Shown in pieces: positions 1 through 64,000 of a DNA stretch of 64,000 nucleotides. The stretch is from an uncultured Bacteroidales bacterium. Lineage in GTDB: Bacteria; Bacteroidota; Bacteroidia; Bacteroidales; Bacteroidaceae. Positions within the stretch are counted from its first letter, which is position 1; every line of letters begins with the position of its first letter. The position numbers were made by a program, and so were the translations under genes. The stretch is taken from positions 62,001 through 126,000 of the forward strand of contig CADCIP010000003.1 of the NCBI GenBank assembly GCA_902801485.1, written 5' to 3'. The notes under the pieces were generated by a model that did no database searches, was not told the origin of the DNA, and saw only the letters and a program-made list of their open reading frames with translations.

Positions 1-284
1 AGTTGTTTCAGCAAGTCTAATTCTTGCTTCTCGCACAATTCTTCGCTCTGAGCGATTTCCTTTACGCGGTTTACAACTTCTTCCTTTGTGGTGTACACAG
101 GCGCTGAGGGCTCGGCAGCTGTTTCGGGTTCAGAAACAGGCTCTGGTTCGGCAGCCGTTTCAGGTTTAACAACGGTTTCCGGTTCTTCAACTGCTGCAGA
201 TTCTACAGGTGCTGCATTCATCTCATTAATCTCAGAAGACTGCTCGGGGGCAGTAGTTACATTAGTCTCTAAAGAGTCCATCAT
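1..284 (-). CDS. N-terminus of a probable DUF349-domain protein (partial)
   Basis: The window opens inside a minus-strand gene whose start codons (two adjacent ATGs) lie at 279-284; the rest is off the left edge. The visible 94 residues begin MMDSLETN, continue with an acidic low-complexity stretch rich in E, P, A and V (residues about 10-62), and then a TTKEEVVNRVKEIA segment. An acidic tail followed by this kind of helix is typical of the N-terminus of Bacteroidales DUF349 proteins, whose function is not well defined. This is inference from a fragment. The neighbour downstream of its start is corA in the same direction. Confidence 0.55.
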   Translation of the reverse strand, partial: MMDSLETNVTTAPEQSSEINEMNAAPVESAAVEEPETVVKPETAAEPEPVSEPETAAEPSAPVYTTKEEVVNRVKEIAQSEELCEKQELDLLKQ

Positions 285-394
285 TTAATAATTTTAGTTT
301 TACTTTCCCCCATTTTGGGGGGTTGCGAAATGCAAAGTAATGTAAAATATCCCTTATAACCTAAAAAAAAACGCTTTTTTTGTGGAAAAGTAGA

Positions 395-1321
395 TTAAAT
401 CCACGTTTTCCGCTTGAAATACCACCAGAAGAGCACCGTTACTCCTATCGAGAGTGTCACGGCAAAGGGGAATCCCCACCAAACCTGCTCCATGCCGCTT
501 ACCAGGTTCATACCGAACAAACTGGCAATAAGCGTAGGAAACATGAGAATAATGCTGATACTGGTAAGAACTTTCATGACACTACTTACATTATTATTAA
601 TAATACTGGCGTAAGTGTCCATGGTAGAGTCAAGAATGTTGGTGTATATGTTACAGGTCTCACGAGCCTGACTCATCTCGATGTTTACGTCCTCGATCAT
701 ATCGGCATCCAACTCATCGACGGGTAACTTGAATTTCAGCTTCGAGAGAAGATTCTCGTTACCACGAATAGATGTGATGAAGTAGGTAAGGCTGTCCTGA
801 AGTCGGCTCAGCGCAATGATATCAGTATTGTTTATGTTGCGGTCCAGGTTTCGCTTGGCTTTGTCGATGAGCAAACTTATTTGCTTCAGACGCTTCAGGT
901 ACCATACAGCACTGCATAGAAACAGACGGAAAATCATATCCACAGAGTCGGTAAAACCCAATCCGCGTTTCTGCTGATAACTTACAAAGTCTATCATCAT
1001 ATTGGTCTCGAAGTTGCACACCGTTATCAGCACATCTCCCTTCATGATTATACCTAAGGGGATTGTGGTGTATGGAGTACGACTTTTCATTTCTTTTACG
1101 TAGGGAATACGTAAGATGATAAGAATCCAGCCCTCATCAATGTCATAACGGGCTCGCTCGTCGGTATCGGCAATATCGGAAATATAATAATCGGGGATTC
1201 CGAGGGTTTTCTCCAAGAAGTCTACATCTTCCTGTGTAGGGCATGTAACCTGAACCCAGCAGTTGGGTTCCCATTTGTCGATGGTGCGCAGACCATTCGT
1301 AGTGTTCCAGTATGTTTGCAT
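395..1321 (-). CDS. corA: CorA-family divalent cation (Mg2+) channel
   Basis: The 308-residue protein has the CorA plan: a long cytoplasmic N-terminal domain, a long helical stalk (about 130-240), and two C-terminal membrane segments (about 248-268 and 283-302). The signature GMN is at residues 270-272, at the end of the first membrane helix, and the C-terminus is basic (FKRKTWI), as in the family. CorA pentamers carry Mg2+, and sometimes Co2+ or Ni2+, across the inner membrane. Start is the ATG at 1321. A TAACTTTG -7 element lies at 1470-1477 on this strand, giving a leader of roughly 140 nt. The gene stands alone between the DUF349-like gene and rsmA. Confidence 0.9.
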   Translation of the reverse strand: MQTYWNTTNGLRTIDKWEPNCWVQVTCPTQEDVDFLEKTLGIPDYYISDIADTDERARYDIDEGWILIILRIPYVKEMKSRTPYTTIPLGIIMKGDVLITVCNFETNMMIDFVSYQQKRGLGFTDSVDMIFRLFLCSAVWYLKRLKQISLLIDKAKRNLDRNINNTDIIALSRLQDSLTYFITSIRGNENLLSKLKFKLPVDELDADMIEDVNIEMSQARETCNIYTNILDSTMDTYASIINNNVSSVMKVLTSISIILMFPTLIASLFGMNLVSGMEQVWWGFPFAVTLSIGVTVLFWWYFKRKTWI

Positions 1322-1469
1322 CTTCAGTACTCTGGCTTAAAAGGGTCCATAACAGTGTTGCCTGCCAGGAGTTCCTCTTGATGCTCCCGGGGGCTACAAA
1401 TTCAAATTCTCCGCGTGATAATCGTCCATTTTTTTGTTAGTTAAATGCTTTTTTGTTGTTTTGTGGGTG
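1322..1469 (-). other. corA 5' leader with split short reading frames
   Basis: The roughly 140-nt leader between the putative corA promoter and its ATG shows two short frames on the minus strand. An ATG at about 1430 opens an 11-codon frame, MDDYHAENLNL. Another frame ends in MDPFKPEY with its TGA two bases before the corA ATG. They are in different frames, so together they look like either a decayed small gene or a leader peptide arrangement. I do not recognise a known Mg2+ riboswitch. Confidence 0.25.
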
Positions 1470-1477
1470 CAAAGTTA
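1470..1477 (-). promoter_or_regulatory. corA -7 promoter element
   Basis: TAACTTTG on the minus strand fits the Bacteroidetes -7 consensus TAnnTTTG and is the best such match upstream of corA. Confidence 0.5.
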
Positions 1478-1632
1478 CGAATAAGTGAGAGAATAACCAA
1501 ATTTATTTGTGTATTTCCGAACGAGAGTAAGTTAGAAACGTAGTTCAAAGGTATATTTTTTAATTGAGAATTGAAAATTATCATAAAAACGGTTTTTGTA
1601 CTATTCTCAACTCTCAATTGTGGCTCAGCCGC

Positions 1633-1653
1633 CTCAATTCTCAATTCTCAATT
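1633..1653 (+). repeat. CTCAATT heptamer x3 containing the rsmA stop codon
   Basis: Three tandem copies of CTCAATT. The rsmA stop (TGA on the minus strand, 1634-1636) lies in the first unit, so the last residues RIEN of RsmA are encoded by the repeat. A related copy (ctcaactctcaattg) lies just left at 1602-1620. Confidence 0.8.
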
Positions 1654-2467
1654 CCTTTTGAACTCTATTCGTCAAGTCAATGAACTCTGCCACACTTAAT
1701 TGCTCTGGGCGTTTGTTGAATATCTCATCCTGAAGGAAGGCTGAGTGATCCAACAGAGGCAGTCCGATCTTGGCCCTCTCTGCATCCAACTCGCCAAGAA
1801 GCGGACGGATATTGTTGCGTAGCGTCTTGCGCCGTTGGTTAAAGGTTGTCTTTACCAAACGCTTGAAAAGTTTTTCGTCGCAGCCTAATTCTTTTGTGTT
1901 GTTGCGAGTCATCCTGATGACTGCGCTCTTTACCTTTGGTGGCGGATTGAATACGTGTTCGTGTACAGTAAACAGATATTCTACATCATACCACGCTTGA
2001 ATCAGCACACTCAGAATACCGTATGTCTTATTGCCTGGTGCGGCAGTTATGCGCTCGGCAACTTCCTTCTGGATCATACCCGTGCAACAGGGAATCAGCT
2101 CCTTGTTGTCCAGCATCTTAAAGAATATCTGGCTGGATATATTATAAGGATAGTTTCCTGTGAGCACGAAAGGATTACCCTGAAATGTGCGCTCAAGATG
2201 CATCTTCAGGAAATCGTCTTCTATGATATTTTCTTCTAAGGCAGGGAAATGCTGACGAAGGTAGGCTACCGACTCAAAGTCAATCTCCACGACCTTTACC
2301 AGACGAGGCTTCTGAACCAGAAACTGTGTCATTACGCCCATACCGGGTCCTACTTCCAGCACAGGGATATCCGGGCAGGCATCTACCGTATCGGCAATGT
2401 CCCGTGCAATGCTTAAATCAGTCAAAAAATGCTGTCCAAGAAACTTTTTTGGCTTAACGCTTCTCAT
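1634..2467 (-). CDS. rsmA: 16S rRNA dimethyladenosine transferase RsmA (KsgA)
   Basis: At 277 residues this is normal length for RsmA, the SAM-dependent enzyme that dimethylates two adjacent adenines near the 3' end of 16S rRNA during 30S assembly. The start MRSVKPKKFLGQHFL is the classic N-terminus. The SAM-binding loop EVGPGMG is at 38-44 and the catalytic motif GNYPYN at 104-109. The C-terminal domain carries FNQRRKTLRNN, also typical. Its last residues are encoded by a heptamer repeat, which probably adds a few non-conserved residues. A minus-strand TAACTTTG element at 2496-2503 lies about 30 nt before the ATG. Resistance to kasugamycin follows loss of this enzyme in other bacteria. Confidence 0.95.
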   Translation of the reverse strand: MRSVKPKKFLGQHFLTDLSIARDIADTVDACPDIPVLEVGPGMGVMTQFLVQKPRLVKVVEIDFESVAYLRQHFPALEENIIEDDFLKMHLERTFQGNPFVLTGNYPYNISSQIFFKMLDNKELIPCCTGMIQKEVAERITAAPGNKTYGILSVLIQAWYDVEYLFTVHEHVFNPPPKVKSAVIRMTRNNTKELGCDEKLFKRLVKTTFNQRRKTLRNNIRPLLGELDAERAKIGLPLLDHSAFLQDEIFNKRPEQLSVAEFIDLTNRVQKELRIEN

Positions 2468-2495
2468 ACGTGCTGATATTTTTGTAATTTTGCTG

Positions 2496-2503
2496 CAAAG
2501 TTA
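2496..2503 (-). promoter_or_regulatory. rsmA -7 promoter element
   Basis: TAACTTTG on the minus strand, about 30 nt upstream of the rsmA ATG, matches TAnnTTTG. Confidence 0.5.
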
Positions 2504-2548
2504 TAATATTAATTCATAATTCACAATTCATAATTCATAATTTGGAAG

Positions 2549-3550
2549 GTGAAAAAGATATTTTCCTCAACGGGTAAGATTGTTCTGCCATTAATTTTGG
2601 CTGCAGCAATACTATGGTGGATGTACAGAGGGATAAAGTGGGACGATGTGCAACAGGCACTCGGGAGCGAGATGTCCTGGACTTGGATGTTGCTCAGTTT
2701 CCCCTTTGGCATTATGGCTCAGGTATTTCGCGCCCTTCGTTGGAAACAGGCCTTGGCGCCATTAGGTGAGAAACCCCGGCTTCATACTTGCATAAATGCC
2801 ATTTTTATTTCTTATGCCAGCAGTCTGGTGGTGCCGCGCGTAGGAGAAATGTTGCGGTGCGGCATTCTGCGCCGATGGGAAAATACAAATTTTAGCAAGG
2901 GAATAGGAACTGTTGTTACGGAACGAGTTATCGACAGTGTGCTGGTGATGCTGCTGGCATTGATAACTGTTGCCTGCCAGATTCCCCTCTTTTTGCATTT
3001 CTTTTCAGAAACAGGTGTTTCCCTGCAAGGTTTCTTAGATACCTTTTCTACTGCAGGATGGTTGGTAACCCTCGTTTGCGGCATTCTTATTCTCTGTACT
3101 ATGGCTTTTTTGGTATGGCGACTGAATTTCTTTTCCCGCACCCGTGCCGTGTTCTCTGACCTTAAAGACGGACTCTTCTCTGTCCGTTACGTGCAGAACC
3201 CCGTGCTCTTTCTGGTTTATTCGCTTGGCATCTGGGCGAGTTACTATCTGCATTTCTACCTGACGTTTTTCTGCTTTCAATATACAACCCAACTGGGGCC
3301 GATGACTGCATTGGTAGCCTTTGTGGTAGGATGCTTTGCTGTATTGGTTCCAACACCTAACGGAGCCGGCCCCTGGCACTTTGCCGTCAAAACCATTCTG
3401 GTACTTTATGGTGTCAACCAGATAGACGGTGCCCTCTTCGTTCTGGTGGTTCACACCATCCAAACCCTGTTGGTTGTCGCTTTGGGCCTCTATGGTGCTG
3501 CAGCCCTCAGCCTAACAAAGAAGAAACTCCGATCTGAATCTAAAAATTAG
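2549..3550 (+). CDS. YbhN/UPF0104-type integral membrane flippase-like protein
   Basis: The 333-residue, highly hydrophobic protein has about eight membrane segments and the pattern of the lysylphosphatidylglycerol synthase transmembrane family (YbhN/AglD-like): FRALRWKQAL near the N-terminus, a SYASSLVVPRVGEMLRCGILRR segment around residues 90-111, and a C-terminal VPTPNGAGPWHF stretch. Members without the synthase domain are thought to move or modify lipids or lipid-linked sugars; the substrate here is unknown. Translation probably starts at the GTG at 2549: no ATG precedes MKKIFSS in frame and GGAAG lies just upstream. Divergent from rsmA, with AT-rich heptamer-like repeats (aattcataattc) between them. 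Confidence 0.75.
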   Translation: MKKIFSSTGKIVLPLILAAAILWWMYRGIKWDDVQQALGSEMSWTWMLLSFPFGIMAQVFRALRWKQALAPLGEKPRLHTCINAIFISYASSLVVPRVGEMLRCGILRRWENTNFSKGIGTVVTERVIDSVLVMLLALITVACQIPLFLHFFSETGVSLQGFLDTFSTAGWLVTLVCGILILCTMAFLVWRLNFFSRTRAVFSDLKDGLFSVRYVQNPVLFLVYSLGIWASYYLHFYLTFFCFQYTTQLGPMTALVAFVVGCFAVLVPTPNGAGPWHFAVKTILVLYGVNQIDGALFVLVVHTIQTLLVVALGLYGAAALSLTKKKLRSESKN

Positions 3551-3622
3551 CATCCGAAATATTCTATCTTATAATTATTCTTAAATTTCTATTTTTACTA
3601 CGTAAGTTAAAAGAAAAAAACG

Positions 3623-3630
3623 TAGCTTTG
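3623..3630 (+). promoter_or_regulatory. -7 promoter element of the C1 peptidase gene
   Basis: TAGCTTTG fits TAnnTTTG, 35 nt before the ATG at 3665. No clear -33 TTG was found at the expected distance. Confidence 0.45.
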
Positions 3631-3664
3631 TACCGCAAAGAACGAACAAGCTCATATAATCACA

Positions 3665-5053
3665 ATGAAAAGGACTATTTTATGTACCCTGCTCTTAGGA
3701 GGACTTTCAACTTTCAACTTTCAACTTTCAACTATCAAAGCCCAGGCCAACATCACACCTGAGGTACTCAAGCAGTTAGAAGGAAGCTACACAGGAACGC
3801 CTGCCGAGAAGGCTATGCGCAATGCCATCAGCAATGTGGGCATCGCAAAGATGGCCATCAATCAGGAGAATGCCGTAGCCAAAGATAAGAACTTCAGTAT
3901 CGAGGTAAAGAATACAGGTATCACGGACCAGAAGAGCAGCGGCCGTTGCTGGCTCTTTACGGGACTGAATGTGCTGCGTGGCCGTGCCATGAAGAAGCTG
4001 GACACCAAGAATTTTGTCCTGAGCCAATGCTATCTCTTCTTTTACGACCAGTTAGAGAAGAGCAACTTGTTCTTGCAAGGTATCATAGATACACGCAAAC
4101 AGCCCATCGACAGCGAGATGGTACGCTGGCTCTTCCAGCATCCGCTCTCCGACGGCGGCACTTATACGGGTGTTGCTGATTTGGCTACAAAGTACGGTGT
4201 TATCCCTGCCGACATAATGCCCGAAACATATGTCAGCAACAGCACCAGCGAGTTCTGCGGCCATCTGAAAAGAAAGCTCCGCGAGTTCGGCATCACCTTG
4301 CGCGAAAAAAGCGAGGCTGGCATGAGCGAGAAGCAACTGGAGGTCCTGAAGGTGGAACAACTGGGTACCGTTTACCGAATGCTCGTAATGGCTTACGGCG
4401 TACCTCCCACACATTTTACCTGGAAGGATAAAACCTACACGCCGCAGGAGTTCTTCAAGACTTACTGCATCAGCGAGGGCGAGGACCTGAACAAGGATTA
4501 TGTGATGCTGATGAACGACCCCAGCCGTCCATATAATAAGGTATATGAAATCGACTACGACCGCCATGTTTACGACGGACACAACTGGCTCTACGTGAAC
4601 CTTCCCATCGAGGAGCTGGAGAGCATAGCCATCGCCTCATTGAAGGATAGTTGCCAGATGTATTTCAGTTGCGATGTGGGCAAGTTCTTAGACCGCAATG
4701 TGGGCATTGCCGACATCAACAACTTCGACTACGGAAGTCTTCTGGGCACCACCTTTGGTATGAACAAGAAGCAGCGCATCGAGACCTTCGACAGCGGTAG
4801 CACACATGCTATGACCCTGATGGCTGTAGATCTGGATGGTGCTGGCAAGGCCAAGAAGTGGAAGGTGGAGAACAGCTGGGGTGCCGACAGCGGCATGAGC
4901 GGCTACATTATGATGACCGACGAATGGTTCCGGGAATATATGTTCCGTGTGGTGGTAAACCGCAAATACTGTCCCGCCTCTGTTCTGGAACTCATGAAGC
5001 AAAAGCCTACCAGACTTCCCGCTTGGGATCCGATGTTTCAGGGGGAGGAATAG
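3665..5053 (+). CDS. Secreted C1-family aminopeptidase (bleomycin hydrolase/PepC-like)
   Basis: This 462-residue papain-fold peptidase resembles PepC and bleomycin hydrolase, hexameric aminopeptidases that trim peptides. The catalytic triad is visible: Cys95 in SSGRCWLF, His381 in GSTHAM and Asn403 in ENSWG. Unlike cytoplasmic PepC it begins with a signal-peptide-like segment ending near IKAQA (residues 23-28), so it probably acts in the periplasm, as is usual for Bacteroidales homologues. The signal segment contains STFNFQLST, encoded by four tandem ctttcaa heptamers (3704-3731); gain or loss of one unit would frameshift the gene. The stop codon touches a GC-rich palindromic element. Confidence 0.9.
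   Translation: MKRTILCTLLLGGLSTFNFQLSTIKAQANITPEVLKQLEGSYTGTPAEKAMRNAISNVGIAKMAINQENAVAKDKNFSIEVKNTGITDQKSSGRCWLFTGLNVLRGRAMKKLDTKNFVLSQCYLFFYDQLEKSNLFLQGIIDTRKQPIDSEMVRWLFQHPLSDGGTYTGVADLATKYGVIPADIMPETYVSNSTSEFCGHLKRKLREFGITLREKSEAGMSEKQLEVLKVEQLGTVYRMLVMAYGVPPTHFTWKDKTYTPQEFFKTYCISEGEDLNKDYVMLMNDPSRPYNKVYEIDYDRHVYDGHNWLYVNLPIEELESIAIASLKDSCQMYFSCDVGKFLDRNVGIADINNFDYGSLLGTTFGMNKKQRIETFDSGSTHAMTLMAVDLDGAGKAKKWKVENSWGADSGMSGYIMMTDEWFREYMFRVVVNRKYCPASVLELMKQKPTRLPAWDPMFQGEE
3704..3731 (+). repeat. CTTTCAA heptamer x4 in signal-peptide codons
   Basis: Four perfect tandem copies of a 7-bp unit lie within codons 14-23 of the secreted C1 peptidase. Because 7 is not a multiple of 3, slippage by one unit would shift the frame; three units restore it. 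Confidence 0.85.
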
Positions 5054-5085
5054 CCCCCCCCGACCCCCCTTTAGGGGAAAGGGAA
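5053..5085 (+). repeat. GC-rich palindromic element after the C1 peptidase stop
   Basis: Runs of C, the segment cccccctttagggg and a G-rich end form an imperfect palindrome of the same class as the arms at 16591-16681. It could also act as a transcript-end hairpin. Confidence 0.6.
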
Positions 5086-5095
5086 TAAAGTTTAG

Positions 5096-5200
5096 TGTTT
5101 AGAGTTTAGCTAACGATGGCTGATGGCTGATGGCTGAAGTTTGCTAACCGCTAACCACTAACCGCTAACCGAAACTGACAATTCTCAATTCTCAATTTAA
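5096..5200 (+). repeat. Cluster of short tandem repeats upstream of rbfA
   Basis: Successive blocks: agtttag-type 7-mers, gatggct x3 (7 bp), aaccgct-type x4 (7 bp, ending aaccg), then aattctc x2. No gene is seen in this 154-base gap. Confidence 0.7.
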
Positions 5201-5207
5201 ATATAAG

Positions 5208-5543
5208 ATGGAAACAACAAGACAAAATAAAATTGCCCGACTCATTCAGAAGGAGTTGAGCGATATCTTTCAGAAGCAGACCAGCGCCATGCGTGGTGTG
5301 CTAGTTAGTGTAAGCGCCTGCCGCATAAGTCCCGACCTTAGCATCTGTCGTGCTTACCTGAGTGTATTCCCCAGCGAACGCGCCGAGGAGATTGTGCAGA
5401 ACATCAATAACAACCAGCGGCAGGTTCGCTACGAACTGGGCACACGCGTGGGAAAGCAACTGCGTATCATCCCGGAGTTGAAGTTCTTCATCGACGACTC
5501 GCTGGATTACGTTGAACACATCGATGAACTCCTGAAGCATTGA
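5208..5543 (+). CDS. rbfA: Ribosome-binding factor A
   Basis: The 111-residue protein matches RbfA in length and pattern: METTRQNKIARLIQKELSDI at the start, RGVLVSVSACRISPDLSICRAYLSVFP in the middle of the KH-like fold, and LRIIPELKFFIDDSLDYVEHI near the end. RbfA helps 30S maturation by binding near helix 1 of 16S rRNA. Its stop codon overlaps the TTG start of the next gene by 4 nt, so the two are probably translationally coupled, a pairing that places rbfA with a lipoprotein-type permease in one operon. Confidence 0.95.
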   Translation: METTRQNKIARLIQKELSDIFQKQTSAMRGVLVSVSACRISPDLSICRAYLSVFPSERAEEIVQNINNNQRQVRYELGTRVGKQLRIIPELKFFIDDSLDYVEHIDELLKH

Positions 5544-6766
5544 ACTTCCCGTTTTTCATAGCCCATCGGTATATCTTCAGTAAGAAGAGCCACAATGCCA
5601 TCAATATCATCAGCGGCATCTCTGTGGTGGGTGTGGCCGTTGCCACTATGGCACTCGTTTGTACGCTGAGTGTCTTTAACGGCTTTCACGACCTTGTGGC
5701 CAGCCTCTTTACGGCTTTCGACCCCCAGTTGCGCATCACGCTGACCGAAGGAAACGCCATCCAGGCTAACGACACTCGCCTGCAGCAACTGCAGAAGTTG
5801 CCCAGCGTAGCCGTCTATACCCCCGTTATGGAGGGGCAGGCTATGGTGGTGACGGGCGGACAGCAACACGTGGTAACCATTATGGGTGTGGCGGATAACT
5901 TCGACAAGCAGACGCATATCCAGAAGATTCTCTACGGCGACGGCTCTTTTGTCCTTCATGCCGATGTGTTGGAATACGGTGTTCTGGGCATTCAGTTGGC
6001 CGGCAAGATGGGCCTGACCATCGATTTTCCCGAACCGCTCCAGGTCTATGCTCCCAAACGCGGCGAGCGTGTGAATATGGCCAATCCCCTGAGTTCCTTC
6101 AACCATCAGGAACTGCAGAGCCCGGGTGTTGTCTTTATGGTGCAACAGGGAAAGTACGATGCTAATTATATTATTACCAGCCTGAAGTTTGCCCAGAGTT
6201 TGTTCGACCAGCAGGGACGCATTTCTTCGGCTGAGGTTAAACTGAAGAAAGGCGTTTCGCTATCGCAGGCCAAGAAAGAGATAAGCACCCTTTTGGGCGA
6301 CAAATTCAAAGTTCAGGACCGCTTCGAGCAGCAAGACGATGTGTTCCGCATCATGCGTATCGAGAAACTCATCTCGTACCTCTTCCTTACCTTTATATTA
6401 TTGGTGGCTTGCTTTAATATCATCGGCTCCCTGTCTATGCTGATGATCGAGAAGAAGCGTGATGTACAGACGCTCCGCAGTATGGGAGCCACAGACAAGC
6501 AGATTTGCAACATCTTTATGTTCGAGGGCCGAATGATTAGTGTGGCAGGTGCAACCATCGGACTTCTCCTGGGCCTTCTGCTCTGTTGGCTCCAACAGGA
6601 ATACGGCCTCATCTCTATGGGCCAGAGCGAGGGCAGCTTCATTGTCGAAGCCTATCCCGTCAGCGTTCATCCTTGGGATCTCGTACTCATCTTCGTTACC
6701 GTCCTCTTGGTTGGTTGGGCCGCCGTCTGGTACCCGGTAAGATATCTTTCGAAGAACCTTCTATAA
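5540..6766 (+). CDS. LolC/LolE-type ABC transporter permease (FtsX/MacB fold)
   Basis: The 408-residue protein has one N-terminal membrane segment (about 20-48, NAINIISGISVVGVAVATMAL), a large periplasmic domain (about 50-275), and three C-terminal membrane segments. It contains the FtsX-type region EKKRDVQTLRSMGATDKQI followed by FMFEGRMISVAGATIGLLLG, as in LolC/LolE. Such permeases work with a LolD-type ATPase to release lipoproteins for delivery to the outer membrane; no ATPase gene is adjacent. The start is the TTG at 5540, overlapping the rbfA stop; NFPFFIAHRYIFSKK is the expected N-terminus for the family. Confidence 0.85.
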   Translation: MNFPFFIAHRYIFSKKSHNAINIISGISVVGVAVATMALVCTLSVFNGFHDLVASLFTAFDPQLRITLTEGNAIQANDTRLQQLQKLPSVAVYTPVMEGQAMVVTGGQQHVVTIMGVADNFDKQTHIQKILYGDGSFVLHADVLEYGVLGIQLAGKMGLTIDFPEPLQVYAPKRGERVNMANPLSSFNHQELQSPGVVFMVQQGKYDANYIITSLKFAQSLFDQQGRISSAEVKLKKGVSLSQAKKEISTLLGDKFKVQDRFEQQDDVFRIMRIEKLISYLFLTFILLVACFNIIGSLSMLMIEKKRDVQTLRSMGATDKQICNIFMFEGRMISVAGATIGLLLGLLLCWLQQEYGLISMGQSEGSFIVEAYPVSVHPWDLVLIFVTVLLVGWAAVWYPVRYLSKNLL

Positions 6767-6778
6767 AACGGAAGACGA

Positions 6779-6815
6779 AAACTCTCAACTCTAAACTCTC
6801 AACTCTAAACTTTAA
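6779..6815 (+). repeat. ACTCTMA-type heptamers before the maturase ATG
   Basis: Five 7-bp units alternating actctca and actctaa, the last degenerate (actttaa), run up to the ATG at 6816 and occupy the whole gap from the preceding gene. Confidence 0.75.
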
Positions 6816-8105
6816 ATGTACTACCCTTACGCCCGTCCACTCTATGTAATGGCTAAGGCTGCAGGACCGCTCTGCAACCTCAGGTGCCAATATTGCTATT
6901 ATCTGGAGAAACAGCATCTAGCCCCCTCCCTCAATCCCTCCCCCGAGGAGGAGGGAAGTGTTACGGATAAAAGCCTCCCTCCTCGGGAAGGCATGAGAGG
7001 GGCTATGAGCGACAGCCTTTTAGAGTCCTACGTTCGCGACTACATACAACTGCAGCAGACACCCGAAGTGCTCTTTACCTGGCACGGAGGAGAGCCCATG
7101 TTGCGTCCGCTGAGTTTCTACAAGCAGGCCGTCCGCTATCAGCAATACTATGGGCGCGGCAGGCAAATAAGTAACAGCATACAGACCAACGGCACATTGC
7201 TGACGCCTGAATGGTGCCGGTTCCTGCACGACGAAGGCTGGCTCGTCGGACTCAGTATCGACGGAACAAAAGAGATGCACGATGCCTATCGCGTGGATGC
7301 CAAGGGGGAAGGAACCTGGCAAAGGGTCGTTGATGCTATCCACATGTTGCAGGACTATGGGGTGGAATGGAACGCTATGGCAACGGTCAACCACGCCAAT
7401 GTCTCTCAGCCTTTAGCATTTTATACATTCTTCCGCGACGAGCTGCATTGCCAGTTCCTGCAACTGAGTCCTGTGGTGGAGAGAATCCGACACCATTCCG
7501 ACGGTCGTCATCTGGCTCAGCTTTTCGATGAGAACTGCGCCATTGCTCCCTATAGCGTTAAGCCTGCCGAATGGGGAAAGTTCCTCTGCGATATCTTCGA
7601 CGAATGGGTTCGGCACGATGTGGGCGAAATGTTCGTGAATGTCTTTGATGCCACTCTTGCCGGTTGGATGGGTGTGGCACCAGGCATTTGTGTCTATGCC
7701 GAGGAATGCGGTCATGCTGTTGTCATGGAGCATAACGGCGATGTGTACAGTTGCGACCATTTTGTCTTTCCGCAATATCGGTTGGGTAATATCCTTACCG
7801 ACGGACTGCCGCAAATGGTATATGGTGAGAAGCAGACCGCTTTCAGCCGCCTCAAGAAAGATTCCCTTCCCCGCCAATGCCGCGAGTGCGAATGGCTGAA
7901 AGCCTGTCATGGCGAATGTCCGCGCCTTCGTTTTCTGCATACAGCCGATGGCGAGCCTGGCCTCAACTACCTCTGTGCCGGCTACAAGATTTTCTTCCAG
8001 TACGTTGCGCCCTACATGGATTTCATGCGCAACGAGCTCTTAGCCGGTCGCCCCGCCAGCGGGGTGATGACGTTTACGGACTTTGCAAGCAGAATTAAAA
8101 GTTAA
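6816..8105 (+). CDS. Radical SAM/SPASM enzyme, anaerobic sulfatase-maturase type
   Basis: The [4Fe-4S]-SAM motif is Cys20-x3-Cys24-x2-Cys27 (GPLCNLRCQYCYYLEK), followed by TWHGGEPMLRP, SIQTNGTLL and LSIDGTKEMHD, and SPASM-type cysteines near the C-terminus (CRECEWLKACHGECPR). This pattern is that of anSME, which converts an active-site Cys or Ser of sulfatases to formylglycine without oxygen. Residues about 35-63 are an insertion encoded by a GC-rich palindromic element (6921-7004), directly after the cluster motif, where the family normally runs straight from YYLEK into a MSDxLLE helix. No sulfatase gene is in the window, so another radical SAM peptide modification is possible. The next gene starts 15 nt downstream. 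Confidence 0.85.
   Translation: MYYPYARPLYVMAKAAGPLCNLRCQYCYYLEKQHLAPSLNPSPEEEGSVTDKSLPPREGMRGAMSDSLLESYVRDYIQLQQTPEVLFTWHGGEPMLRPLSFYKQAVRYQQYYGRGRQISNSIQTNGTLLTPEWCRFLHDEGWLVGLSIDGTKEMHDAYRVDAKGEGTWQRVVDAIHMLQDYGVEWNAMATVNHANVSQPLAFYTFFRDELHCQFLQLSPVVERIRHHSDGRHLAQLFDENCAIAPYSVKPAEWGKFLCDIFDEWVRHDVGEMFVNVFDATLAGWMGVAPGICVYAEECGHAVVMEHNGDVYSCDHFVFPQYRLGNILTDGLPQMVYGEKQTAFSRLKKDSLPRQCRECEWLKACHGECPRLRFLHTADGEPGLNYLCAGYKIFFQYVAPYMDFMRNELLAGRPASGVMTFTDFASRIKS
6921..7004 (+). repeat. GC-rich palindromic element inside the maturase gene
   Basis: An in-frame insertion with two palindromic halves. Its first 38 bases (6921-6958) match 62627-62664 inside rpoN with a single difference. It encodes a PSPEEEGS stretch and a PPREGMRG stretch. 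Confidence 0.85.
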
Positions 8106-8120
8106 CAAAAAAAACATACA

Positions 8121-10133
8121 ATGAACTACATAAAAATCCTTATCACACTCATTTCTTTTGTCGCCATCACTGCAAACGCTCAACTGACGGACTGGCAGAA
8201 CATTTCGAGCAAGAACTTCGTGATGAAAATCATCCACGACCAGAACTTTCTGTACGTGGGCACGAAGGGCGGCGGCATCGTGAAGATTGACAAGCAGAGC
8301 GGCGAGCAGACGGTACTCAAACGCGCTGACGGGAGCATGACGGGAAACGCTATTACCGACATGGCACTGCACGATGGCGAGCTGTGGGTAGGCACGGAAT
8401 ACAACGGCTTGGCAAAGGTGACAGATGACGGGATCGAGAAATTCGACATGAAGAACGCCGGCTTCCAGAACAACCAGCACATATCCGGCATCTATTTCAA
8501 TGCCGACGGAACTATGCTCGTAGGCAGTATCGCATCTTTGTACGCTTTCGACGGAAAGAAATGTACAGCCATATACGACATCAACCCGCTTAGCCCCTAC
8601 GCCTACGTCAAGAAGATTAGGGCCGACAGGGACGGGCGGATATGGGTGGCTTGCTACGATGCATTGAACCAGTATAACCTCTGTGTATTTACGTCCAGTG
8701 ATTTGGTGCCCTACAACATCCAATACGGGAAAGCAAACAACATCGAAACCGACAAAGACGGATGTCTGTGGATAGCGACCAAAAACGGGCTTGTCAAGTT
8801 TGATGGCAACGATTTCACGCCCTACACGCCCGACAATTCGGCTCTGCCCGAGGCGAACATCACAGACCTGACAGCCGATGAGAAAGGCAATTTGTGGATG
8901 TTTGGCGACCGCTATATCACCAAGTTCGACGGCACCAGCTTCTCGGCCTATCCCTATCAGTTGAACGTCGCTAACGATTACCTGCTGGACATCGATGCCG
9001 ACAATAACAACGTTTATGTAGGCTCGCGCTTCGAGGGCGTGCTAAGGCTCACGGATAACGGACTGACCGCCATCGACCTCATCGACAATGTGCTATATGA
9101 TAATACGATGTCATTAAAAAGCGGTTGTATTGATGCAGAAGACAACTTCTATGTTGGCTCGCTCTATGGCCTTCAGAAATACAATATTGACACGGACGAT
9201 TATGTGTTTGAGCCTATGTCGCAGACCGCACAGACCGAAGCTGACCTTAGCGGCAACGTTTGGATACTCTGGCCTTGGTCCACTACCGACACCTGCCTTG
9301 TGGAAATCACCGCGACAGGCAGAAAAGCTTATATGAGATCCGACTATCCGTTCAGCGAAGCCGATGCCGACCTCGTCAAGTTCGACCGCAAAAACCGTTT
9401 TTGGATCGCTACGAACAAAGGCCTCTATATGCATGATAGCGAAACGTGGACGGTCTACAACAAAAGTAATTCCATCCTATCCAAGTCCGTTCAAAGCATG
9501 GCCTTCGACAGCAGCAACCGCCTCTGGTGCGGCACAAGCGGAGGAGGTCTGTTTTGTTTCGATGGCAATAAATGGAGCAACTATACCACATCCAATTCCT
9601 CCCTTCCGTCCGATTACGTGGGAGCGATTGCCATCGATAATAACAACGTCCTTTGGCTGAACTGCCGAGACCCTCGCTATCCCGACAAAATGGGCTTAGA
9701 ATATGGTTTCGGCCTGACGCGCTTCGACGGAAACTCATGGAAGACCTACAACCGCAATAACTCGCCGCTGCCCAGCGACTGCTTCTGGGACGTACAGGTG
9801 GATGCCGACAACCGCCTATGGATAGCCACCGCTGGTGATGTCGGCCTCGTCTTCTACGACGGAATCACATGGACTACCTACGACACCGACAACTCAGGCA
9901 TCGCCCTCAACGAGGTCACGAAAATCACCCTCGACCCCCATCGTGACCTCATCTGGCTCACCCATTATCCCGGCCTCGGCCTCTCCGTCGCCCGCATGAA
10001 CTGCAAGACCACAGCTATTGGTTCCATAAAAGTTTCCAAGCAGTCGAACGTGTACTACGACTTGCAAGGCAGACGGATTAATCAACCAACAAAGGGAATC
10101 TACATTAAGAATGGGCAGAAACTCATCAAATAA
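8121..10133 (+). CDS. Secreted two-component-propeller (Reg_prop) protein
   Basis: After a signal peptide (about 1-20, ending ITANAQ) the 670-residue protein is a series of short beta-propeller blades with the repeated pattern LWIATKNGLVKFDG, WCGTSGGGLFCFDGNKW, RLWIATAGDVGLVFYDG. These Reg_prop repeats form the sensor propellers of Bacteroidetes hybrid two-component systems, but here there is no kinase or DNA-binding domain, so it is a free-standing exported propeller. The C-terminus has a short module, YYDLQGRRI...GIYIKNGQKLIK, of the type that ends many Prevotella exported proteins. It starts 15 nt after the radical SAM gene, so the two are probably co-transcribed. Ligand unknown. Confidence 0.8.
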   Translation: MNYIKILITLISFVAITANAQLTDWQNISSKNFVMKIIHDQNFLYVGTKGGGIVKIDKQSGEQTVLKRADGSMTGNAITDMALHDGELWVGTEYNGLAKVTDDGIEKFDMKNAGFQNNQHISGIYFNADGTMLVGSIASLYAFDGKKCTAIYDINPLSPYAYVKKIRADRDGRIWVACYDALNQYNLCVFTSSDLVPYNIQYGKANNIETDKDGCLWIATKNGLVKFDGNDFTPYTPDNSALPEANITDLTADEKGNLWMFGDRYITKFDGTSFSAYPYQLNVANDYLLDIDADNNNVYVGSRFEGVLRLTDNGLTAIDLIDNVLYDNTMSLKSGCIDAEDNFYVGSLYGLQKYNIDTDDYVFEPMSQTAQTEADLSGNVWILWPWSTTDTCLVEITATGRKAYMRSDYPFSEADADLVKFDRKNRFWIATNKGLYMHDSETWTVYNKSNSILSKSVQSMAFDSSNRLWCGTSGGGLFCFDGNKWSNYTTSNSSLPSDYVGAIAIDNNNVLWLNCRDPRYPDKMGLEYGFGLTRFDGNSWKTYNRNNSPLPSDCFWDVQVDADNRLWIATAGDVGLVFYDGITWTTYDTDNSGIALNEVTKITLDPHRDLIWLTHYPGLGLSVARMNCKTTAIGSIKVSKQSNVYYDLQGRRINQPTKGIYIKNGQKLIK

Positions 10134-10279
10134 CTCGGCAATATTCTTTATGACTCCTCCTTCTCCAAAAAAGGATGTTTTTCCGGATTTCGAACTCTTT
10201 GGGTGACGAGAAACATGAAAAAGAGGGGGATTTCTGTGTTTTTTCAGACCACGATGGATAAAAATCTGAAAAAATGTGG

Positions 10280-10287
10280 TATTTTTG
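10280..10287 (+). promoter_or_regulatory. -7 promoter element of the 52-aa gene/GNAT pair
   Basis: TATTTTTG matches TAnnTTTG, 30 nt upstream of the ATG at 10318. Confidence 0.5.
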
Positions 10288-10317
10288 CAGCGTAAAATGT
10301 TATAAAAGCTCAGAATT

Positions 10318-10476
10318 ATGGCAAGACCAATTAAAGAAACACCTACTTTGCGAGGTCAGGAGGCTCGTGATTTCGAGCAGAAAATAATACACCCGAAGTC
10401 TGTATCCGCTAATGATGTTAGGGATGCACGCGACTCATATAACAGAGTGATGTCTATTGCAAAATTCTCATTCTGA
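10318..10476 (+). CDS. Small 52-aa protein, candidate partner or antitoxin of the GNAT
   Basis: The frame opens MARPIKETPTL, is charged and predicted helical (REDARDFEQ-like and NDVRDARDSYNRV segments), and ends at the TGA 10474-10476, one base before the ATG of the GNAT gene. The start sits 30 nt behind a good -7 element. The tight pairing of a small charged protein with a GNAT acetyltransferase is the arrangement of GNAT-type toxin-antitoxin modules, in which the first gene encodes a DNA-binding antitoxin. No ribbon-helix-helix pattern is certain, so this is inference from context. Confidence 0.55.
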   Translation: MARPIKETPTLRGQEARDFEQKIIHPKSVSANDVRDARDSYNRVMSIAKFSF

Positions 10477-10477
10477 T

Positions 10478-11038
10478 ATGTCGCTTTCCTCTTTTGAGTT
10501 CATCCCATTGACAGAAGAACTTGAGTTGCTTCCCTTTAGATGCAAGGACGAAGACCTTAATAATTTCCTTTTCGACGACGCAAAGCACTATCTGGCTGAA
10601 CTGATGGCTGTGACCTATCTGTTCATTGACCCCTCGACCCAGCAGACTGTTGCCTATTTCAGCCTGTTGAACGACAAGGTGTCATACGACCCAGAGGAAC
10701 ATTCCTTTTGGAACAGGTTGAACCGCCGCATTTCCAATCGCAAACGCCGTCGCAATTACCCTTCGGTTAAAATAGGGCGTCTCGCCGTTTCACAAGATTA
10801 TGCCGGACAAGGTATAGGGCGAGAAATTCTCAATTTTATCAAGCACGCTTTCACCAATGGCAACCGGACAGGTTGCCGTTTCATTACGGTTGATGCATAC
10901 GCAGAGGCTACTGCGTTTTATCAGAAAAATGGTTTTGACTTTTTTACTAAAAGGGATGAGCACGAAGATACGCGACTCATGTACTTTGATCTTAAGCCAT
11001 TCAAGGATGCTCAAGCCCTAATCAAGTCAGCCGAATAA
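10478..11038 (+). CDS. GNAT-family N-acetyltransferase
   Basis: From the ATG at 10478 the protein is 186 residues. It has GNAT features: KIGRLAVSQDYAGQGIGREILNFIK is the motif A acetyl-CoA loop (Q/RxxGxG/A as QDYAGQGIG), preceded by a strand ending AYFSLLND and followed by ITVDAYAEATAFYQKNGFDFF. The longer frame from TTG 10457 overlaps the small upstream gene and is less likely. An N-terminal DLNNFLFDDAKHYL segment (double cysteine-free variant of the CDxxLNxFL pattern) is seen in GNATs related to TacT-like toxins, which acetylate aminoacyl-tRNA. Substrate is not provable from sequence. Confidence 0.8.
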   Translation: MSLSSFEFIPLTEELELLPFRCKDEDLNNFLFDDAKHYLAELMAVTYLFIDPSTQQTVAYFSLLNDKVSYDPEEHSFWNRLNRRISNRKRRRNYPSVKIGRLAVSQDYAGQGIGREILNFIKHAFTNGNRTGCRFITVDAYAEATAFYQKNGFDFFTKRDEHEDTRLMYFDLKPFKDAQALIKSAE

Positions 11039-11104
11039 ATGGAGTTTCATTCTTTTTAGGGTATAGCAGACGTTGCGAGTTCCGCGTTTGTCTGACCCGA
11101 TGGC

Positions 11105-12091
11105 CTAATTACCGAATGCTTTCTGAAGCCTTTTGTATTCCTTCTTTGTGATTTGGATTACGGTGCCGTGACGAGGGGTAAAGAGGCCCTTAGTCTCGGT
11201 GTTCTGTACGAAGGTGAAGTGCTTCAAGTCATCGCTCTTGGTGAACTGATAGTAGCCGTCGCGGTAGCAGTCGTACATCAGACACCAGCCGCCACCGATA
11301 AGGGGGAACACACCGGCACCTTCCACATCGCTCTTCGTTGTCTCGCAGAATCCGTCGTGCAATGTCCATGTTTCGGGGCTGTGAAGGTCCGTGAAGGTGT
11401 ATTGCTTGATACCCTTATGGCGACCATCGGCTTCGGTTTTAAAAAAGAGATGATACAGTCCGTCCTTCTCCTGAACGATGTCCGTATCGATGGAGGGAGA
11501 ATGGAAGTCGAACAGCACCTTCGGCTCTGTCTCCAGTCCGCTGAAATCATCGTTGGCATAGCACCAATAGACGCGGTCGTAAGGGATAGAGCCGTCATCG
11601 GTCAGCAACGAGAAGTAAACCATATACTTGCCTGCCGCCTTATCGTAGATGGTCTGCGGCGCCCAAACGCGGGTTACGTGGGCAAAGCTTGTTCCGCTGA
11701 ACCGCTCGGGGAAATGAACCGTATGATGCTCCCAATGAATCAGGTCGCGAGAGCGCAGCAGCACCATACCCCTGTTGCTGGCCCAACCCAAGGAAGATCG
11801 CATATCTGTCACCACCAAACGGAACCATCCGTCCCTGCAACGCAGGATGTGCGGGTCGCGAACGCCTTTGGCCAAGGCTATGGTATCGCTTGCCACAATG
11901 GGCCTTCCTCCGTTCAGCGGTGTGTAGTTAAAGCCGTCGGTACTCACGGCATAGCATATCTGTTCCTTCTCGGGAGCATTGCCTGTAAAATAGGTAAACA
12001 GATAGTACTTGCCCTTGATATTTTCCTGTGCATTTGTGCATAGGCCGCAAACGGCCAGCATAACGGCCAGCAACATTCTTTTTGTTTTCAT
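11105..12091 (-). CDS. Secreted glycoside hydrolase, family 43-like
   Basis: A signal peptide (MKTKRMLLAVMLAVCGLCTNAQ) precedes a five-bladed-propeller-type enzyme of 328 residues. Motifs include KYYLFTYFTG, AKGVRDPHILRCRDGWFRLV (family-type RDPHI acidic residue), RSRDLIHWEHH, VWAPQTIYDKAAGKYMVYFS and FKTEADGRHKGI. GH43 enzymes cleave arabinose- or xylose-containing chains, or exo-galactose in some subfamilies; which subfamily this is cannot be told by eye. It is divergent from the GH92 gene at 12268, suggesting shared use in a glycan-degrading cluster. Confidence 0.75.
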   Translation of the reverse strand: MKTKRMLLAVMLAVCGLCTNAQENIKGKYYLFTYFTGNAPEKEQICYAVSTDGFNYTPLNGGRPIVASDTIALAKGVRDPHILRCRDGWFRLVVTDMRSSLGWASNRGMVLLRSRDLIHWEHHTVHFPERFSGTSFAHVTRVWAPQTIYDKAAGKYMVYFSLLTDDGSIPYDRVYWCYANDDFSGLETEPKVLFDFHSPSIDTDIVQEKDGLYHLFFKTEADGRHKGIKQYTFTDLHSPETWTLHDGFCETTKSDVEGAGVFPLIGGGWCLMYDCYRDGYYQFTKSDDLKHFTFVQNTETKGLFTPRHGTVIQITKKEYKRLQKAFGN

Positions 12092-12203
12092 AACGTATTA
12101 ATTTGTAGTTGTTTTGTTGGCAAAGGTACTAAAGATAATTCATAATTCATCATCCGTCAATCATAAATTTGCACCCGAAAAGTGAAAAATGAATGGGGAA
12201 ACC

Positions 12204-12234
12204 TTGTAAACCATCTTATAAATCATTACTTTTG
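12204..12234 (+). promoter_or_regulatory. Promoter of the first GH92 gene
   Basis: A TTG at 12204-12206 and TACTTTTG at 12227-12234 are separated by 20 nt, a textbook Bacteroidetes -33/-7 pair, ending 33 nt before the ATG at 12268. Confidence 0.65.
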
Positions 12235-12267
12235 TAGCCATAATCCACATTTTCAAACTTTGGCCTC

Positions 12268-14502
12268 ATGCTTAAACGACTATTAGTACTAACAATCGCC
12301 TGTGCTTCTCTTTCTGTTTCTGCCGAGAAGAATGCGGCCGATTCCGATCCCGTAGCTTACGTGAACACTTTGCAGGGAACCAATTCGCACTTTGGTCTCT
12401 CGCACGGCAACACGTTCCCCGCTACCGCTATGCCGTTTGCCCAGCACATGTGGACACCGCAGACGGGAAAGAACGGCGACGGGTTCAAGTACCTTTATAT
12501 GGCTGACGAGATTCGTGGTTTCGGTCAGTCGCACCAATGCTCTCCCTGGGTGAGCGACTATGCCGTCTATACTTTCTTCCCGGAGGTCGGAGAGCTGGAG
12601 GTCGATCCCGAGAAACGCGCGGCTAAGTTTTCGCACGACAACGAGACGGCCCGGCCGCACTACTATAGCGTACAGTTTGATAACGGCATCCGTACCGAGT
12701 TCTCACCTACCGACAGAGGCGTTCATTTCCGTTTCTCTTACCCCAAGAAGGGCGATGCGTGGCTCGTCATCGACGGCTATACGGCTGAGAGTCAGATGGA
12801 GATTGATGTCGAAAAGCGACAGATTCGCGGTTGGGTGAATAACCAGCGCTTTGTGAATCATGCCGAGAACTTCCGCAACTATTTTATCATTCAGTTCGAT
12901 AAACCTTTCCTGGATTATGGCTTGTGGGATAAAGGTGCTTTCCTGAAGTTCAAGGCTGGCTCAAAGGTTCAGGCCAAGGCTGCATCGTCTTATATCTCTC
13001 CCGAACAGGCAGAAATAACGTTGAACCGCGAATTAGGTGCTGATAAGACTTTGGAACAGACCAGGAAACGCGGGCATGATGTCTGGCAGAAGCTGCTGAG
13101 CCGCATAAAAGTGGAAGGCGGTACCGAAGAACAGTTGCGCACGTTCTATTCCTGCCTGTTCCGCGCCAACCTGTTCTCACGCAAGTTCTACGAAATCAGG
13201 GAGGACGGCACGCCTTATTATTATAGTCCCTACGACGGGAAGATATATGACGGCTACATGTTTACCGATAACGGTTTCTGGGATACCTTCCGCAGCCAGT
13301 TTCCGCTCACCAATATCCTTCATCCCACGCAGCAGGGCCGTTATATGAATGCGCTGCTGGCCGCTCAGAAGCAATGCGGCTGGTTGCCTTCGTGGTCGTT
13401 CCCCGGCGAGACGGGCGGCATGTGCGGCAACCATAGCATCTCCCTTCTGGCCGATGCCTGGGCAAAGGGTATTCACGACTTTAATCCCGATTCGGCCCTT
13501 GTAGCATACGCTCACGAGGCGATGAACAAAGGGCCATACGGAGGTGCCAACGGTCGTGCCGGTTGGAAGGAATATTTCCAGTTGGGCTATGTGCCTTTCC
13601 CTATGTCGCACGGAAGCGTGACGCAGACCCTCGAGTATTGTTATGACGACTGGTGTGCTTACCAATTAGCCCGTTCGTGTGGCAATAAATTCTACGAGCA
13701 AATCTTTGCAAAGCAAATGTTCAACTACGTCAACCTTTGGGACCCCGATATCTGTTTCTTCCGCGGACGCGATGCCGACGGCTCTTGGACGGAGCCTTTC
13801 TCGGCTGTCAAGTGGGGCGGCCCCTATACCGAGGGTTGTGCCTGGCATTACATCTGGTCGGTATTCCACGATGTGAACGGACTGATTGGTCTCTTTGGCA
13901 GCAAGGAACGTTTCTGTCAGAAGATAGACTCCGTTTTCTCCGTTCCCGGTGAGGTAGATCCCGGTTGGTACGGGGGCAAAATTCACGAGATGGTAGAGAT
14001 GGAACAGGCCAATATGGGCCAATATGCCCACGGCAACCAACCCATTCAGCACATGCCTTACCTGTATTCCTATGCCGGTCAGCCTTGGAAGACGCAGTAT
14101 TGGGTGCGCCAGATTATGGACCGGCTCTACAACTCCACACCCGATGGATTCCCGGGCGATGAGGACCAAGGCGGAATGTCCTCGTGGTACGTTCTTTCGG
14201 CTCTCGGCCTTTATGCCGTTACACCCGGCACCAACCAGTATGTGATCGGTTCGCCCATCTTCCGCAAGGCAACCATCACCATGGAGAATGGCAACCAGTT
14301 CGTCATCGAGGCGCAGGACAACAGTCCGCAGAACTACTACATTCAGGATGGGCAGCTCAACGGTCAGTCTCTCACCCGCAACTACATCACTTATGATGAA
14401 ATCAATCAAGGCGGCATACTCTCATTCCAAATGGGTGCCACACCGAATAAACAGCGAAACATCGGTGATGAAGCTTCACCGTATTCGGTATCAACTAGAT
14501 AA
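12268..14502 (+). CDS. Secreted GH92 exo-alpha-mannosidase
   Basis: A 744-residue protein with signal peptide (about 1-19, ending VSA) and the two-domain GH92 form. Family features: YVNTLQGTNSHFGLSHGNTFPATAMPFAQHMWTPQTG near the N-terminus, GFGQSHQCSPW, YDGYMFTDNGFWDTFRSQFPL, GYVPFPMSHGSVTQTLEYCYDDW, and HGNQPIQHMPYLYSYAGQPWKTQ and GDEDQGGMSSWYVLSALGLY near the C-terminus. GH92 enzymes are Ca2+-dependent inverting mannosidases acting mostly on alpha-1,2, -1,3, -1,4 or -1,6 mannose of N-glycans or yeast mannan. First of three plus-strand hydrolase genes. No SusC/SusD is present nearby. Confidence 0.92.
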   Translation: MLKRLLVLTIACASLSVSAEKNAADSDPVAYVNTLQGTNSHFGLSHGNTFPATAMPFAQHMWTPQTGKNGDGFKYLYMADEIRGFGQSHQCSPWVSDYAVYTFFPEVGELEVDPEKRAAKFSHDNETARPHYYSVQFDNGIRTEFSPTDRGVHFRFSYPKKGDAWLVIDGYTAESQMEIDVEKRQIRGWVNNQRFVNHAENFRNYFIIQFDKPFLDYGLWDKGAFLKFKAGSKVQAKAASSYISPEQAEITLNRELGADKTLEQTRKRGHDVWQKLLSRIKVEGGTEEQLRTFYSCLFRANLFSRKFYEIREDGTPYYYSPYDGKIYDGYMFTDNGFWDTFRSQFPLTNILHPTQQGRYMNALLAAQKQCGWLPSWSFPGETGGMCGNHSISLLADAWAKGIHDFNPDSALVAYAHEAMNKGPYGGANGRAGWKEYFQLGYVPFPMSHGSVTQTLEYCYDDWCAYQLARSCGNKFYEQIFAKQMFNYVNLWDPDICFFRGRDADGSWTEPFSAVKWGGPYTEGCAWHYIWSVFHDVNGLIGLFGSKERFCQKIDSVFSVPGEVDPGWYGGKIHEMVEMEQANMGQYAHGNQPIQHMPYLYSYAGQPWKTQYWVRQIMDRLYNSTPDGFPGDEDQGGMSSWYVLSALGLYAVTPGTNQYVIGSPIFRKATITMENGNQFVIEAQDNSPQNYYIQDGQLNGQSLTRNYITYDEINQGGILSFQMGATPNKQRNIGDEASPYSVSTR

Positions 14503-14519
14503 GATAACTTCTATTGGTT

Positions 14520-14676
14520 AGCGGTTAGCGAATCGGTTAGCGGTTAGCGTTATAAATGGTAAAGGCTGCGATTAAGCGAGAGAAGAGCGATGCTCGCATC
14601 AGCTTTTCCGAGCGTGAGCAGGCTCGAAACGAAGTTTCAATGGTAAATGGTAAATGATTAAATGGTAAATGAAACA
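14520..14676 (+). repeat. 7-bp tandem repeats between GH92 and GH2
   Basis: Two pairs of ggttagc (14519-14550) and three or more tggtaaa units (14640-14676), separated by a non-repetitive stretch with agcga/gagcg words. No gene seen in this 200-base gap. Confidence 0.7.
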
Positions 14677-14702
14677 ACTTGTCAACTAAAAAAATAACCA
14701 AA

Positions 14703-16592
14703 ATGAAATTCTCAATTCTCAATTCTCAATTCTCAATTCGAAAAGCAGTGGGCTTACTGCTTTTCGCAGCAGTAAGCGCAGTTTGGGCACAACCTCGCCC
14801 AGAGTATCCACGTCCCCAGTTCGAGCGTCAGGACTGGGTCAACCTGAACGGCCAATGGAGCTACACGTTCGATTTCGTAGGCTCCGGAGTAGAAAGACGG
14901 TTTTACGAGAGCAAAGGCTTCGACGGAAAGATTACCGTTCCCTTTGCCCCCGAGAGCAAGCTTTCGGGTGTAGAGTATACCGACTTCATCAACAACATCT
15001 GGTATCACCGTCAGATTCAGATGCCTGCAGGATGGGCAGGACGTAACATCATGCTCAACTTCCAGGCTGTCTATTACAACTCCGAGGTATATGTGGACGG
15101 ACGTCTGGCCGGTCGTCACTTTGGCGGCAGCACAGGCTTTGCCATCGATGTCACCCGTTTCCTGAAGGACGGCAAGGCACACGATCTTGTCGTTCATGCC
15201 TACTCCGATACCCGCACCACCAAGCAGCCCGCAGGCAAGCAGAACGTCCGTCAGAGTCAGTTCGAATGTATGTACACACGTACCACAGGCATCTGGCAGA
15301 CCGTTTGGATGGAACCCGTTGATGCCAAGGGACTGAAGAATGCGCAGGTCATTACCGATATCGACCAGAAGCAGGTCATCGTACACCCCCACTTCTATGC
15401 TCAGGACGGCGGCACCATAACCGTAACCCTCAAGGACGGTGCCAAGGTGGTAGCAACCAAGAGCGCCGTTGCCACCGATGCCTCCACACTCATTCTGCCC
15501 GTCAAGGCACCCAAGCTGTGGAGCCCCGAGAGTCCCTTCCTTTACGACCTCACCTACGAGGTGCGCGATGCACAGGGTAACATCGTGGATAAGGTGGCTT
15601 CTTATATCGGCATGCGCAAGTTCCATTGCAGCGGCAACAAGACATATCTCAACAACGAACCCTTCTACCAGCGTCTGGTACTCGACCAGGGTTTCTATCC
15701 CGACGGTATCTGGACGGCTCCCTCCGACGAGGCCCTCCGTCGCGACATCGAGCTTTCTATGGCTGCCGGCTTCAACGGTGCCCGTCTGCACCAGAAGGTC
15801 TTCGAAGAGCGTTTCCACTATTGGGCCGACAAACTGGGTTACATCACTTGGGGCGAGGCTCCTTCGTGGGGTATGAATGCCAACGACCCCGAGGTGGCAC
15901 GTAACTTCACCTCCGAGTGGACCGAGGAGATTGTTCGCGACCGCAACCATCCCAGCATCGTAATCTGGACACCCATGAACGAAGAGTGGTGGCCCGACCG
16001 CGTGCAGTTCCCCCGCTTCGTTTCCGACCTGTACGACCTTACCAAGCAGCTCGACCCCACCCGTCCCTTCCACGATGTCAGCGGCGGTGCGCATGTCAAG
16101 ACCGACATCTGGTCGACCCACAACTACGAGCAAGACCCCAAGCGCCTGCAGGAGATTATCTATAGCAACGGCAAGTGGTTCCAGGCACCTCACGACCCCA
16201 TAGATATCTATCGCACCAATACCGGCTTCAACCGTCCTACTGATGTCAACCGTTACGACTATCCGCTCTATACCGAGCCCACCATGCCTTATATCCTGGA
16301 CGAGTTTGGCGGCATCAAGTGGGTAAAGGGGCAGGATAAGGCTACAGGAAACAGCAACGCCTCTTGGGGTTATGGCGAGCCGCCTCACTCCTTGGAGGAG
16401 TTCTACGCCCGTCTGGAGGGTCAGGTCGATGCCCTGATGAATATCTCCGACCAAGTCTGGGGGTACTGCTTCACGCAGCTCACGGATGTAGAGCAGGAGC
16501 AGAACGGCGTCTATTTCTACGACCGCACCTCCAAGTTCGATATGAACCGCATAAAAGCTATATTTTCGAAGAAACCAACGAATAGTAAATAG
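14703..16592 (+). CDS. Secreted GH2-family beta-glycosidase
   Basis: From the ATG at 14703 the protein is 629 residues with a signal peptide ending SAVWAQ. Its N-terminal sugar-binding domain has DWVNLNGQWSYTFDF and NIWYHRQIQMP, followed by an immunoglobulin-like domain and a TIM barrel. The acid/base is probably the Glu of MNEEWWPD (about residue 427) and the nucleophile the Glu of ILDEFGGIKW (about 534). GH2 covers beta-galactosidase, beta-mannosidase and beta-glucuronidase activities; the specificity is not clear here. Codons 3-12 are built from four CTCAATT heptamers, so the signal-peptide frame depends on repeat copy number. The upstream ATG at 14679 is an alternative start in the same frame. 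Confidence 0.87.
   Translation: MKFSILNSQFSIRKAVGLLLFAAVSAVWAQPRPEYPRPQFERQDWVNLNGQWSYTFDFVGSGVERRFYESKGFDGKITVPFAPESKLSGVEYTDFINNIWYHRQIQMPAGWAGRNIMLNFQAVYYNSEVYVDGRLAGRHFGGSTGFAIDVTRFLKDGKAHDLVVHAYSDTRTTKQPAGKQNVRQSQFECMYTRTTGIWQTVWMEPVDAKGLKNAQVITDIDQKQVIVHPHFYAQDGGTITVTLKDGAKVVATKSAVATDASTLILPVKAPKLWSPESPFLYDLTYEVRDAQGNIVDKVASYIGMRKFHCSGNKTYLNNEPFYQRLVLDQGFYPDGIWTAPSDEALRRDIELSMAAGFNGARLHQKVFEERFHYWADKLGYITWGEAPSWGMNANDPEVARNFTSEWTEEIVRDRNHPSIVIWTPMNEEWWPDRVQFPRFVSDLYDLTKQLDPTRPFHDVSGGAHVKTDIWSTHNYEQDPKRLQEIIYSNGKWFQAPHDPIDIYRTNTGFNRPTDVNRYDYPLYTEPTMPYILDEFGGIKWVKGQDKATGNSNASWGYGEPPHSLEEFYARLEGQVDALMNISDQVWGYCFTQLTDVEQEQNGVYFYDRTSKFDMNRIKAIFSKKPTNSK
14711..14738 (+). repeat. CTCAATT heptamer x4 inside GH2 signal-peptide codons
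   Basis: Four perfect tandem 7-bp units lie immediately after the ATG at 14703 and encode the FSILNSQFSI segment. Copy-number change by one or two would shift the reading frame. Confidence 0.88.
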
Positions 16593-16681
16593 ACCCCCCA
16601 CCCCCTTTAGGGGGAATCTGAAATGATATGAAAATAATAAATAAACTTTCCTTACTCCCCCTAAAGGGGGTATGGGGGGTC
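16591..16681 (+). repeat. Long GC-rich inverted repeat spanning GH2 stop and GH92 start
   Basis: Left arm 16591-16614 and right arm 16656-16681 are reverse complements apart from a 2-nt insertion in the right arm. The left arm begins in the GH2 stop codon, and the right arm lies within codons 10-18 of the second GH92 gene. The 41-nt centre is AT-rich and carries the GH92 ATG at 16628. Confidence 0.9.
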
Positions 16682-18799
16682 TTTCTATTTGCGGCTCTTA
16701 CCGCAACGGCTAAAGACCTTACCCAATACTGTAATCCCTTCCTCGGCACCGCCACCTTGTGGACACCCGACGAACTGGGATACACCCGCACCGAAGTGAA
16801 ACGTGCCTGGGGAGCCGAGACCTTCCCCGGTGCCGCTATGCCCAATGCTATGGTCCAGTGCACACCCGTCACCATGTATCACAGCGGCAGCGGCTATCAG
16901 TACGAAGACCATCAGATCTATGGCTTCGCCCATTCCGCCAAGGGCCATTGGGACCAGCTGCATATACCCATGCTGCCCGTAACGGGCCGCTTCTATCCCT
17001 ACAACTACTGCTCGTGGTTCAGTCACGAGCAGGAAGAGGCCCATCCCGGCTACTATAGCGTCTTCCTGCAGCGATACAACGTAAAGGCCGAGCTTACCGC
17101 CACCCTGCGTTGTGCCTACCACCGCTATACCTTCCGTCCCGAGGACGAGAAGCGCCTCTTGGTGGATATCACCAAGAACAACGGTCGTCCGCGCCGATGG
17201 GACATCCGCAAGTCCACCGCCGCCAATGCCTTCGAGGGCTATCAGGACGGCCACGGCCGTATGTACTTCTATGCCACCGCTAACTTGCCGGTAAAGAGCG
17301 TCCAATTAGAGACCGCCAAGAAGCAGACCATCGCCATAGTGGATTTCGAGAACAACAAGGGCGCAGCACCCCTCGAACTGAAGATAGGCTTCAGCTTCGT
17401 CAGCATCGAGAATGCCAGGGAGAACCTCGAGGCAGAGATGGCTGCCAAGGGTTTTGCCGATGTATATAAAGCAGCCGATGAGACTTGGGAGAAGATCTTC
17501 TCGCATATTCAGGTAGAAGGCGGCACTGAACGGCAGAAAGGCCTTCTCTACAGCACCCTCTATCGTGCCTTTCTGTGGCCTGTCTTGCGCAGCGATGTCA
17601 ACGGCGAGTATCTGGATTCCCGCAACCAGGTGGTCAAGGGCGACTTCCGCTACTATACCGACCCCTCCTTCTGGGACACCTATCGCAACAAGTTGCAGCT
17701 CTTGGCCATGATAACGCCCGATGTGGCTTGCGACATTGTCAAGTCCTGCATGGACCGAGGCGAAAAGCGCGGCGGCTATATGCCCACCTTCTTCCACGGC
17801 GACCATGCCTGCACAATGGTTTGCGGCATGTGGCAGCGCGGCATACAGGGATTCGACCTCGAGCGTGCCTATCGTCTCATCCTCAAGAACGCCACCGTTC
17901 CCGGTCGTGGCGGCAGACCTTATTTAGACGAATACATCCAGCGCGGATGGATAGCCGAGAAGGACACCACCGATGTGCCTACCGAGGACGAGTACAAGGC
18001 TGCCGTAACCAAGACGCAGGAATATGCCTACGACGACTATGTGGTGGCTCAGGTAGCCAAGATTTTAGGCGACAAGCAGAACTACAAGCTGCTGATGCAG
18101 CGCAGCGGCAACTACAAGAACCTCTTCGACCCCAGTACGGGCTTCTGGCGAGGCAAGATCGAGAGCGGCGAGTGGATCAGGGATTTCGACCCCTACTATC
18201 CCTATTATGCTTATATGTATCGCGAGGCCAATGCATGGCAGAGCCTCTTCTTTGCGCCTCACGACCCCGAAGGCATGATAGCCCTCTATCCCAGCCATCA
18301 GGCCGTAGAGCAGAAGCTCGACAGCCTCTTCACCGAACCTTGGCGAGGCTACGAGGCTTGGAACATGACGGGCTTCATGGGTAACTACTGTCATGGCAAC
18401 CAGCCCGACCACAGTGTCCCCTATACATATTATTTTATAGGCAAGCAGGAGAAGGCCCAGCGCATCCTCAACGAGCTGATGGACAAGTATTACGATATGG
18501 GAGCCGACCACTTGGCATACGCCGGAATGGATGATGCCGGCGAGACTTCCTCTTGGTACGTCTTTAATGCCATCGGTCTTTACACCTATTCTCCTGCCGA
18601 CCCTCAGTATATCGTCACCGTTCCCCTCTTCCCCAAGGTAACCTTTACGATGGGCGACGGACGTAGTGTGGTAATCCGCAGGGAAGGCAATGGCGAGAAG
18701 ATTCGGCAGATCCGCTGCGGTACCAAGCCCCTGAAAGGCTGGTTCCTTAACCATAATGATATGCTGAAATCAGGAGAGGTTACGATTGTAACCGAGTAA
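16628..18799 (+). CDS. Secreted GH92 exo-alpha-mannosidase (second copy)
   Basis: The 723-residue protein is a divergent paralogue of the GH92 at 12268. Conserved features: YCNPFLGTATLW at the N-terminus, GAETFPGAAMPNAMVQCTPVTMY, HSAKGHWDQLHIPMLP, VEGGTERQKGLLYSTLYRAF, FWDTYRNKLQLLAMITP, GNYCHGNQPDHSVPYTYYF and GMDDAGETSSWYVFNAIGLYTYSP. The signal peptide (about 1-26) includes LPLKGVWGV, encoded by one arm of a GC-rich palindromic element, so the element contributes to the export signal. It starts 35 nt after the GH2 gene and ends in a strong hairpin terminator, so it closes the glycosidase run. Confidence 0.92.
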   Translation: MKIINKLSLLPLKGVWGVFLFAALTATAKDLTQYCNPFLGTATLWTPDELGYTRTEVKRAWGAETFPGAAMPNAMVQCTPVTMYHSGSGYQYEDHQIYGFAHSAKGHWDQLHIPMLPVTGRFYPYNYCSWFSHEQEEAHPGYYSVFLQRYNVKAELTATLRCAYHRYTFRPEDEKRLLVDITKNNGRPRRWDIRKSTAANAFEGYQDGHGRMYFYATANLPVKSVQLETAKKQTIAIVDFENNKGAAPLELKIGFSFVSIENARENLEAEMAAKGFADVYKAADETWEKIFSHIQVEGGTERQKGLLYSTLYRAFLWPVLRSDVNGEYLDSRNQVVKGDFRYYTDPSFWDTYRNKLQLLAMITPDVACDIVKSCMDRGEKRGGYMPTFFHGDHACTMVCGMWQRGIQGFDLERAYRLILKNATVPGRGGRPYLDEYIQRGWIAEKDTTDVPTEDEYKAAVTKTQEYAYDDYVVAQVAKILGDKQNYKLLMQRSGNYKNLFDPSTGFWRGKIESGEWIRDFDPYYPYYAYMYREANAWQSLFFAPHDPEGMIALYPSHQAVEQKLDSLFTEPWRGYEAWNMTGFMGNYCHGNQPDHSVPYTYYFIGKQEKAQRILNELMDKYYDMGADHLAYAGMDDAGETSSWYVFNAIGLYTYSPADPQYIVTVPLFPKVTFTMGDGRSVVIRREGNGEKIRQIRCGTKPLKGWFLNHNDMLKSGEVTIVTE

Positions 18800-18800
18800 A

Positions 18801-18846
18801 TAAAGCGAAGCCTGCCATCTATTACGGATAGCAGGCTTTTGCTTTA
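18801..18846 (+). terminator. Intrinsic terminator after the GH92 gene
   Basis: taaagcgaagcctgc pairs with gcaggcttttgcttta around a short loop, starting just after the GH92 stop; a near-perfect stem of about 15 bp with T-rich 3' arm. Confidence 0.75.
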
Positions 18847-18935
18847 TATTAGGTGTTTGTTGGCTATTTCAGTTTATCCAACAGTTTTTTCAGCTTGTAT
18901 GTATTGCTGGGATCTACTTCTTCATCTTGACAGGC

Positions 18936-19802
18936 TTACCACTTAATTTGGTAGTTGTAACAATGTGTCAAGCCATGAGAGAAATTGATGGTTGATTTCG
19001 TCTGACAGACCATTTGCCGCTCGTCCAATATGTATTCTATCTGCTCAGTAAACTCTTCTGATTCCACACTTTGCAAAAGGTTCTGGCAGTCGGCGCCCAG
19101 GTATCCGGTAGATATGAGAGGCACGAGATCGAATAGGACATTCCTTGGGTCACCTCCCGGAAGGGAGCCTGCCAACTCTGAGTAGCGGTAGTTCCATACC
19201 GTCGTGTCCCGCGTCTGGGGTATGATGCAGGTTCGCTTGCAGATGTTACCGTCCTGCCATTCCAGCGTGTACATCTCCGTGTACCACGGTTCTCCCGCCT
19301 TAAACCTTGCGTAGGGGTATGTCTTCACGTTGTCGTCCCTGATGGAGATAAGTTCGCCACGCTCGTTGTAACGGAACTTGTAGAAATGGCTGTTCTCTCC
19401 CACGAAGTATGCGGATGGTCTATAGCCTGCCAAGCTGTCCACTCTCCCACCTACGAGGAAGAGGGTATCGTAATGGCAGTAGTCGTGATAGTAAGGGTCG
19501 TGCTCGCCATTTGGCAGTTCCGCAAATCTCTGAAACTTAATGTAGATGCGGTCACCTTCGTACTCGTATTCGGCCAACTGCTTCACAAGGGAAAATCCAG
19601 AATCGACGTGTTCAGCAAAGACCACTCTACCCTCAGCGTCGTAGGAATAAGCAAGGTGCATGTAGCCTCCGTCCATTGAGAGCAGTTTCCCTGTGTTTAG
19701 AATAATTTCCTGAGGGTCGGGCTCTACAATGATTTCATCCGGATTGTTAGAACAAGCAATCAGCAGTGTTGCTGTGAAAAGAATGGAAAAAAAATATTTC
19801 AT
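18936..19802 (-). CDS. Lipoprotein of unknown function
   Basis: The 288-residue protein begins with a lipoprotein signal (LLIACSNN, lipobox cysteine at residue 17) followed by an acidic linker DEIIVEPDPQE, a usual lipoprotein export mark in Bacteroidetes. The body has short beta-rich segments such as MHLAYSYDAEGRVVFAEH, YKFRYNERGELISIRDD and YILDERQMV, reminiscent of DUF4595/RHS-like YD-type strands. I do not recognise a function. It is convergent with the GH92 gene and has no obvious operon partner. Confidence 0.75.
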   Translation of the reverse strand: MKYFFSILFTATLLIACSNNPDEIIVEPDPQEIILNTGKLLSMDGGYMHLAYSYDAEGRVVFAEHVDSGFSLVKQLAEYEYEGDRIYIKFQRFAELPNGEHDPYYHDYCHYDTLFLVGGRVDSLAGYRPSAYFVGENSHFYKFRYNERGELISIRDDNVKTYPYARFKAGEPWYTEMYTLEWQDGNICKRTCIIPQTRDTTVWNYRYSELAGSLPGGDPRNVLFDLVPLISTGYLGADCQNLLQSVESEEFTEQIEYILDERQMVCQTKSTINFSHGLTHCYNYQIKW

Positions 19803-20059
19803 CGTTATATATTTTATTATAATAACGACAGAGGATTCCCCTTTATTGTCTTAAAATTTCAGGATTTATGAATAAAAGAGGAATGGGCCTATTCTGACAC
19901 ATCCCTCCAATGTATTAAACCACCTTAATGGGACGTGGGACGGTGGGACACTGGGATGTTTTACTGGAACTTTGGATGAAACAACGGGGTTTCTAACTAA
20001 GATTCATCAGTAAGGTTACAGATAGTTCGTTTTTATTGAGCCTCAGAATCTTGATATTA

Positions 20060-20141
20060 TTGGAAAAACGGACAAAAACGTTGCTTTTTACGTTGGAAAA
20101 ACGGACAAAACCACCTATATTTGCATTGGAAAACGGACAAA
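20060..20141 (+). repeat. TTGGAAAAACGGACAAAA repeat x3 at exact 33-bp spacing
   Basis: Copies begin at 20060, 20093 and 20126 (the last one base shorter). The spacing is 33 bp between each pair. The TTG of the second copy is 20 nt upstream of a TATATTTG -7 element. Confidence 0.85.
20093..20123 (+). promoter_or_regulatory. Putative promoter within the 33-bp repeat array
   Basis: TTG at 20093-20095 and TATATTTG at 20116-20123, 20 nt apart; the -33 box is inside repeat copy two and copy three lies at the expected start site. It would drive the S41 gene at 20296. Confidence 0.5.
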
Positions 20142-20295
20142 TGATTCCGCAAGCCCTTGTATTTTGCAATGAAAACGTAAGCATTGATAATAATGTATAT
20201 TACATTCCCATCTATATGGTTTGCTTTCTCAAGAAGGAGACTTTAGGAGATATCAAATACACAGTGGATATTAAAGGCATAAACTGATTATAATA

Positions 20296-21432
20296 ATGAG
20301 AAGAAACTTGCTTACCGCGTTGTTGGCAATCGCCAGTACTATTGTGAATGCTGCCGTTCCTGACAGCTTGAAGAAAGACTTGGAGGACTACGACTACCTG
20401 GTCAGTTTCATAGAAAACAACTATGCTCCCTTTGATGCCATCATGCAGAAGGGCTATAAGCGGGAATACAAGTCCATGAAGAAGCAAACGAGAGCGCAGC
20501 TGTGCAAAGGAGAATCTGATTTGGAAAAAGCGGCCACGGATTATGCCATTTGGTTCTATCGTCAGTTCGACAGGCACATTGTAGTTGGGACAACAGCATT
20601 TGGAATGGCACAAGGCAACATTATCAATGAAGCATTTCTGAAGATGGACAGCACTTTGGCAACTTTGGGGCCTGACGATGTCGAATATGCCCCTAAACCC
20701 GTCTCCTGCAAAGTAGATTCCCTAACCTGGCTCATCCGCGTCCCTTCGTGCCATCCTGATTTTCGCGAAAGGACAATAAATGCTTTGCAGCAGTTTAACG
20801 AATCGGACTGCGTGAACCTGATTATTGATGTCCGTGGTAACGACGGAGGTGGTGATACCGTATGGCACGGGTATTATGATATGCTGTACGACCATCCCGG
20901 CAAACCTTCTGTCAGTTGGTTCCGCAATACCCCTGAAAGCTTAAAGTTTTGGAAAGAAATAGTAGAGAGTGGGCAATCCGATGACGAGTACAATAGAAAC
21001 TTCATCAAAGAGTGCGAATCTTCGAAGAAGAAATTCGTGAAAAGGGGTGAAACGTCAGGTGATACAGGACGTAAGCCAACAACACGCATCAGACGGGCAG
21101 CCGTATTAATCGACTGTATGACGGCGAGTGCTGGGGAAAGTATTGTTGATTTTGTCAAAAATCATAGCGATCGCGCCAAAGTATATGGAAAATGTAATAC
21201 CATAGGGAGCAATTTAACCGGCAATTGCTGGGATGGGGCAGTATTGCCCAACAGCAAGATTAGGGTAGGTTATGCCACCACCGTAGATTCCGGTTTTTAC
21301 GAGAAAGACTTCTCTTCCGAAGGTCTTGGCATCCCGCCCGACGTTATCATTCCCTTGCCTTTCCCGAGAAAACTCACCGACAACATCGACGATTGGGTGC
21401 TGTGGGTGGCAAAGGATTTGAAGAAGAAATAG
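20296..21432 (+). CDS. S41-family (C-terminal processing-like) peptidase
   Basis: A secreted 378-residue protein: signal peptide about 1-20 (ASTIVNA), a helical N-terminal region, then the S41 core. The strand-loop NLIIDVRGNDGGGD is the family's substrate-side loop and the nucleophile is the Ser of MTASAGES, about residue 280. The end has EGLGIPPDVIIPLPFP, the common GIxPDxxI motif. There is no PDZ domain, so it is a short Bacteroidetes type of periplasmic protease. A paralogue lies at 54384. It is preceded by a promoter inside a repeat array and followed by a 21-bp repeat array. Confidence 0.82.
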   Translation: MRRNLLTALLAIASTIVNAAVPDSLKKDLEDYDYLVSFIENNYAPFDAIMQKGYKREYKSMKKQTRAQLCKGESDLEKAATDYAIWFYRQFDRHIVVGTTAFGMAQGNIINEAFLKMDSTLATLGPDDVEYAPKPVSCKVDSLTWLIRVPSCHPDFRERTINALQQFNESDCVNLIIDVRGNDGGGDTVWHGYYDMLYDHPGKPSVSWFRNTPESLKFWKEIVESGQSDDEYNRNFIKECESSKKKFVKRGETSGDTGRKPTTRIRRAAVLIDCMTASAGESIVDFVKNHSDRAKVYGKCNTIGSNLTGNCWDGAVLPNSKIRVGYATTVDSGFYEKDFSSEGLGIPPDVIIPLPFPRKLTDNIDDWVLWVAKDLKKK

Positions 21433-21492
21433 AATGAAAACATCGTTAAACTACAAGGGAAAATGTTTTAATACGCCTTTTAAAACTATTCT

Positions 21493-21576
21493 CAAGCCTT
21501 GAAAATTTATAACCAAGCCTTGAAAATATATTTTCAAGTCATGAAAATAAATAACCAAGGCTTGGTTATAATTATT
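21493..21576 (+). repeat. 21-bp degenerate tandem repeat x4 after the S41 gene
   Basis: Four units start at 21493, 21514, 21535 and 21556, each beginning CAAG and, in the first three, containing TGAAAAT. The last unit combines with the third to give a perfect 9-bp palindrome ATAACCAAG-G-CTTGGTTAT at 21551-21569. Confidence 0.8.
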
Positions 21577-21650
21577 TTTGCCGAGTTGGCATGTTTTTAC
21601 GTGTAGTTTAACGATTTTAGTTGATAGCTTAGAGGCTTATTTCCGTTAAC

Positions 21651-21693
21651 AAACAAAGAAGTGCCTAATTGAATGTCGGGCACTTCTTTGTTT
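21651..21693. terminator. Hairpin terminator between convergent genes
   Basis: A perfect 15-bp stem (21651-21665 with 21679-21693) with a 13-nt loop and TTTT after it on the plus strand. It meets the stop codon of the minus-strand TlpA-like gene and can end transcripts from both sides. Confidence 0.8.
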
Positions 21694-22751
21694 TATTCCT
21701 CCCCTAAAATTTCCGAGAGTTTCTTGTCTATCTTATCACCGCGTAGGCCGCGTTTTACTACTTTACCATCTGGGGCAAAGAGGATGATTTCGGGAATACC
21801 TGTGATGCCATATACATCGGTAGCTATTTCCTGCGAATTGATGATTTGCGGATAGGGAACCTTTTCTTCCTTTATGGCTTTCAGCGTTTCCTCAGGCTTA
21901 TCCCATGCAGCTACGCCAAGCACCTGCAGGCCCTTATCCTTATATTTATTATAGGCAGCGATGAGGTTAGGAATCTCTCCGCGACAGGGACCGCACCACG
22001 ATGCCCAGAAGTCAACCAGCACATACTGCCCTTTGCCCACATAGTCGCTCAGGCGAGTGGTCTTTCCATTGTACTCCACAGCAAAGTCTGCAAACATATC
22101 ACCAGCCTGTGGGGCATTGGCTTCTTTAACTATCTGATTCCTTGCCATAGCAAAGCCAGTATTGGTGTGTTGCATGTCCTCGCTGCAAAGGTCTATCAAG
22201 GGCAGTAAGTCCCTTGCTTCCATACAACGTGTCAATTCAACTATAAGATAGACAGAAGCTGGGTCTTCTGCATGCTGCTTAACGAAGTTGGTTGCCTCTT
22301 TCTTCGCTTTTTCGTGCTCTTCTGCCTGATCATAATCTAATGTTAATAACTGATTACGCATTTCAACGCTTGCATCATTGAGTGGTGTTCCTCGAAACTT
22401 ATCACCTTGCAACTCAATGTTACCGGGTTCTAAGATAAAGGGGATTTGCTCGACACTCTTATGTTTCTCTCCCTCGTATTCTACTGTCATGTAAACCCTT
22501 AACAGGGAATAGATCGGCCGCTCCACTCCACCACAGAATGAAAACTTGCCGTCCTCCACTTCGCAAATTTCCATCTCTCCAGCTGATGCCGATGTCGTGG
22601 AGTCGTTAATGATGCATACCGAGTCCACCTTGGCAGGTATGTAATAGTTCTTTTCATACTCAGAGAAGTCACCGCTGACGGTATAATTGCTGAATTCTTC
22701 ACAACCCATCATACAGATGGCAGCCAATGTGATAAGGATGTTTCTCTTCAT
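21693..22751 (-). CDS. TlpA-like thiol-disulfide oxidoreductase with DUF4369-like N-terminus
   Basis: A 352-residue envelope protein: lipoprotein-like start (AAICMMGCEEF, cysteine at residue 17), an N-terminal beta-rich DUF4369-like domain (about 25-130), a helical linker, and a thioredoxin/AhpC-TSA domain from about 215. The active site is WASWCGPCRGEI, with the cis-proline segment GITGIPEIILFAPDGKVV. These Bacteroidetes proteins probably reduce disulfides in the periplasm or outer-membrane side, substrate unknown. Two similar proteins are at 42572 and 56081; the last is closest, sharing FADFAVEYNGKTTRLSDYVGKG. A TATATTTG element lies at 22793-22800 on this strand. Confidence 0.85.
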   Translation of the reverse strand: MKRNILITLAAICMMGCEEFSNYTVSGDFSEYEKNYYIPAKVDSVCIINDSTTSASAGEMEICEVEDGKFSFCGGVERPIYSLLRVYMTVEYEGEKHKSVEQIPFILEPGNIELQGDKFRGTPLNDASVEMRNQLLTLDYDQAEEHEKAKKEATNFVKQHAEDPASVYLIVELTRCMEARDLLPLIDLCSEDMQHTNTGFAMARNQIVKEANAPQAGDMFADFAVEYNGKTTRLSDYVGKGQYVLVDFWASWCGPCRGEIPNLIAAYNKYKDKGLQVLGVAAWDKPEETLKAIKEEKVPYPQIINSQEIATDVYGITGIPEIILFAPDGKVVKRGLRGDKIDKKLSEILGEE

Positions 22752-22792
22752 TTTTTGTGCGTATTTTGGTTTGAAAAATCTATTGCCGGCAA

Positions 22793-22800
22793 CAAATATA
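22793..22800 (-). promoter_or_regulatory. -7 promoter element of the TlpA-like gene
   Basis: TATATTTG on the minus strand, about 42 nt before the ATG at 22751, matches TAnnTTTG. Confidence 0.5.
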
Positions 22801-22924
22801 CTGCAATTTCACGAAACACATATTTAATCTTTCCAACAATTATAGAATTTTAGGAAAAGGGTAAGGCTGGCGAAGTAGTTGTCCGGCTGTAGGAGAGATT
22901 CGCTTTTTATTTAAGTTTCATTTG

Positions 22925-23962
22925 TTACTCTTTCAGCAGGATGTATTCTCTGTGTACTTTTCTGAGGCGTTCCTGCATCCGGTAGCGGCGGCTCTTGGAG
23001 TTAACTATCTCGATGTTTTTGGGGGGATAGATGTCTATGAGGTCGGGGAACTGAGCCTTTCGCGAGGTGGGCTGAAGGAGAAGCGAGGCTCGGCAGGTGG
23101 TCTTGTTATCCATCCACTCCCGACGTTTCTTCTTCACATCGTTCCACATGGCCAAATGCCGCTGCGCCTGATAGCGGAACTCCTGGGGCTGACCTTCTTC
23201 GGTATAGGCGGCACGAAGACAGATGGTCCAGTCTTTTAGCTGAAGCTTTACAAACCTGCCTAACACCCAGAGGGCAAAGCTGTTGCAGAACTCGTGCCTT
23301 ATACAATCCAAACCGCTGTGACGCTCAGCCTCCAAGACCATGCAACGGGCTGTATCGAGGTTCAGATAGCCACGGTCCAACTGATACTTGGTTGACCAGA
23401 AGACGAGCTGCACGACGCTGGGATTCGGATGCTCGAACTCCCAGTTTACGGCAAAGCGATGCTGGCTGAGAAAATGCTTGTCGAGTGAACGGATAAGGTT
23501 CTCGTAAAGCATCTCGTTAAGGTAACTCCAACGCAAATAAGCACTATCGGGCTGACTTACGCAGGCCGTATCTGTGCCAAAGACGGTGTTTTGTTCGGGT
23601 GCTACCTGAAAGACGCTGTCCTGCTTCATCTGTGCTGTCGAAGGCGAGAGCAGCAAGCCCTGGCTTTGGAACCTGTAGGCCGTCAGAGAGTCCGTAACGG
23701 TGCGGATGGAGCCGCGCTGGAGGTCGGAGCCCGTATCTTGGAAGAAGAAATCGTACTCGCTAAAGCAAGGCTCCTGCTGATAGTTTTCATCTCGTTTCTG
23801 AATAAAAAGTTTTAGCTTCTGTCTTATCCACGCAGGCTCTTCGGCCTTTATCAGAACCTCCTGTAGGGTGCGTACGCGAGCTATCTGAAAAGTGCTGTCT
23901 TCCTCTTGCGCCAGCGCCCATAAGGGCCACAGCAGCACGAGACAAAGGATTAATCGTTTCAT
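22925..23962 (-). CDS. Secreted protein of unknown function
   Basis: From the ATG at 23962 (the longer frame from 24016 would start before the likely promoter at 23994-24001) the protein has 345 residues and a clear signal peptide MKRLILCLVLLWPLWALAQ. The rest has no recognised domain: RVRTLQEVLIKAEEPAWIRQKLK, a QDTGSDLQRGSIRTVTDSLTAYRFQSQG segment, several cysteines (CMVLEAERHSGLDCIRHEFC) and a very basic C-terminus (KSRRYRMQERLRKVHREYILLKE). The LQEVLIKA phrase recalls carboxypeptidase-regulatory/CNA-like secreted proteins, but no assignment is safe. Confidence 0.7.
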   Translation of the reverse strand: MKRLILCLVLLWPLWALAQEEDSTFQIARVRTLQEVLIKAEEPAWIRQKLKLFIQKRDENYQQEPCFSEYDFFFQDTGSDLQRGSIRTVTDSLTAYRFQSQGLLLSPSTAQMKQDSVFQVAPEQNTVFGTDTACVSQPDSAYLRWSYLNEMLYENLIRSLDKHFLSQHRFAVNWEFEHPNPSVVQLVFWSTKYQLDRGYLNLDTARCMVLEAERHSGLDCIRHEFCNSFALWVLGRFVKLQLKDWTICLRAAYTEEGQPQEFRYQAQRHLAMWNDVKKKRREWMDNKTTCRASLLLQPTSRKAQFPDLIDIYPPKNIEIVNSKSRRYRMQERLRKVHREYILLKE

Positions 23963-23993
23963 TGTGTATGTCCGTTTTTCGTAAATCCGGCAG

Positions 23994-24001
23994 CAAAAGT
24001 A
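23994..24001 (-). promoter_or_regulatory. -7 promoter element of the 22925 gene
   Basis: TACTTTTG on the minus strand, 31 nt upstream of the ATG at 23962; this position argues against the longer reading frame start at 24016. Confidence 0.5.
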
Positions 24002-24043
24002 GGAATATTCCGGCATCCATCACCGCCTGCAGCGTTAAACAAT

Positions 24044-24141
24044 CATAATGGAGTGTTAAGAGTAAACAACAAGCATTTAGGGGTGTTAAAATTGCAGAAT
24101 TTTGTCTGAAAAAAAACATAAAGATGTGAAAAATGCTTATC
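24044..24141 (+). repeat. ~98-bp intergenic element, copy A
   Basis: Nearly identical to 45869-45965: the first 34 bases are identical and I count about six differences plus one indel over roughly 97 bases. Both copies lie in the gap between divergent genes. In this copy the -7-like end (tatcctttt) is degenerate. Confidence 0.88.
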
Positions 24142-24219
24142 CTTTTCAGCAAGGAACAGAAAGCAGGCTGCGAAGGAGGAGAAAAAGGCCCGATAGTTAT
24201 TTTGGAAGTAAGAAAATGC

Positions 24220-24248
24220 TTGTATTTAGGAATTTATATATATATTTG
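24220..24248 (+). promoter_or_regulatory. Promoter of the 24295 gene
   Basis: TTG at 24220-24222 and TATATTTG at 24241-24248, 18 nt apart, 46 nt before the ATG. Confidence 0.45.
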
Positions 24249-24294
24249 TAGCCGAAAAGATAACGTATCCATTTATAAATTCTAATAAAAAACT

Positions 24295-25803
24295 ATGCTT
24301 ATGAAAAGAACTTTTACTTCTATCTTACTTCTGACGTTAACAATGATAGCTACGCTGAAAGTCAGCGCCCAGACACCTCCAGTTCAAAGTCCCGACCGCG
24401 ATAAAATCAGCAATGTAATGATGAACATGATTGGCGAATGGGACCACAATTGCTTCCTAAATGCCGCTGGGCTGGTAACTCAAATGACACAGTTTGATAT
24501 GACCGAAATGACGGCAGAAATACTGGAGCGCGTGGTGAAGACGCCCAAATACAATAACCGTCTGCTCATCACCACAAAGGCTCTTACTGGACACTTTGTA
24601 GTAAATAATGGCAAGTGGGTGAAGGCTTCCGATGCTAACGACCTGCAACTTTCGTACACCTCACCGGAGGGCGTTCCATGTGTGCTGAAAATGGTAATGA
24701 GCGGAAGCGTTAAGGTAACGAATATGCTCATAGAGGATGATGAATACTATGATGAGGATGACGATTGGGATGACTGGGGTGACTACGAAGAAGAGGAGGA
24801 GAACGAATTTTTTGCCAAGATTAATCAAGGTATAGAGGAACTGAACTCGGCAATGAGCTTGATTGACCAGGTACTAATGCCCTATATCGATGAGACGAAG
24901 ATGATAGGCGTAGAGGTACCTGAAAAGATAACTATCGAAGTTACCTTTGGCGGCAAACCGTTAATGACTATGGACGTAAAGGTGAACCTTAACTCGGTAG
25001 GCGAGACTTTGGACGATGGTTTGGTTACAAGCATCGACACGAAGTTCTACAAGGGTGGTCTTACGCGAGGTGACGAGGGTTACTACCAGGTTAGCACGAA
25101 CAACACTGGCTACATGCCCGGTACGGGATTCAACATGGACATCTCCATCAAGAATAACAACCAGCAATTGCTTGGGTTCAAGTTGAACGCACCTGGCACG
25201 ATGATGCCTATGGACCTGAGTGACCTGTTTGCTGGCCAACCCCTCGACCTTGGTTTCGAGTCGCTGTATATTGATTTGGACTTCATGGGGCAGATGCAGG
25301 TGAAGGGTGGCATTGAGGACTTAAGGACACTCTTAGAAGCAATGGCGTACATAGAGGAAGCCGACGAGGAAACCCTGCAGCAAGTTCTGGCACAAGCCAA
25401 CGAGATGATTAACATGTACGTTTACTACGATGGCAGTAACACCCCTGCTGCCAAGCTGCAACTATTGCCCGAATTCAACGAATTTTATGAGGAGTGGGAA
25501 CTGCAGCCAGCCATCGTGTTTACCCGCGATAATAGTGCCTATACCCTTCAGGAGTTCCTTTCTGAAGAAAACTTCCCCGAGGTGGCAAGGGGTATGATGA
25601 ACATCGTGAATGAAGTATTCGACGTGGTAGATGTGGTTTACAATAAGACGAACGATGAGGTTACCCCCCTCTTCGTGAAGACCAAGGATAATGCCAAACC
25701 TACGGCATACTACACGCTGGACGGTAGGCGCACAACGGCCACCGCACAAGGCATGAAGATAGTAACCATGAGTGACGGAACAATCAGAAAGGTGGTGAGA
25801 TAA
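24295..25803 (+). CDS. Secreted protein of unknown function with acidic stretch and C-terminal tail motif
   Basis: A 502-residue exported protein (signal peptide ending LKVSAQ; start ATG 24295, or ATG 24301 which leaves MKRTFTS). Around residues 145-165 is a very acidic run with D, E, Y and W. The rest is mostly beta-rich, with IGVEVPEKITIEVTFGG and MDVKVNLNSVGETLDDGL. The C-terminus AYYTLDGRR...AQGMKIVTMSDGTIRKVVR resembles the tail of the unrelated propeller at 8121, suggesting a shared exported-protein end module. No function is recognised. Convergent with the six-hairpin glycosidase, 20 nt apart. Confidence 0.75.
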   Translation: MLMKRTFTSILLLTLTMIATLKVSAQTPPVQSPDRDKISNVMMNMIGEWDHNCFLNAAGLVTQMTQFDMTEMTAEILERVVKTPKYNNRLLITTKALTGHFVVNNGKWVKASDANDLQLSYTSPEGVPCVLKMVMSGSVKVTNMLIEDDEYYDEDDDWDDWGDYEEEEENEFFAKINQGIEELNSAMSLIDQVLMPYIDETKMIGVEVPEKITIEVTFGGKPLMTMDVKVNLNSVGETLDDGLVTSIDTKFYKGGLTRGDEGYYQVSTNNTGYMPGTGFNMDISIKNNNQQLLGFKLNAPGTMMPMDLSDLFAGQPLDLGFESLYIDLDFMGQMQVKGGIEDLRTLLEAMAYIEEADEETLQQVLAQANEMINMYVYYDGSNTPAAKLQLLPEFNEFYEEWELQPAIVFTRDNSAYTLQEFLSEENFPEVARGMMNIVNEVFDVVDVVYNKTNDEVTPLFVKTKDNAKPTAYYTLDGRRTTATAQGMKIVTMSDGTIRKVVR

Positions 25804-25823
25804 CCTTTTAACATTTTAACATT

Positions 25824-27881
25824 TTAACATTTCACCTTAATCGTTTCTCCTGGCTTGATGGTGTAAGTTCTGATGGTACTGAGTTCCTTCTGTATTTTTA
25901 CGGAGAGCTTGCCGTTTGTGGTGCGTTCCACCAGAATATTGATGGGTGTATCTGTGCAGGCATTGACGCGGTAGAGGCTGTACTCGTTCCACTCTGAGGG
26001 CATCTGAGGCGTTAGGGTGAAGCTGCGGAAGCCTGTGGGACGGAAGCCCAGCAAACCCTCGGTGATGATGCGGCAATAGAGGCCGCTCTCGGCTGACAGA
26101 TGACGCAAGCCGCCCTCTGGCCAAGCCTCCACCACATAGGGAACATGCTCGCCTAAAAGACGGATATTAGAGAACTTCTTCAGGTATTCCAGCGCTTTAT
26201 CGGCATAGCCTGCCGCAAAGGCTCCACGGAAACCGTAGAGGGTAGAACGGTCCCAGAATATCTTGTCGCCACTCTGCGAGAGCATTCCGTTCTCTGTCCA
26301 CAGCTGGGGCGAGAACATCGCCTCGAGGGTTCCTTCGGCTCTGTCGTAAATGCCCATCGTGAGGGGAATACAGATCCAGGAGCGCAGCACATCGTTGCCC
26401 TCGTAATAACGATAGGTATCGTAGCCCTCCACCGATGCGTGGAAGAATTTATCGATGTTCTGGCGTAATGTTTTTGCCTGCTTCCGATAATTTTTTATTA
26501 AGGATTGAGAATTATGATTTTTGGGGAAAGCTCCCTCCCATTTGGGGGAGGGCAAGGGAGAGGGGCCTAACTCCTCCAACAGGTAAGCTGCGCTGATGAG
26601 TGCATCGTAGTAAAGGCTGCTGGTGCAGAGGTTGGCATCACCTGCGGGCAGTCGGCCCTCCAACTCGTCGGCATCGCTGGCAACTACGCCATGCTGGTTG
26701 AGCTTGCGATGGCAATATTCCAGGCACCATTCTATCAGCGGCCATACTTCCCGGGCAATCTCCTTGTCACCCCGTTCCAGACAATACCGGCTGGCTCCGT
26801 AGGCCAGCATAGCAGCATCGCCGCGGTCGAAGGGACCAAACACATCATCCCCTCCGCAGATAATGCTCCAAGGCAGGAACTTATATTCGGGATTCAGGAG
26901 TTTCAGGTAACAGCGCCAAGTAGTCATCGCACTCTCGTTACCATCCTGGTAACCAAGGAAGGGAAAAAAGGGATTTACGTACTCCGCCTGATCGTTGCAC
27001 CACATGGCTGCATAGTATGATTCGCCTCCGGGAGCGTGCATCAGTCCGTTCTGCGTTTCGAAGATACTCTCGCTGGCGCGAATCTTACTCATCTGGAAGA
27101 GGGTTTGGATGGTTTTGTCGGGACAAGTGAATTGCAGGTTGTTATCGGCAACCTTCGTCACAAACATCTGACGCCACTCCAGTTCTTTATCACCTTCCAT
27201 AATGGGGGCCTTCTCGTCCGACAAAGAAAAGGCCTCGATATAGCAATAGAAGGAGGTACTTTCTCCTGCTTCCAACGTTTTCTTGAAATCTTCTACGAAG
27301 TCTGTGTGGGCTTTCAATACGTATTTTCCTCGCGTGCCATCCTCCTGATTGGTGGTACGTATAAAGTAAACAGAAGGCACACGCACAGTTTCATTCTTAT
27401 TACCCACGTTTTTGATGGTATATTTCTCGCATACACCAGCTTTTTGGGTGCTGGGGAAGAACTGGCGCGTCAGCTCAAACTCGTTGCCGTCACCCTTAAT
27501 GGTGCTATGGACATTCAGAACGCCGTCTATGGTAACCGTCTTTACTTCCTCCTGAGTCATATAACGGTTGTTGGCCGTCATTCCCTTCAGGAAATCCATA
27601 TCGCAGCGGGGCATCCAGCTGGCGTGCGTGTTATTAGGAATGGTTCTGAGCATAGGAAACACCAGATGGCGGTCCATCTGGAACTGCTTCTTTTCGTTCA
27701 CACCCCAGTAATAAACCACCGAGGCACGATGGCCCGACATCTCTATATGGTCGGTATAGGGCAGTTCACCCTTCGACGTTTCCCACTGAACGGAATGAGG
27801 TCCGTTGATACTCCATCTGTTTTCCTTTGCCTGAATAGTCAGAGCACAGAGAAAAGAAATAAAAAAGAGAAAATGTTTCAT
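25824..27881 (-). CDS. Secreted six-hairpin ((alpha/alpha)6) glycosidase-like protein
   Basis: From the ATG at 27881 (alternative 27902) the protein has 685 residues and signal peptide MKHFLFFISFLCALTIQA. The N-terminal half is beta-rich; the C-terminal half has the helical-toroid pattern: MSKIRASESIFETQNGLMHAPGGESYYAAMWCNDQAEY, DADELEGRLPAGDANLC, YGFRGAFAAGYADKALEYL and VVEAWPEGGLRHLSAESGLYCRIITEGLLG, with acidic residues suited to catalysis. It may be a glycosidase related to six-hairpin families such as GH78 or GH65; the specific family is not certain. A roughly 25-residue insertion (PSPLPSPKWEGAFPKNHNS) in the toroid is encoded by a GC-rich palindromic element at 26522-26568. Confidence 0.65.
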   Translation of the reverse strand: MKHFLFFISFLCALTIQAKENRWSINGPHSVQWETSKGELPYTDHIEMSGHRASVVYYWGVNEKKQFQMDRHLVFPMLRTIPNNTHASWMPRCDMDFLKGMTANNRYMTQEEVKTVTIDGVLNVHSTIKGDGNEFELTRQFFPSTQKAGVCEKYTIKNVGNKNETVRVPSVYFIRTTNQEDGTRGKYVLKAHTDFVEDFKKTLEAGESTSFYCYIEAFSLSDEKAPIMEGDKELEWRQMFVTKVADNNLQFTCPDKTIQTLFQMSKIRASESIFETQNGLMHAPGGESYYAAMWCNDQAEYVNPFFPFLGYQDGNESAMTTWRCYLKLLNPEYKFLPWSIICGGDDVFGPFDRGDAAMLAYGASRYCLERGDKEIAREVWPLIEWCLEYCHRKLNQHGVVASDADELEGRLPAGDANLCTSSLYYDALISAAYLLEELGPSPLPSPKWEGAFPKNHNSQSLIKNYRKQAKTLRQNIDKFFHASVEGYDTYRYYEGNDVLRSWICIPLTMGIYDRAEGTLEAMFSPQLWTENGMLSQSGDKIFWDRSTLYGFRGAFAAGYADKALEYLKKFSNIRLLGEHVPYVVEAWPEGGLRHLSAESGLYCRIITEGLLGFRPTGFRSFTLTPQMPSEWNEYSLYRVNACTDTPINILVERTTNGKLSVKIQKELSTIRTYTIKPGETIKVKC
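26522..26568 (+). repeat. GC-rich palindromic element inside the six-hairpin glycosidase gene
   Basis: The segment ctccctcccatttgggggag is an imperfect palindrome and is followed by ggcaagggagaggggcc; in frame in the host gene, encoding a Pro/Ser/Gly-rich loop. Confidence 0.8.
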
Positions 27882-27930
27882 TTTATTTTTACTCAACTTC
27901 ATCTTATAACTCCTGAAACTTAAATTAATT

Positions 27931-28218
27931 TTATTTTTTCCTGAAGTAATAATTATAGATTTTAATGCCGAAGACAACAGCACTGCAAATTGTAGTAATA
28001 AGGTTCGTTAGGAAGAGAGACCAAATAATATCAGGCTTATGCAGCAATCCCTGTAGCATGAAGGCAAAAGCACCTATACCCATCATCAGGAAGGTAGGCA
28101 GGGCTATACCGTCTGTATTGCGTGTGCGAATAGTGTGAACAGCCTGTGGCATATAACCCAAAATCATGCAGACGCTGGCCACAATTCCGCAAATCTCATA
28201 AAATCCAACTTTTTCCAT
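27931..28218 (-). CDS. SemiSWEET/PQ-loop sugar transporter
   Basis: Using the ATG at 28218 the protein is 95 residues with three membrane helices, as in bacterial SemiSWEETs that dimerise to form a sugar pore. The motif GYMPQAVHTIRTRNTDGIALPTF is the PQ-loop signature (PQ at about residues 24-25). It probably moves a small sugar across the inner membrane by facilitated diffusion. It lies between the six-hairpin glycosidase and a radical SAM gene, all on the minus strand, but gaps carry tandem repeats so co-transcription is uncertain. Confidence 0.85.
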   Translation of the reverse strand: MEKVGFYEICGIVASVCMILGYMPQAVHTIRTRNTDGIALPTFLMMGIGAFAFMLQGLLHKPDIIWSLFLTNLITTICSAVVFGIKIYNYYFRKK

Positions 28219-28234
28219 AATTTTTTTTCTTTCA

Positions 28235-28277
28235 ATTTTTGACCTCATAACCCCATAACCTTATAACCCTATAACCC
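28235..28277 (+). repeat. 8-bp tandem repeat cluster (cataaccc type)
   Basis: At least four units of an eight-base repeat (ctcataac, cccataac, cttataac, cctataac) fill the gap between the radical SAM gene and SemiSWEET. Confidence 0.7.
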
Positions 28278-29054
28278 TCAATAGCTTACGCTGCACTCAA
28301 AGCCTGCCTTTCTGATCTGTTCTGCTATAGCATCCAGCACTTCGGGCTTAGCCTTCAGCAAACCCTTAACGGGTGTCTCGCGGTCGATGGTATAAATCAT
28401 CACCTTGCGGGGACGGATGCGCTTCAGGGCTTCTATGTACGGCTCTACGTATTCAGGTGTGGTATTGCAGACACTTTCGCCATCCAATGTCCCATCCATA
28501 AACATTGTCTGAATGATTACATGACCGTCGAAACTGGCAAGGTGCATGATTTGCTCCTCTACATCGTAATGCCCCTGCGGCCTATCTACCTTATATATAT
28601 ATGCGCGTGAGACGGTATCGAGTTTCTGAATGTTATTATCGAACTTCATCAGGGCTTCCCTTATCTCTGGTCTGTGAATCTGCGTAGCGTTGCTAAGGAT
28701 GCTTATCTTGGCTTGCGGACAATACTCATTACGTATCTTTATAACCCTATCCACCACTTCGGGGAAATGAGGGTTCAAGGTAGGTTCTCCATTGCCGGCA
28801 AAGGTAAAAACATCTGGTGTTATGCCTTCCTGCCTTAATTCCTCGAGCTTGCGTTTAAGGCACTCTTCTACCTTGTCGGCAGAAGGTAGCGGATTGTGTG
28901 TTCTGCGTTCGCTGTTCAGTCCGCATTCGCAATACACGCAGTCGAAACTGCACAGCTTGCCTCCTTCGGGCAAGAGATTTATCCCCAGGGAGATACCCAG
29001 TCTTCTGCTGTGAACAGGTCCGAATATAGGTGAAGGATAGATAATCGTACTCAT
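28278..29054 (-). CDS. Radical SAM protein, COG0731-like
   Basis: The ATG at 29054 gives 258 residues starting MSTIIYPSPIFGPVHSRRLG. The iron-sulfur motif is CSFDCVYCECG (Cys-x3-Cys-x2-Cys), followed by TFAGNGEPTLNP and ISILSNATQ, as in small radical SAM proteins annotated with wyosine-base or activating-enzyme roles. There is no tRNA-binding extension, so a tRNA role is not supported; the substrate is unknown. The sequence ends after QIRKAGFECSVSY. It is divergent from the DUF4294-like gene, with a putative plus-strand promoter in between. Confidence 0.8.
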   Translation of the reverse strand: MSTIIYPSPIFGPVHSRRLGISLGINLLPEGGKLCSFDCVYCECGLNSERRTHNPLPSADKVEECLKRKLEELRQEGITPDVFTFAGNGEPTLNPHFPEVVDRVIKIRNEYCPQAKISILSNATQIHRPEIREALMKFDNNIQKLDTVSRAYIYKVDRPQGHYDVEEQIMHLASFDGHVIIQTMFMDGTLDGESVCNTTPEYVEPYIEALKRIRPRKVMIYTIDRETPVKGLLKAKPEVLDAIAEQIRKAGFECSVSY

Positions 29055-29135
29055 AAGAATTGTTTTATTTTCGCACAAAGATACAAAAAAGTTTAAACAT
29101 TGAATGTGTAATATGGAACATTGAACATTATTTCA

Positions 29136-29143
29136 TAATTTTG
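29136..29143 (+). promoter_or_regulatory. -7 promoter element of the DUF4294-like gene
   Basis: TAATTTTG, 10 nt before the ATG at 29153, so the transcript would have a very short leader; no -33 TTG is at the standard spacing. Confidence 0.4.
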
Positions 29144-29152
29144 CAGCCGAAA

Positions 29153-29800
29153 ATGAAACTTTTCTTCATCATATTCAGCGTCTGCCTCCTTTTTTCTAAT
29201 GCCGTACGAGCACAAGGAGAGGATTTTGGCGAACTGGAACTCCAACCCGAGGAGCCCAGAGGCTATAAACTTAAAATCCAACGCTTCAGATACAAGAAAC
29301 CCGAAATAGAAAACGGAGATACCGTCTGGTGCTATACATGGCAACCGGGTGTGTGGATCTATGCACCCCTTAAATTCAAAAGCGAAAAGCAGAGAAGGGA
29401 ATTCAATAAGTTGGTTTACAACGTAAAGAAAGTTCTTCCCATAGCCCAACGTGTCAACGGCATTATCAACGAAACCTACGAGGTGCTGGAGATGCTGCCC
29501 GATAAGAAATCCAAACAGGAGCATATCGCCAATATAGAAAAAGATATCAAACGCCAATACACTCCTGAGATGAAGAAACTTACCTACAGCCAAGGTAAAC
29601 TTTTAATAAAATTGGTGGATAGGGAATGTAACCAAAGCTCGTACGAGATAGTAAAGGCTTTCTTCGGTCCTACCAAGGCTACATTCTATCAGATATTCGC
29701 CTGGACTTTCCGCGCCTCGCTGAAGAAAGAGTACCAACCGGAAGACGATGACAAACTTATTGAGCGGGTTGTTCTCTTAGTAGAAAACGGTCAGCTATAG
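29153..29800 (+). CDS. DUF4294-type secreted protein
   Basis: From the ATG at 29153 the protein has 215 residues. A signal peptide (MKLFFIIFSVCLLFSNAVRA) is followed by KLKIQRFRYKKPEIENGDTVWCYTWQPGVWIYAPLKFK and a helical domain with YNVKKVLPIAQRVNGIINETYEVLEMLPDKKSKQEHI and GKLLIKLVDRECNQSSYEIVKAFFGPTKATFYQIFAW. This is the DUF4294 pattern found in Bacteroidetes; function unknown, probably periplasmic. Its 3' end overlaps the convergent methyltransferase gene by 44 nt. Confidence 0.8.
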   Translation: MKLFFIIFSVCLLFSNAVRAQGEDFGELELQPEEPRGYKLKIQRFRYKKPEIENGDTVWCYTWQPGVWIYAPLKFKSEKQRREFNKLVYNVKKVLPIAQRVNGIINETYEVLEMLPDKKSKQEHIANIEKDIKRQYTPEMKKLTYSQGKLLIKLVDRECNQSSYEIVKAFFGPTKATFYQIFAWTFRASLKKEYQPEDDDKLIERVVLLVENGQL

Positions 29801-30305
29801 ACCATATTATTATTCCAGCTGTAACACTTACGTTCATACTGTGTTTGGTTCCGAACTGAGGAATCTCTATACAGCCTTCACACATATCCACCACTTCCTG
29901 CTGCACACCTTTTACTTCGTTTCCCAAGACAACAGCATACTTTTTTTTCCTGTCTGGTATAAAGTCCTGCAGCATCGTACTTCCTTCGCATTGCTCGATA
30001 GCCAAAACCGTATAACCTTCTTTTTTCAACCACATAACTGCATCCTGTGTACGTTCAAAGTATTTCCATTCTACGCTTTCCTCAGCTCCCAAGGCCGTTT
30101 TATGTATTTCGGGATGGGGAGGTCGGGCTGTAATGCCACACAAGCAAATACCTTGTACAAGAAAAGCATCACTTGTACGAAATACACTTCCTACATTATA
30201 TAAACTCCTTACGTGATCCAGTACAACCACCAAGGGCATTTTGTGTGAATCTTTGAATTCCTCCACACTCTTTCTGCCCATTTCAGTAACCTTCAGTTTT
30301 CTCAT
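29757..30305 (-). CDS. SpoU/TrmH-family RNA methyltransferase
   Basis: The 182-residue protein shows the three SPOUT motifs: LYNVGSVFRTSDAF (motif 1 with the key Arg), YAVVLGNEVKGV (motif 2) and IEIPQFGTKHSMNVSVTAGII (motif 3). SpoU enzymes 2'-O-methylate ribose in tRNA or rRNA; TrmH-type here is likely but the target nucleotide is unknown. There is no N-terminal L30e-like domain. The gene overlaps the 3' end of the DUF4294-like gene. Its start at 30305 faces the AT-rich origin-like stretch. Confidence 0.88.
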   Translation of the reverse strand: MRKLKVTEMGRKSVEEFKDSHKMPLVVVLDHVRSLYNVGSVFRTSDAFLVQGICLCGITARPPHPEIHKTALGAEESVEWKYFERTQDAVMWLKKEGYTVLAIEQCEGSTMLQDFIPDRKKKYAVVLGNEVKGVQQEVVDMCEGCIEIPQFGTKHSMNVSVTAGIIIWSIADRFLLREQPAQ

Positions 30306-30763
30306 CCTTCAATACTTTTCCACAAAATTAACAAAATATGTTGATAACTTCTTTAAAAACTTGTGTAAATATCCACTATTATTAACAAAAAGATGTGCAA
30401 AACCATATCCAGATAAGTTATTAACAAAACCCATAAAAGATATTATAAGGCTTTCAAAGCATTTTTATTGATTTATTAAACCCATATTTGAGATAATTTT
30501 TTTATATTTGCAACTTATAAACAACTGTTGAAAACTTTCTGGCTAAAAGCATTTTTACAATATATAAGAGAAAGAAAAATAATAAGTTACATAATATAGA
30601 AATATAATGATTTGGTGTTGAAAACCTTGTTCATAAGTATGTTGATAATAGCAAATGAATATTTATGCATAAATACATCACCATTTATTAACATAATTAA
30701 CAAGACATCATCATTATTATATATATTCTATCTTTAAAGAAAAAAAATAAATAATAATATATA
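30306..30763. other. Candidate chromosomal replication origin (oriC)
   Basis: A gene-free AT-rich stretch between the divergent SpoU and nadA genes carries DnaA-box-like 9-mers: TTTTCCACA at 30316-30324, then TGTTGATAA or TGTTGAAAA (TTATCAACA or TTTTCAACA on the other strand) at 30339, 30526, 30616 and 30640, with one more at 30769 inside nadA, all five in the same orientation. In a few 60-base lines I counted, C exceeds G on the plus strand to the left (17521: C21 G14; 28321: C19 G13) and G exceeds C to the right (36121: G18 C13; 62881: G20 C12), with contrary lines at 1801 and 42661. No dnaA gene is visible. Candidate only. Confidence 0.45.
30503..30510 (+). promoter_or_regulatory. Possible nadA -7 element
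   Basis: TATATTTG fits TAnnTTTG but lies 253 nt before the nadA ATG, so it would give a long leader across the box cluster. Confidence 0.35.
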
Positions 30764-31759
30764 ATGATTGTTGATAATAAGTGGAAAAAGTTGGGCTACG
30801 TAAACGAACCCATTCCAGAAGGTACGGATATTAAGGCCGAGATCCGGCGTATGTGTAAAGAGAAGAATGCCGTCATCATGGCGCATTATTACACGGAGGG
30901 TGAAATACAGGATATAGCCGACTTTATAGGCGACAGCCTGGCGCTGGCACAGAAGGCTGCCAAGACGGAGGCGGACATCATAGTAATGTGCGGTGTTCAC
31001 TTTATGGGCGAAACCAATAAGATTCTTTGTCCCGACAAGGTTGTACTGGTTCCCGACCTGAATGCTACCTGTTCGCTGGCCGAGAGTTGTCCGGCTAAGG
31101 AATTCGGGGATTTCGTCAAGGCGCATCCCGACCATACGGTTGTAAGTTACGTTAATACTACGGCTGCAACAAAGGCACTTACGGATGTGGTGGTTACCAG
31201 CAGCAATGCCAGGCAGATTGTGGAGAGTTTTCCACAGGACGAGAAGATTATCTTTGGTCCCGATCAGAATCTGGGTAACTATATCAACAGTATTACAGGT
31301 CGTAATATGCTGTTATGGAATGGTGCCTGTCATGTTCATGAGAAATTCTCGTTAGAGAAAATCCTTCAGCTGAAAGCCGAACATCCCAAGGCTAAGATAT
31401 TGGTGCATCCCGAATGTAAGGGTGCTGTGGTAAAGGTTGCCGACAAGGTAGGCAGTACCGCTGCTTTGCTTAAATTCAGCATCAGTGACGAGGCTACAGA
31501 GTTTATTGTGGCTACAGAAAGCGGAATCCTTCACGAGATGCAGAAGGCTTGTCCTGATAAAACTTTCATTCCTGCTCCGCCAGAAGACAGTACTTGTGCC
31601 TGCAACGAGTGTAACTTTATGAAGCTTATTACCATGCAGAAACTCTATAACTGCCTGAAGTACGAATGGCCAACGGTAGAGGTTGATAAGGATATAGCAG
31701 AGAAAGCCGTCAGACCCATCAACAGAATGTTGGAAATATCAGAGAAACTCCATATTTAG
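30764..31759 (+). CDS. nadA: Quinolinate synthase
   Basis: NadA uses a [4Fe-4S] cluster to condense iminoaspartate with dihydroxyacetone phosphate into quinolinate, the NAD precursor. The 331-residue protein has MAHYYTEGEIQDIADFIGDSLALAQKAA, VMCGVHFMGETNKILCPDKVVL, DLNATCSLAESCPA, the HVHEKF site and CACNECNFMKLITMQKLYNCL near the C-terminus, with conserved cysteines. Gene length is normal. Its partner nadB is not adjacent. The start MIVDNKWKKLG is the first ATG after the candidate origin, and the box at 30769 overlaps codons 2-5. Confidence 0.96.
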   Translation: MIVDNKWKKLGYVNEPIPEGTDIKAEIRRMCKEKNAVIMAHYYTEGEIQDIADFIGDSLALAQKAAKTEADIIVMCGVHFMGETNKILCPDKVVLVPDLNATCSLAESCPAKEFGDFVKAHPDHTVVSYVNTTAATKALTDVVVTSSNARQIVESFPQDEKIIFGPDQNLGNYINSITGRNMLLWNGACHVHEKFSLEKILQLKAEHPKAKILVHPECKGAVVKVADKVGSTAALLKFSISDEATEFIVATESGILHEMQKACPDKTFIPAPPEDSTCACNECNFMKLITMQKLYNCLKYEWPTVEVDKDIAEKAVRPINRMLEISEKLHI

Positions 31760-31862
31760 TTTACAGTTTACTGTTTACGGTCTTTCGTCTATAACCGATA
31801 ACCTATTACAGTTTACGGTTTAAAGTTTTTCTAATCCCTAATAAACTCTCAACTAAAAATAT

Positions 31863-34115
31863 ATGGAAGAACTGCCTCACCTTATCATTGACCTTGCCTA
31901 CATACTCATTGTAGCAGGAGCCGTAACCATCATCTTCAAGAAGTTGCGGCAACCTCTTGTATTGGGTTATATTGTAGCAGGTTTTCTGGCTGGTCCTCAC
32001 ATGCCTTATACACCATCCATCATGGATACTACAAGCATCAACGACTGGAGTCAGATAGGTGTGATATTCCTGATGTTTACATTGGGCTTGGAGTTCTCCT
32101 TCAAACGTATATTAAAGATGGGCCTGCAACCCATCATTGCTGCTTTGCTTGTTATGACCTGTATGATAAGTATAGGCAGCGAAGTAGGATGGCTGTTCGG
32201 TTGGAGCGATATGGACCGACTATTCCTCGGAGGTATGTTAGCCATGAGTTCCACAACGATTATCTATAAGGCTTTCGATGACTTCGGAGTCCGTCTTCAG
32301 CCTTTTGCCTCTAAGGTACTTTCTGTCCTTATTCTGGAAGATATACTGGGCATCTTGCTGATGGTAATCCTCAGTGCTATGGCAGTCAGTCGTAAGTTCG
32401 AGGGAGTAGAATTGCTGAACAGCCTGATGCAGTTGGGATTTTTCCTGTTGCTATGGTTCCTGGTGGGTGTTTTTATTATTCCCATTATATTAAGAAAGTA
32501 TAAGAATTACATCAATAGCGAAACATTGCTGATAGTAAGCGTAGGACTGTGTTTCATGTTGGTGGTGATAGCTTCCAGTGTTGGTTACAGCCCTGCCTTC
32601 GGAGCCTTCATGATGGGAAGTATAATGGCGGAGACAACCGATTCCGAACGTATCTCTAAGTCCATCAGCTCGCTGAAGGATTTCTTCGGCGCTATCTTCT
32701 TCGTCAGTGTGGGAATGTTGGTAGATCCCAATATTCTTGTGGAATACTGGTTGCCTATCGTCGTTATTACGTGTGCCGTTATCTTGGGTCAGATGACATT
32801 GGGAAGTCTTAGTTTCCTTATTTCGGGCAACGACCCGAAGGACTCCATCAAGTGCGGCTTTTCTTTGGTGCAGATAGGCGAGTTTGCCTTCATCATTGCA
32901 TCCTTGGGTGAGTCGTTGGGAGTAACCAGTAAGTTCATTTATCCTGTGGTGGTAGCTGTAAGTATTATTACCACCTTCTTTACACCTTATATCATAAAGT
33001 TTGCCGACCCCTTTTATAAGCATATAGAGAAGTATATCCCCAAGACTATCTCCGACAATAAGTTCAGTGCGCTCCGCAAGCAGCGTTCGTATGCTAAAGG
33101 AAAGATGAACTTGGGTAATGCCTGGAAAACGCTGCTGCGTGGTGTTTTCATGTATGCTATCATCTACCTTACGCTCTGCAGTGCTATCCTGGGTGCAGTC
33201 TACTCCAGCTTGCTGCCGCTCTGCCGGCAGATCTGCGGACATTGGTACGGTAACATTGTTTGCGGAGTGATAACGATTCTGTTTCTTTCGCCTTTTGTCC
33301 GGCCTATCATTATCAAGAAGAATCGTTCCGAGGAGGCTAAGTTCCTGATTCGTTTCAATAAGTTCCACCGCCTGATGGTACATATCCTGCTGTTGCTTAA
33401 ATTCTGCATAGGCTCTTTCGTTGTCTATTATACAATAAACTTCCTGTCGCCTCTCTGGTGGTTATGGAACTTGCTGATAAGTATCATAGTAACTTTGGGA
33501 ATTGTCTATAACCGCAGGGTAAAGCTGATAAGCATCCGTATCGAGCGTACCTTCCGCAGGAATCTGCGCAGCTGCGAGCAGACATCTGTACTCCCCTCGT
33601 ACGGACGTAAGCTGAAAGGCAGGGACTTGCAGATTGCAAGCTTTACGGTGCCGGGTAATACCAAGTGGGGAGGCAAGACGTTGATGCAACTTAATTTCGG
33701 CCGTACCGAACATATTCATATTGCTGCCATTACCCGAGGCTTACAGCGCATAAATATCCCTGGTGGCAACAGCAAGATTTATCCGGGCGACATCATAGAG
33801 ATTGTTTCCGATCAGGAGGGTTTGCGATCTTTCCAGAATAAAATGCTGCACGATGTTTATCTGCTGGAGGAAAGCAATGCCTTGCGCAACACGCTTTCTA
33901 TCATTCAGGTAAGCATCAGCAACAGCAGTCCTATGTGCGGAAAAACTCTTATGGACATAGATTTCCGCAGCCGGTACAATTGTATGGTTGTTGGTATAGA
34001 AGACGAGAAGGGTAATTTGCAGGTTACACAGGCTCAACGTAAATTCCAGGCTGGCGAACGTATCTGGGTAGTAGGCGAGGAAGCCGACCTTACCATGCTT
34101 AAGATGGGAATATAG
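31863..34115 (+). CDS. KefB-type CPA2 cation/proton antiporter with TrkA-C domains
   Basis: The 750-residue protein has about a dozen membrane helices in the first 400 residues (LGYIVAGFLAGPHMPY, GLEFSFKRILKMG, MLAMSSTTIIYKAFDDFGV, SPAFGAFMMGSIMAETTDS), as in the CPA2 Na+/H+ or K+/H+ exchanger family. A further membrane cluster lies around 420-560, and two C-terminal TrkA-C-like domains follow (GRDLQIASFTVPGNTKWGGKTLMQLNF about 585 and SPMCGKTLMDIDFRSRYN about 690). TrkA-C regulates such transporters by ligand binding. There is no adjacent KefF-like ancillary gene. Probably monovalent-cation or pH homeostasis. Confidence 0.85.
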   Translation: MEELPHLIIDLAYILIVAGAVTIIFKKLRQPLVLGYIVAGFLAGPHMPYTPSIMDTTSINDWSQIGVIFLMFTLGLEFSFKRILKMGLQPIIAALLVMTCMISIGSEVGWLFGWSDMDRLFLGGMLAMSSTTIIYKAFDDFGVRLQPFASKVLSVLILEDILGILLMVILSAMAVSRKFEGVELLNSLMQLGFFLLLWFLVGVFIIPIILRKYKNYINSETLLIVSVGLCFMLVVIASSVGYSPAFGAFMMGSIMAETTDSERISKSISSLKDFFGAIFFVSVGMLVDPNILVEYWLPIVVITCAVILGQMTLGSLSFLISGNDPKDSIKCGFSLVQIGEFAFIIASLGESLGVTSKFIYPVVVAVSIITTFFTPYIIKFADPFYKHIEKYIPKTISDNKFSALRKQRSYAKGKMNLGNAWKTLLRGVFMYAIIYLTLCSAILGAVYSSLLPLCRQICGHWYGNIVCGVITILFLSPFVRPIIIKKNRSEEAKFLIRFNKFHRLMVHILLLLKFCIGSFVVYYTINFLSPLWWLWNLLISIIVTLGIVYNRRVKLISIRIERTFRRNLRSCEQTSVLPSYGRKLKGRDLQIASFTVPGNTKWGGKTLMQLNFGRTEHIHIAAITRGLQRINIPGGNSKIYPGDIIEIVSDQEGLRSFQNKMLHDVYLLEESNALRNTLSIIQVSISNSSPMCGKTLMDIDFRSRYNCMVVGIEDEKGNLQVTQAQRKFQAGERIWVVGEEADLTMLKMGI

Positions 34116-34186
34116 GACCCCCTCTAACTCCCCCTTTATGGGGAGAAATAAAAAGCCCCTCCATAAAGGGAGGGGTTTGGGAAGGG
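34116..34186 (+). repeat. GC-rich palindromic element between KefB-type and reductase genes
   Basis: gaccccctctaactccccc with catggggagaa, then ccctccataaagggaggggtt, forms a long imperfect inverted repeat with AT-rich loop; also a plausible transcript-end hairpin for both convergent genes. Confidence 0.7.
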
Positions 34187-34188
34187 TC

Positions 34189-35577
34189 TTATAATTTATT
34201 CTGCTTTAGCTTTTCCACAAACTCATCAACTCTTGTTAATAGTCTGGGGATATCCAGCTGCTGCGGACAATGCGGAACACAGGCACGGCATTGGATGCAG
34301 TGGTTGGCCTGACGCAATTTGGGCACACTTCTGTCGTAGCCAACCAGGAAGGCACGGCGGGCTTTCTGATAGTTCTCGGCCTGCTGACTCTCGGGCACAT
34401 TACCCTTGTTCACACATTTGTTATAATGAACAAAGATAGCCGGTATGTCCAGTCCGTACGGACAAGGCATACAGTACTTGCAGTCGTTGCAGTCGATGGT
34501 AGGATAGCTGTTGATAAGCGTTGCCGTTTCTCCCTCCAGCCATTGCTGCTCGTCTTCCGTAAGTGGCTTCAGAGGCGAATAGGTGCGTATGTTGTCCTCC
34601 AGGTGCTCCATGTAGGTCATGCCGCTCAGCACGGTGAGTACATTCGGTTTGCTGCCGATATAGCGGAAGGCCCAACTGGCTACGCTGCTCTCGGGGTCGC
34701 GCTGTTTCAGGTGCACCACCACATGGTCGGGCACTTTGCTCAACCGGCCGCCCAACAGGGGTTCCATAATGACAGCGGGAATCTCCAGCTCGGCCAGCCT
34801 GTTATACAGGTATTCGCCCGAACGGCCCTTGTCCTTATCGTTGTGCCAGTCGCAGTAGTTAGCCTGAATCTGTACGAAGTCCCATTGGTATTCGTCGTGA
34901 TGGTCCAGCATCCAGTCAAAGACAGCCACATCGCCGTGGAACGAGAAGCCCAGGTTCCTGATTCTTCCAGCTGCCCGTTGTTCCATCAGCCATTCCAGCA
35001 GGCCGTTGTCGAGGAAGCGCTGATGCAGGTTGTGCATACCGCCGCCACCTATCGAGTGCAGGAGCAGATAGTCTATATAGTCCGTCTTCATATACTTCAG
35101 GCTGTTCTCGAAGATTTCCTTTCCTGCCTCGAAGCTGTATTGCTGGGGACTGAAGTTCGACAGCTTCGTAGCTATGAAGTACTGGTCTCTGCGGTAGCCG
35201 CTCTTCTCCAGGGCGATGCCCAGCGACTCCTCGCTCTTTCCCCGGCAGTAGGCTGGCGACGTATCGAAGTAGTTTACACCATGATCCAGAGCATACTTGC
35301 ACAAGTGATTCACCTGTTCCTGGTCTATCACATCCTCGTTATCGACTTTCTTGGTCGGCAGGCGCATCCAGCCGTAACCCAGAATACTTACTTTCTCCTG
35401 TGTCTTGGGGTTCACCCTGTAGGTCATCTTATCCGTAGGAACCGGACCTGTATGATGCCCCATATAATCTATCTTTCCGTTACCTTGGGAATCTCCTGCA
35501 CCACAACTGGCCAAAGCTGTAGTAGCAGCAACAGTACCCGTAACCTTCAGAAAATCTCGTCTGTTATATTCTTTCAT
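34189..35577 (-). CDS. Tat-exported aldo/keto reductase with 4Fe-4S C-terminal domain
   Basis: The 462-residue protein starts with a twin-arginine signal (NRRDFLKVTG) and a lipobox-like LASC at about residues 22-25. The barrel has YGWMRLPT, VNYFDTSPAYCRGKSEESLG and DYLLLHSIGGGG with the aldo/keto reductase Asp/Tyr/Lys pattern. The C-terminus carries two ferredoxin-type cysteine sets: CNDCKYCMPCPYGLD and CIQCRACVPHCPQQLD. Such reductases with ferredoxin tails occur in anaerobic Bacteroidetes and probably take electrons from the polyferredoxin encoded just upstream on the same strand. Substrate unknown; a cytoplasmic role is possible if the signal is not cleaved. Confidence 0.85.
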   Translation of the reverse strand: MKEYNRRDFLKVTGTVAATTALASCGAGDSQGNGKIDYMGHHTGPVPTDKMTYRVNPKTQEKVSILGYGWMRLPTKKVDNEDVIDQEQVNHLCKYALDHGVNYFDTSPAYCRGKSEESLGIALEKSGYRRDQYFIATKLSNFSPQQYSFEAGKEIFENSLKYMKTDYIDYLLLHSIGGGGMHNLHQRFLDNGLLEWLMEQRAAGRIRNLGFSFHGDVAVFDWMLDHHDEYQWDFVQIQANYCDWHNDKDKGRSGEYLYNRLAELEIPAVIMEPLLGGRLSKVPDHVVVHLKQRDPESSVASWAFRYIGSKPNVLTVLSGMTYMEHLEDNIRTYSPLKPLTEDEQQWLEGETATLINSYPTIDCNDCKYCMPCPYGLDIPAIFVHYNKCVNKGNVPESQQAENYQKARRAFLVGYDRSVPKLRQANHCIQCRACVPHCPQQLDIPRLLTRVDEFVEKLKQNKL

Positions 35578-35583
35578 AACTGC

Positions 35584-35668
35584 TCTAAATTCTCAATTCC
35601 GTAAACAGTAAACCGTAAACAATAAACCGTAAACCGTAAACGGTAAACTAACTCTCAACTCTCAACTA
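35584..35668 (+). repeat. CCGTAAA-type heptamer array between reductase and polyferredoxin
   Basis: About eight 7-bp units (ccgtaaa, cagtaaa, caataaa, cggtaaa) followed by actctca units fill the gap between the two Fe-S genes. Confidence 0.78.
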
Positions 35669-37252
35669 AATTTCCCTATGCACCTCGTGTCCCTCCACAT
35701 AGATAGCGCTGAAGGGACGGGACGGACAAAGGTTCTCGCAGGCACCGCAACCGATACACTTCTCCTCATTCACAACGGGAATCAGCAGCAGGCGCTCACG
35801 CGGAATCTCCTGATTGTCGGCATCCAGCCAGCGTCTTCCGTCCTGATGCACACCAGCCTGCAGGGGAACCATCTGGATAGCTCCGGCAGGACAATGGCGG
35901 GCACAGTTGCCACAGGGTATGCCGTCGGCAACAGGAACACAGTTGTCTTTCAGCCATACGGCATGACCCACCTGCGTAGCTGTGCGCTGTTCTACGGTAA
36001 TGGGCTTAATAGCACCCGTAGGACAGACGTCGCTGCAACGGGTACATTCGGGTCGGCAGTAACCGCGCTCGAAGCTCACCTCGGGCTGCATAAAGCGGTC
36101 CAGGCTGTTGCTGGGACGCAGCACATCGTTGGGGCAGCTGTTGATACACAACTGACAAGAGGTACAGTGTTCCGACAGGTTCCTTATTGATATAGAACCC
36201 GGAGGGGTAATCAACTTGTCTCTCTTGGGCTTCTTCTTATCCTCAATCTCAGCCAGTCCGCCATCGGTGGTCTTCTCTTGGGCCTTCACCAACGAAGTTC
36301 CGGCCAGCAAAGCAACACCCGTCAAGACGGAACGACGACCTTCGTCAATAGCAGGATTTTTCAGCTCCTCGTCCGTCTTTGGCTCTTCGCTGCCTTGCTT
36401 TTTCTTCCAATTGTTATATATAATGTTTTCCTTGTCTATCATGGGTTTGTAGCCGAACGAAAGGGCGCCGAACTTACATTCCTCCAGACAGTCGCCGCAA
36501 ACCACGCAGCGCGAGTAGTCTATTGTGTGGTTCTTAAGGTCGATACAGGCCGACTTGCAGTTACGCTCGCACTTGCGGCAGTTCTTGCAGGCATCGGCAT
36601 TTATCACCATCTTCAGACGTGAGTGGCGGGACAGGATTCCCAGGAAAGTTCCTACGGGACAGATGGTGTTGCACCACGTACGTCCGCCACGCCACGCCAG
36701 CACACCTATGATAATCCATGCTGCCACGGCAACCAAGAGGGCGGGAAGACTCTTCATCCACACATCCACCTCGTAGAAGGCATAGCTGCCGAAATGCTCG
36801 GCAATCATAGCCAGTCCGTTGTTGGCCAGTTTATAAAGCGGAGAGAACACCGTTCCCACAATCCTGCCGTACGTACTGTAGGGGGCAATCAGACCAACTA
36901 CCCAAGCCAGATTAGTAGCTAACAGAAAACCCGTCAGCGCCAGAATAGCAGCACGCAGAATGCCTTTCTCCTCGCTGTAGCTGTACTTGTTTTTCTTCTT
37001 GCGGAACCAAGCGATTACATCCTGCATCACACCCAGCGGACAGATGATGGAGCAGTATATACGGCCAAACAGCAGCGTCAGGGCAACCAGAAAAAGCAGC
37101 GCTCCAATGTTCATAGCCACCAAAGCAGGCAGGAACTGAATCTTGGCCATCCATCCCAGATACACATGGGCCGTACCGGTGAAGTCCAGCAGCAGCCACG
37201 TTATAAGAACCCAGAAGATGAGGGCCAGTGTAATTCTTACTTTTCTTAGCAT
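35666..37252 (-). CDS. NapH/polyferredoxin-type membrane iron-sulfur protein
   Basis: The 528-residue protein has about five membrane segments in the first 220 residues (LALIFWVLITWLLLDF, LVALTLLFGRIYCSIICPLGVMQDV) with CxxCPxG-type residues at the membrane edge, then multiple ferredoxin motifs: CKNCRKCERNCKSACIDL, CVVCGDCLEECKFGAL, CTSCQLCINSCPNDVL, CTRCSDVCPTGAI, CGNCARHCPAGAI and CIGCGACENLCPSRPF. This is a quinol- or ferredoxin-linked electron conduit in the inner membrane of the NapH/MauN type. The downstream reductase is its likely partner. A Tat-like or signal segment within residues 270-330 (RRSVLTGVALLAGTSLVKAQ) shows the protein crosses or spans topologies. Confidence 0.82.
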   Translation of the reverse strand: MLRKVRITLALIFWVLITWLLLDFTGTAHVYLGWMAKIQFLPALVAMNIGALLFLVALTLLFGRIYCSIICPLGVMQDVIAWFRKKKNKYSYSEEKGILRAAILALTGFLLATNLAWVVGLIAPYSTYGRIVGTVFSPLYKLANNGLAMIAEHFGSYAFYEVDVWMKSLPALLVAVAAWIIIGVLAWRGGRTWCNTICPVGTFLGILSRHSRLKMVINADACKNCRKCERNCKSACIDLKNHTIDYSRCVVCGDCLEECKFGALSFGYKPMIDKENIIYNNWKKKQGSEEPKTDEELKNPAIDEGRRSVLTGVALLAGTSLVKAQEKTTDGGLAEIEDKKKPKRDKLITPPGSISIRNLSEHCTSCQLCINSCPNDVLRPSNSLDRFMQPEVSFERGYCRPECTRCSDVCPTGAIKPITVEQRTATQVGHAVWLKDNCVPVADGIPCGNCARHCPAGAIQMVPLQAGVHQDGRRWLDADNQEIPRERLLLIPVVNEEKCIGCGACENLCPSRPFSAIYVEGHEVHREI

Positions 37253-37451
37253 AAATAATGTTGTTATGGTTAAAGATATACTGCAAAGCTACTCATTATT
37301 TTTGATTATCGGAGATTTTGAGGGATTTTTTTAAAAAAAACAATAAAAATCATTATAATATTCTACCCTTAAACACGGTAAATCCGCAAAAAGCGATGCG
37401 CCTCTTGCGGATTTGTTGTTGTTCCACTCAATTTTGTTCAGAAATGACAAG

Positions 37452-38795
37452 TCAGTTAAAATTGACAGGTGTCTGGACAGCAGCAGTTGTAAGAACTAAT
37501 TCATAGTTATTGAAAGAGCGACGCAGTTCCACTTTCTTCAGAATAGAACATGATTTCTTTGTAAGTATTTGAATATCATGAATATAATTATAATAATTAT
37601 TATTATACAATAATACTGCGGTTTGTTTGACGGGTAATATAATTAATGTTTTATTATTAATATTTTTAATTACGTTGATACCGTTTGTCTCATCCTTTAT
37701 AACTGTTCCATCGGGTATATTCACAATGAAGATCTCACCATCATTTGATATTTTTACCAGAGCCTCTTCTGGGATATCAGCAATTATGTCGTCAGCAGGT
37801 AGGATGTTCTCGTTTTCTGTAACAGCAATACTTTCTACTTTTGGTTTGGCAAAGGCAACAACGGCTAATGCCATCAGTACGGGCAGGACAACGGCTTTGG
37901 TCATCATCCAGCGATTGGAATTTTTCTTGTGCATCATTTTAATTCGCTTTTTTAGTGAATGGTGACTCAGATTGTTGCCAAGGGTCTGCAGTCGATTGCC
38001 AACGGCCTTTGTCACGAGTAAAAGTTGATATGTCTTTGCATCGATGCCTTGATTAAGTACAGCGTTGTCCGCCTCGTATTCGTGAACAGCTTTCAGGTCG
38101 CGTTCCAGCAGATAGACAAAGGGGTTGAACCACTGAATGGCTTTCACTACCTCAAGGAGTAGCAGCTCCCAGGAGTGACCCAGGCGGATGTGAGCCTGTT
38201 CGTGAGCCAGGATGGGCTTGCGCAGTCGCTCGTAATCCGATACGCTGATAATTATATAATGTAAGAAACTATAGGGCGGAAACTCACCACCATGTATCAC
38301 TATGGTATTCCCTTCTTTATCTTTGGTACTTGTACCACCCTTCGTCTCCCTCCAGAAACGGAACAGCTGGAAAAGGAAGAATCCAATGGAAGCTAATACA
38401 CCAGCTAAATAAACAGCCTCACCCCCAACCCCTCTCCAAAGGGCGAGGGGAGATAGGTCTATTGTTGTAATGATATCTGTTTCGGAAACTTCCTGTTCAT
38501 AATTCCCTTCTTCCATATTACTCCCCCCTTTCATGGGTGAGGTGCTAAGGGAGTTCCCCTCATCCATATTACTCCCCTCTCCCTTTGGGGAGGAGTTGGG
38601 GGTGAGGCTGGAGATTGTGAGGAAGCCGGGTTTGTCCATTGTCAGTTGTACGGCTGGCAGTACCAGCGACACTACCATAATACTCAGCAATGCCAAGCGG
38701 TTGAACCTGTGAAACGTCTCGCGGCTCAACAGCAAAGCAAACCCTCCGTATAGGAGCGCCAGTAACAAAGCAGATTTTAGCAAGTATATCATCAT
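37452..38795 (-). CDS. M56/BlaR1-type sensor metalloprotease
   Basis: From ATG 38795 (or 38792) the 447-residue protein has an N-terminal membrane region (MIYLLKSALLLALLYGGFAL), the zinc motif HEQAH in LAHEQAHIRLGHSWELLLLE, and YEADNAVLNQGIDAKTYQLLL, as in BlaR1/MecR1 M56 peptidases. Upstream of HEQAH, palindromic elements insert low-complexity Ser/Pro/Gly/Glu segments (SSPKGEGSNMDEGN, TSPMKGGSNMEEGN, PLALWRGVGGEA). The C-terminal sensor region has no penicillin-binding domain; its ligand is unknown. The longer frame upstream (to 38858) is repeat-derived. Preceded by its BlaI-type repressor gene. Confidence 0.82.
   Translation of the reverse strand: MMIYLLKSALLLALLYGGFALLLSRETFHRFNRLALLSIMVVSLVLPAVQLTMDKPGFLTISSLTPNSSPKGEGSNMDEGNSLSTSPMKGGSNMEEGNYEQEVSETDIITTIDLSPLALWRGVGGEAVYLAGVLASIGFFLFQLFRFWRETKGGTSTKDKEGNTIVIHGGEFPPYSFLHYIIISVSDYERLRKPILAHEQAHIRLGHSWELLLLEVVKAIQWFNPFVYLLERDLKAVHEYEADNAVLNQGIDAKTYQLLLVTKAVGNRLQTLGNNLSHHSLKKRIKMMHKKNSNRWMMTKAVVLPVLMALAVVAFAKPKVESIAVTENENILPADDIIADIPEEALVKISNDGEIFIVNIPDGTVIKDETNGINVIKNINNKTLIILPVKQTAVLLYNNNYYNYIHDIQILTKKSCSILKKVELRRSFNNYELVLTTAAVQTPVNFN
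38411..38620 (+). repeat. Cluster of GC-rich palindromic elements inside the M56 gene
   Basis: Three elements within about 200 bases (around 38420-38455, 38521-38555 and 38570-38615) are in frame and separated by short unique codons; they encode Pro/Ser/Gly/Glu-rich spacer. Confidence 0.78.
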
Positions 38796-38799
38796 ATTT

Positions 38800-38835
38800 C
38801 GGACCCCTCCGACCCCCTTTAAGGGAAGAGATGGG
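38800..38835 (+). repeat. GC-rich palindromic element between BlaI and M56 genes
   Basis: ggacccctccgaccccctttaagggaagag; same class as the 5053 and 16591 elements; lies just upstream of the M56 ATG and extends its apparent reading frame (LPLKGVGGV). Confidence 0.65.
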
Positions 38836-38880
38836 AATTTTTTATAACCATTATTCAAATATTCTTTTCACTCTCAGTTG

Positions 38881-39294
38881 TCATTTGTCAACTCTCCCTA
38901 ACGGGGTTGGGGACTCTATTAGTTCGAGGATTTCTTTCAGATCACTTTCTGAAAGCTCTTCATTCTGAATCAGGAACGAGCAGAAACGTTTCGCAGAGTT
39001 CCCGAAGAGCGTACTCTTCACATCATTCAGCACCTGAGTAGTGTATTTCTCGCGTGTGAGCATGGGCGAATAATAGAAGGTACGCCCCGTAACATCTTTT
39101 CTATGATGCTCCACATAGCCTTTGGCCTCCAGAATCTTCAGGAAAGTACCTACGGTAGTATAGGCAGGCTGTGGTTCGGGGTACTTTGCCACTATCTCGT
39201 GAACGGTAAGAGCCTGGGGGATGTCCCACAGAACATTCATAACCTCCATTTCCGCCTTTGTCAGCGCCTTCATTATCTTAGAACTATTCTTCAT
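38881..39294 (-). CDS. BlaI/MecI/CopY-family transcriptional repressor
   Basis: The 137-residue winged-helix protein starts MKNSSKIMKALTKAEMEVMNVLWD and has QPAYTTVGTFLKILEAKGYVEHHRKDVTGRTFYYSPML, the BlaI recognition-helix and wing pattern, and a helical dimerisation tail. In this family the partner M56 protease cleaves the repressor after sensing a signal, releasing repression. The start sits just after a TAACTTTG element on this strand at 39317-39324. The pair is independent of the second BlaI/M56 pair at 61.6 kb. Confidence 0.9.
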   Translation of the reverse strand: MKNSSKIMKALTKAEMEVMNVLWDIPQALTVHEIVAKYPEPQPAYTTVGTFLKILEAKGYVEHHRKDVTGRTFYYSPMLTREKYTTQVLNDVKSTLFGNSAKRFCSFLIQNEELSESDLKEILELIESPTPLGRVDK

Positions 39295-39316
39295 TGTATT
39301 TTTGGTTTTTCTACCG

Positions 39317-39324
39317 CAAAGTTA
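39317..39324 (-). promoter_or_regulatory. -7 promoter element of the BlaI/M56 operon
   Basis: TAACTTTG on the minus strand, 22 nt upstream of the ATG at 39294, matches TAnnTTTG. Confidence 0.5.
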
Positions 39325-39729
39325 TGTGTTTATCATATCGGCTTGGAAAATGAACATAAAAAGAAAAGCTAAACACCCCTATTTTTAACATTTGTATTTA
39401 GTTCAATCAGAACCATTATTAGTTGTTAACACTTTTTGCCCCCTCTTTAGGCTTAAAACACCCCCGAAATGTACTTTTTACTAAGATTTTTTGCCGAAAA
39501 CAAATAAAAGCCATAACTTAGCCCACCAAAATGTAATAAAGTTTAGAGTTGATAGTTTAGAGTTGATAGTTTAGAGTTGATAGTTTAGGGTGATGTGTAG
39601 AACATACGTCTAGCAGCCAAGGGCTGCGATAACTCCTGAACGAAACGAAGTGGAGTGATAACTTCTGAGCGTTAGCGATAACTTCTTTAACTCCTAAGTG
39701 AAACGATAACTCCTTTAATAAATAAAAAA
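39325..39729. other. Gene-free stretch between BlaI and the hydrolase pair
   Basis: About 400 bases without a gene. It contains 7/14-bp repeats (agtttagagttgat x3, 39541-39590) and a mixed block of gataact words (39628-39719) leading to the hydrolase ATG. No -7 element was identified with confidence for the hydrolase. Confidence 0.55.
39541..39590 (+). repeat. 14-bp (2x7) tandem repeat agtttag/agttgat x3
   Basis: Three tandem copies of agtttagagttgat followed by agtttaggg. Confidence 0.85.
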
Positions 39730-41019
39730 ATGAAAAAGATTATCACAGCATTGCTGTTTGTAGTTTTTGCCCTTTCTGTGCAAGCTCAGGAGGGAAAATG
39801 GAGCGGATTGCTCGACCTTGGTGACAGGAAGCTTCCTTTGGTTTTCAACTTTACCGCTGATGGATGCACAGTTGAATTACCTGCTCAGGGCCAGAAAAAC
39901 CTATTGGCAAAAAAGAGCTACACCGAAGACGGAAAACTCAGAGTGAGCATTCCGGGAATTAATTGTAGATTCGAGGGGGTTGTGTCCGCCAACATGATTG
40001 TAGGCAACTTTATCCAGGGCGACTCGTCCGATCCCCTCACACTTAAGCCCGGAGAAGAAGCTATCAGGTTAAACCGTCCGCAGACACCCGTAGAACCCTT
40101 CCCCTATAAGACCGAGGAGGTTACGTTTCAGAACGGTGAGTTTACCTTACACGGTACCCTGTCGCTACCCAATAAATGCACATCACGGACACCTGTCGTA
40201 ATCTTTGTTTCCCACATGGGAAAGCATGACCGCGATGAAACGCAGTACGAACATAAACCCTTTGCCGTCATTGCCGATGCCCTTGCCCGTAACGGCATAG
40301 CCTCGCTACGGTACGATACCCGCTGCTTGGGCGATACCATCGATTTCTACCGCACCTTCACTACGTACGATTTGAAGGACGATGCATCGGCAGGAATCGA
40401 TTTCCTACGCAAACGCTTCAAGAAGGTTGGCATTATCGGCCACCAATTTGGCGGAACCATAGCCCTCATGCTCGCAGCAGAGGGTAAGGCCGACTTCGTT
40501 GTTTCCCTTGCGGGCATAGTAGTTGGATTCAAGGAAAACATGCTTTGGCAGAACCGTGTATCTTTGGAGGCTCAGGAGTATACGCAGGAAGAGACGGATC
40601 AGTTCATAAAAGCCTGCCGAACAGCCTATGATAATATTGCCGAGGGAAAGCCCGTCAGCTTCGCAACCGTATCTGATAAACTGCAGCCTTGGCTGGAGTG
40701 GTCTGTTAAGCAGGTTTCGAAAACTTATTTCAAGAGCCTGCTCAGCGTGGATGTATTTCCCATGCTGCCTAACATAAAGTGTCCCGTGCTGGCCCTCAAC
40801 GGTAAGATGGACAACGAGGTGGGCTATCTCTCCAACCTGTCTGCTTTGGACAAGGGCCTCACCGCCTGCAAGCATCAGACCATGGCGCTGGACGAGCTCA
40901 ATCACAACTTCCAGCACAGCAGTACCGGTATTGTGGGAGACTATGCGTTAATCGAGGAAACCTTCGCTCCGGAAGCCCTTCAGACTATTCTGGATTGGAT
41001 TAGGAAGTTAAAAGGTTAA
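39730..41019 (+). CDS. Secreted alpha/beta-hydrolase-fold protein with degenerate active site
   Basis: The 429-residue protein has a signal peptide (ending ALSVQAQ), an N-terminal beta domain, and an alpha/beta hydrolase domain from about 135. Compared with its tandem neighbour, the nucleophile elbow GHSEGG is GHQFGG here (Gln239, codon 40444-40446, in place of Ser). The oxyanion-side GSGQQDRDE is SHMGKHDRDE and DRGYGDS is DTRCLGDT. The His-containing NHNFQH near the C-terminus is kept. It is therefore probably catalytically dead, perhaps a binding protein or regulator. It precedes the intact copy by 22 nt, so both are likely co-transcribed. Confidence 0.88.
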   Translation: MKKIITALLFVVFALSVQAQEGKWSGLLDLGDRKLPLVFNFTADGCTVELPAQGQKNLLAKKSYTEDGKLRVSIPGINCRFEGVVSANMIVGNFIQGDSSDPLTLKPGEEAIRLNRPQTPVEPFPYKTEEVTFQNGEFTLHGTLSLPNKCTSRTPVVIFVSHMGKHDRDETQYEHKPFAVIADALARNGIASLRYDTRCLGDTIDFYRTFTTYDLKDDASAGIDFLRKRFKKVGIIGHQFGGTIALMLAAEGKADFVVSLAGIVVGFKENMLWQNRVSLEAQEYTQEETDQFIKACRTAYDNIAEGKPVSFATVSDKLQPWLEWSVKQVSKTYFKSLLSVDVFPMLPNIKCPVLALNGKMDNEVGYLSNLSALDKGLTACKHQTMALDELNHNFQHSSTGIVGDYALIEETFAPEALQTILDWIRKLKG

Positions 41020-41041
41020 AAAGTTAAAAAGTTAAAAGGTT
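41012..41041 (+). repeat. Short tandem repeat (ggttaaaa/agttaaaa) between hydrolase genes
   Basis: Four units of an 8-bp repeat, overlapping the last codons and stop of the first hydrolase and reaching the ATG of the second. Confidence 0.8.
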
Positions 41042-42370
41042 ATGAAATATAAAATGCTGAAAATAAATTCTTTCCGCCTCTCTCTTCTCTCCTCCTTGCG
41101 GGGGAGCTGGAGGGAGGTCTTTTTCTTCTTCTCGATGGTTTTTGCCCTTTCTGTGCAAGCTCAGGAGGGAATTTGGTCGGGCGAACTCGAAGCCCAGGGT
41201 ATCAAGCTTCCTCTCTTCTTTAACTTCACCGCCGATGGCTGCACCCTCGATTCTCCCTCACAGGGCGTGAAGGGATTAAAGGCCGAAAAAAGCTATACCG
41301 ACGATGGTAAACTCAAAGTCACTATCCCTTCCATAAATGCATCTTACGAGGGCGTTTACGCTTTGATCGTTATCTCCGGCAACTATACCCAGAACGGATT
41401 CTCCTTCCCCCTTACCCTCAAGGGCGTTACTCGTCCGCAGACTCCTAAGGGTCCCTTCCCTTATAAGACCGAAGAGGTGAAGTTCCGGAACGGAGACTTT
41501 ATCTTCAACGGCACTTTGGCGCTGCCCGAAAACTGCACAGCACAGACACCCGTGGTACTCTTTGTCACGGGAAGCGGACAGCAGGACCGCGATGAAAACA
41601 TGTTTTTTGAGCATAAACCCTTTGCCGTTATTGCCGATGCCCTTGCTCGTAACGGCATAGCTTCCTTACGATATGAAGATCGCGGCTACGGCGATTCAAC
41701 CGTTCATTTCCTCAACTACAATACTCACGATTTCAAGGATGATGCCGCAGCAGGTCTCTCTTTCCTCCGCAAGCGCTTCCAAAAGGTGGGTATTATCGGC
41801 CATTCCGAGGGTGGTACCATAGCCCTTATGCTCGCAGCCGAAGGCAAGACCGACTTTATTGTTTCTCTTGCAGGTATGGTCGTTTCAGGAAAGGAAACCC
41901 TCCTGTGGCAGAACCGCGTTAGCTTAGAGGCATCTGGTCTTCCCAAAGAAGTTATCGACCAGTATATAAACGTCATCAGCAACCTCTTCGATAAAGCTAT
42001 CGAGGGAAAACTGGAAAGTATCGATTTCTCCTTGGCTCCCGATGCTCTGAAGCCCGCGCTCCAACAGAGCATCAAGCAGTTCTCTATGCCTTATTATCAG
42101 CACATCCTAGCGGTTGATGTCCGTCCTCTGTTGCCACAGATCAAGTGTCCCGTGCTTGCCCTCAACGGAAAGAAAGACACACAGGTCAACTATCAGCCTA
42201 ATTTAGAGGCATTGGACAAGGGTCTCACAGCTAAGCATCAAACGGTGGCACTGGATAATCTCAACCACCTCTTCCAGCACTGCACCACTGGCAACCTCAT
42301 GGAGTACCAGCAGATAGAGGAAACCTTTGCTCCTGAAGCCCTCCAGCAAATTCTGGAATGGATTAAATAA
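41042..42370 (+). CDS. Secreted alpha/beta hydrolase (active copy)
   Basis: The 442-residue paralogue of the preceding gene keeps the active site: nucleophile Ser255 in GHSEGG (codon 41804-41806), GSGQQDRDE as oxyanion region and NHLFQH as the likely His region. It belongs to the S9/dienelactone-hydrolase-like group of secreted Bacteroidetes hydrolases; an esterase or acyl-peptidase role is possible. Its signal peptide is longer than the paralogue's: the segment SFRLSLLSSLRGSWREV between the basic start and VFALSVQAQEG is encoded by a palindromic element (about 41073-41123), an insertion into the export signal. Confidence 0.87.
   Translation: MKYKMLKINSFRLSLLSSLRGSWREVFFFFSMVFALSVQAQEGIWSGELEAQGIKLPLFFNFTADGCTLDSPSQGVKGLKAEKSYTDDGKLKVTIPSINASYEGVYALIVISGNYTQNGFSFPLTLKGVTRPQTPKGPFPYKTEEVKFRNGDFIFNGTLALPENCTAQTPVVLFVTGSGQQDRDENMFFEHKPFAVIADALARNGIASLRYEDRGYGDSTVHFLNYNTHDFKDDAAAGLSFLRKRFQKVGIIGHSEGGTIALMLAAEGKTDFIVSLAGMVVSGKETLLWQNRVSLEASGLPKEVIDQYINVISNLFDKAIEGKLESIDFSLAPDALKPALQQSIKQFSMPYYQHILAVDVRPLLPQIKCPVLALNGKKDTQVNYQPNLEALDKGLTAKHQTVALDNLNHLFQHCTTGNLMEYQQIEETFAPEALQQILEWIK
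41073..41123 (+). repeat. GC-rich element in the hydrolase signal peptide
   Basis: cctctctcttctctcctcc then ttgcgggggagctggagggagg: a palindrome-like pair present in this hydrolase and absent from the paralogue 1.3 kb upstream. Confidence 0.75.
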
Positions 42371-42571
42371 CGATAACGTGAACGATAACGATAACTTTAA
42401 TCGGTTATCGGCCCTCTCTCCTAAGAGAGAAAGTTGAGAGTTGATAGTTTAAAGTTGAGAGACAGTTTATAAAGTAAATAGTGCCGCCACTGGCGGAGTA
42501 AAATAGTACTTCAAACCTGCTACTCTAAACTTCAAACACTGACTCTAAACTCTAAACTCTAAACTCTAAAA
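42371..42571 (+). repeat. Short tandem repeats and a palindromic remnant before the TlpA-like gene
   Basis: gataacg words (42371-42395), a cctctctcctaagagag palindrome at 42412-42430, and actctaa heptamers x4 (42541-42570) ending at the ATG. No gene seen in the 200-base gap. Confidence 0.7.
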
Positions 42572-43687
42572 ATGTTCAAATTTCAATTTTCATTTGCAGC
42601 ACTTGCGCTGCTTACGCTGCTTTCTTGTACCGACTCCAAGTTAACAAGCACGATAAGCGTTGTGGGCAATCTGGGCGACGAAAAACCAATCTATCTCCGT
42701 ACCTTCTATACCGGAGACTCCCTCATGCAGGCACAGACCGTCGAGGACTACATCGTGACATTCGTCATCGAGACCACCGAACCAACCTACGTAACCATCG
42801 ACCGCTCAGCCAATAAGCGCGGCACCTCTGTCATAAGCGTCATAGCCGACGGCTCCCCCGTTGTGGTAGGACTCGATGGTGACAGTTTCAAGATAAAAGA
42901 CGGCTCCAGCGAGAATATGGCTCTTGCTAAGGCACAGGCCAAACTGAGCGAACAGGACGAACTCTTCAAACCCCTTCTCGATGAGTTCGACGAGGTAGCC
43001 GAGCGTTACAATCAGGAAATCCCCGACAGCCTGCTCGCCAGCTTCCAGCAGCGTTATGGCGAGCTTAGTGTGCAGGAGATAGCACTCAAGAAGAGCATTG
43101 TCCGCGACAATACCGAAAACCATGTGCCCATATATTTCCTCTGCCGTTACTACGACGACTTCGGAACGGAGTTCATAGACAGCTTCCTGCCTACCTATCG
43201 CTATAAGGACAGCAAGGACCTCGAGCCCGTAAAGAAGCTTATGGATGCCGAGAAGAACAAGTTGCCCGGAGCCCCCGTAGTGGATTTCGTCGGCAAGGAC
43301 CTCAACGGCAAGGAGTGCCATCTTACCGACTATGTCGGCAAGGGCGAGTATGTGCTGGTGGATTTCTGGGCAAGCTGGTGCGGCCCCTGCCGTGGCGAGA
43401 TTCCCAATGTAAAGGCCAATTACGACAAGTACCGCCAGAAGGGATTCCAGGTAGTAGGTATCTCCTTTGATGACAGTAAGGAAGATTGGCAGAAAGCCGT
43501 TCAGGATCTTGGCATCGAATGGCCCCAGATGAGCGACCTCAAGGGATGGCAGAGCGGAGCCGCCACCACCTGGCACATCACAAGCATTCCCGCCACCATC
43601 CTCTACGATCCCGAAGGTAAAGTCCTGAAAACCAACCTCCGAGGCGAAGGCTTAGGAAAAGCACTACAGGAAATCTTCGGAGAGTAA
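42572..43687 (+). CDS. TlpA-like thioredoxin-fold lipoprotein with DUF4369-like domain
   Basis: The 371-residue protein has a lipoprotein signal (LTLLSCTDSK, cysteine about residue 17), a DUF4369-like beta domain (about 20-120), a helical linker and a thioredoxin domain from about 230 with WASWCGPCRGEI and the cis-Pro segment ITSIPATILYDPEGKVLKTN. Such proteins probably act as thiol-disulfide reductants of exported substrates. Overall design matches the minus-strand proteins at 21693 and 56081 but it shares less local identity with them. An actctaa heptamer array runs up to its ATG; a terminator follows. Confidence 0.85.
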   Translation: MFKFQFSFAALALLTLLSCTDSKLTSTISVVGNLGDEKPIYLRTFYTGDSLMQAQTVEDYIVTFVIETTEPTYVTIDRSANKRGTSVISVIADGSPVVVGLDGDSFKIKDGSSENMALAKAQAKLSEQDELFKPLLDEFDEVAERYNQEIPDSLLASFQQRYGELSVQEIALKKSIVRDNTENHVPIYFLCRYYDDFGTEFIDSFLPTYRYKDSKDLEPVKKLMDAEKNKLPGAPVVDFVGKDLNGKECHLTDYVGKGEYVLVDFWASWCGPCRGEIPNVKANYDKYRQKGFQVVGISFDDSKEDWQKAVQDLGIEWPQMSDLKGWQSGAATTWHITSIPATILYDPEGKVLKTNLRGEGLGKALQEIFGE

Positions 43688-43716
43688 ACCGTAGGAAGAA
43701 AGAGCGAATAACCTAT

Positions 43717-43766
43717 TTACTCCCCAGTCAGGAATTCTTTTCCCTAACTGGGGAGTAACTTTTTTC
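43717..43766 (+). terminator. Intrinsic terminator after the TlpA-like gene
   Basis: TTACTCCCCAGT at 43718-43729 pairs with ACTGGGGAGTAA at 43747-43758 and is followed by CTTTTTTC; a third, unpaired copy of the arm follows at 43767-43779. Confidence 0.8.
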
Positions 43767-43783
43767 TAACTGGGGAGTTCCCC

Positions 43784-45745
43784 TTAGATTTGCACTCTTA
43801 CCTGAAGGGAAATATCATTCTTCCACGAACTGTAGATGGTCTGAAGGCTGGAGCCGATTTCCGAGCGGTCGAAGTATTTACAGAGAGCGTATCGCCCTTC
43901 CAGCATCCAGTGTTTGTTCGCACTCGTCCATCGGGCCATACAGATACCGTTAATTCCCTTGCCATAGTATTGGGCAGAGGAGACGCTGCTGTAGAGCGAA
44001 GGCTCGTACAGATAGATGCGGCTGTTGTAGTCGTCCGTCTGGAAGTAGGCTGCCATCAGGGCAAATCTTAGGGCAGGCTTCTGCAGCGTGTAGTAAGCCG
44101 TTTCCTGAATGCTCCATCCATTGCTTCCCCGTATAGCATGTAGCCATCCTGTTGTCTGGAACTTCCAATTTCCGGAAGGGATAAAGGTCCATTGCAGTTT
44201 GGTGCGATGATGCGGTTCCATCACATCCGCCTGTTCCTTACGCTTCAACTGATAGCGGACCAGCAAGGTGTGGTAATTGTTTATCTTGTGAGACAGTTCT
44301 GCCATTATCTCCTGTCCCGAGCTGCTGCGTGTCATTCGATATCGTGGCCAAGGGTTATGGAAGAAATCGGCATAGCAGATAATTTGCCAGCGTTCCCAAG
44401 GCTGGGCTTTCAGGTGTAGCAGAACGCCGCTTTCGTTCTGTGCCGAAGAATTATCTGCAAAGGCACCGCTCAGAAAGGAGTAATACTTATAGCCATAGAA
44501 ACGCTGTACCAGAGAGAGGGTGTATCGTTTGCTGATAATCCACTGCAGGCGGTTCAGCGTACCAATCCCACTCTTTTCGGTGCTGTAGGCTGTTTCTCCG
44601 GCAAAGGTAAAGCGGTATCGGCTGCATCCGTAATAGAGACTGGCGACAGAGAAGTTCTGTCCCCTTGGATAGTATCGCCGGTAAAGCGTATTGCCAGGAT
44701 TCATGACCCTGTTGAAATGTACGAAGTAACCCGTTGCGCCCAGATGGAACCCTTTTCCCTGCCAAGAGAGTCCGCCGCCTGCCGTAATAGCCGTTGAATT
44801 GTTCTTGTTCTTCAATTCCGTTGCCGAACGATGATAGCCCGAAGTCTGCAGCGTCTGAATCTCTCCGTTTTTGTTCAGCGTTGCATCCTTTTGCCGGAAC
44901 GAAGCAAAAGCTGTCAGCTCCCATCCCTTCCAAGGGTTTAGCGTGACGGCTGCTCCACGCAGGAAGTTTATCTCGTCCATGCCGGTCAAGGGTTTTATTC
45001 CTGTCTGTGTCTTACTGATTGGGGCAGATTTGCTGAACCAGTTTGATCCGCCCAAAGCTACTCCTTCGCCCAATCCTATACGATAATCCCCCACCACAGC
45101 TGTCTTTAGGATTCCTACATCTTTCAGCAAGGCAAATCCGCTATAAGAATCATAGAAACGTTCGCCGGCATCCTTCTCAGTATGGAATCCGGCACGAAAG
45201 TGCTTGCTGTTTCCCAACTCGTATTTGATACGATGGTAAAGGAAATTGCCGGCATATCCGTTATCTGCCTTAAAGCCTTTTCTTTTATAGAGGGGAATAT
45301 CTGTCCGTGAGGATAAGTCGTTCCTGAGGTGACCGAAGAATCCCGTCTTTTCTTCCTTCTTTGCTTCTCCGGCATAGACAAAGAGGTGCAGCCAACGGTA
45401 CGTCTGTGTATCAATAAGTGGCAGCAACAGCAGTTCGCCCAGGGTCTTCATCTCTCCGTGCAGATAGATATAGGCATGAATAGATTCTATCTGCTGCTCA
45501 TTCAGAAAGGGTATTTGCCGAAAATCCTCTACGCTGGCGGTATTTATGTTGACAGGGTGTTCGTGCAGCAGTTTCAACTCCTCGAGGTACACCAATCGGG
45601 CTTCCTCGTCAAGCAGTTCGTCATCGGTTGCATATTCCTGCACAAAGTCATCCCAGGAATACTGTTTCTGAGCTGCTGCAGGAAGGGAAATCCAGCAGAA
45701 AGCTACCACAAAATATGCTATCCAAGAAGAAAATCTTTTTACCAT
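43784..45745 (-). CDS. Helix-hairpin-helix protein with barrel-like C-terminus
   Basis: The 653-residue exported protein has a signal peptide ending PAAAQ, then a ComEA-like HhH region (LDEEARLVYLEELKLLHEHPVNINTASVEDFRQIPFLNEQQIESIHAYIYLHG, about 40-95). The remainder is rich in alternating aromatic beta-strands (RYRFTFAGETAYSTEK, YTLSLVQRFYGYKYYSF, GNWKFQTTGWLHAIRG), suggesting an outer-membrane barrel or surface beta domain. This layout is seen in Bacteroidetes HhH-domain proteins; DNA binding outside the cell or at the envelope is possible but unproven. A TACCTTTG element lies at 45751-45758 on this strand, directly before the ATG. Confidence 0.75.
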   Translation of the reverse strand: MVKRFSSWIAYFVVAFCWISLPAAAQKQYSWDDFVQEYATDDELLDEEARLVYLEELKLLHEHPVNINTASVEDFRQIPFLNEQQIESIHAYIYLHGEMKTLGELLLLPLIDTQTYRWLHLFVYAGEAKKEEKTGFFGHLRNDLSSRTDIPLYKRKGFKADNGYAGNFLYHRIKYELGNSKHFRAGFHTEKDAGERFYDSYSGFALLKDVGILKTAVVGDYRIGLGEGVALGGSNWFSKSAPISKTQTGIKPLTGMDEINFLRGAAVTLNPWKGWELTAFASFRQKDATLNKNGEIQTLQTSGYHRSATELKNKNNSTAITAGGGLSWQGKGFHLGATGYFVHFNRVMNPGNTLYRRYYPRGQNFSVASLYYGCSRYRFTFAGETAYSTEKSGIGTLNRLQWIISKRYTLSLVQRFYGYKYYSFLSGAFADNSSAQNESGVLLHLKAQPWERWQIICYADFFHNPWPRYRMTRSSSGQEIMAELSHKINNYHTLLVRYQLKRKEQADVMEPHHRTKLQWTFIPSGNWKFQTTGWLHAIRGSNGWSIQETAYYTLQKPALRFALMAAYFQTDDYNSRIYLYEPSLYSSVSSAQYYGKGINGICMARWTSANKHWMLEGRYALCKYFDRSEIGSSLQTIYSSWKNDISLQVRVQI

Positions 45746-45750
45746 AAGTA

Positions 45751-45758
45751 CAAAGGTA
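45751..45758 (-). promoter_or_regulatory. -7 promoter element of the HhH gene
   Basis: TACCTTTG on the minus strand ends 5 nt before the ATG at 45745, so the transcript would be nearly leaderless. Confidence 0.45.
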
Positions 45759-45868
45759 CGGCTTTTCTGTCAAATTCTGCCTGATTCTTACAAAGAAAAT
45801 CAGTACAAAACTTATGGTATTTATTGCTATACATAATTAAATAATGGCGAGGTAGGCTGGAGAAGAAG

Positions 45869-45969
45869 CATAATGGAGTGTTAAGAGTAAACAACAAGCA
45901 TTCAGGGGAGTTAAAATGGCAGATTTTTGTCTGAAAAATATATAAAGATGTGAAAAATGCTTATCTTTG
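45869..45969 (+). repeat. ~100-bp intergenic element, copy B
   Basis: Near-identical to 24044-24141. Here the right end carries a good -7 box, TATCTTTG at 45962-45969, pointing at the 46048 gene. Confidence 0.88.
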
Positions 45970-46047
45970 CCCCCACGAAAACGGTTATCGTACAATGGTT
46001 ATCGGTTATCGAATATATAACGAAGATGAGAAATAAATAAAAATTTC

Positions 46048-46806
46048 ATGAAAAAGATGAAACTGAAAGTGCCTGATAACATGAAGGATGTGAACACCAT
46101 GACCGGTCAGTTTGTCCTGTCGTTCCTTGCTACCACCATATCCATCGCCCTGACCTTCGGTTCAGCTCACTTTATCGAGCAGAGAAAGAAGAAGGCAGAG
46201 AAGCGCGAGATAGTGATGATGCTGATGTACGACATGCAATCCTCTCTTAAGATGATGGACGAATGCGACTCGTGCCTGAACAGCTTCATCGACAAACAGC
46301 TGGAGATTCTGGACAATCCCGAGACGTTCAACCAGAGAAGAATCGATTTGGCTCAGCTTGTGCCACGCATGGATTATCCGCTGACGCTGGAGAAAATCTT
46401 CACATCGAACATCGAGACCATCAACACCATCGGCAATACCATCTTCGTTGAAAGGGTGTCGATGTTCTATGATATCCGAAGCAAATACAAGAATGAGATT
46501 TATAATGACTTCATAACGAACTTGCAAGGGTGCATCGTAAGTACCGACAGCCTGGCTGCCTTCAGCGAAACTATAGAATACCCTCTCTTAAGCAAGGCGT
46601 ACATTGTAGAACTGGAAACCTTATTTGACCAGTGCAGGCAGATGATGAATGTGACCGATGAGGAACTGCAGGCCTTTGTGAACGAGAGATACAAGCAGGA
46701 CATAGCACACGATGCTGCCGTTAGATCCAAGTATCTTCAGACCGCAAAAGATAATGAGCAACGCCAGATAAAGTTCCGGAAAGCTTTGGAGAAACTGGGA
46801 AAATAG
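46048..46806 (+). CDS. Membrane-anchored helical protein of unknown function
   Basis: The 252-residue protein has one membrane segment at about 21-44 (QFVLSFLATTISIALTFGSAH), a basic KKKAEKRE stretch, then a long alpha-helical region with paired cysteines (DECDSC) and a charged C-terminus. It resembles small Bacteroidetes membrane-anchored proteins such as DUF6090 in layout, though I cannot confirm the family. A promoter element at 45962-45969 lies in the duplicated intergenic element upstream. Confidence 0.6.
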   Translation: MKKMKLKVPDNMKDVNTMTGQFVLSFLATTISIALTFGSAHFIEQRKKKAEKREIVMMLMYDMQSSLKMMDECDSCLNSFIDKQLEILDNPETFNQRRIDLAQLVPRMDYPLTLEKIFTSNIETINTIGNTIFVERVSMFYDIRSKYKNEIYNDFITNLQGCIVSTDSLAAFSETIEYPLLSKAYIVELETLFDQCRQMMNVTDEELQAFVNERYKQDIAHDAAVRSKYLQTAKDNEQRQIKFRKALEKLGK

Positions 46807-46853
46807 CCAACCATAGCCCGGAATAGCACTGAAAATAAAATAGAGAAAAAGGT

Positions 46854-46883
46854 TTGCAGTTTCAAAAATAATAGGTATTTTTG
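46854..46883 (+). promoter_or_regulatory. Promoter of the DUF4143 ATPase gene
   Basis: TTG at 46854-46856 and TATTTTTG at 46876-46883, 19 nt apart, 83 nt upstream of the ATG. Confidence 0.55.
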
Positions 46884-46966
46884 CCATCGAATTTTATTAA
46901 AAATCAAAAGTTGTACTTTGGATTTTAAAGGAAAATGTTTGGTGTAATTGGTAAAATAACAAGAGT

Positions 46967-48109
46967 ATGATTGAGCGTAAACTACAAATTATCAACGAGT
47001 TGGATGGAAGTATCTTCCTATTCGGTGCTCGACAGACGGGAAAATCAACAATTCTTCGTCAGCAATTCCCCAAAGCCCTCTATATCGATTTACTTGATAC
47101 TGAGATGAAATCTCGTTTTAGTCGTCGCCCTGTACTCTTGTACGAAATGCTGAAGGACAAGCCTGAGAATACATTGGTTATTATAGATGAGATACCAGAG
47201 GTGCCGGAACTGCTGAATGAGGTACATCGGCTGATTGTAGAATGTCGGTTGCTGTTCATTCTTTGTGGCTCAAGTGCTCGCAAGCTAAAGCGTAGGGGTA
47301 AGAATACATTGGGGGGTAGAGCCCTACCTGTTTATCTTTACCCGTTTGTTAGTGCTGAGGTTGGTGACCTCGATATTGACCGTGCTGTTAATTATGGTAT
47401 GCTCCCACCTCACTATCTTGCCAAGAATCCCTCAAGGATGCTGTCGGCTTACATTCAGGTATATCTAAAGGAGGAAATCAAGGAGGAAGCCCTTGTCCGC
47501 AATCTGGATTCTTTTCAGCGATTCCTGGAAGTGGCAGCCTTGACAGATGGCGAAATGATTAATAACAACAATATTGCCCAGGATTGCGGAGTGAGTGCCA
47601 CCACCGTCAGTTCTTACTTCGATATTCTCGAAGATACGCTGATAGGCTATCGTATTCCAGCCTTCCGAAAAGTTATGAAACGCAGGCTTGTTCAGGCTCC
47701 CCGATTTTATTACTTCGACGTGGGTGTTTCCAATCATCTGCTTCACAGGAAAGATATGGTCAGGGGAACCGACGAATACGGACACGCCTTCGAGCATCTG
47801 GTCATTCAGGAACTCTATGCCTATCTGCACTACAGCCATTCCGAGGAGCAACTGAGTTATTGGCGCACCTATACGGGAATTGAGGTAGATGCCGTAATAG
47901 GAGACGCGCGTGTGGCTATAGAGATAAAATCTGTTGAGGAGGTTAAGAAAAAACATCTGAAAGGCCTGAAAGCCTTTGGAGAGGAATATCCTCAGAGTCG
48001 CAGAATCATAGTCTCATTAGACAGAATCAATCGCAGGATAGAGAATATAGAGTATATCTACATAAAGGACTTCCTCGCCCAACTTTGGCGTTCTGAGATT
48101 TATTCCTGA
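46967..48109 (+). CDS. AAA ATPase with DUF4143 C-terminal domain
   Basis: The 380-residue protein has a Walker A GARQTGKST (residues about 21-29) and Walker B LVIIDEIPEVPELL, followed by SSARKLKRRGKNTLGGRA and a C-terminal DUF4143 domain (FEHLVIQELYAYLHYSHSEEQLSYWRTYTGIEVDAVIGDARVAIEIKS), a nuclease-like fold with an E...D...ExK pattern. Such AAA_14/DUF4143 proteins are common in Bacteroidetes and archaea; they may be DNA-linked or defence-related, but no role is established. The 3' end overlaps the convergent lipoprotein gene by 10 nt. Confidence 0.9.
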   Translation: MIERKLQIINELDGSIFLFGARQTGKSTILRQQFPKALYIDLLDTEMKSRFSRRPVLLYEMLKDKPENTLVIIDEIPEVPELLNEVHRLIVECRLLFILCGSSARKLKRRGKNTLGGRALPVYLYPFVSAEVGDLDIDRAVNYGMLPPHYLAKNPSRMLSAYIQVYLKEEIKEEALVRNLDSFQRFLEVAALTDGEMINNNNIAQDCGVSATTVSSYFDILEDTLIGYRIPAFRKVMKRRLVQAPRFYYFDVGVSNHLLHRKDMVRGTDEYGHAFEHLVIQELYAYLHYSHSEEQLSYWRTYTGIEVDAVIGDARVAIEIKSVEEVKKKHLKGLKAFGEEYPQSRRIIVSLDRINRRIENIEYIYIKDFLAQLWRSEIYS

Positions 48110-48882
48110 AGTTTGGTTACAGGGCGAATGCTCATGCCATAGCAGAGTTCCGCCATAGAAACTACAGGAAATCTCATTCGCTGGTAACCAGTATTGAAAC
48201 CTACCACAGTAGCTAAATGCATCTCCTTACCCACGCCAGATAGTGTTACTGTCCAGTAGTGGCCATCGTATCTGACACTATCGCCCTCGTTCAGGAATGT
48301 CTTAGGTGCTTCCTTTCCGTAATACATGCCACAGGCGGGTAGGAAGATACTCTTACCGTTCTTCTTGCTGGTAACCAGAAAGCCTTTCTTCTGTTGCGTC
48401 CAATGGCAGAGAGTTGTGTCGCAGAGTTCGTTCCATTGCTCCTGCGTAGGTGTCGACCATTCCTTTCCCCAGTTTACTGTGGCCGCATCATCCTGTGGCA
48501 GCAGGTTCTTGGTTTCGGTTTCCAAGGAATAACGGCCTGTCAGACGATGGTAAGTCTCCTTTCTGGTTTCCTCGCGATTGTTCGAGATTACCTGCACATC
48601 CTTTGTTACAGAATCACTGGGCAGGGTGTAGGTGCTCCAACTGTAATCGGATTTAGGTTTTGTCTCGCCCCAGGCATAGAAGTTACCGTACTCCTCAGCA
48701 CTCTTAGCCCCTACGTTGCATGTGGCCCAAACCGTCTTGCTGGGCAGGCCCAAATCGACGTATTCATGCTCCATGCGCGGTGATGTGCAAGATGTGCCGA
48801 CAAGCATCCAAGCCGCCAGCCCCAGCAACAGTGTACCCAAACCTAACTTTCTTCTTACAGAACCAATACCATGCATTTCCAT
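48100..48882 (-). CDS. Lipoprotein with FISUMP-type (Fib_succ_major) domain
   Basis: The protein is a lipoprotein (LLGLAAWMLVGTSCTSPR) followed by EYVDLGLPSKTVWATCNVGAKSAEEYGNFYAWGETKPK, the recognisable start of FISUMP-type repeats, and a MSIRPV ending. Function unknown; probably surface-exposed. I chose the ATG at 48882 (260 residues): the -7 element TATATTTG at 48915-48922 on this strand would put the transcript start downstream of the first possible start at 48912. The gene overlaps the 3' end of the ATPase gene. Confidence 0.75.
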   Translation of the reverse strand: MEMHGIGSVRRKLGLGTLLLGLAAWMLVGTSCTSPRMEHEYVDLGLPSKTVWATCNVGAKSAEEYGNFYAWGETKPKSDYSWSTYTLPSDSVTKDVQVISNNREETRKETYHRLTGRYSLETETKNLLPQDDAATVNWGKEWSTPTQEQWNELCDTTLCHWTQQKKGFLVTSKKNGKSIFLPACGMYYGKEAPKTFLNEGDSVRYDGHYWTVTLSGVGKEMHLATVVGFNTGYQRMRFPVVSMAELCYGMSIRPVTKLQE

Positions 48883-48914
48883 ATTTATTGTTTGCGTTTT
48901 ATGATTTTCCACCC

Positions 48915-48922
48915 CAAATATA
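48915..48922 (-). promoter_or_regulatory. -7 promoter element of the FISUMP-like lipoprotein
   Basis: TATATTTG on the minus strand; its position decides in favour of the ATG at 48882. Confidence 0.5.
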
Positions 48923-49041
48923 CTACTTTCTTGTTACTTGAAGCAAGCAATCCGCCGATTATTTGCACCCCCCCATGCATTTTAACATTCATTTGTAGAA
49001 AATGAGGAGGAAACAACTCCCCGCAACTCAAATAAAAGATA

Positions 49042-49049
49042 TATCTTTG
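49042..49049 (+). promoter_or_regulatory. -7 promoter element of the four-helix-bundle gene
   Basis: TATCTTTG, followed 25 nt later by a cgttatac repeat block and then the ATG at 49124. Confidence 0.5.
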
Positions 49050-49071
49050 CACTCGCAAATTAAAAATACTC

Positions 49072-49107
49072 GTTATACCGTTATACCGTTATGACGTCAT
49101 AACGAAA
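49072..49107 (+). repeat. cgttatac repeat and GTTATGACGTCATAAC palindrome upstream of the four-helix-bundle gene
   Basis: Two or more 8-bp units run into the perfect 16-bp palindrome GTTATGACGTCATAAC, about 15 nt before the ATG. Related words recur after the gene at 49868-49990. Confidence 0.8.
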
Positions 49108-49123
49108 AAAAGAATAAAGAACA

Positions 49124-49864
49124 ATGGAAATAAAACGATTCGGATATTTCTGGCTGGACACTTGGGTGATGGCTAATGTGATTCAACTGGCGACACAGGA
49201 TTTCTGCACTCGCTTCCTGAACCATACCAATGACCCTTGTGGGCGTCAGTTCGACCAGATGACGCAGGCAGCACGTTCGGCACCAGCAAACATCGCAGAG
49301 GGCAATTCGCGCCACTCCACATCTAAGGAGACAGAGATGAAGCTGACGGATGTGGCCCGTGCAACGCTCTCAGAACTGGCGAATGATTATCTGAATTGGT
49401 TGCTCCGGCACGAGCAGGCTCCTTGGTCTATACATTCTTCAGAGTATGCGCAGGTATCGAGGATACCATTGGAAAAGCCTTGTTACGAGGAAGATGTGCA
49501 GCACCAGAGCAGCCTGCATATCCTGAAGCAGAAGCATCGCTTTGACACTTGGTTGCAGCAGGATGATTCCATCATCGTTGCCAACTGCATTCTGGTGCTT
49601 TGCAACCGTCTGATCATGATGATTAGCCGTCAGTTAGAGAACCAGCTGGCAACATTCCGTGTGGAGGGCGGATTCACGGAAGCCCTGACAGCAGAACGAC
49701 TGGCCCATCGCACAGAGAAGAGCCGCCAAGCCGATGCACCGCTCTGCCCCATCTGTGGCAAGCCCATGATAAAGCGTATGGCCAAGAAAGGCATCAATTC
49801 AGGCAAAGAGTTCTGGAGCTGCAGCAACTATCCCGAATGCAACGGCACAAGGAAAATCCAATAA
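49124..49864 (+). CDS. Four-helix-bundle protein with C-terminal topoisomerase-type zinc finger
   Basis: The 246-residue protein has an N-terminal four-helix bundle of the IVS/S23 type (QLATQDFCTRFLNHTNDPCGRQFDQMTQAARSAPANIAEGNSRHSTSKETEMKLTDVARATLSELANDYLN, about 20-90), a middle helical region, and a C-terminal C4 zinc finger, CPICGKPMIKRMAKKGINSGKEFWSCSNYPECNGT (two C-x2/5-C pairs), as found at the end of topoisomerase I. The bundle usually occurs alone; the fusion to a nucleic-acid-binding finger is unusual. It could bind RNA or DNA. It sits between palindrome-rich repeats on both sides (see findings). Confidence 0.78.
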   Translation: MEIKRFGYFWLDTWVMANVIQLATQDFCTRFLNHTNDPCGRQFDQMTQAARSAPANIAEGNSRHSTSKETEMKLTDVARATLSELANDYLNWLLRHEQAPWSIHSSEYAQVSRIPLEKPCYEEDVQHQSSLHILKQKHRFDTWLQQDDSIIVANCILVLCNRLIMMISRQLENQLATFRVEGGFTEALTAERLAHRTEKSRQADAPLCPICGKPMIKRMAKKGINSGKEFWSCSNYPECNGTRKIQ

Positions 49865-49867
49865 AAC

Positions 49868-49990
49868 GCCGTCATATAGAATCGTTATAACGTTATACCG
49901 TAATACCGTCATAACGAAGCCACCATCGAAATAACGATATAACGAAGCCATATCGCCGTTATAACGATATAACGTTATGACGTGATAACG
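49868..49990 (+). repeat. Palindrome-rich gttat/ataac repeat block after the four-helix-bundle gene
   Basis: Dense inverted repeats such as cgttataacgttat, cgatataacgaagcc (x2) and cgttatgacgtgataacg fill the gap to the primase terminator. Confidence 0.75.
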
Positions 49991-50031
49991 ACCTTTCAAA
50001 TTTTAACTGTGAATTGTGAAACTGTGAAAAT

Positions 50032-50062
50032 AAAGGCCCAGAGATTTTTCCCTGAGCCTTTT
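50032..50062 (-). terminator. Terminator of the primase-like gene
   Basis: On the minus strand gaaaaggctcaggg pairs with the later ctctgggccttta, followed by TTTTC, just after the stop at 50075. Confidence 0.65.
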
Positions 50063-50074
50063 CTGTTTAAGAGG

Positions 50075-52354
50075 TTACGCTGCCTTTTTCTGATGCATGG
50101 ATAGGAACTGCGGACTTTTTGTATATTGGCCGGTGGCAGGGTCAAAGATGCAGTACCCTCGCTGAACCCATTTGCGGAGCTGGGCAGAACCATCGGCTTT
50201 CATGCCTTGGGCACGACGGACGGTGTTCAGGTCGTCAAGGGTGAAGCTGTCCTGCAGGCACTCCATCAGGTTGCGACGGCCGGGCACCATCACTGCCTTG
50301 TCCAGATCCATTGCACGGCGCATCTTCTCACCGAATATCCACATCTTGCACCACATGTCATAGTGATAAGACCAGCGGACGAAGTTCTCAATCTCCTTGC
50401 TCCATTTCTGTCCGTTGAGGATATAGAGCACCATTCCTCGCTTGAAGGCCGAGAGGGTGGCACGATAGGAGAGTTCGCGGTAGGTGTCGTCATCGGCAAG
50501 TGCGGAGTACTGGCGGTTCTCCTCTATCATTTCTGCCACCAGCTGATTGGCTTTCTTACATTCGATAAGGCTCTTGGCATTGTTGAGCAAAGCCACAAAC
50601 TCCTGCACCTGCTGCTGGTACTTCTCATCGTACTGGCCATAGACGGGCATGCGGTCATCATCTGTGTAGATGGTGCAGAAAGTCATACGCGAGAGTGTTC
50701 CGTCCAACATAGAGTCGGCAAAGAAGCGGCGGCACTTACCTGGTGTGGTAGAAGCATTCCAGTTCCAGCGGACTTCCACCGATTCCGACACCGACTTGGT
50801 TCCTACACGCTCCTGACCGTAGTCGCCACAATCGTATGCAAGACGCAGAATCTCTGTTACGTTGTTGCCCTTGCCGTTGGTCTTCAGCTGGTTCAGCATA
50901 CCTATTTCATCCATACGCGTGTATAGGAATTTACCTTGTGCATCGGCCATCAGCTGGACAAAGGCAGCTGGTGTCATATCCGATTTCACCCACTGAATGG
51001 CTATGCCCTTGGGACGCTCTGGCTTCTGCTGGTCGGCAGCGCAGGCATCATACTGCTCCTTATACTCCTGCATCAGTTTGCGGTTCTTGGTGTCGCTCTC
51101 CTTAATGTCGGCCATGATGGCATTGATAGGCTCGTTGACACAAGACTTGCCGCTCGACATCTCTGCCACCAGTACGTTCATAAACGTGGGCTCAACCTTT
51201 GCATTGTCGTTGTAGCGGAACTTCACACCTTTGCAGTGAACGCCCAAGGCAGGGAATACACCCATGGCTACTGAGGGGCGCAGATGCTCGGGTACGTTCT
51301 TGGTGATGAGTCGCATGAACTTGGTAAGGCGCTGAGGCATCTTTGGAGGCTGGGCGGCATTCACGCCGTTGGCCTCGATAATCTCCTCCAGCTGCTGCTG
51401 CTTACGAGCTTGCTCCAAGGCACGGTTCACCAATTCGGGCACCGTCTTTGTCTGTGGGCGATTGCAGGCAGAGCGGACCGTACTCAGAAACTTCTGCTCC
51501 TCCTCGCCATAGCGTGGCAGAATCTGGGCAATCCATTGTGGGTCGTCGTTGCAGACATAGCGCATGTTGCAGGCCATGGCAAAGATGAAGTTGTTACGTG
51601 CACCCTGGGCAGGAACACCACCCAGCTGGTCCTCTACGGCCTTGATAATCTGTGGATAGCTGATGCCGTTGAAGTTGTCCTCGTAATCTGCCGGTGCTGG
51701 CAGCAGTAAGGGCGCAGAAACTGCACTGTCCTTTGTCCCCATTGTCACAGGATTCTCAGGTACCTCCACCTCACGCGCTGCAAAGAGCTTCTCCTCGTTG
51801 TAGTAAAGCACATAGTCACGACATACTCCGAACGAGCAGCGGGCCATATCTTTCACACAGCCGTCATAGGTCTTGTCTCCCAACTGGTCGGCCATCCATC
51901 GCTGAGCCTCGGCAAGCGACATACCCTTGGGCATCTCGAAGACCAGACGAACGCCCTCGTAGCTGGGCGAGATGTGTGCGAGGCAGATACCCAGCTCTTC
52001 CTCACGTCCCGCTACCTTATTTATATAGTAGGCGCGAGGGTCTTCCGTCAGTTCGTCTACATCGTAGATAGAGAGTCCGCTGGGGATAGCCGACTGGTTA
52101 TGGCGGTAGCCGTCCGAGAAGGTGGCGTGGAAGCAGAAAACGGGCAGGTTGTCTTCCTTGAGGGTTGTCTTTACCTTCTTGAATGCTACGCGCGTAAGCT
52201 TGCCTTCCTTCACCTCCTTCAGGCGGTTGGCTATCTCGCGGCATGTGTTAATTACTCGCTGGTTGTCGAACGCAGCGTTCAGCATCTCGGGTGTGCAAGG
52301 TTGCATCTTGCCAGGAGTCATGATTGACTCGGAAAAAGAAAAAGTCGTTGTCAT
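50075..52354 (-). CDS. VirE_N/DUF3987 primase-helicase-like protein
   Basis: The 759-residue protein has an N-terminal VirE_N-type (BT4734-like) region (about 35-200: VKEGKLTRVAFKKVKTTLKEDNLPVFCFHATFSDG, GLSIYDVDEL, ISPSYEGVRLVFEMP), a linker, and a DUF3987 helicase-like domain with Walker A-like AEMSSGKS (about 412) and Walker B-like YTRMDEIGML. A wHTH-like C-terminus follows. This combination is typical of Bacteroidetes mobile-element or primase-helicase proteins. No relaxase, integrase or phage genes are near it. Promoter TACCTTTG at 52414-52421 on the minus strand. Confidence 0.8.
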   Translation of the reverse strand: MTTTFSFSESIMTPGKMQPCTPEMLNAAFDNQRVINTCREIANRLKEVKEGKLTRVAFKKVKTTLKEDNLPVFCFHATFSDGYRHNQSAIPSGLSIYDVDELTEDPRAYYINKVAGREEELGICLAHISPSYEGVRLVFEMPKGMSLAEAQRWMADQLGDKTYDGCVKDMARCSFGVCRDYVLYYNEEKLFAAREVEVPENPVTMGTKDSAVSAPLLLPAPADYEDNFNGISYPQIIKAVEDQLGGVPAQGARNNFIFAMACNMRYVCNDDPQWIAQILPRYGEEEQKFLSTVRSACNRPQTKTVPELVNRALEQARKQQQLEEIIEANGVNAAQPPKMPQRLTKFMRLITKNVPEHLRPSVAMGVFPALGVHCKGVKFRYNDNAKVEPTFMNVLVAEMSSGKSCVNEPINAIMADIKESDTKNRKLMQEYKEQYDACAADQQKPERPKGIAIQWVKSDMTPAAFVQLMADAQGKFLYTRMDEIGMLNQLKTNGKGNNVTEILRLAYDCGDYGQERVGTKSVSESVEVRWNWNASTTPGKCRRFFADSMLDGTLSRMTFCTIYTDDDRMPVYGQYDEKYQQQVQEFVALLNNAKSLIECKKANQLVAEMIEENRQYSALADDDTYRELSYRATLSAFKRGMVLYILNGQKWSKEIENFVRWSYHYDMWCKMWIFGEKMRRAMDLDKAVMVPGRRNLMECLQDSFTLDDLNTVRRAQGMKADGSAQLRKWVQRGYCIFDPATGQYTKSPQFLSMHQKKAA

Positions 52355-52413
52355 AATAAAAACAGTTTTAATTTAACATAATATTTTCGGTTGTCTTTGC
52401 GCATTGACGGGTG

Positions 52414-52421
52414 CAAAGGTA
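52414..52421 (-). promoter_or_regulatory. -7 promoter element of the primase-like gene
   Basis: TACCTTTG on the minus strand, 60 nt upstream of the ATG at 52354. Confidence 0.5.
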
Positions 52422-52440
52422 TAGCAAGAAAAACACAAAA

Positions 52441-52480
52441 ATCCCCTATATAGGCCCTATGAAAGACCTATATAGGGGAT
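52441..52480 (-). terminator. Terminator of the HIRAN gene
   Basis: A perfect 14-bp stem (ATCCCCTATATAGG with CCTATATAGGGGAT, 52441-52454 and 52467-52480) with a 12-nt loop. On the minus strand it is followed by TTTTTGTGTTTTT. It lies 28 nt past the HIRAN stop. Confidence 0.85.
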
Positions 52481-52507
52481 GCCCCTACTGATAATCAGTG
52501 TGTTACG

Positions 52508-53761
52508 CTATTTCCTGAAGATGCTGTCTATCACATCGAATCTGGAAGGTGAGTTTTCTTTTTCCTGATACGCCCATTTCTCTTGTGCCAGATTCTTTAT
52601 GCCCCATAGCTGTTCGAAAGGTTTCCAGCAGGCTTTCAGTTTCAGTTTCAGGGCGAAATTGTCGGCTATATACATGGCTTGCTGGCGTGTTGTGCCGGGT
52701 AGGAGCTGGTATCTGTTGTCAACAAACCCTTCACTCACCAGCCTTTGCCAGTACACCTGCATGTTCTCGGAAAATATTTTGTGGCCTGTTTTTGGGAGAA
52801 TGGCTGTTTTGCTCATGCTATGTATCTGCTCTATGGCATCACGCTTGCCTTCGCGGCCCCAGCGTCCTATCTCTACCCTGCCTTTCAGAATCATCAGGAT
52901 AATGCCGGAGAGCAGCTGGTTCAGATACTTGCGCGGCACATGCTTGTAATAGACCTCGCGCAGGAAGTCCACAGGGTCGGAGAGGAACTTGTCGTAAAGC
53001 TGATAGGGGAAGGCGCTGAGCTGGGATTTCAGCTCGTCCAGCCGGTTGTCATACGTGTAATGGCTCTCCTGCAGGCCCTTGCTGAGCAGCTCCAGCGGTA
53101 TGTCTATAAAGAGGTAACGGGCCACCTGGTCGCGATTGTCGTGCGTCATGAGCATACCTTTCTGCTGGCGCAGTTTGTCGGCCACCTCCTGCCATTCGGG
53201 TTCACAGCGCTGGGCAAGCAGACGTTCTATCCTATAGCGCATACGAGTCATTTCACGACTCATATCGTAGAGATTCGAAGTCAATAATTCTGTAATCAAC
53301 GGGCGCAAATATGCGCTCGTCTCCTCCGACTCCAGGGCATCTGTCAGGTCGGCAGTAAGGTCGCCCAACTGCTCCATCTTTCTTGGCATCAGCGGAAGAC
53401 CATCGTAATGCCAGCCCTCATAGACGCTGTCATTGAAAGGTTCGTAATCCCAGTCAACCTTTTCCACCTCCGCCTCCACTTTCAGCACTGGCGGCTCCGT
53501 ATTGCTTTCTACCACCACGCCACGCAGACGATTCAGCCCCGAGCCCTTCAAAGCCTGATATACCACGTCCAGATCAGTAACGGCCACATAGCCTATATGC
53601 AGGCGCCCCTCGCGTGCCCTGACGGCATAGGGGTCCTTTACATTCTCAGGTTGAGGCTGTAGCACCAGTTGCTTGCCAACGGCCGCAGCGGCATATTCTT
53701 TCCAATTATCACGTACATCCCAGTGGTATAGGCCAACCACATCAAACCTTATCTTTTCCAT
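52508..53761 (-). CDS. HIRAN-domain protein of unknown function
   Basis: From ATG 53761 (the -7 element TATCTTTG at 53770-53777 on this strand excludes the longer frame) the protein has 417 residues. Residues about 1-90 form a HIRAN-like domain: FDVVGLYHWDVRDNW, LVLQPQPENVKDPYAVRAREGRLHIGYVAVTDLDVVYQALKG. HIRAN binds DNA ends and is found in SNF2 helicases and mobile proteins; here it stands with a long helical C-terminal region. The role is unknown. Next to the primase-like gene on the same strand, with the terminator between them. Confidence 0.7.
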   Translation of the reverse strand: MEKIRFDVVGLYHWDVRDNWKEYAAAAVGKQLVLQPQPENVKDPYAVRAREGRLHIGYVAVTDLDVVYQALKGSGLNRLRGVVVESNTEPPVLKVEAEVEKVDWDYEPFNDSVYEGWHYDGLPLMPRKMEQLGDLTADLTDALESEETSAYLRPLITELLTSNLYDMSREMTRMRYRIERLLAQRCEPEWQEVADKLRQQKGMLMTHDNRDQVARYLFIDIPLELLSKGLQESHYTYDNRLDELKSQLSAFPYQLYDKFLSDPVDFLREVYYKHVPRKYLNQLLSGIILMILKGRVEIGRWGREGKRDAIEQIHSMSKTAILPKTGHKIFSENMQVYWQRLVSEGFVDNRYQLLPGTTRQQAMYIADNFALKLKLKACWKPFEQLWGIKNLAQEKWAYQEKENSPSRFDVIDSIFRK

Positions 53762-53769
53762 ACGAAATG

Positions 53770-53777
53770 CAAAGATA
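53770..53777 (-). promoter_or_regulatory. -7 promoter element of the HIRAN gene
   Basis: TATCTTTG on the minus strand ends 8 nt before the ATG at 53761, so the leader is very short; it fixes the start codon. Confidence 0.5.
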
Positions 53778-53983
53778 CAACAACTTTGTGACAATTGGGA
53801 CAAAGGACAGTGCAGTTTTTGCACGCTTCCCCAAAAAATGTGCTCACATGTAAATGTTGTTATATATAATAATGTATATATGTAATAATAATAATATTAA
53901 TAAAATCTTAATAATATTCAATAATCATTATACTCAATACATTACTCTCTCTTTCTCTCTTGCCGATAACAGAAAAGTACGCA

Positions 53984-54025
53984 AAAACAGGCTGTCCAAT
54001 TGTCACAATTGTCACAGCCTGTTTT
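53984..54025. terminator. Bidirectional hairpin with T tracts on both sides
   Basis: AAAACAGGCTGT (53984-53995) pairs perfectly with ACAGCCTGTTTT (54014-54025). The 18-nt loop repeats aattgtcac. Both strands end the stem in TTTT or TTTTT. It lies upstream of two divergent genes, where a terminator would not be expected. Confidence 0.7.
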
Positions 54026-54333
54026 CCTTGTCAATATTTTTCCTCTGCCCCCCTACCCTCGTAAAATATGCTGCCTCGCTGCTATTAATAGAAACAATTG
54101 CTACTATACTAGGGCGCAAAAATTCCCTAGTGTGGGAGTAAATTTTCTCTCGTAGGGAGATTGTGGGGGACTTGTGAGGCGGTCTTTCGATGTAAAGAAT
54201 TTTCCTTTTCCTTGACCGGTGTCCCACCATTCGAGGACGTATAGCCAGTAAAATCTTTAGCGGCCCACATGAATACATACCTATAGATGGTGTTAAAATG
54301 AAAGCCCAGCAACTATGCGATATAATTACTAAT

Positions 54334-54341
54334 TATCTTTG
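54334..54341 (+). promoter_or_regulatory. -7 promoter element of the S41/TonB genes
   Basis: TATCTTTG, 42 nt before the ATG at 54384. Confidence 0.45.
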
Positions 54342-54383
54342 GCACAGGAAACCCAAAGTAAGGTATTAGATTAGATCAATAAA

Positions 54384-55532
54384 ATGAAAAAAACAATCAT
54401 CATCGTTTTAGTTGTCCTCTTTGCAGGATGGCACACAACACAGGCTCAGGACTTGAGTATGTATCATCTCCTTAACGATTCTGCTTACCAAACGGTAGAA
54501 GAGTACCAAACCGGCAACAAGTTTCAGAAGGACGCCATACTGTTTATGGATATGGTTGCTGAAACACATCCCTATTATGTGAAGGCTGATAGACGTGAGG
54601 AATGGTTTGGAAAGAAGAAAGGACTTCTGGAAAGATGCAAGGACTTTCAGACGGACGAGGAATTTATAGATGCCTTGATTGATGTTCTGGGGCCACTACA
54701 TGATAAGCATACTGACATTTGGACATTAAAACGCTTGAGTGAACGGAAAACAGAAGCGCTAATGAAGATGAACCCTCAGGAAATGAAAGCTCGTGCTGAC
54801 AGGGCACATATTATGCGTCCTCATACATCATGGTATGACACTCAGTACTTCCCTGAGCAAGGCATTTGTTACCTTCAGTTTAACAAATGTTCCAATGCCT
54901 CGAATTATCCCTTCCCAAAATTCCTTGACGACATGTTTGCTGAGATGGAGAAGGCTGATATGAAAACGCTGGTTGTAGATGTACAGTACAATCCTGGTGG
55001 TAACGATGGACTTTGTTTTGAATTACTTCAACGCCTTTACCCTTTTCGGGAGATGAAGATGATGACGGCCTATATGCGCTTTTCAGACCTTGCAGCAATC
55101 ATGGATCCAAGTATCTCCCAGATGAAAAAGAAATGGGAAGACGAAGGACACAAGGATGAACTCTACAAGCTGCCAACTGGTCAGTTGCCTGCAGATTATC
55201 AGCAACCGAAGATATTTGACGGGAAGGTAGTGTTTGTTCAGGGAGAAACGACATATAGTAGTGCAGGCACTCTCTTAGTCCATGCTCGCGACAACCACAT
55301 TGGTACCATCATTGGCACCATTTCAACCTATTCGCCTTCGCATTATGGCAACATAGCGCTATATCGCTTTCCTAACACGAACGCTTACGGGACGATTTCT
55401 ACACGTTATTTTATACGTCCGGATGTTGAGCATGAGAATGAAAAAGTGTTGGAGCCAGACGTTATAATCGACTTATATGACAAGGATGCTGCTTGGCAAT
55501 ACATTGTTGACAATTATGGGAAGAAGGAGTAA
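54384..55532 (+). CDS. S41-family peptidase (secreted)
   Basis: A 382-residue exported protein: signal peptide about 1-22 (ending TQAQ), a helical N-terminal part, then the S41 core with LVVDVQYNPGGND, the nucleophile Ser in TTYSSAGTLLV (about residue 291) and the C-terminal VLEPDVIIDLYD. It is a paralogue in kind, though not close, of the S41 at 20296, and like it has no PDZ domain. It is followed 36 nt later by the TonB-type gene, so the two are probably one transcript. Confidence 0.82.
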   Translation: MKKTIIIVLVVLFAGWHTTQAQDLSMYHLLNDSAYQTVEEYQTGNKFQKDAILFMDMVAETHPYYVKADRREEWFGKKKGLLERCKDFQTDEEFIDALIDVLGPLHDKHTDIWTLKRLSERKTEALMKMNPQEMKARADRAHIMRPHTSWYDTQYFPEQGICYLQFNKCSNASNYPFPKFLDDMFAEMEKADMKTLVVDVQYNPGGNDGLCFELLQRLYPFREMKMMTAYMRFSDLAAIMDPSISQMKKKWEDEGHKDELYKLPTGQLPADYQQPKIFDGKVVFVQGETTYSSAGTLLVHARDNHIGTIIGTISTYSPSHYGNIALYRFPNTNAYGTISTRYFIRPDVEHENEKVLEPDVIIDLYDKDAAWQYIVDNYGKKE

Positions 55533-55568
55533 CATAAACCAGAAACCAACTAATAATAAGATATAACG

Positions 55569-55988
55569 ATGAAGAGAATTTTTATTTTGCTATCAGTTTT
55601 AGCACTTTCAGTTGGTGCTTTTGCCCAACTTCAGCAGGGTGTATATGATGAAAGTGTCTTTGTTGAATATGAAGAGAATGCTTCTTTCCCTGGTGGAGAT
55701 AAAGCCTGTATAGCGTGGTTAAAAGAGCATATTAAATACCCTAAGGATTGCCTGAAGAATAAGATTGAAGGGCGGGTTAAAGTAAGTTTTATAGTTGAAA
55801 AAGACGGTTCCATAGATTCAATAAAAGTCAGGGAATCGCCCCACCCATCTCTTTCTGAAGAGGCGATTCGTGTGGTCAAAGAAATGCCTAAGTGGAAACC
55901 GGCGAGATATATGAATAAGTGTAAAAGATCTCTCTGGTTTCTTCCTGTCACCTTCAATCTTCCACAATCAACGGAGAAAAAAGAATAA
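55569..55988 (+). CDS. Exported TonB C-terminal-domain protein without membrane anchor
   Basis: The 139-residue protein has a cleavable signal peptide (MKRIFILLSVLALSVGAFAQ) followed by a TonB C-terminal domain: WLKEHIKYPKDCLKNKIEGRVKVSFIVEKDGSIDSIKVRESPHPSLSEEAIRVVKEMPKWKPARYMNK. Normal TonB keeps an uncleaved N-terminal anchor, so this is a soluble periplasmic or lipid-free TonB-CTD protein, perhaps binding an outer-membrane receptor. It follows the S41 gene. Confidence 0.85.
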   Translation: MKRIFILLSVLALSVGAFAQLQQGVYDESVFVEYEENASFPGGDKACIAWLKEHIKYPKDCLKNKIEGRVKVSFIVEKDGSIDSIKVRESPHPSLSEEAIRVVKEMPKWKPARYMNKCKRSLWFLPVTFNLPQSTEKKE

Positions 55989-56010
55989 TTAAAAACCGAA
56001 AACAAAAATA

Positions 56011-56040
56011 GCAGCCCAGGGGGATTTCCTTGGGCTGCTT
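56011..56040. terminator. Bidirectional terminator between TonB and TlpA-like genes
   Basis: gcagcccagg pairs with ccttgggctgc; minus strand continues TATTTTTGTTTT, plus strand TTTATTTG. Sits between convergent genes. Confidence 0.8.
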
Positions 56041-56080
56041 TATTTGTTTTAACTAAGGTCTAAAGCCTAAGGCCTAAGGT

Positions 56081-57124
56081 TTACTTATCAAAGATTTCTG
56101 CTAACTTTGCTTTAATAGCATCACCTCGGAGCTCGCAGGAAAGGATGGTACCATCGGGACCAAAGAGTACGATGTAGGGAATAGCATTGAATCCATAAGT
56201 CGACGCAGCTATGCCTTCCGAATTGAGAATTTGCGGATAAGTAATCCCATCCTTCTCAATGGCCTTCAGTGTATCCTCGGGTTTATCGTTTACTGCTACA
56301 CCCAGAACCATAAAGCCTTTGTCCTTGTACTGTTCATAGGCCTTGATAAGGTTGGGAATCTCTGCTCGGCAGGGGCCGCACCACGAGGCCCAGAAGTCCA
56401 CCAGCACATACTTTCCCTTGCCTACATAGTCGCTCAGGCGAGTGGTCTTGCCATCGTACTCCACAGAAAAATCCTTGAACATATCACCTACCAGAGGGTG
56501 ATTCAACTTCTTGAGGAGTGCTGACGTTAGGGGATGCTGACGTACATTTTCGCCGCATTGCTCTATAAGGTTCAGCAGGTTCTTTGCCTCTGCATCCGTC
56601 TTATTTCTCATACTATACAGCATCAGTACGGCAGAAAGGTCGTCCTTATGTTCAAGCACATAATCTGCACTATATTTGGCAGCCATTTCAAGGTTCCCGT
56701 TCTTGGAAGCCTCTATAATCTTGCGGTTACATGTGAAAAATACATTGTTCAATGGTGTTCCTACCACCTCGGGTGATTCTGCCTTAGCATTTATAACGAT
56801 GTTACCAGGCTCCAGGAACAAGGGTACATACAGATTCCGCGACCATCCTTCATACGTCTGAAGTATCATCAGCTGGATAATCTTGGGACCGTCCACATAC
56901 CCGCAAAGTTCTACCTTTTTGGGGTCCTTCATGACCATCTTCTCTGTGATGGGCTTTTGGGTTGTACAGTCCAGAAGGTAAACGCTGTCGCTGAGTTCCT
57001 TTTCCTGACCCTCATAATACTTGATAAGGCCTGAGACGTCGGCCTTAATGGTGTAGTTGTTCTCTTGTGCCCAGCCTGCTATAGTGCAGCAAGCAAGCAT
57101 CGCAATAATAAATACTCTTTTCAT
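56081..57124 (-). CDS. TlpA-like thioredoxin-fold exported protein
   Basis: The 347-residue protein has a signal peptide (ending TIAGWAQ), a DUF4369-like N-terminal domain, and a thioredoxin domain with WASWCGPCRAEIPNLI and FNAIPYIVLFGPDGTILS. The stretch FKDFSVEYDGKTTRLSDYVGKGKYVLVDFWASWC closely matches the protein at 21693, which suggests a recent duplication. It starts with MKRVFIIAMLACCTIAGWAQ and has no lipobox. Preceded by the DUF2975/XRE genes on the same strand but separated by a palindromic element. Confidence 0.88.
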   Translation of the reverse strand: MKRVFIIAMLACCTIAGWAQENNYTIKADVSGLIKYYEGQEKELSDSVYLLDCTTQKPITEKMVMKDPKKVELCGYVDGPKIIQLMILQTYEGWSRNLYVPLFLEPGNIVINAKAESPEVVGTPLNNVFFTCNRKIIEASKNGNLEMAAKYSADYVLEHKDDLSAVLMLYSMRNKTDAEAKNLLNLIEQCGENVRQHPLTSALLKKLNHPLVGDMFKDFSVEYDGKTTRLSDYVGKGKYVLVDFWASWCGPCRAEIPNLIKAYEQYKDKGFMVLGVAVNDKPEDTLKAIEKDGITYPQILNSEGIAASTYGFNAIPYIVLFGPDGTILSCELRGDAIKAKLAEIFDK

Positions 57125-57164
57125 TTCTATTTTTATTTTTGTTTTTGTTTTCGTTATCGTTCCC

Positions 57165-57215
57165 TTCTTGGCTCTCCCCTCTCCTCGGAGAGGGGTTGGG
57201 GGTGAGGCTACTCCC
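57165..57215 (+). repeat. GC-rich palindromic element after the XRE gene
   Basis: cccctctcctcggagagggg followed by ttgggggtgaggc; overlaps the last codons of the XRE gene. Same sequence type as 59043-59078 and 62681-62715. Confidence 0.85.
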
Positions 57216-57411
57216 TGTACTCCAGAATGTCGCCCGGCTGGCAGTCGAGGGCCTGACAGATGGCTTCGAGGGTGGAGAAACGCACGGCTTTCGCTTTGCC
57301 GGTCTTTAGGATGGATAGGTTGGCAGCCGTTATGCCAATCTTCTCGGCAAGTTCCTGTGATGACATTTTCCTCTTGGCCATCATCACATCTACATTAACT
57401 ACTATACTCAT
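57208..57411 (-). CDS. XRE-family small DNA-binding regulator
   Basis: From ATG 57411 the protein has 67 residues: MSIVVNVDVMMAKRKMSSQELAEKIGITAANLSILKTGKAKAVRFSTLEAICQALDCQPGDILEY, a complete Cro/CI helix-turn-helix of the YozG type. Regulators of this type accompany DUF2975 membrane proteins, as here. The upstream three DUF2975 genes are on the same strand. Probable local regulator of this small operon. Confidence 0.88.
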   Translation of the reverse strand: MSIVVNVDVMMAKRKMSSQELAEKIGITAANLSILKTGKAKAVRFSTLEAICQALDCQPGDILEYRE

Positions 57412-57451
57412 AACGTCATTTACCATTTAAAGATTTACCATTTACCATTTT

Positions 57452-57485
57452 ATACACTCCCCCAAGGGGGAGCGGGGAGGGGGCC
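57452..57485 (+). repeat. GC-rich palindromic element between DUF2975 and XRE genes
   Basis: cactcccccaagggggagcg with gggagggggcc, an imperfect palindrome touching the stop codon of the DUF2975 gene. Confidence 0.75.
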
Positions 57486-58195
57486 TAAATGGTTAACTCC
57501 TGTTCGTCCTGCAACTCCTTGCCCCTTAGGATAATCTGAGAAAAAACCATTAGCGTAAGGCCGAGAATAAGATAAATACCATTATTGCCATAATCCCAAC
57601 TGATATTAAGGTATGACAAATCTATCAGTTTTTTTAGTATAATTGATGATATATAGCCATATGTAATGTTTACCAAACTCATACCACAAATCAAACCGCC
57701 AACTAATTCCACCTGACGGGCGACATTGGCCACAAAGACTTCTCCTTTGTAAACAGAAACAATCAAATTCCAACCTATGACAATAATAAAGAGAGCAAAT
57801 ACCCCTTGAAATATAATATTAATTATTTGAATATAATAAAGGGTTGGCACATATTCACGCTCAGTAGGAATCATAACCTCTGCTTTTTTAATATGCATAA
57901 CGCAAGATTTCTCGCCCGCATTATACCCCAAATACTTCTCCCGTCCAAAACGGCATGATTTTACATTAACTTCAAATGGGCGATATGGTTTCATCAAGGC
58001 CAACATGCCATCCACTGCTTTTATTGTTCTTGCTGTGCATTCCTTGGGTAAAGGCCCAATAGTCAGTGCTTTCTCTTCTTTTCCCGTATCTACGTAAATA
58101 ACAGTCTTATGTTCCAACAAGGAATTTATATCAAGTAATTCTGCCAGAAAAGCAACAGCTAACAAAACGCTGTAAATTTTCAATTTATTTTTCAT
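57485..58195 (-). CDS. DUF2975-family membrane protein (third copy)
   Basis: The 236-residue protein has four membrane segments and the DUF2975 phrase KGEVFVANVARQVELVGGLICGM. An extracytoplasmic loop follows the first helix. The C-terminal ILRGKELQDEQELTI is identical to the next paralogue. Function unknown, partnered with an XRE regulator in many Firmicutes and Bacteroidetes. Start at 58195 is MKNKLKIYSVLLAV. Confidence 0.82.
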   Translation of the reverse strand: MKNKLKIYSVLLAVAFLAELLDINSLLEHKTVIYVDTGKEEKALTIGPLPKECTARTIKAVDGMLALMKPYRPFEVNVKSCRFGREKYLGYNAGEKSCVMHIKKAEVMIPTEREYVPTLYYIQIINIIFQGVFALFIIVIGWNLIVSVYKGEVFVANVARQVELVGGLICGMSLVNITYGYISSIILKKLIDLSYLNISWDYGNNGIYLILGLTLMVFSQIILRGKELQDEQELTI

Positions 58196-58228
58196 AACGC
58201 TATAATTATTATTGTTTATATATTAAGT

Positions 58229-58265
58229 TCCCATCGCCCACGGGAGAGGGGTTAGGGGTGAGGCT
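58229..58265 (+). repeat. GC-rich palindromic element between DUF2975 copies two and three
   Basis: gttcccatcgcccacgggag with aggggttaggggtgaggc; same second half as the 59043 element. Confidence 0.8.
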
Positions 58266-58270
58266 TTTTT

Positions 58271-59011
58271 TCAGATAGTCAGCTCCTGTTCGTCCTGCAA
58301 CTCCTTGCCCCTTAGGATAATCTGAGAAACAATCATCAGGATAAGACCGAAGATGACAGAAGACAACTCACCGACGATGGGGAAGTCAATGTCATAGCCT
58401 GCCATCAGGAGATTCTTCTTCATTATTGATAAAATAATATAGGCCACAATTCTGCCCACAACCCAGAGTGCGACTAGCAATTTGCCTGCTTTTTCCAGTC
58501 CCTTTGCTATCTGGGTCACGAACACTTCACCCTTATAAACAGAACGCAGAATCTTCCAGACAATAACAAACAGCCAAATATAGAAAGGAACAAAAGCAAA
58601 AGCCAGGACAACCGAAAATACGAAGGGAATGTTTTTCTGACTCTCCTCTATTGGAATCTTTATTTTAACCGTCTGCATGTCCACCATCACTTGCTGACCA
58701 TTTGTAAGTCGGCTGTACAGATAATGGTCCAAGCCTCCTCGTTTACGGACGGGTACACCAATCTCGAATGTGCACTTGTCCTGTGCATGCCAATTTGCAG
58801 AAGTCTGTGTAACAGGAGTGCCATCAATAGTATCAGCCCAAGTCTGGGTGTTAATATCTATTTTTGCAAAGTTCTCATTGAGGGAATCCAAGATAAGTTC
58901 TTCTCCCGGTCGGTTCGTCCATGAATGATGATAAACATTAAAATACTTGCAGACCGAAGCAACCAGAACCACTACCAGCAAAACGCTGTAAATTTTCAAT
59001 TTATTTTTCAT
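58271..59011 (-). CDS. DUF2975-family membrane protein (second copy)
   Basis: From ATG 59011 the 246-residue protein starts MKNKLKIYSVLLVVVL, almost as in the third copy, and ends ILRGKELQDEQELTI, identical to it; it carries KGEVFVTQIAKGLEKAGKLLVALWVVG. Its middle region differs (YLYSRLTNGQQVMVDMQTVKIKI). Tandem duplication with a still-conserved start and end is likely. Confidence 0.85.
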   Translation of the reverse strand: MKNKLKIYSVLLVVVLVASVCKYFNVYHHSWTNRPGEELILDSLNENFAKIDINTQTWADTIDGTPVTQTSANWHAQDKCTFEIGVPVRKRGGLDHYLYSRLTNGQQVMVDMQTVKIKIPIEESQKNIPFVFSVVLAFAFVPFYIWLFVIVWKILRSVYKGEVFVTQIAKGLEKAGKLLVALWVVGRIVAYIILSIMKKNLLMAGYDIDFPIVGELSSVIFGLILMIVSQIILRGKELQDEQELTI

Positions 59012-59042
59012 AACGCTTATAATTATAATGTTCAATGTTTTA

Positions 59043-59078
59043 AGTTCCCCTCTCCTCGGAGAGGGGTTAGGGGTGAGG
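59043..59078 (+). repeat. GC-rich palindromic element between DUF2975 copies one and two
   Basis: cccctctcctcggagagggg then ttaggggtgaggc; matches 57165-57215 with one change over about 33 bases. Confidence 0.85.
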
Positions 59079-59084
59079 CTGTTC

Positions 59085-59603
59085 TTAGATCGTCAACTCC
59101 TGCTCCTCCCTCAGCTTGATGCCGATTTCGAAGACCTCGGCTATAATCCAGCAGAAAATACTTAGGATAATGGGATAAATTACACTACGGAATATACAGC
59201 CGGTATGATCAGTTGGGGGTAAATGCATTTGAACGCAAGTAATATAATTTATAAGAACTGCTGACAGCATAAACATATTATACCAGAAAATGCCATTGCC
59301 CGTTTTGCGGAGTAGCGGAATGTTCTCCTTTACAAAAATCTTGTCCTTATTGACGTTTAGCATAAATCTGACGAACGCCATTAATCCTTTGAATAATGTC
59401 AGATACCATATTAATATAACTAAGGCAAAAGCTATTACCATAAAGCAGAAGAGCGTCCAATCAGCGGAACCACCGGAAAAACATGTTTCGATAGTAGCCC
59501 GGAAGTAACGAATAGCTCCCTTCATCTGCCAACTAAGCCTTACAAACTCTATCACTATCAGCACAAGCATCATGATAGACAAAAAATTCAGTCTCTTTTT
59601 CAT
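59085..59603 (-). CDS. DUF2975-family membrane protein (first copy)
   Basis: The 172-residue protein is shorter than the other two but has the same plan: MKKRLNFLSIMMLVLIVIEFVRLSW, VNKDKIFVKENIPLLRKTGNGIF and a LREEQELTI end, matching the other copies' EQELTI. First gene of the run. Confidence 0.82.
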   Translation of the reverse strand: MKKRLNFLSIMMLVLIVIEFVRLSWQMKGAIRYFRATIETCFSGGSADWTLFCFMVIAFALVILIWYLTLFKGLMAFVRFMLNVNKDKIFVKENIPLLRKTGNGIFWYNMFMLSAVLINYITCVQMHLPPTDHTGCIFRSVIYPIILSIFCWIIAEVFEIGIKLREEQELTI

Positions 59604-59746
59604 ACCTTTTATTGTTTTTGGTTAGTAATTTATCGTTTTTCGATATGCAAAAGTATGATGTTATTTTGAAACCACCAAGAAAAATCACAAAAATATTATT
59701 GAAAAACGATAATTTCTTCCCATTTTGCGAAAAAAAGGCACAAAAA

Positions 59747-59775
59747 AAGCCCAGGGAGATTTCCTTTGGGCTGTT
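59747..59775 (-). terminator. Terminator of the M56/BlaI operon
   Basis: On the minus strand cagcccaaagg pairs with ccctgggctt, followed by TTTTTTG; it lies 36 nt after the M56 stop. Confidence 0.75.
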
Positions 59776-59810
59776 TTGTTTATCAGAGGGTGTTATGTCT
59801 TTTCTTGTCG

Positions 59811-61547
59811 CTAACGTTTATGCACATTTATTTTCAGCAGGTTGTTCTTACGGCAGGCTTCCTTGGCTATGTGCTCCAGCTGGCTGAATTCCTTGCCGGA
59901 GGAGTAGATGTGGATGACGGTAGGCTCGTATTTGTACTGGCTGAGCGTTTCCATCAGTTCCTTGGGATTTACCTGTCTGTAAATATCCTCCCCCTTTTTC
60001 TTGAGGTATAGCTTGTTGTCGTGGATTCCTATACTTACATCTTTTTTTTCATGCCCTACTCTCCTGTACTCTATATAATTCTTGAAGCGGCCGTTCCTGA
60101 TGCCGTCGGCAATGGAGTAGTCCATACCTGCGTAAGTCCACATATACTGGTATAGGATGCAGCCTTCCTCGTCCTTATGCTTGCGGTTATAGTCGGCTAT
60201 TGCAGCATAATAAGCCTTATCGCCTGCGCCTTGCAGGTCTATCGCTTTCTGCCTTTCCTTCAAATAGAACTCCTTGAATGCTGCCCAGTCGCGATAGAAT
60301 TTGCTGCCGCTGACGTTAAAGTCTTCAAATTTTGTACCATAGATTTCCATATTGCAGGTCTCGCCAGGCACGAAGAATATTTCCTGAAACTGGTCTCCTA
60401 ATGTGCCGTCTTTAAGGACAGCTTTCAGCATTCCGGAATAGGGTTGGTCAAAGTCTTCCGAGAACTCGAATTTCCCGTCCTTGACATATACGGAATCTAT
60501 GGGGTCGGGGTGTACGTTGTCTGTATAATCCCATATATAAACAAGGTAGTGGTCAACATTCAGTTCTTTGGGAACTGTTCCTTTCAGCGTAAAGGTATTG
60601 CTGGCGGCGTTGACTTTCTGTTCTATCAGCTCGCTGGCTGACTGGAACTCGGAGGTAGCAAAGGCGCTGAGGGCCAGTGCAATCATGGGGAGGACGTACA
60701 GCACCAGGCTGCGACGGCTCCGAGGGGGTGTTGTCTTTAGCATCATACTGATTCTTTTTTTGGTTAGACTGTGATTAAAATTATTAGCAAAGGTATAGGT
60801 GCTGGCGCCAACAGCCTTCCTTATGATCAGTTCGGAATAGGAATGGGCGGAAATGCCCGACAGGAGGACGTAGTCGTCTGCCTCGTACTCGTGTACGTCG
60901 CGCAGATAGATGCCTAACAGATAGACGAAGGGATTCCACCACTGGATGGTTTCTACAAGGGTCAAGAGGATGATGTCCAGGGAGTGACGGCAGAGGATGT
61001 GAGCCTTCTCGTGCAGGATAATCTCGCGTCCGCTCTCAGCATAGTCCTGCTCGCTGATTACAATGCTTCGCAGCCAGCTGAAGGGTGCCACATGCTGGGC
61101 ATGACAATAGATGCGGATGCCGTCGGAATCGTCCTTCGTCCAGATGCTGCCCCTGCGGATGATGCGTCCCATGGAAAGTACCTCGCGCAGACGGATGCCC
61201 AGAATGGTCATTGCTCCGATGGCATATAGGATGCTTACGACGTAGAACCAAGGAAAAGGTTTTTCTGCCCCTTCTCCTTGAGAGAGGGCTGGGGTGTGGC
61301 TTGGCATCTCGACCGGCACTCCCATCTCCAGCAAACCTTTCTCCAAAGTCTGAACAGCCGTCATGTTGTCCATCGAGATATACGAGAAGTTGCACAGGGG
61401 CAACACCAGGCACAGCAGCAGGATGGCCAACAGGGTAAAGCGGTTGAAACGGAACATCTTCTCCCTGAAAATCAGGAAAATACCAGGCACAAACAGCAAT
61501 GTGAGCAGTATGGCCGATTTGATTGCGTAGATTAAGAGTTGTGACAT
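59811..61547 (-). CDS. M56 sensor with DUF4369-like and ExbD-like C-terminal regions
   Basis: From ATG 61547 (MSQLLIYAIKSAILLTLLFVPGIFLIF) the 578-residue protein has membrane segments, the HEKAH zinc motif in ILHEKAHILCRHSLDII, and YEADDYVLLSGISAHSYSELII, as in BlaR1-like M56 proteases. A second part, beginning about residue 280, is a DUF4369-like domain (TFTLKGTVPKELNVDHYLVYIWDYTDN...IDSVYVKDGKFEF) as found in the TlpA-like proteins here. The last 90 residues (VSIGIHDNKLYLKKKGEDIYRQVNPKELMETLSQYKYEPTVIHIYSSGKEFSQLEHIAKEACRKNNLLKINVHKR) look like an ExbD-type periplasmic domain. A palindromic element lies at 61262-61300 near the domain junction. Preceded by its BlaI-type gene. Confidence 0.8.
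   Translation of the reverse strand: MSQLLIYAIKSAILLTLLFVPGIFLIFREKMFRFNRFTLLAILLLCLVLPLCNFSYISMDNMTAVQTLEKGLLEMGVPVEMPSHTPALSQGEGAEKPFPWFYVVSILYAIGAMTILGIRLREVLSMGRIIRRGSIWTKDDSDGIRIYCHAQHVAPFSWLRSIVISEQDYAESGREIILHEKAHILCRHSLDIILLTLVETIQWWNPFVYLLGIYLRDVHEYEADDYVLLSGISAHSYSELIIRKAVGASTYTFANNFNHSLTKKRISMMLKTTPPRSRRSLVLYVLPMIALALSAFATSEFQSASELIEQKVNAASNTFTLKGTVPKELNVDHYLVYIWDYTDNVHPDPIDSVYVKDGKFEFSEDFDQPYSGMLKAVLKDGTLGDQFQEIFFVPGETCNMEIYGTKFEDFNVSGSKFYRDWAAFKEFYLKERQKAIDLQGAGDKAYYAAIADYNRKHKDEEGCILYQYMWTYAGMDYSIADGIRNGRFKNYIEYRRVGHEKKDVSIGIHDNKLYLKKKGEDIYRQVNPKELMETLSQYKYEPTVIHIYSSGKEFSQLEHIAKEACRKNNLLKINVHKR
61262..61300 (+). repeat. GC-rich palindromic element inside the M56 gene
   Basis: gccccttctccttgagagag with ggctggggtgtggc; it encodes a Pro/Ser/Gly-rich segment (TPALSQGEGAEK) in the M56 protein. 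Confidence 0.7.
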
Positions 61548-61549
61548 AA

Positions 61550-61760
61550 GCCCCTCCGTCCTTCCCCTCCGTCGCGAATGGGGATTCGCTCCCCTTTGTG
61601 GGGCCGTAGCCACATTTAGTGGCTCCTCTAAAGACCCCAGTCGCCCCTTGGGGGAATGATTAATTGATAAGCCCCCCTCCAACTCCCCCCGAGGAGGGAG
61701 TGTTCTTATTAGTTGATATTTGGCCCTCCTCCTCGGGGGAGGGTTGGGAGGGGGCTTCCA
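61550..61760 (+). repeat. Cluster of GC-rich palindromic elements between and within BlaI and M56 genes
   Basis: Several palindromes in 200 bases; the part at 61723-61756 is the reverse complement of the element type seen at 6921 and 62627. It encodes the last residues of the BlaI-type protein and fills the gap to the M56 ATG. Confidence 0.8.
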
Positions 61761-62136
61761 TTTCGTGCAAGAAGTTGATCAGTTCCTCCTCCGATATTTC
61801 CTCTTCGCGTATGAAGTAGCTGAGCATCGAGCGCAGGCTGCCTCCGAAGAAGGTGCGCTTCACGTCGTGCATGGCCTTGCGGACGTATTCGGCTTTGCCT
61901 ATACGGGCGATGTAATGATGCGTCTTGCCTTCACCATCCTTCTTGAAGTGGTCCACGAAGCCCTTCTCGTACAGCATCCGCATCTCGTTGGCCAATGTGG
62001 TGTAGGCTGGCTGAGGCTCGGGCAGCAGGTCGTAAATCTCGCGCGCTGAGACAGAGTGGTTGATGTCCCAGATGATGGACATAATGTCGTACTCCGTCTT
62101 GCTGAGGATGCCCTCTCTTCTGTTGGTTGTTTTCAT
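61660..62136 (-). CDS. BlaI/MecI-family repressor with repeat-derived tail
   Basis: From ATG 62136 the protein has 158 residues: MKTTNRREGILSKTEYDIMSIIWDINHSVSAREIYDLLPEPQPAYTTLANEMRMLYEKGFVDHF is the winged-helix domain, and FFGGSLRSMLSYFIREEEISEEELINFLHE the dimerisation helix. The last 30 residues (PSQPSPEEEGQISTNKN...GVGGGLIN) come from palindromic elements and are not family sequence. Promoter TAATTTTG at 62161-62168 on this strand. Partner of the M56 gene downstream. Confidence 0.88.
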   Translation of the reverse strand: MKTTNRREGILSKTEYDIMSIIWDINHSVSAREIYDLLPEPQPAYTTLANEMRMLYEKGFVDHFKKDGEGKTHHYIARIGKAEYVRKAMHDVKRTFFGGSLRSMLSYFIREEEISEEELINFLHEMEAPSQPSPEEEGQISTNKNTPSSGGVGGGLIN

Positions 62137-62160
62137 ATCGCGTTTCGTTTGTTTCTGCTG

Positions 62161-62168
62161 CAAAATTA
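62161..62168 (-). promoter_or_regulatory. -7 promoter element of the second BlaI/M56 operon
   Basis: TAATTTTG on the minus strand, 25 nt before the ATG at 62136, which excludes the longer frame starting at 62217. Confidence 0.5.
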
Positions 62169-62270
62169 AGTGCGAAGGGAAAGCAAAGCCTAAAAAGAAG
62201 CAGAAAAACTTCTCCAATCCGTCAGAATTTAACCTTTATTAATAGAAATACCCAAGGTGCTATCGTCTTT

Positions 62271-62387
62271 AACTTCTCTAACTTCCTTAACTTCTTTAAC
62301 TTCCTTAACTTCTTTAACTTCTCTAACTTCTTTAACTTCTCTAACTTCTTTAACTTCTCTAACTTCTCTAACTTCTTTAACTTCTTT
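62271..62387 (+). repeat. 9-bp tandem repeat AACTTCTNT x13 upstream of rpoN
   Basis: Thirteen tandem 9-bp units, alternating aacttctct, aacttcttt and aacttcctt, lie between the divergent BlaI and rpoN genes and end about 25 nt before the rpoN -33 box. The frame through it is a repeat artefact. Confidence 0.9.
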
Positions 62388-62411
62388 CTAAAAAAAAGTA
62401 GCCATACAAAG

Positions 62412-62441
62412 TTGTTGGCTCATTTTTTCTTTGTACTTTTG
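62412..62441 (+). promoter_or_regulatory. rpoN promoter
   Basis: TTG at 62412-62414 and TACTTTTG at 62434-62441, 19 nt apart; the ATG follows 8 nt later, so the mRNA leader must be almost absent. Confidence 0.6.
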
Positions 62442-62449
62442 CATTAGAT

Positions 62450-63940
62450 ATGGCAAAAAACAACAAACAGACACAGGAACAGGTTCAGGTACAGACCGAG
62501 CAGCAGGTGCAGGTGCAGACACTTACGCCCCAACAGGTGATGCTGGTTCGGCTGACCGAAATGCCCATAGAGGCCCTGCAGCAACGCATAGACAATGAGT
62601 GTCTGGAGAATCCCTGGCTGGAGAAAGCCCCCTCCCTCGATCCCTCCCCCGAGGAGGAGGGAAGCTGGGCGGCAGAAGGTCCCCTCTCCTCGGAGAGGGG
62701 GGAAGGGGGTGAGGCCTCCTACGACTACCGAAGCGAGGACGATATTCCCGACTATATGCTACGCTCAAGCTACACCAAGAACACGCCCGAGAATGTGGAG
62801 TACGAAGATACCCTTACGTTCTACGACAAGCTGAAGGCACAGATGACCGACTTCGACCTGACGGAGCGCCAGCAGCAGCTGTTGGAATACCTGATAGGCG
62901 AACTGGACGGTAACGGCCTGTTGGGGAAGCCCTTGATACAGATAGTTGATGAAGCCGAGATATACCAGGGCATAGAGACAACGGAGAAGGAAATGCTGGG
63001 TGTGCTGGCTATCCTGCAACAGTTCGAGCCTGCCGGCGTGGGAGCCCGCTCGCTACAGGAATGTCTTATCCTACAGATAAAACGCGATGAGAAGAACCCT
63101 TGTCAGCGCCTGATGCTGCAGGTGATGGAGAAATACTACGATGATTTCCTGCATAAGCGTTGGGCCGACATACAGCGCCGGTTGAAACTCTCGGCTATCC
63201 AGCTGGAGGAACTGAAACGCGAGATTAAACGCCTGAACCCAAGGCCCGGCTCGTCTGTCGGAGAGAAGAGCGTGCTGATAGGTCATCAGATTCTGCCCGA
63301 CTTCATAGTAGAGGCCGACGAGGACGGTCATATCACCATGCAGCTGAACGGCGGGAGTCCTTCGTCGCTGGTAATCAGTCCGGATGCCACGGAGATGCTT
63401 CAGACCTACGAGAACATGCAGGGACAGCAGTTGAGCAAGGCCGTTCAGGAAGAAATAAGGTTTACGCGCGAATACGTGGAGCGTGGCCGTATCTTCATAG
63501 ATGCCCTGGCACAGCGTCGGGAGAGTATGATAAAGACCATGAACGCCATCATAAAACTGCAACGCCCCTTCTTCCTGGATGGCGACGATACATTGCTGAA
63601 ACCCATGAAGCTGGAGGATGTTGCCAATCTGGCCGGTTACGATATCAGCACCGTGAGCCGTGTGTGCAACAGCAAGTATGTGCAGACGCCTTTCGGCATC
63701 TACTCCCTGAAGCATTTCTTTACCCATAAGGCAGTGCAGAAGGACGATGCAGAAGTTGCCACCTCGAAGCAGGTGATGTCTGTTATACAGGAGCTGATAG
63801 AAGGCGAGGACAAACAGAATCCGCTGAGCGACGAGAAACTGGCCGTTCTGCTGAAACAGAAGGGGTTCGACATTGCCCGCCGTACGATAGCCAAATACCG
63901 TGAGTTTATGAAGATACCCATAGCCCGCATGCGTAAATAA
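62450..63940 (+). CDS. rpoN: RNA polymerase sigma-54 factor
   Basis: The 496-residue protein is sigma-54: a glutamine-rich region I (EQQVQVQTLTPQQVMLVRLTEMPIEALQQRIDNECLENPWLE), an acidic region II, a core-binding domain, and the RpoN box in FDIARRTIAKYREFMKIPIARMRK at the C-terminus, which recognises -24 promoters. Residues about 60-93 are encoded by two palindromic elements (62627-62728) inserted between regions I and II, where the family is naturally variable. Start is the ATG at 62450, 8 nt behind the -7 element. Sigma-54 needs activator ATPases, none of which are in the window. Confidence 0.95.
   Translation: MAKNNKQTQEQVQVQTEQQVQVQTLTPQQVMLVRLTEMPIEALQQRIDNECLENPWLEKAPSLDPSPEEEGSWAAEGPLSSERGEGGEASYDYRSEDDIPDYMLRSSYTKNTPENVEYEDTLTFYDKLKAQMTDFDLTERQQQLLEYLIGELDGNGLLGKPLIQIVDEAEIYQGIETTEKEMLGVLAILQQFEPAGVGARSLQECLILQIKRDEKNPCQRLMLQVMEKYYDDFLHKRWADIQRRLKLSAIQLEELKREIKRLNPRPGSSVGEKSVLIGHQILPDFIVEADEDGHITMQLNGGSPSSLVISPDATEMLQTYENMQGQQLSKAVQEEIRFTREYVERGRIFIDALAQRRESMIKTMNAIIKLQRPFFLDGDDTLLKPMKLEDVANLAGYDISTVSRVCNSKYVQTPFGIYSLKHFFTHKAVQKDDAEVATSKQVMSVIQELIEGEDKQNPLSDEKLAVLLKQKGFDIARRTIAKYREFMKIPIARMRK
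62627..62728 (+). repeat. Two GC-rich palindromic elements inside rpoN
   Basis: 62627-62664 matches the maturase element at 6921-6958 with one change; 62680-62715 matches the 57165 and 59043 type. Together they encode PSPEEEGS and GPLSSERGEGGEA in region I/II of sigma-54. Confidence 0.88.
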
Positions 63941-63971
63941 TGACGCTAACCGCTAACCGAAAGACGTCGAG

Positions 63972-64000
63972 ATGAGAAAACATATCGTCATAGCCAGTGT
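63972..64000 (+). CDS. Start of an unidentified gene (partial)
   Basis: An ATG at 63972 opens MRKHIVIAS at the right edge, 31 nt after rpoN and on the same strand, with a heptamer-type word (gctaaccgctaaccg) in the gap. Too short to identify. Confidence 0.35.

Follow-up and report, generated by a model that had tools for sequence, protein, structure and literature searches.

Rickettsia offers the best-documented cases of palindromes that code for protein. The genome studied here, from a rumen bacterium, carries GC-rich palindromes both between genes and within them, which raises the question of what these elements are and how they came to lie in frame in unrelated genes. The stretch analysed (the window) is 64,000 nucleotides long, positions 62001–126000 of contig C3 in a metagenome-assembled genome (MAG) of 3.6 Mb, 85 contigs and 85% completeness; the palindrome family is also spread in relatives of this host. 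An earlier note on the window had described, at eight places, dispersed palindromes that add Pro/Ser/Gly/Glu-rich loops in frame to unrelated proteins, in the manner of the Rickettsia palindromic elements (RPE). Our analysis supports that description: each of the eight places coincides with a GC-rich hairpin or has one a few bases away, always in an ORF, and the scale is larger than described.

The main unit, established from 58 matches in the window and in twenty further stretches of the source genome, reads (A)GCCTCACCCCYRACCCCTCTCC-loop-GGAGAGGGGA[AG] and is about 33–38 nt long; a hairpin whose arms are CCCCTCTCC/GGAGAGGGG comes after a conserved tag, (A)GCCTCACCCCYRA. Among the 45 strict units of this genome, 22 have a loop of 2 nt between the 9-nt arms and 19 have one of 4 nt; CA or AA precedes the GCC in 35, and AA or AG trails the stem in 36. 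Genome-wide, the head pattern (up to two mismatches) matched 63 times and its reversed control once, and the GCCTCACCCCCNACCCCTCTCC pattern at the same threshold 56 times against one for the reversed pattern. No Rfam family matched within the window at gathering thresholds. Compensatory covariation of the stem arms was looked for and not found, and variant arms fitted their own partners no better, and mostly worse, than the consensus arm. In 55 copies from putative viral contigs with loops of at least 8 nt, the stem is extended inward by a mean of 1.6 pairs, against 0.23 in shuffled loops.

The single class of palindrome that had been proposed resolves into at least three repeat types: the main unit, a palindrome with a different head (16587–16684 and 34128–34175, judged by eye), and a second family of about 110 nt (61551–61660, + strand) without relation to the main unit; part of this copy (61567–61643) is missing in a close relative, G190. 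The anaerobic sulfatase maturase gene (6816–8105, +) holds a unit with a variant head, AGCCCCCTCCCTCAATCCC..., at 6921–6958 (+), and, paired with it by eye, an inverted partner at 6974–7004 (−); in translation the pair codes for APSLNPSPEEEGSVTDKSLPPREGMRGA. The sigma-54 gene rpoN (62450–63940, +) holds a unit at 62627–62664 (+) that, as the earlier note had stated, differs from 6921–6958 at one of 38 positions; with its inverted partner at 62680–62715 (−) it codes for APSLDPSPEEEGSWAAEGPLSSERGEGGEAS. Two units (61670–61701, +, and 61724–61756, −) lie in the C-terminal tail of BlaI (61670–61757), beyond the Pfam domain. In the first M56 gene a unit antisense to the gene (38414–38452, +) faces an inverted partner (38572–38610, −), tags outward, with 119 nt between the arms; the second M56 gene has a degenerate unit at 61268–61304 (−; MPSHTPALSQGEGAEK). 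The inverted pair of the different-head palindrome, GACCCCCCA...CCCCCTTTAGGGGG (16587–16684), reaches with its right arm (16656–16684) into a GH92 signal peptide whose true start is uncertain. A GC-rich hairpin at 26531–26567 lies in a six-hairpin glycosidase ORF (LGPSPLPSPKWEGAFPK), and a degenerate palindrome at 41076–41119 is a candidate insertion in the signal peptide of a hydrolase, again with an uncertain true start. Between genes there are variant-head palindromes (34128–34188, −), a unit that G190 lacks, the sequence next to it being different there too (57172–57209, −), and two units common to G190 (58231–58265, −, matched by synteny to L341_9469, and 59046–59080, −).

Insertion is borne out by homologues at two of the eight places and, as a C-terminal tail, at BlaI; the segments at the other five are candidate insertions. 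The maturase has extra residues a few positions past the CxxxCxxC motif when compared with structure 4k36, and the rpoN segment falls in an acidic linker where 25 aligned relatives have other sequence or gaps (29 loci were fetched, and four failed to align). Across the source genome, units lie in frame in diaminopimelate epimerase (DapF), LL-diaminopimelate aminotransferase (DapL), the large (GltB, at least seven units) and small (GltD) subunits of glutamate synthase, the CarA part of a CarA–CarB ORF, asparagine synthase B (AsnB), and a UxaA-like dehydratase; other hosts are histidine kinases, an NtrC-type regulator, a β-galactosidase, and a GH127 enzyme. Residue alignments to solved structures place the inserts of GltD, GltB, CarA, AsnB, DapL, and DapF between conserved blocks; relative to 1ct9, the insert of AsnB amounts to 17 residues. 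The elements are thus, like the RPE, in-frame insertions in genes of unrelated proteins that are missing in homologues. Outside the inserts, whose limits were set by hand, pN/pS pooled over seven hosts was 0.14, which indicates that these genes are under purifying selection.

G190 (loci L066 and L067; L127 has the same isolate name, sheep-rumen MAG RGIG6899) is 90%–99% identical to the source genome over many long stretches and also has 63 head matches. Both flanks of 28 of the 68 sites were present in the G190 DNA fetched, the other 40 having no counterpart there; 15 sites had equal length and 13 differed. These 13 rows come down to 11 events, gltD and one uxaA-like pair each taking up two rows. 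Five of the events are coding, five lie outside genes, and one, unclassified (L022_1818, 1 nt), was left out of the tally. The reverse comparison added a 108-nt event in a kinase gene; its row L347_1597 (88 nt, with a flank match of 36 nt) was excluded as non-orthologous. All six coding differences (102 nt in gltD; 66 and 18 nt in uxaA-like sequence; 96 nt in asnB; 3 and 108 nt in one histidine kinase) were multiples of three, against one of the five outside genes (59, 78, 52, 64, and 2 nt; Fisher p =.015).

None of the six sites aligned with G190 was perfectly empty. In the uxaA-like gene of G190 the unit's end, TGAGGCT, is still present, so the difference may be a deletion; at the other uxaA-like site a palindrome pair in the source genome corresponds to a simple repeat in G190. 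The asnB gene of G190 has a repeat of the second family nested within the unit, its gltD has a different filler at the element site, and gltD and the 57172 site differ between the genomes across the surrounding patch too. G190 has the copies at 6921 and 62627 as well, so both are older than the split of the two genomes, a correction to the recent dispersal that had been read from their likeness.

GltB was aligned with ten relatives, G005 and G016 in part; an eleventh, L081, did not align. Inserts occupy the same few loops in the source genome, G190, and G015, and occur in altered form in G003, G010, and G016, the last of which has an insert of its own near residue 918. GltB is free of inserts in G007 (no head match genome-wide), G032, G035, and G026, and in the aligned part of G005 (four head matches). 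In this gene, the one examined, the same segment was not found at the same place in distant species, in keeping with insertion as proposed.

Intragenic REPs and RPEs are known (PMC3733652), and in the descriptions available REPs are mostly extragenic, with some intragenic copies reported. Here, in contrast, 28 of the 45 strict units sampled in the window and the twenty stretches lay inside ORFs of at least 200 aa; the stretches outside the window were chosen for a unit, so intragenic fractions from them are not genome-wide rates. Deep within ORFs we counted 28 of 44 units (33.8 expected at random), that is, units in the sampled stretches lie in genes nearly as often as under chance placement. 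The named genomes had 76 of 167 (119.8 expected), and G188, G050, G132, and G096 together only 9 of 45 (32.1 expected). The extragenic location typical of REPINs is not the rule in the source genome or the named genomes, but nearly so in the latter four. The requirement of lying inside an ORF itself selects open frames. Sixteen units lay outside ORFs or less than 30 bp within one; inspection of their table, with one suspect checked, showed no gene split by a unit. L012 4386, considered as a disrupted gene, was rejected: a response regulator has its C-terminal end there, and the kinase gene after it is a distinct one.

All three sense frames of the consensus are open (by eye). Of the sense units deep in ORFs, 17 of 19 in the source genome (p = 6 × 10−7) and 37 of 42 in the named genomes (p = 3 × 10−13) are read as SLTPNPSP; the corresponding counts are 8 of 19 for putative viral units and none of five in the G188 set. 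Lone intragenic units are mostly sense (11 vs. 3 in the source genome, 23 vs. 12 in the named genomes). Over seven genes there were 10 synonymous differences in 249 insert sites against 526 in 3176 sites elsewhere, and over 23 shared sites the units diverged by 5.6% and their immediate flanks by 5.7%. Nucleotide-level constraint on the inserts, hinted at by the synonymous counts, is unsupported against the immediate flanks.

Inverted strict neighbours less than 500 bp apart had their tags outward in 48 of 48 cases and inward in none (8 pairs in the source genome, 28 in the named genomes, and 12 in the G188 set; at least two pairs enter the first count as well as the second, since the G190 loci L066, L067, and L127 belong to the named set). 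Direct neighbours at this distance numbered 11 (1, 5, and 5, respectively). On putative viral contigs, within 250 bp, there were two tag-outward pairs, no tag-inward pair, and 20 direct ones. Those contigs apart, the units therefore form the inverted doublets with outer tags that are described for REPINs (PMC3116915) and, in the available account of REP families, predominate there as well (HH; PMC3733652). The GltB units at L003 3966/4121 and 7275/7472 enclose native enzyme sequence, as do the units of an ORF in L071 assigned to DapF by likeness to that of the source genome; with native sequence between the paired units, insertion of a single doublet does not fit.

Matches were found in 32 of the 151 family genomes, with counts from 1 to 95. 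The exact motif occurs in at least 115 named-genome stretches, and 112 of those listed have Bacteroidota titles. Cultured carriers include Prevotella, Hoylesella, Bacteroides, and Flavobacterium, among them the isolates Prevotella veroralis, P. vespertina, Hoylesella shahii, and Bacteroides fluxus. From IMG/VR, whose contigs are putatively viral, 64 stretches matched, and one contig of 43.5 kb had at least 26 exact matches.

A search for the mobilising gene that the earlier note had envisaged yielded none linked to the units. The source genome has two PF01797 matches, one of them in a Y1 family marked by a conserved extension at the C-terminus, of which there are four paralogues in this genome. 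Of the genomes with the element, 22 of 32 had the extended protein, and of those without the element 10 of 48 (p = 2.4 × 10−5, uncorrected for phylogeny), whereas canonical Y1_Tnp (PF01797) was not associated (13 of 32 vs. 17 of 48, p =.65); this sample comprised 80 of the 151 genomes, namely all 32 positives and 48 hand-picked zeros, many from the same genera. The extended family is absent from G140, G154, and G188, three of the ten richest genomes. No unit head was found in the scanned Y1 loci (L001, L002, L232–L261, L262–L295, L309, and L310), the unit nearest to the Y1 gene on contig C3 is 2.8 kb away, and the 500-bp flanks of the four paralogues share no common 12-mer. We rejected the Y1 transposase as a proven mobiliser on account of this lack of linkage and of its absence from those three rich genomes; the extended family is a lead only. 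No parent transposon was seen among the Y1 genes.

We consider it probable that the elements are REP/REPIN-like, non-autonomous mobile palindromes whose copies are translated where they lie, selection retaining those that leave the frame open. Copies would originate in an inverted doublet moved in trans, with a single-strand transposase (HUH/Y1, RAYT-like) as the most likely agent; selection would purge frame-breaking insertions, and surviving copies would stay in tolerant loops, be translated, and slowly decay. Two puzzles are left by this explanation, the frame bias of sense copies and the tag-outward pairs that bracket native coding sequence, and these native cores are the main point without explanation. 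Putative viral copies follow neither the tag-outward rule nor the frame preference, which speaks against mobile palindromes, as do the lack of a linked mobiliser at the scanned Y1 loci, the rich genomes devoid of the extended Y1 family, the lack of a cleanly empty site among the six aligned, the poor fit of variant stem arms to their partners, and the native sequence within pairs. In favour are the many copies genome-wide, their place within ORFs and between conserved blocks, coding length differences in multiples of three, the variation of GltB sites among congeners, the tag-outward pairs, the patchy distribution, and the purifying selection on the hosts. The native cores would be accounted for if hairpins spread locally, with no transposase, by template switching during replication and by recombination or gene conversion. 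The inverted neighbours around GltB and DapF sequence, the uxaA-like loop with a palindrome pair in one genome and a simple repeat in the other, the patches around gltD and 57172, and the lack of a linked transposase at the scanned Y1 loci agree with such spread. Template switching should, however, also yield tag-inward pairs, of which there are none, and unrelated genes separated by 56 kb hold near-identical copies, which requires a dispersal step, so we regard purely local spread as rather unlikely. It is less probable again, though conceivable, that outward-facing pairs are cassette ends whose core may be a piece of host gene exchanged between relatives, remodelling enzymes loop by loop.

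The strong frame preference and the scarcity of synonymous differences in the inserts could also mean that the peptide SLTPNPSPxGEG, or the DNA site, is useful to the cell and retained by selection. We find this quite improbable, given that units diverge as much as their flanks, that the hosts are functionally unrelated, that GltB of G007 does without inserts, and that putative viral copies show no frame preference. Hairpins within essential genes, with some inserts near conserved motifs (DapF, sulfatase maturase), might suggest that the ribosome bypasses the elements or that they are cut out of the RNA, as with byp elements and mini-introns; with every coding difference from G190 a multiple of three, and no split gene among the 16 units mentioned, the chance of this is very small. 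An assembly or binning artefact, which the fragmented and incomplete MAG might bring to mind, is hardly credible: the separate assembly G190 has as many matches, with equal length at 15 of 28 comparable sites, and cultured isolates carry the motif.

Mobile palindromes of the kind that we favour have several known counterparts. MITEs share with the present elements their shortness, inverted ends, and non-autonomous nature; here neither a target-site duplication (six aligned sites) nor a parent insertion sequence (Y1 genes) was found. The likeness to REPs and REPINs, as far as their descriptions go, lies in the tag and hairpin, the tag-outward doublets, spacers of 20–100 bp in most, and patchiness; this family differs from GTAG/CGTC REPs in having neither tetranucleotide at the hairpin foot, and from REPINs in that no RAYT gene flanked by copies was found at the scanned Y1 loci. 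Excision junctions have been reported for REPINs. RPEs, including intragenic CGTC-type repeats, are likewise short in-frame palindromes in unrelated genes, but, compared by their description in PMC3733652, they appear to have another sequence and belong to another phylum; set beside that description, tag-outward pairs and native cores are features of the present family. PARCELs, too, are palindromic DNA that also codes, but are presented as tandem 25-residue amphipathic repeats, unlike the single loops in enzymes seen here (PMC2996958). The titles and abstract openings searched, mostly of open-access literature, held no description of this family in Bacteroidota, and the mostly open-access literature searched made no mention of the peptide LTPNPSP. 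The family and its occurrence in this phylum thus appear to be new, as do its load on core enzymes, its bias towards one frame, and the enclosed native sequence.

For annotation, segments resembling SLTPNPSPxGEG that recur in predicted Prevotella-type proteins would trace back to the element and not be features of the protein families. If outward-facing pairs are cassette ends, a palindrome family would drive the loop-by-loop remodelling of conserved enzymes. This Bacteroidota family, with cultured bacteria among its carriers, resides in enzymes of amino acid and nucleotide biosynthesis with solved homologues; with a homologue in the same genus that lacks inserts, and with polymorphism among near relatives, it makes the tolerance of proteins to selfish DNA directly testable.

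The palindromic units were also found on a 43.5-kb putative viral contig, IMGVR_UViG_3300020057_000061, which carried at least 26 exact motif matches among the matches listed, partly in tandem. This contig is represented here by ten stretches (L169, L170, L174, L177, L185, L191, L197, L210, L213, and L227), and other samples yielded near-identical putative viral contigs.

The Y1-transposase-like protein was frequent in the element-positive genomes. Our genome encoded four paralogues, on contigs C3, C36, C37, and C27; the C3 gene (L021, 3859–5118) lies 7 kb upstream of the window, and its product is extended at the C-terminus by a segment that matches no Pfam family with confidence.

Other repeats occur beside the units. 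In the window, 7-, 8- and 9-mers (AACTCTA-, CGTTATAC- and TTAACTTCT-like) form short tandem arrays at 6778–6816, 39538–39597, 49070–50000, and 62260–62394. One coding loop of a uxaA-like gene holds a palindrome pair in our genome, whereas the close relative G190 has a simple repeat there. A second repeat family of about 110 nt, unrelated to the palindromic units, was present in the stretches of both genomes, and the search of these revealed 21 copies of distinct context, a count that includes some mutual orthologues; 7 of the 21 were in ORFs. Copies lie at 61551–61660 of the window, at 6835–6912 of L005, and at 5963–6050 of L349. In G190, one copy is nested within a palindromic unit in AsnB. 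The asnB gene of our genome directly follows a single 998-aa ORF that joins CarA to only the first half of CarB (L009, 4407–7403).

The dapF-dapL-gltB-gltD region contained units in several species: in our genome (L003, 900–10000) and, similarly, in L067 (G190), three further stretches (L071, L076, and L081), and contig C22 of genome G015. It looks as if this region were a hot spot for the units, or a segment passed between lineages.
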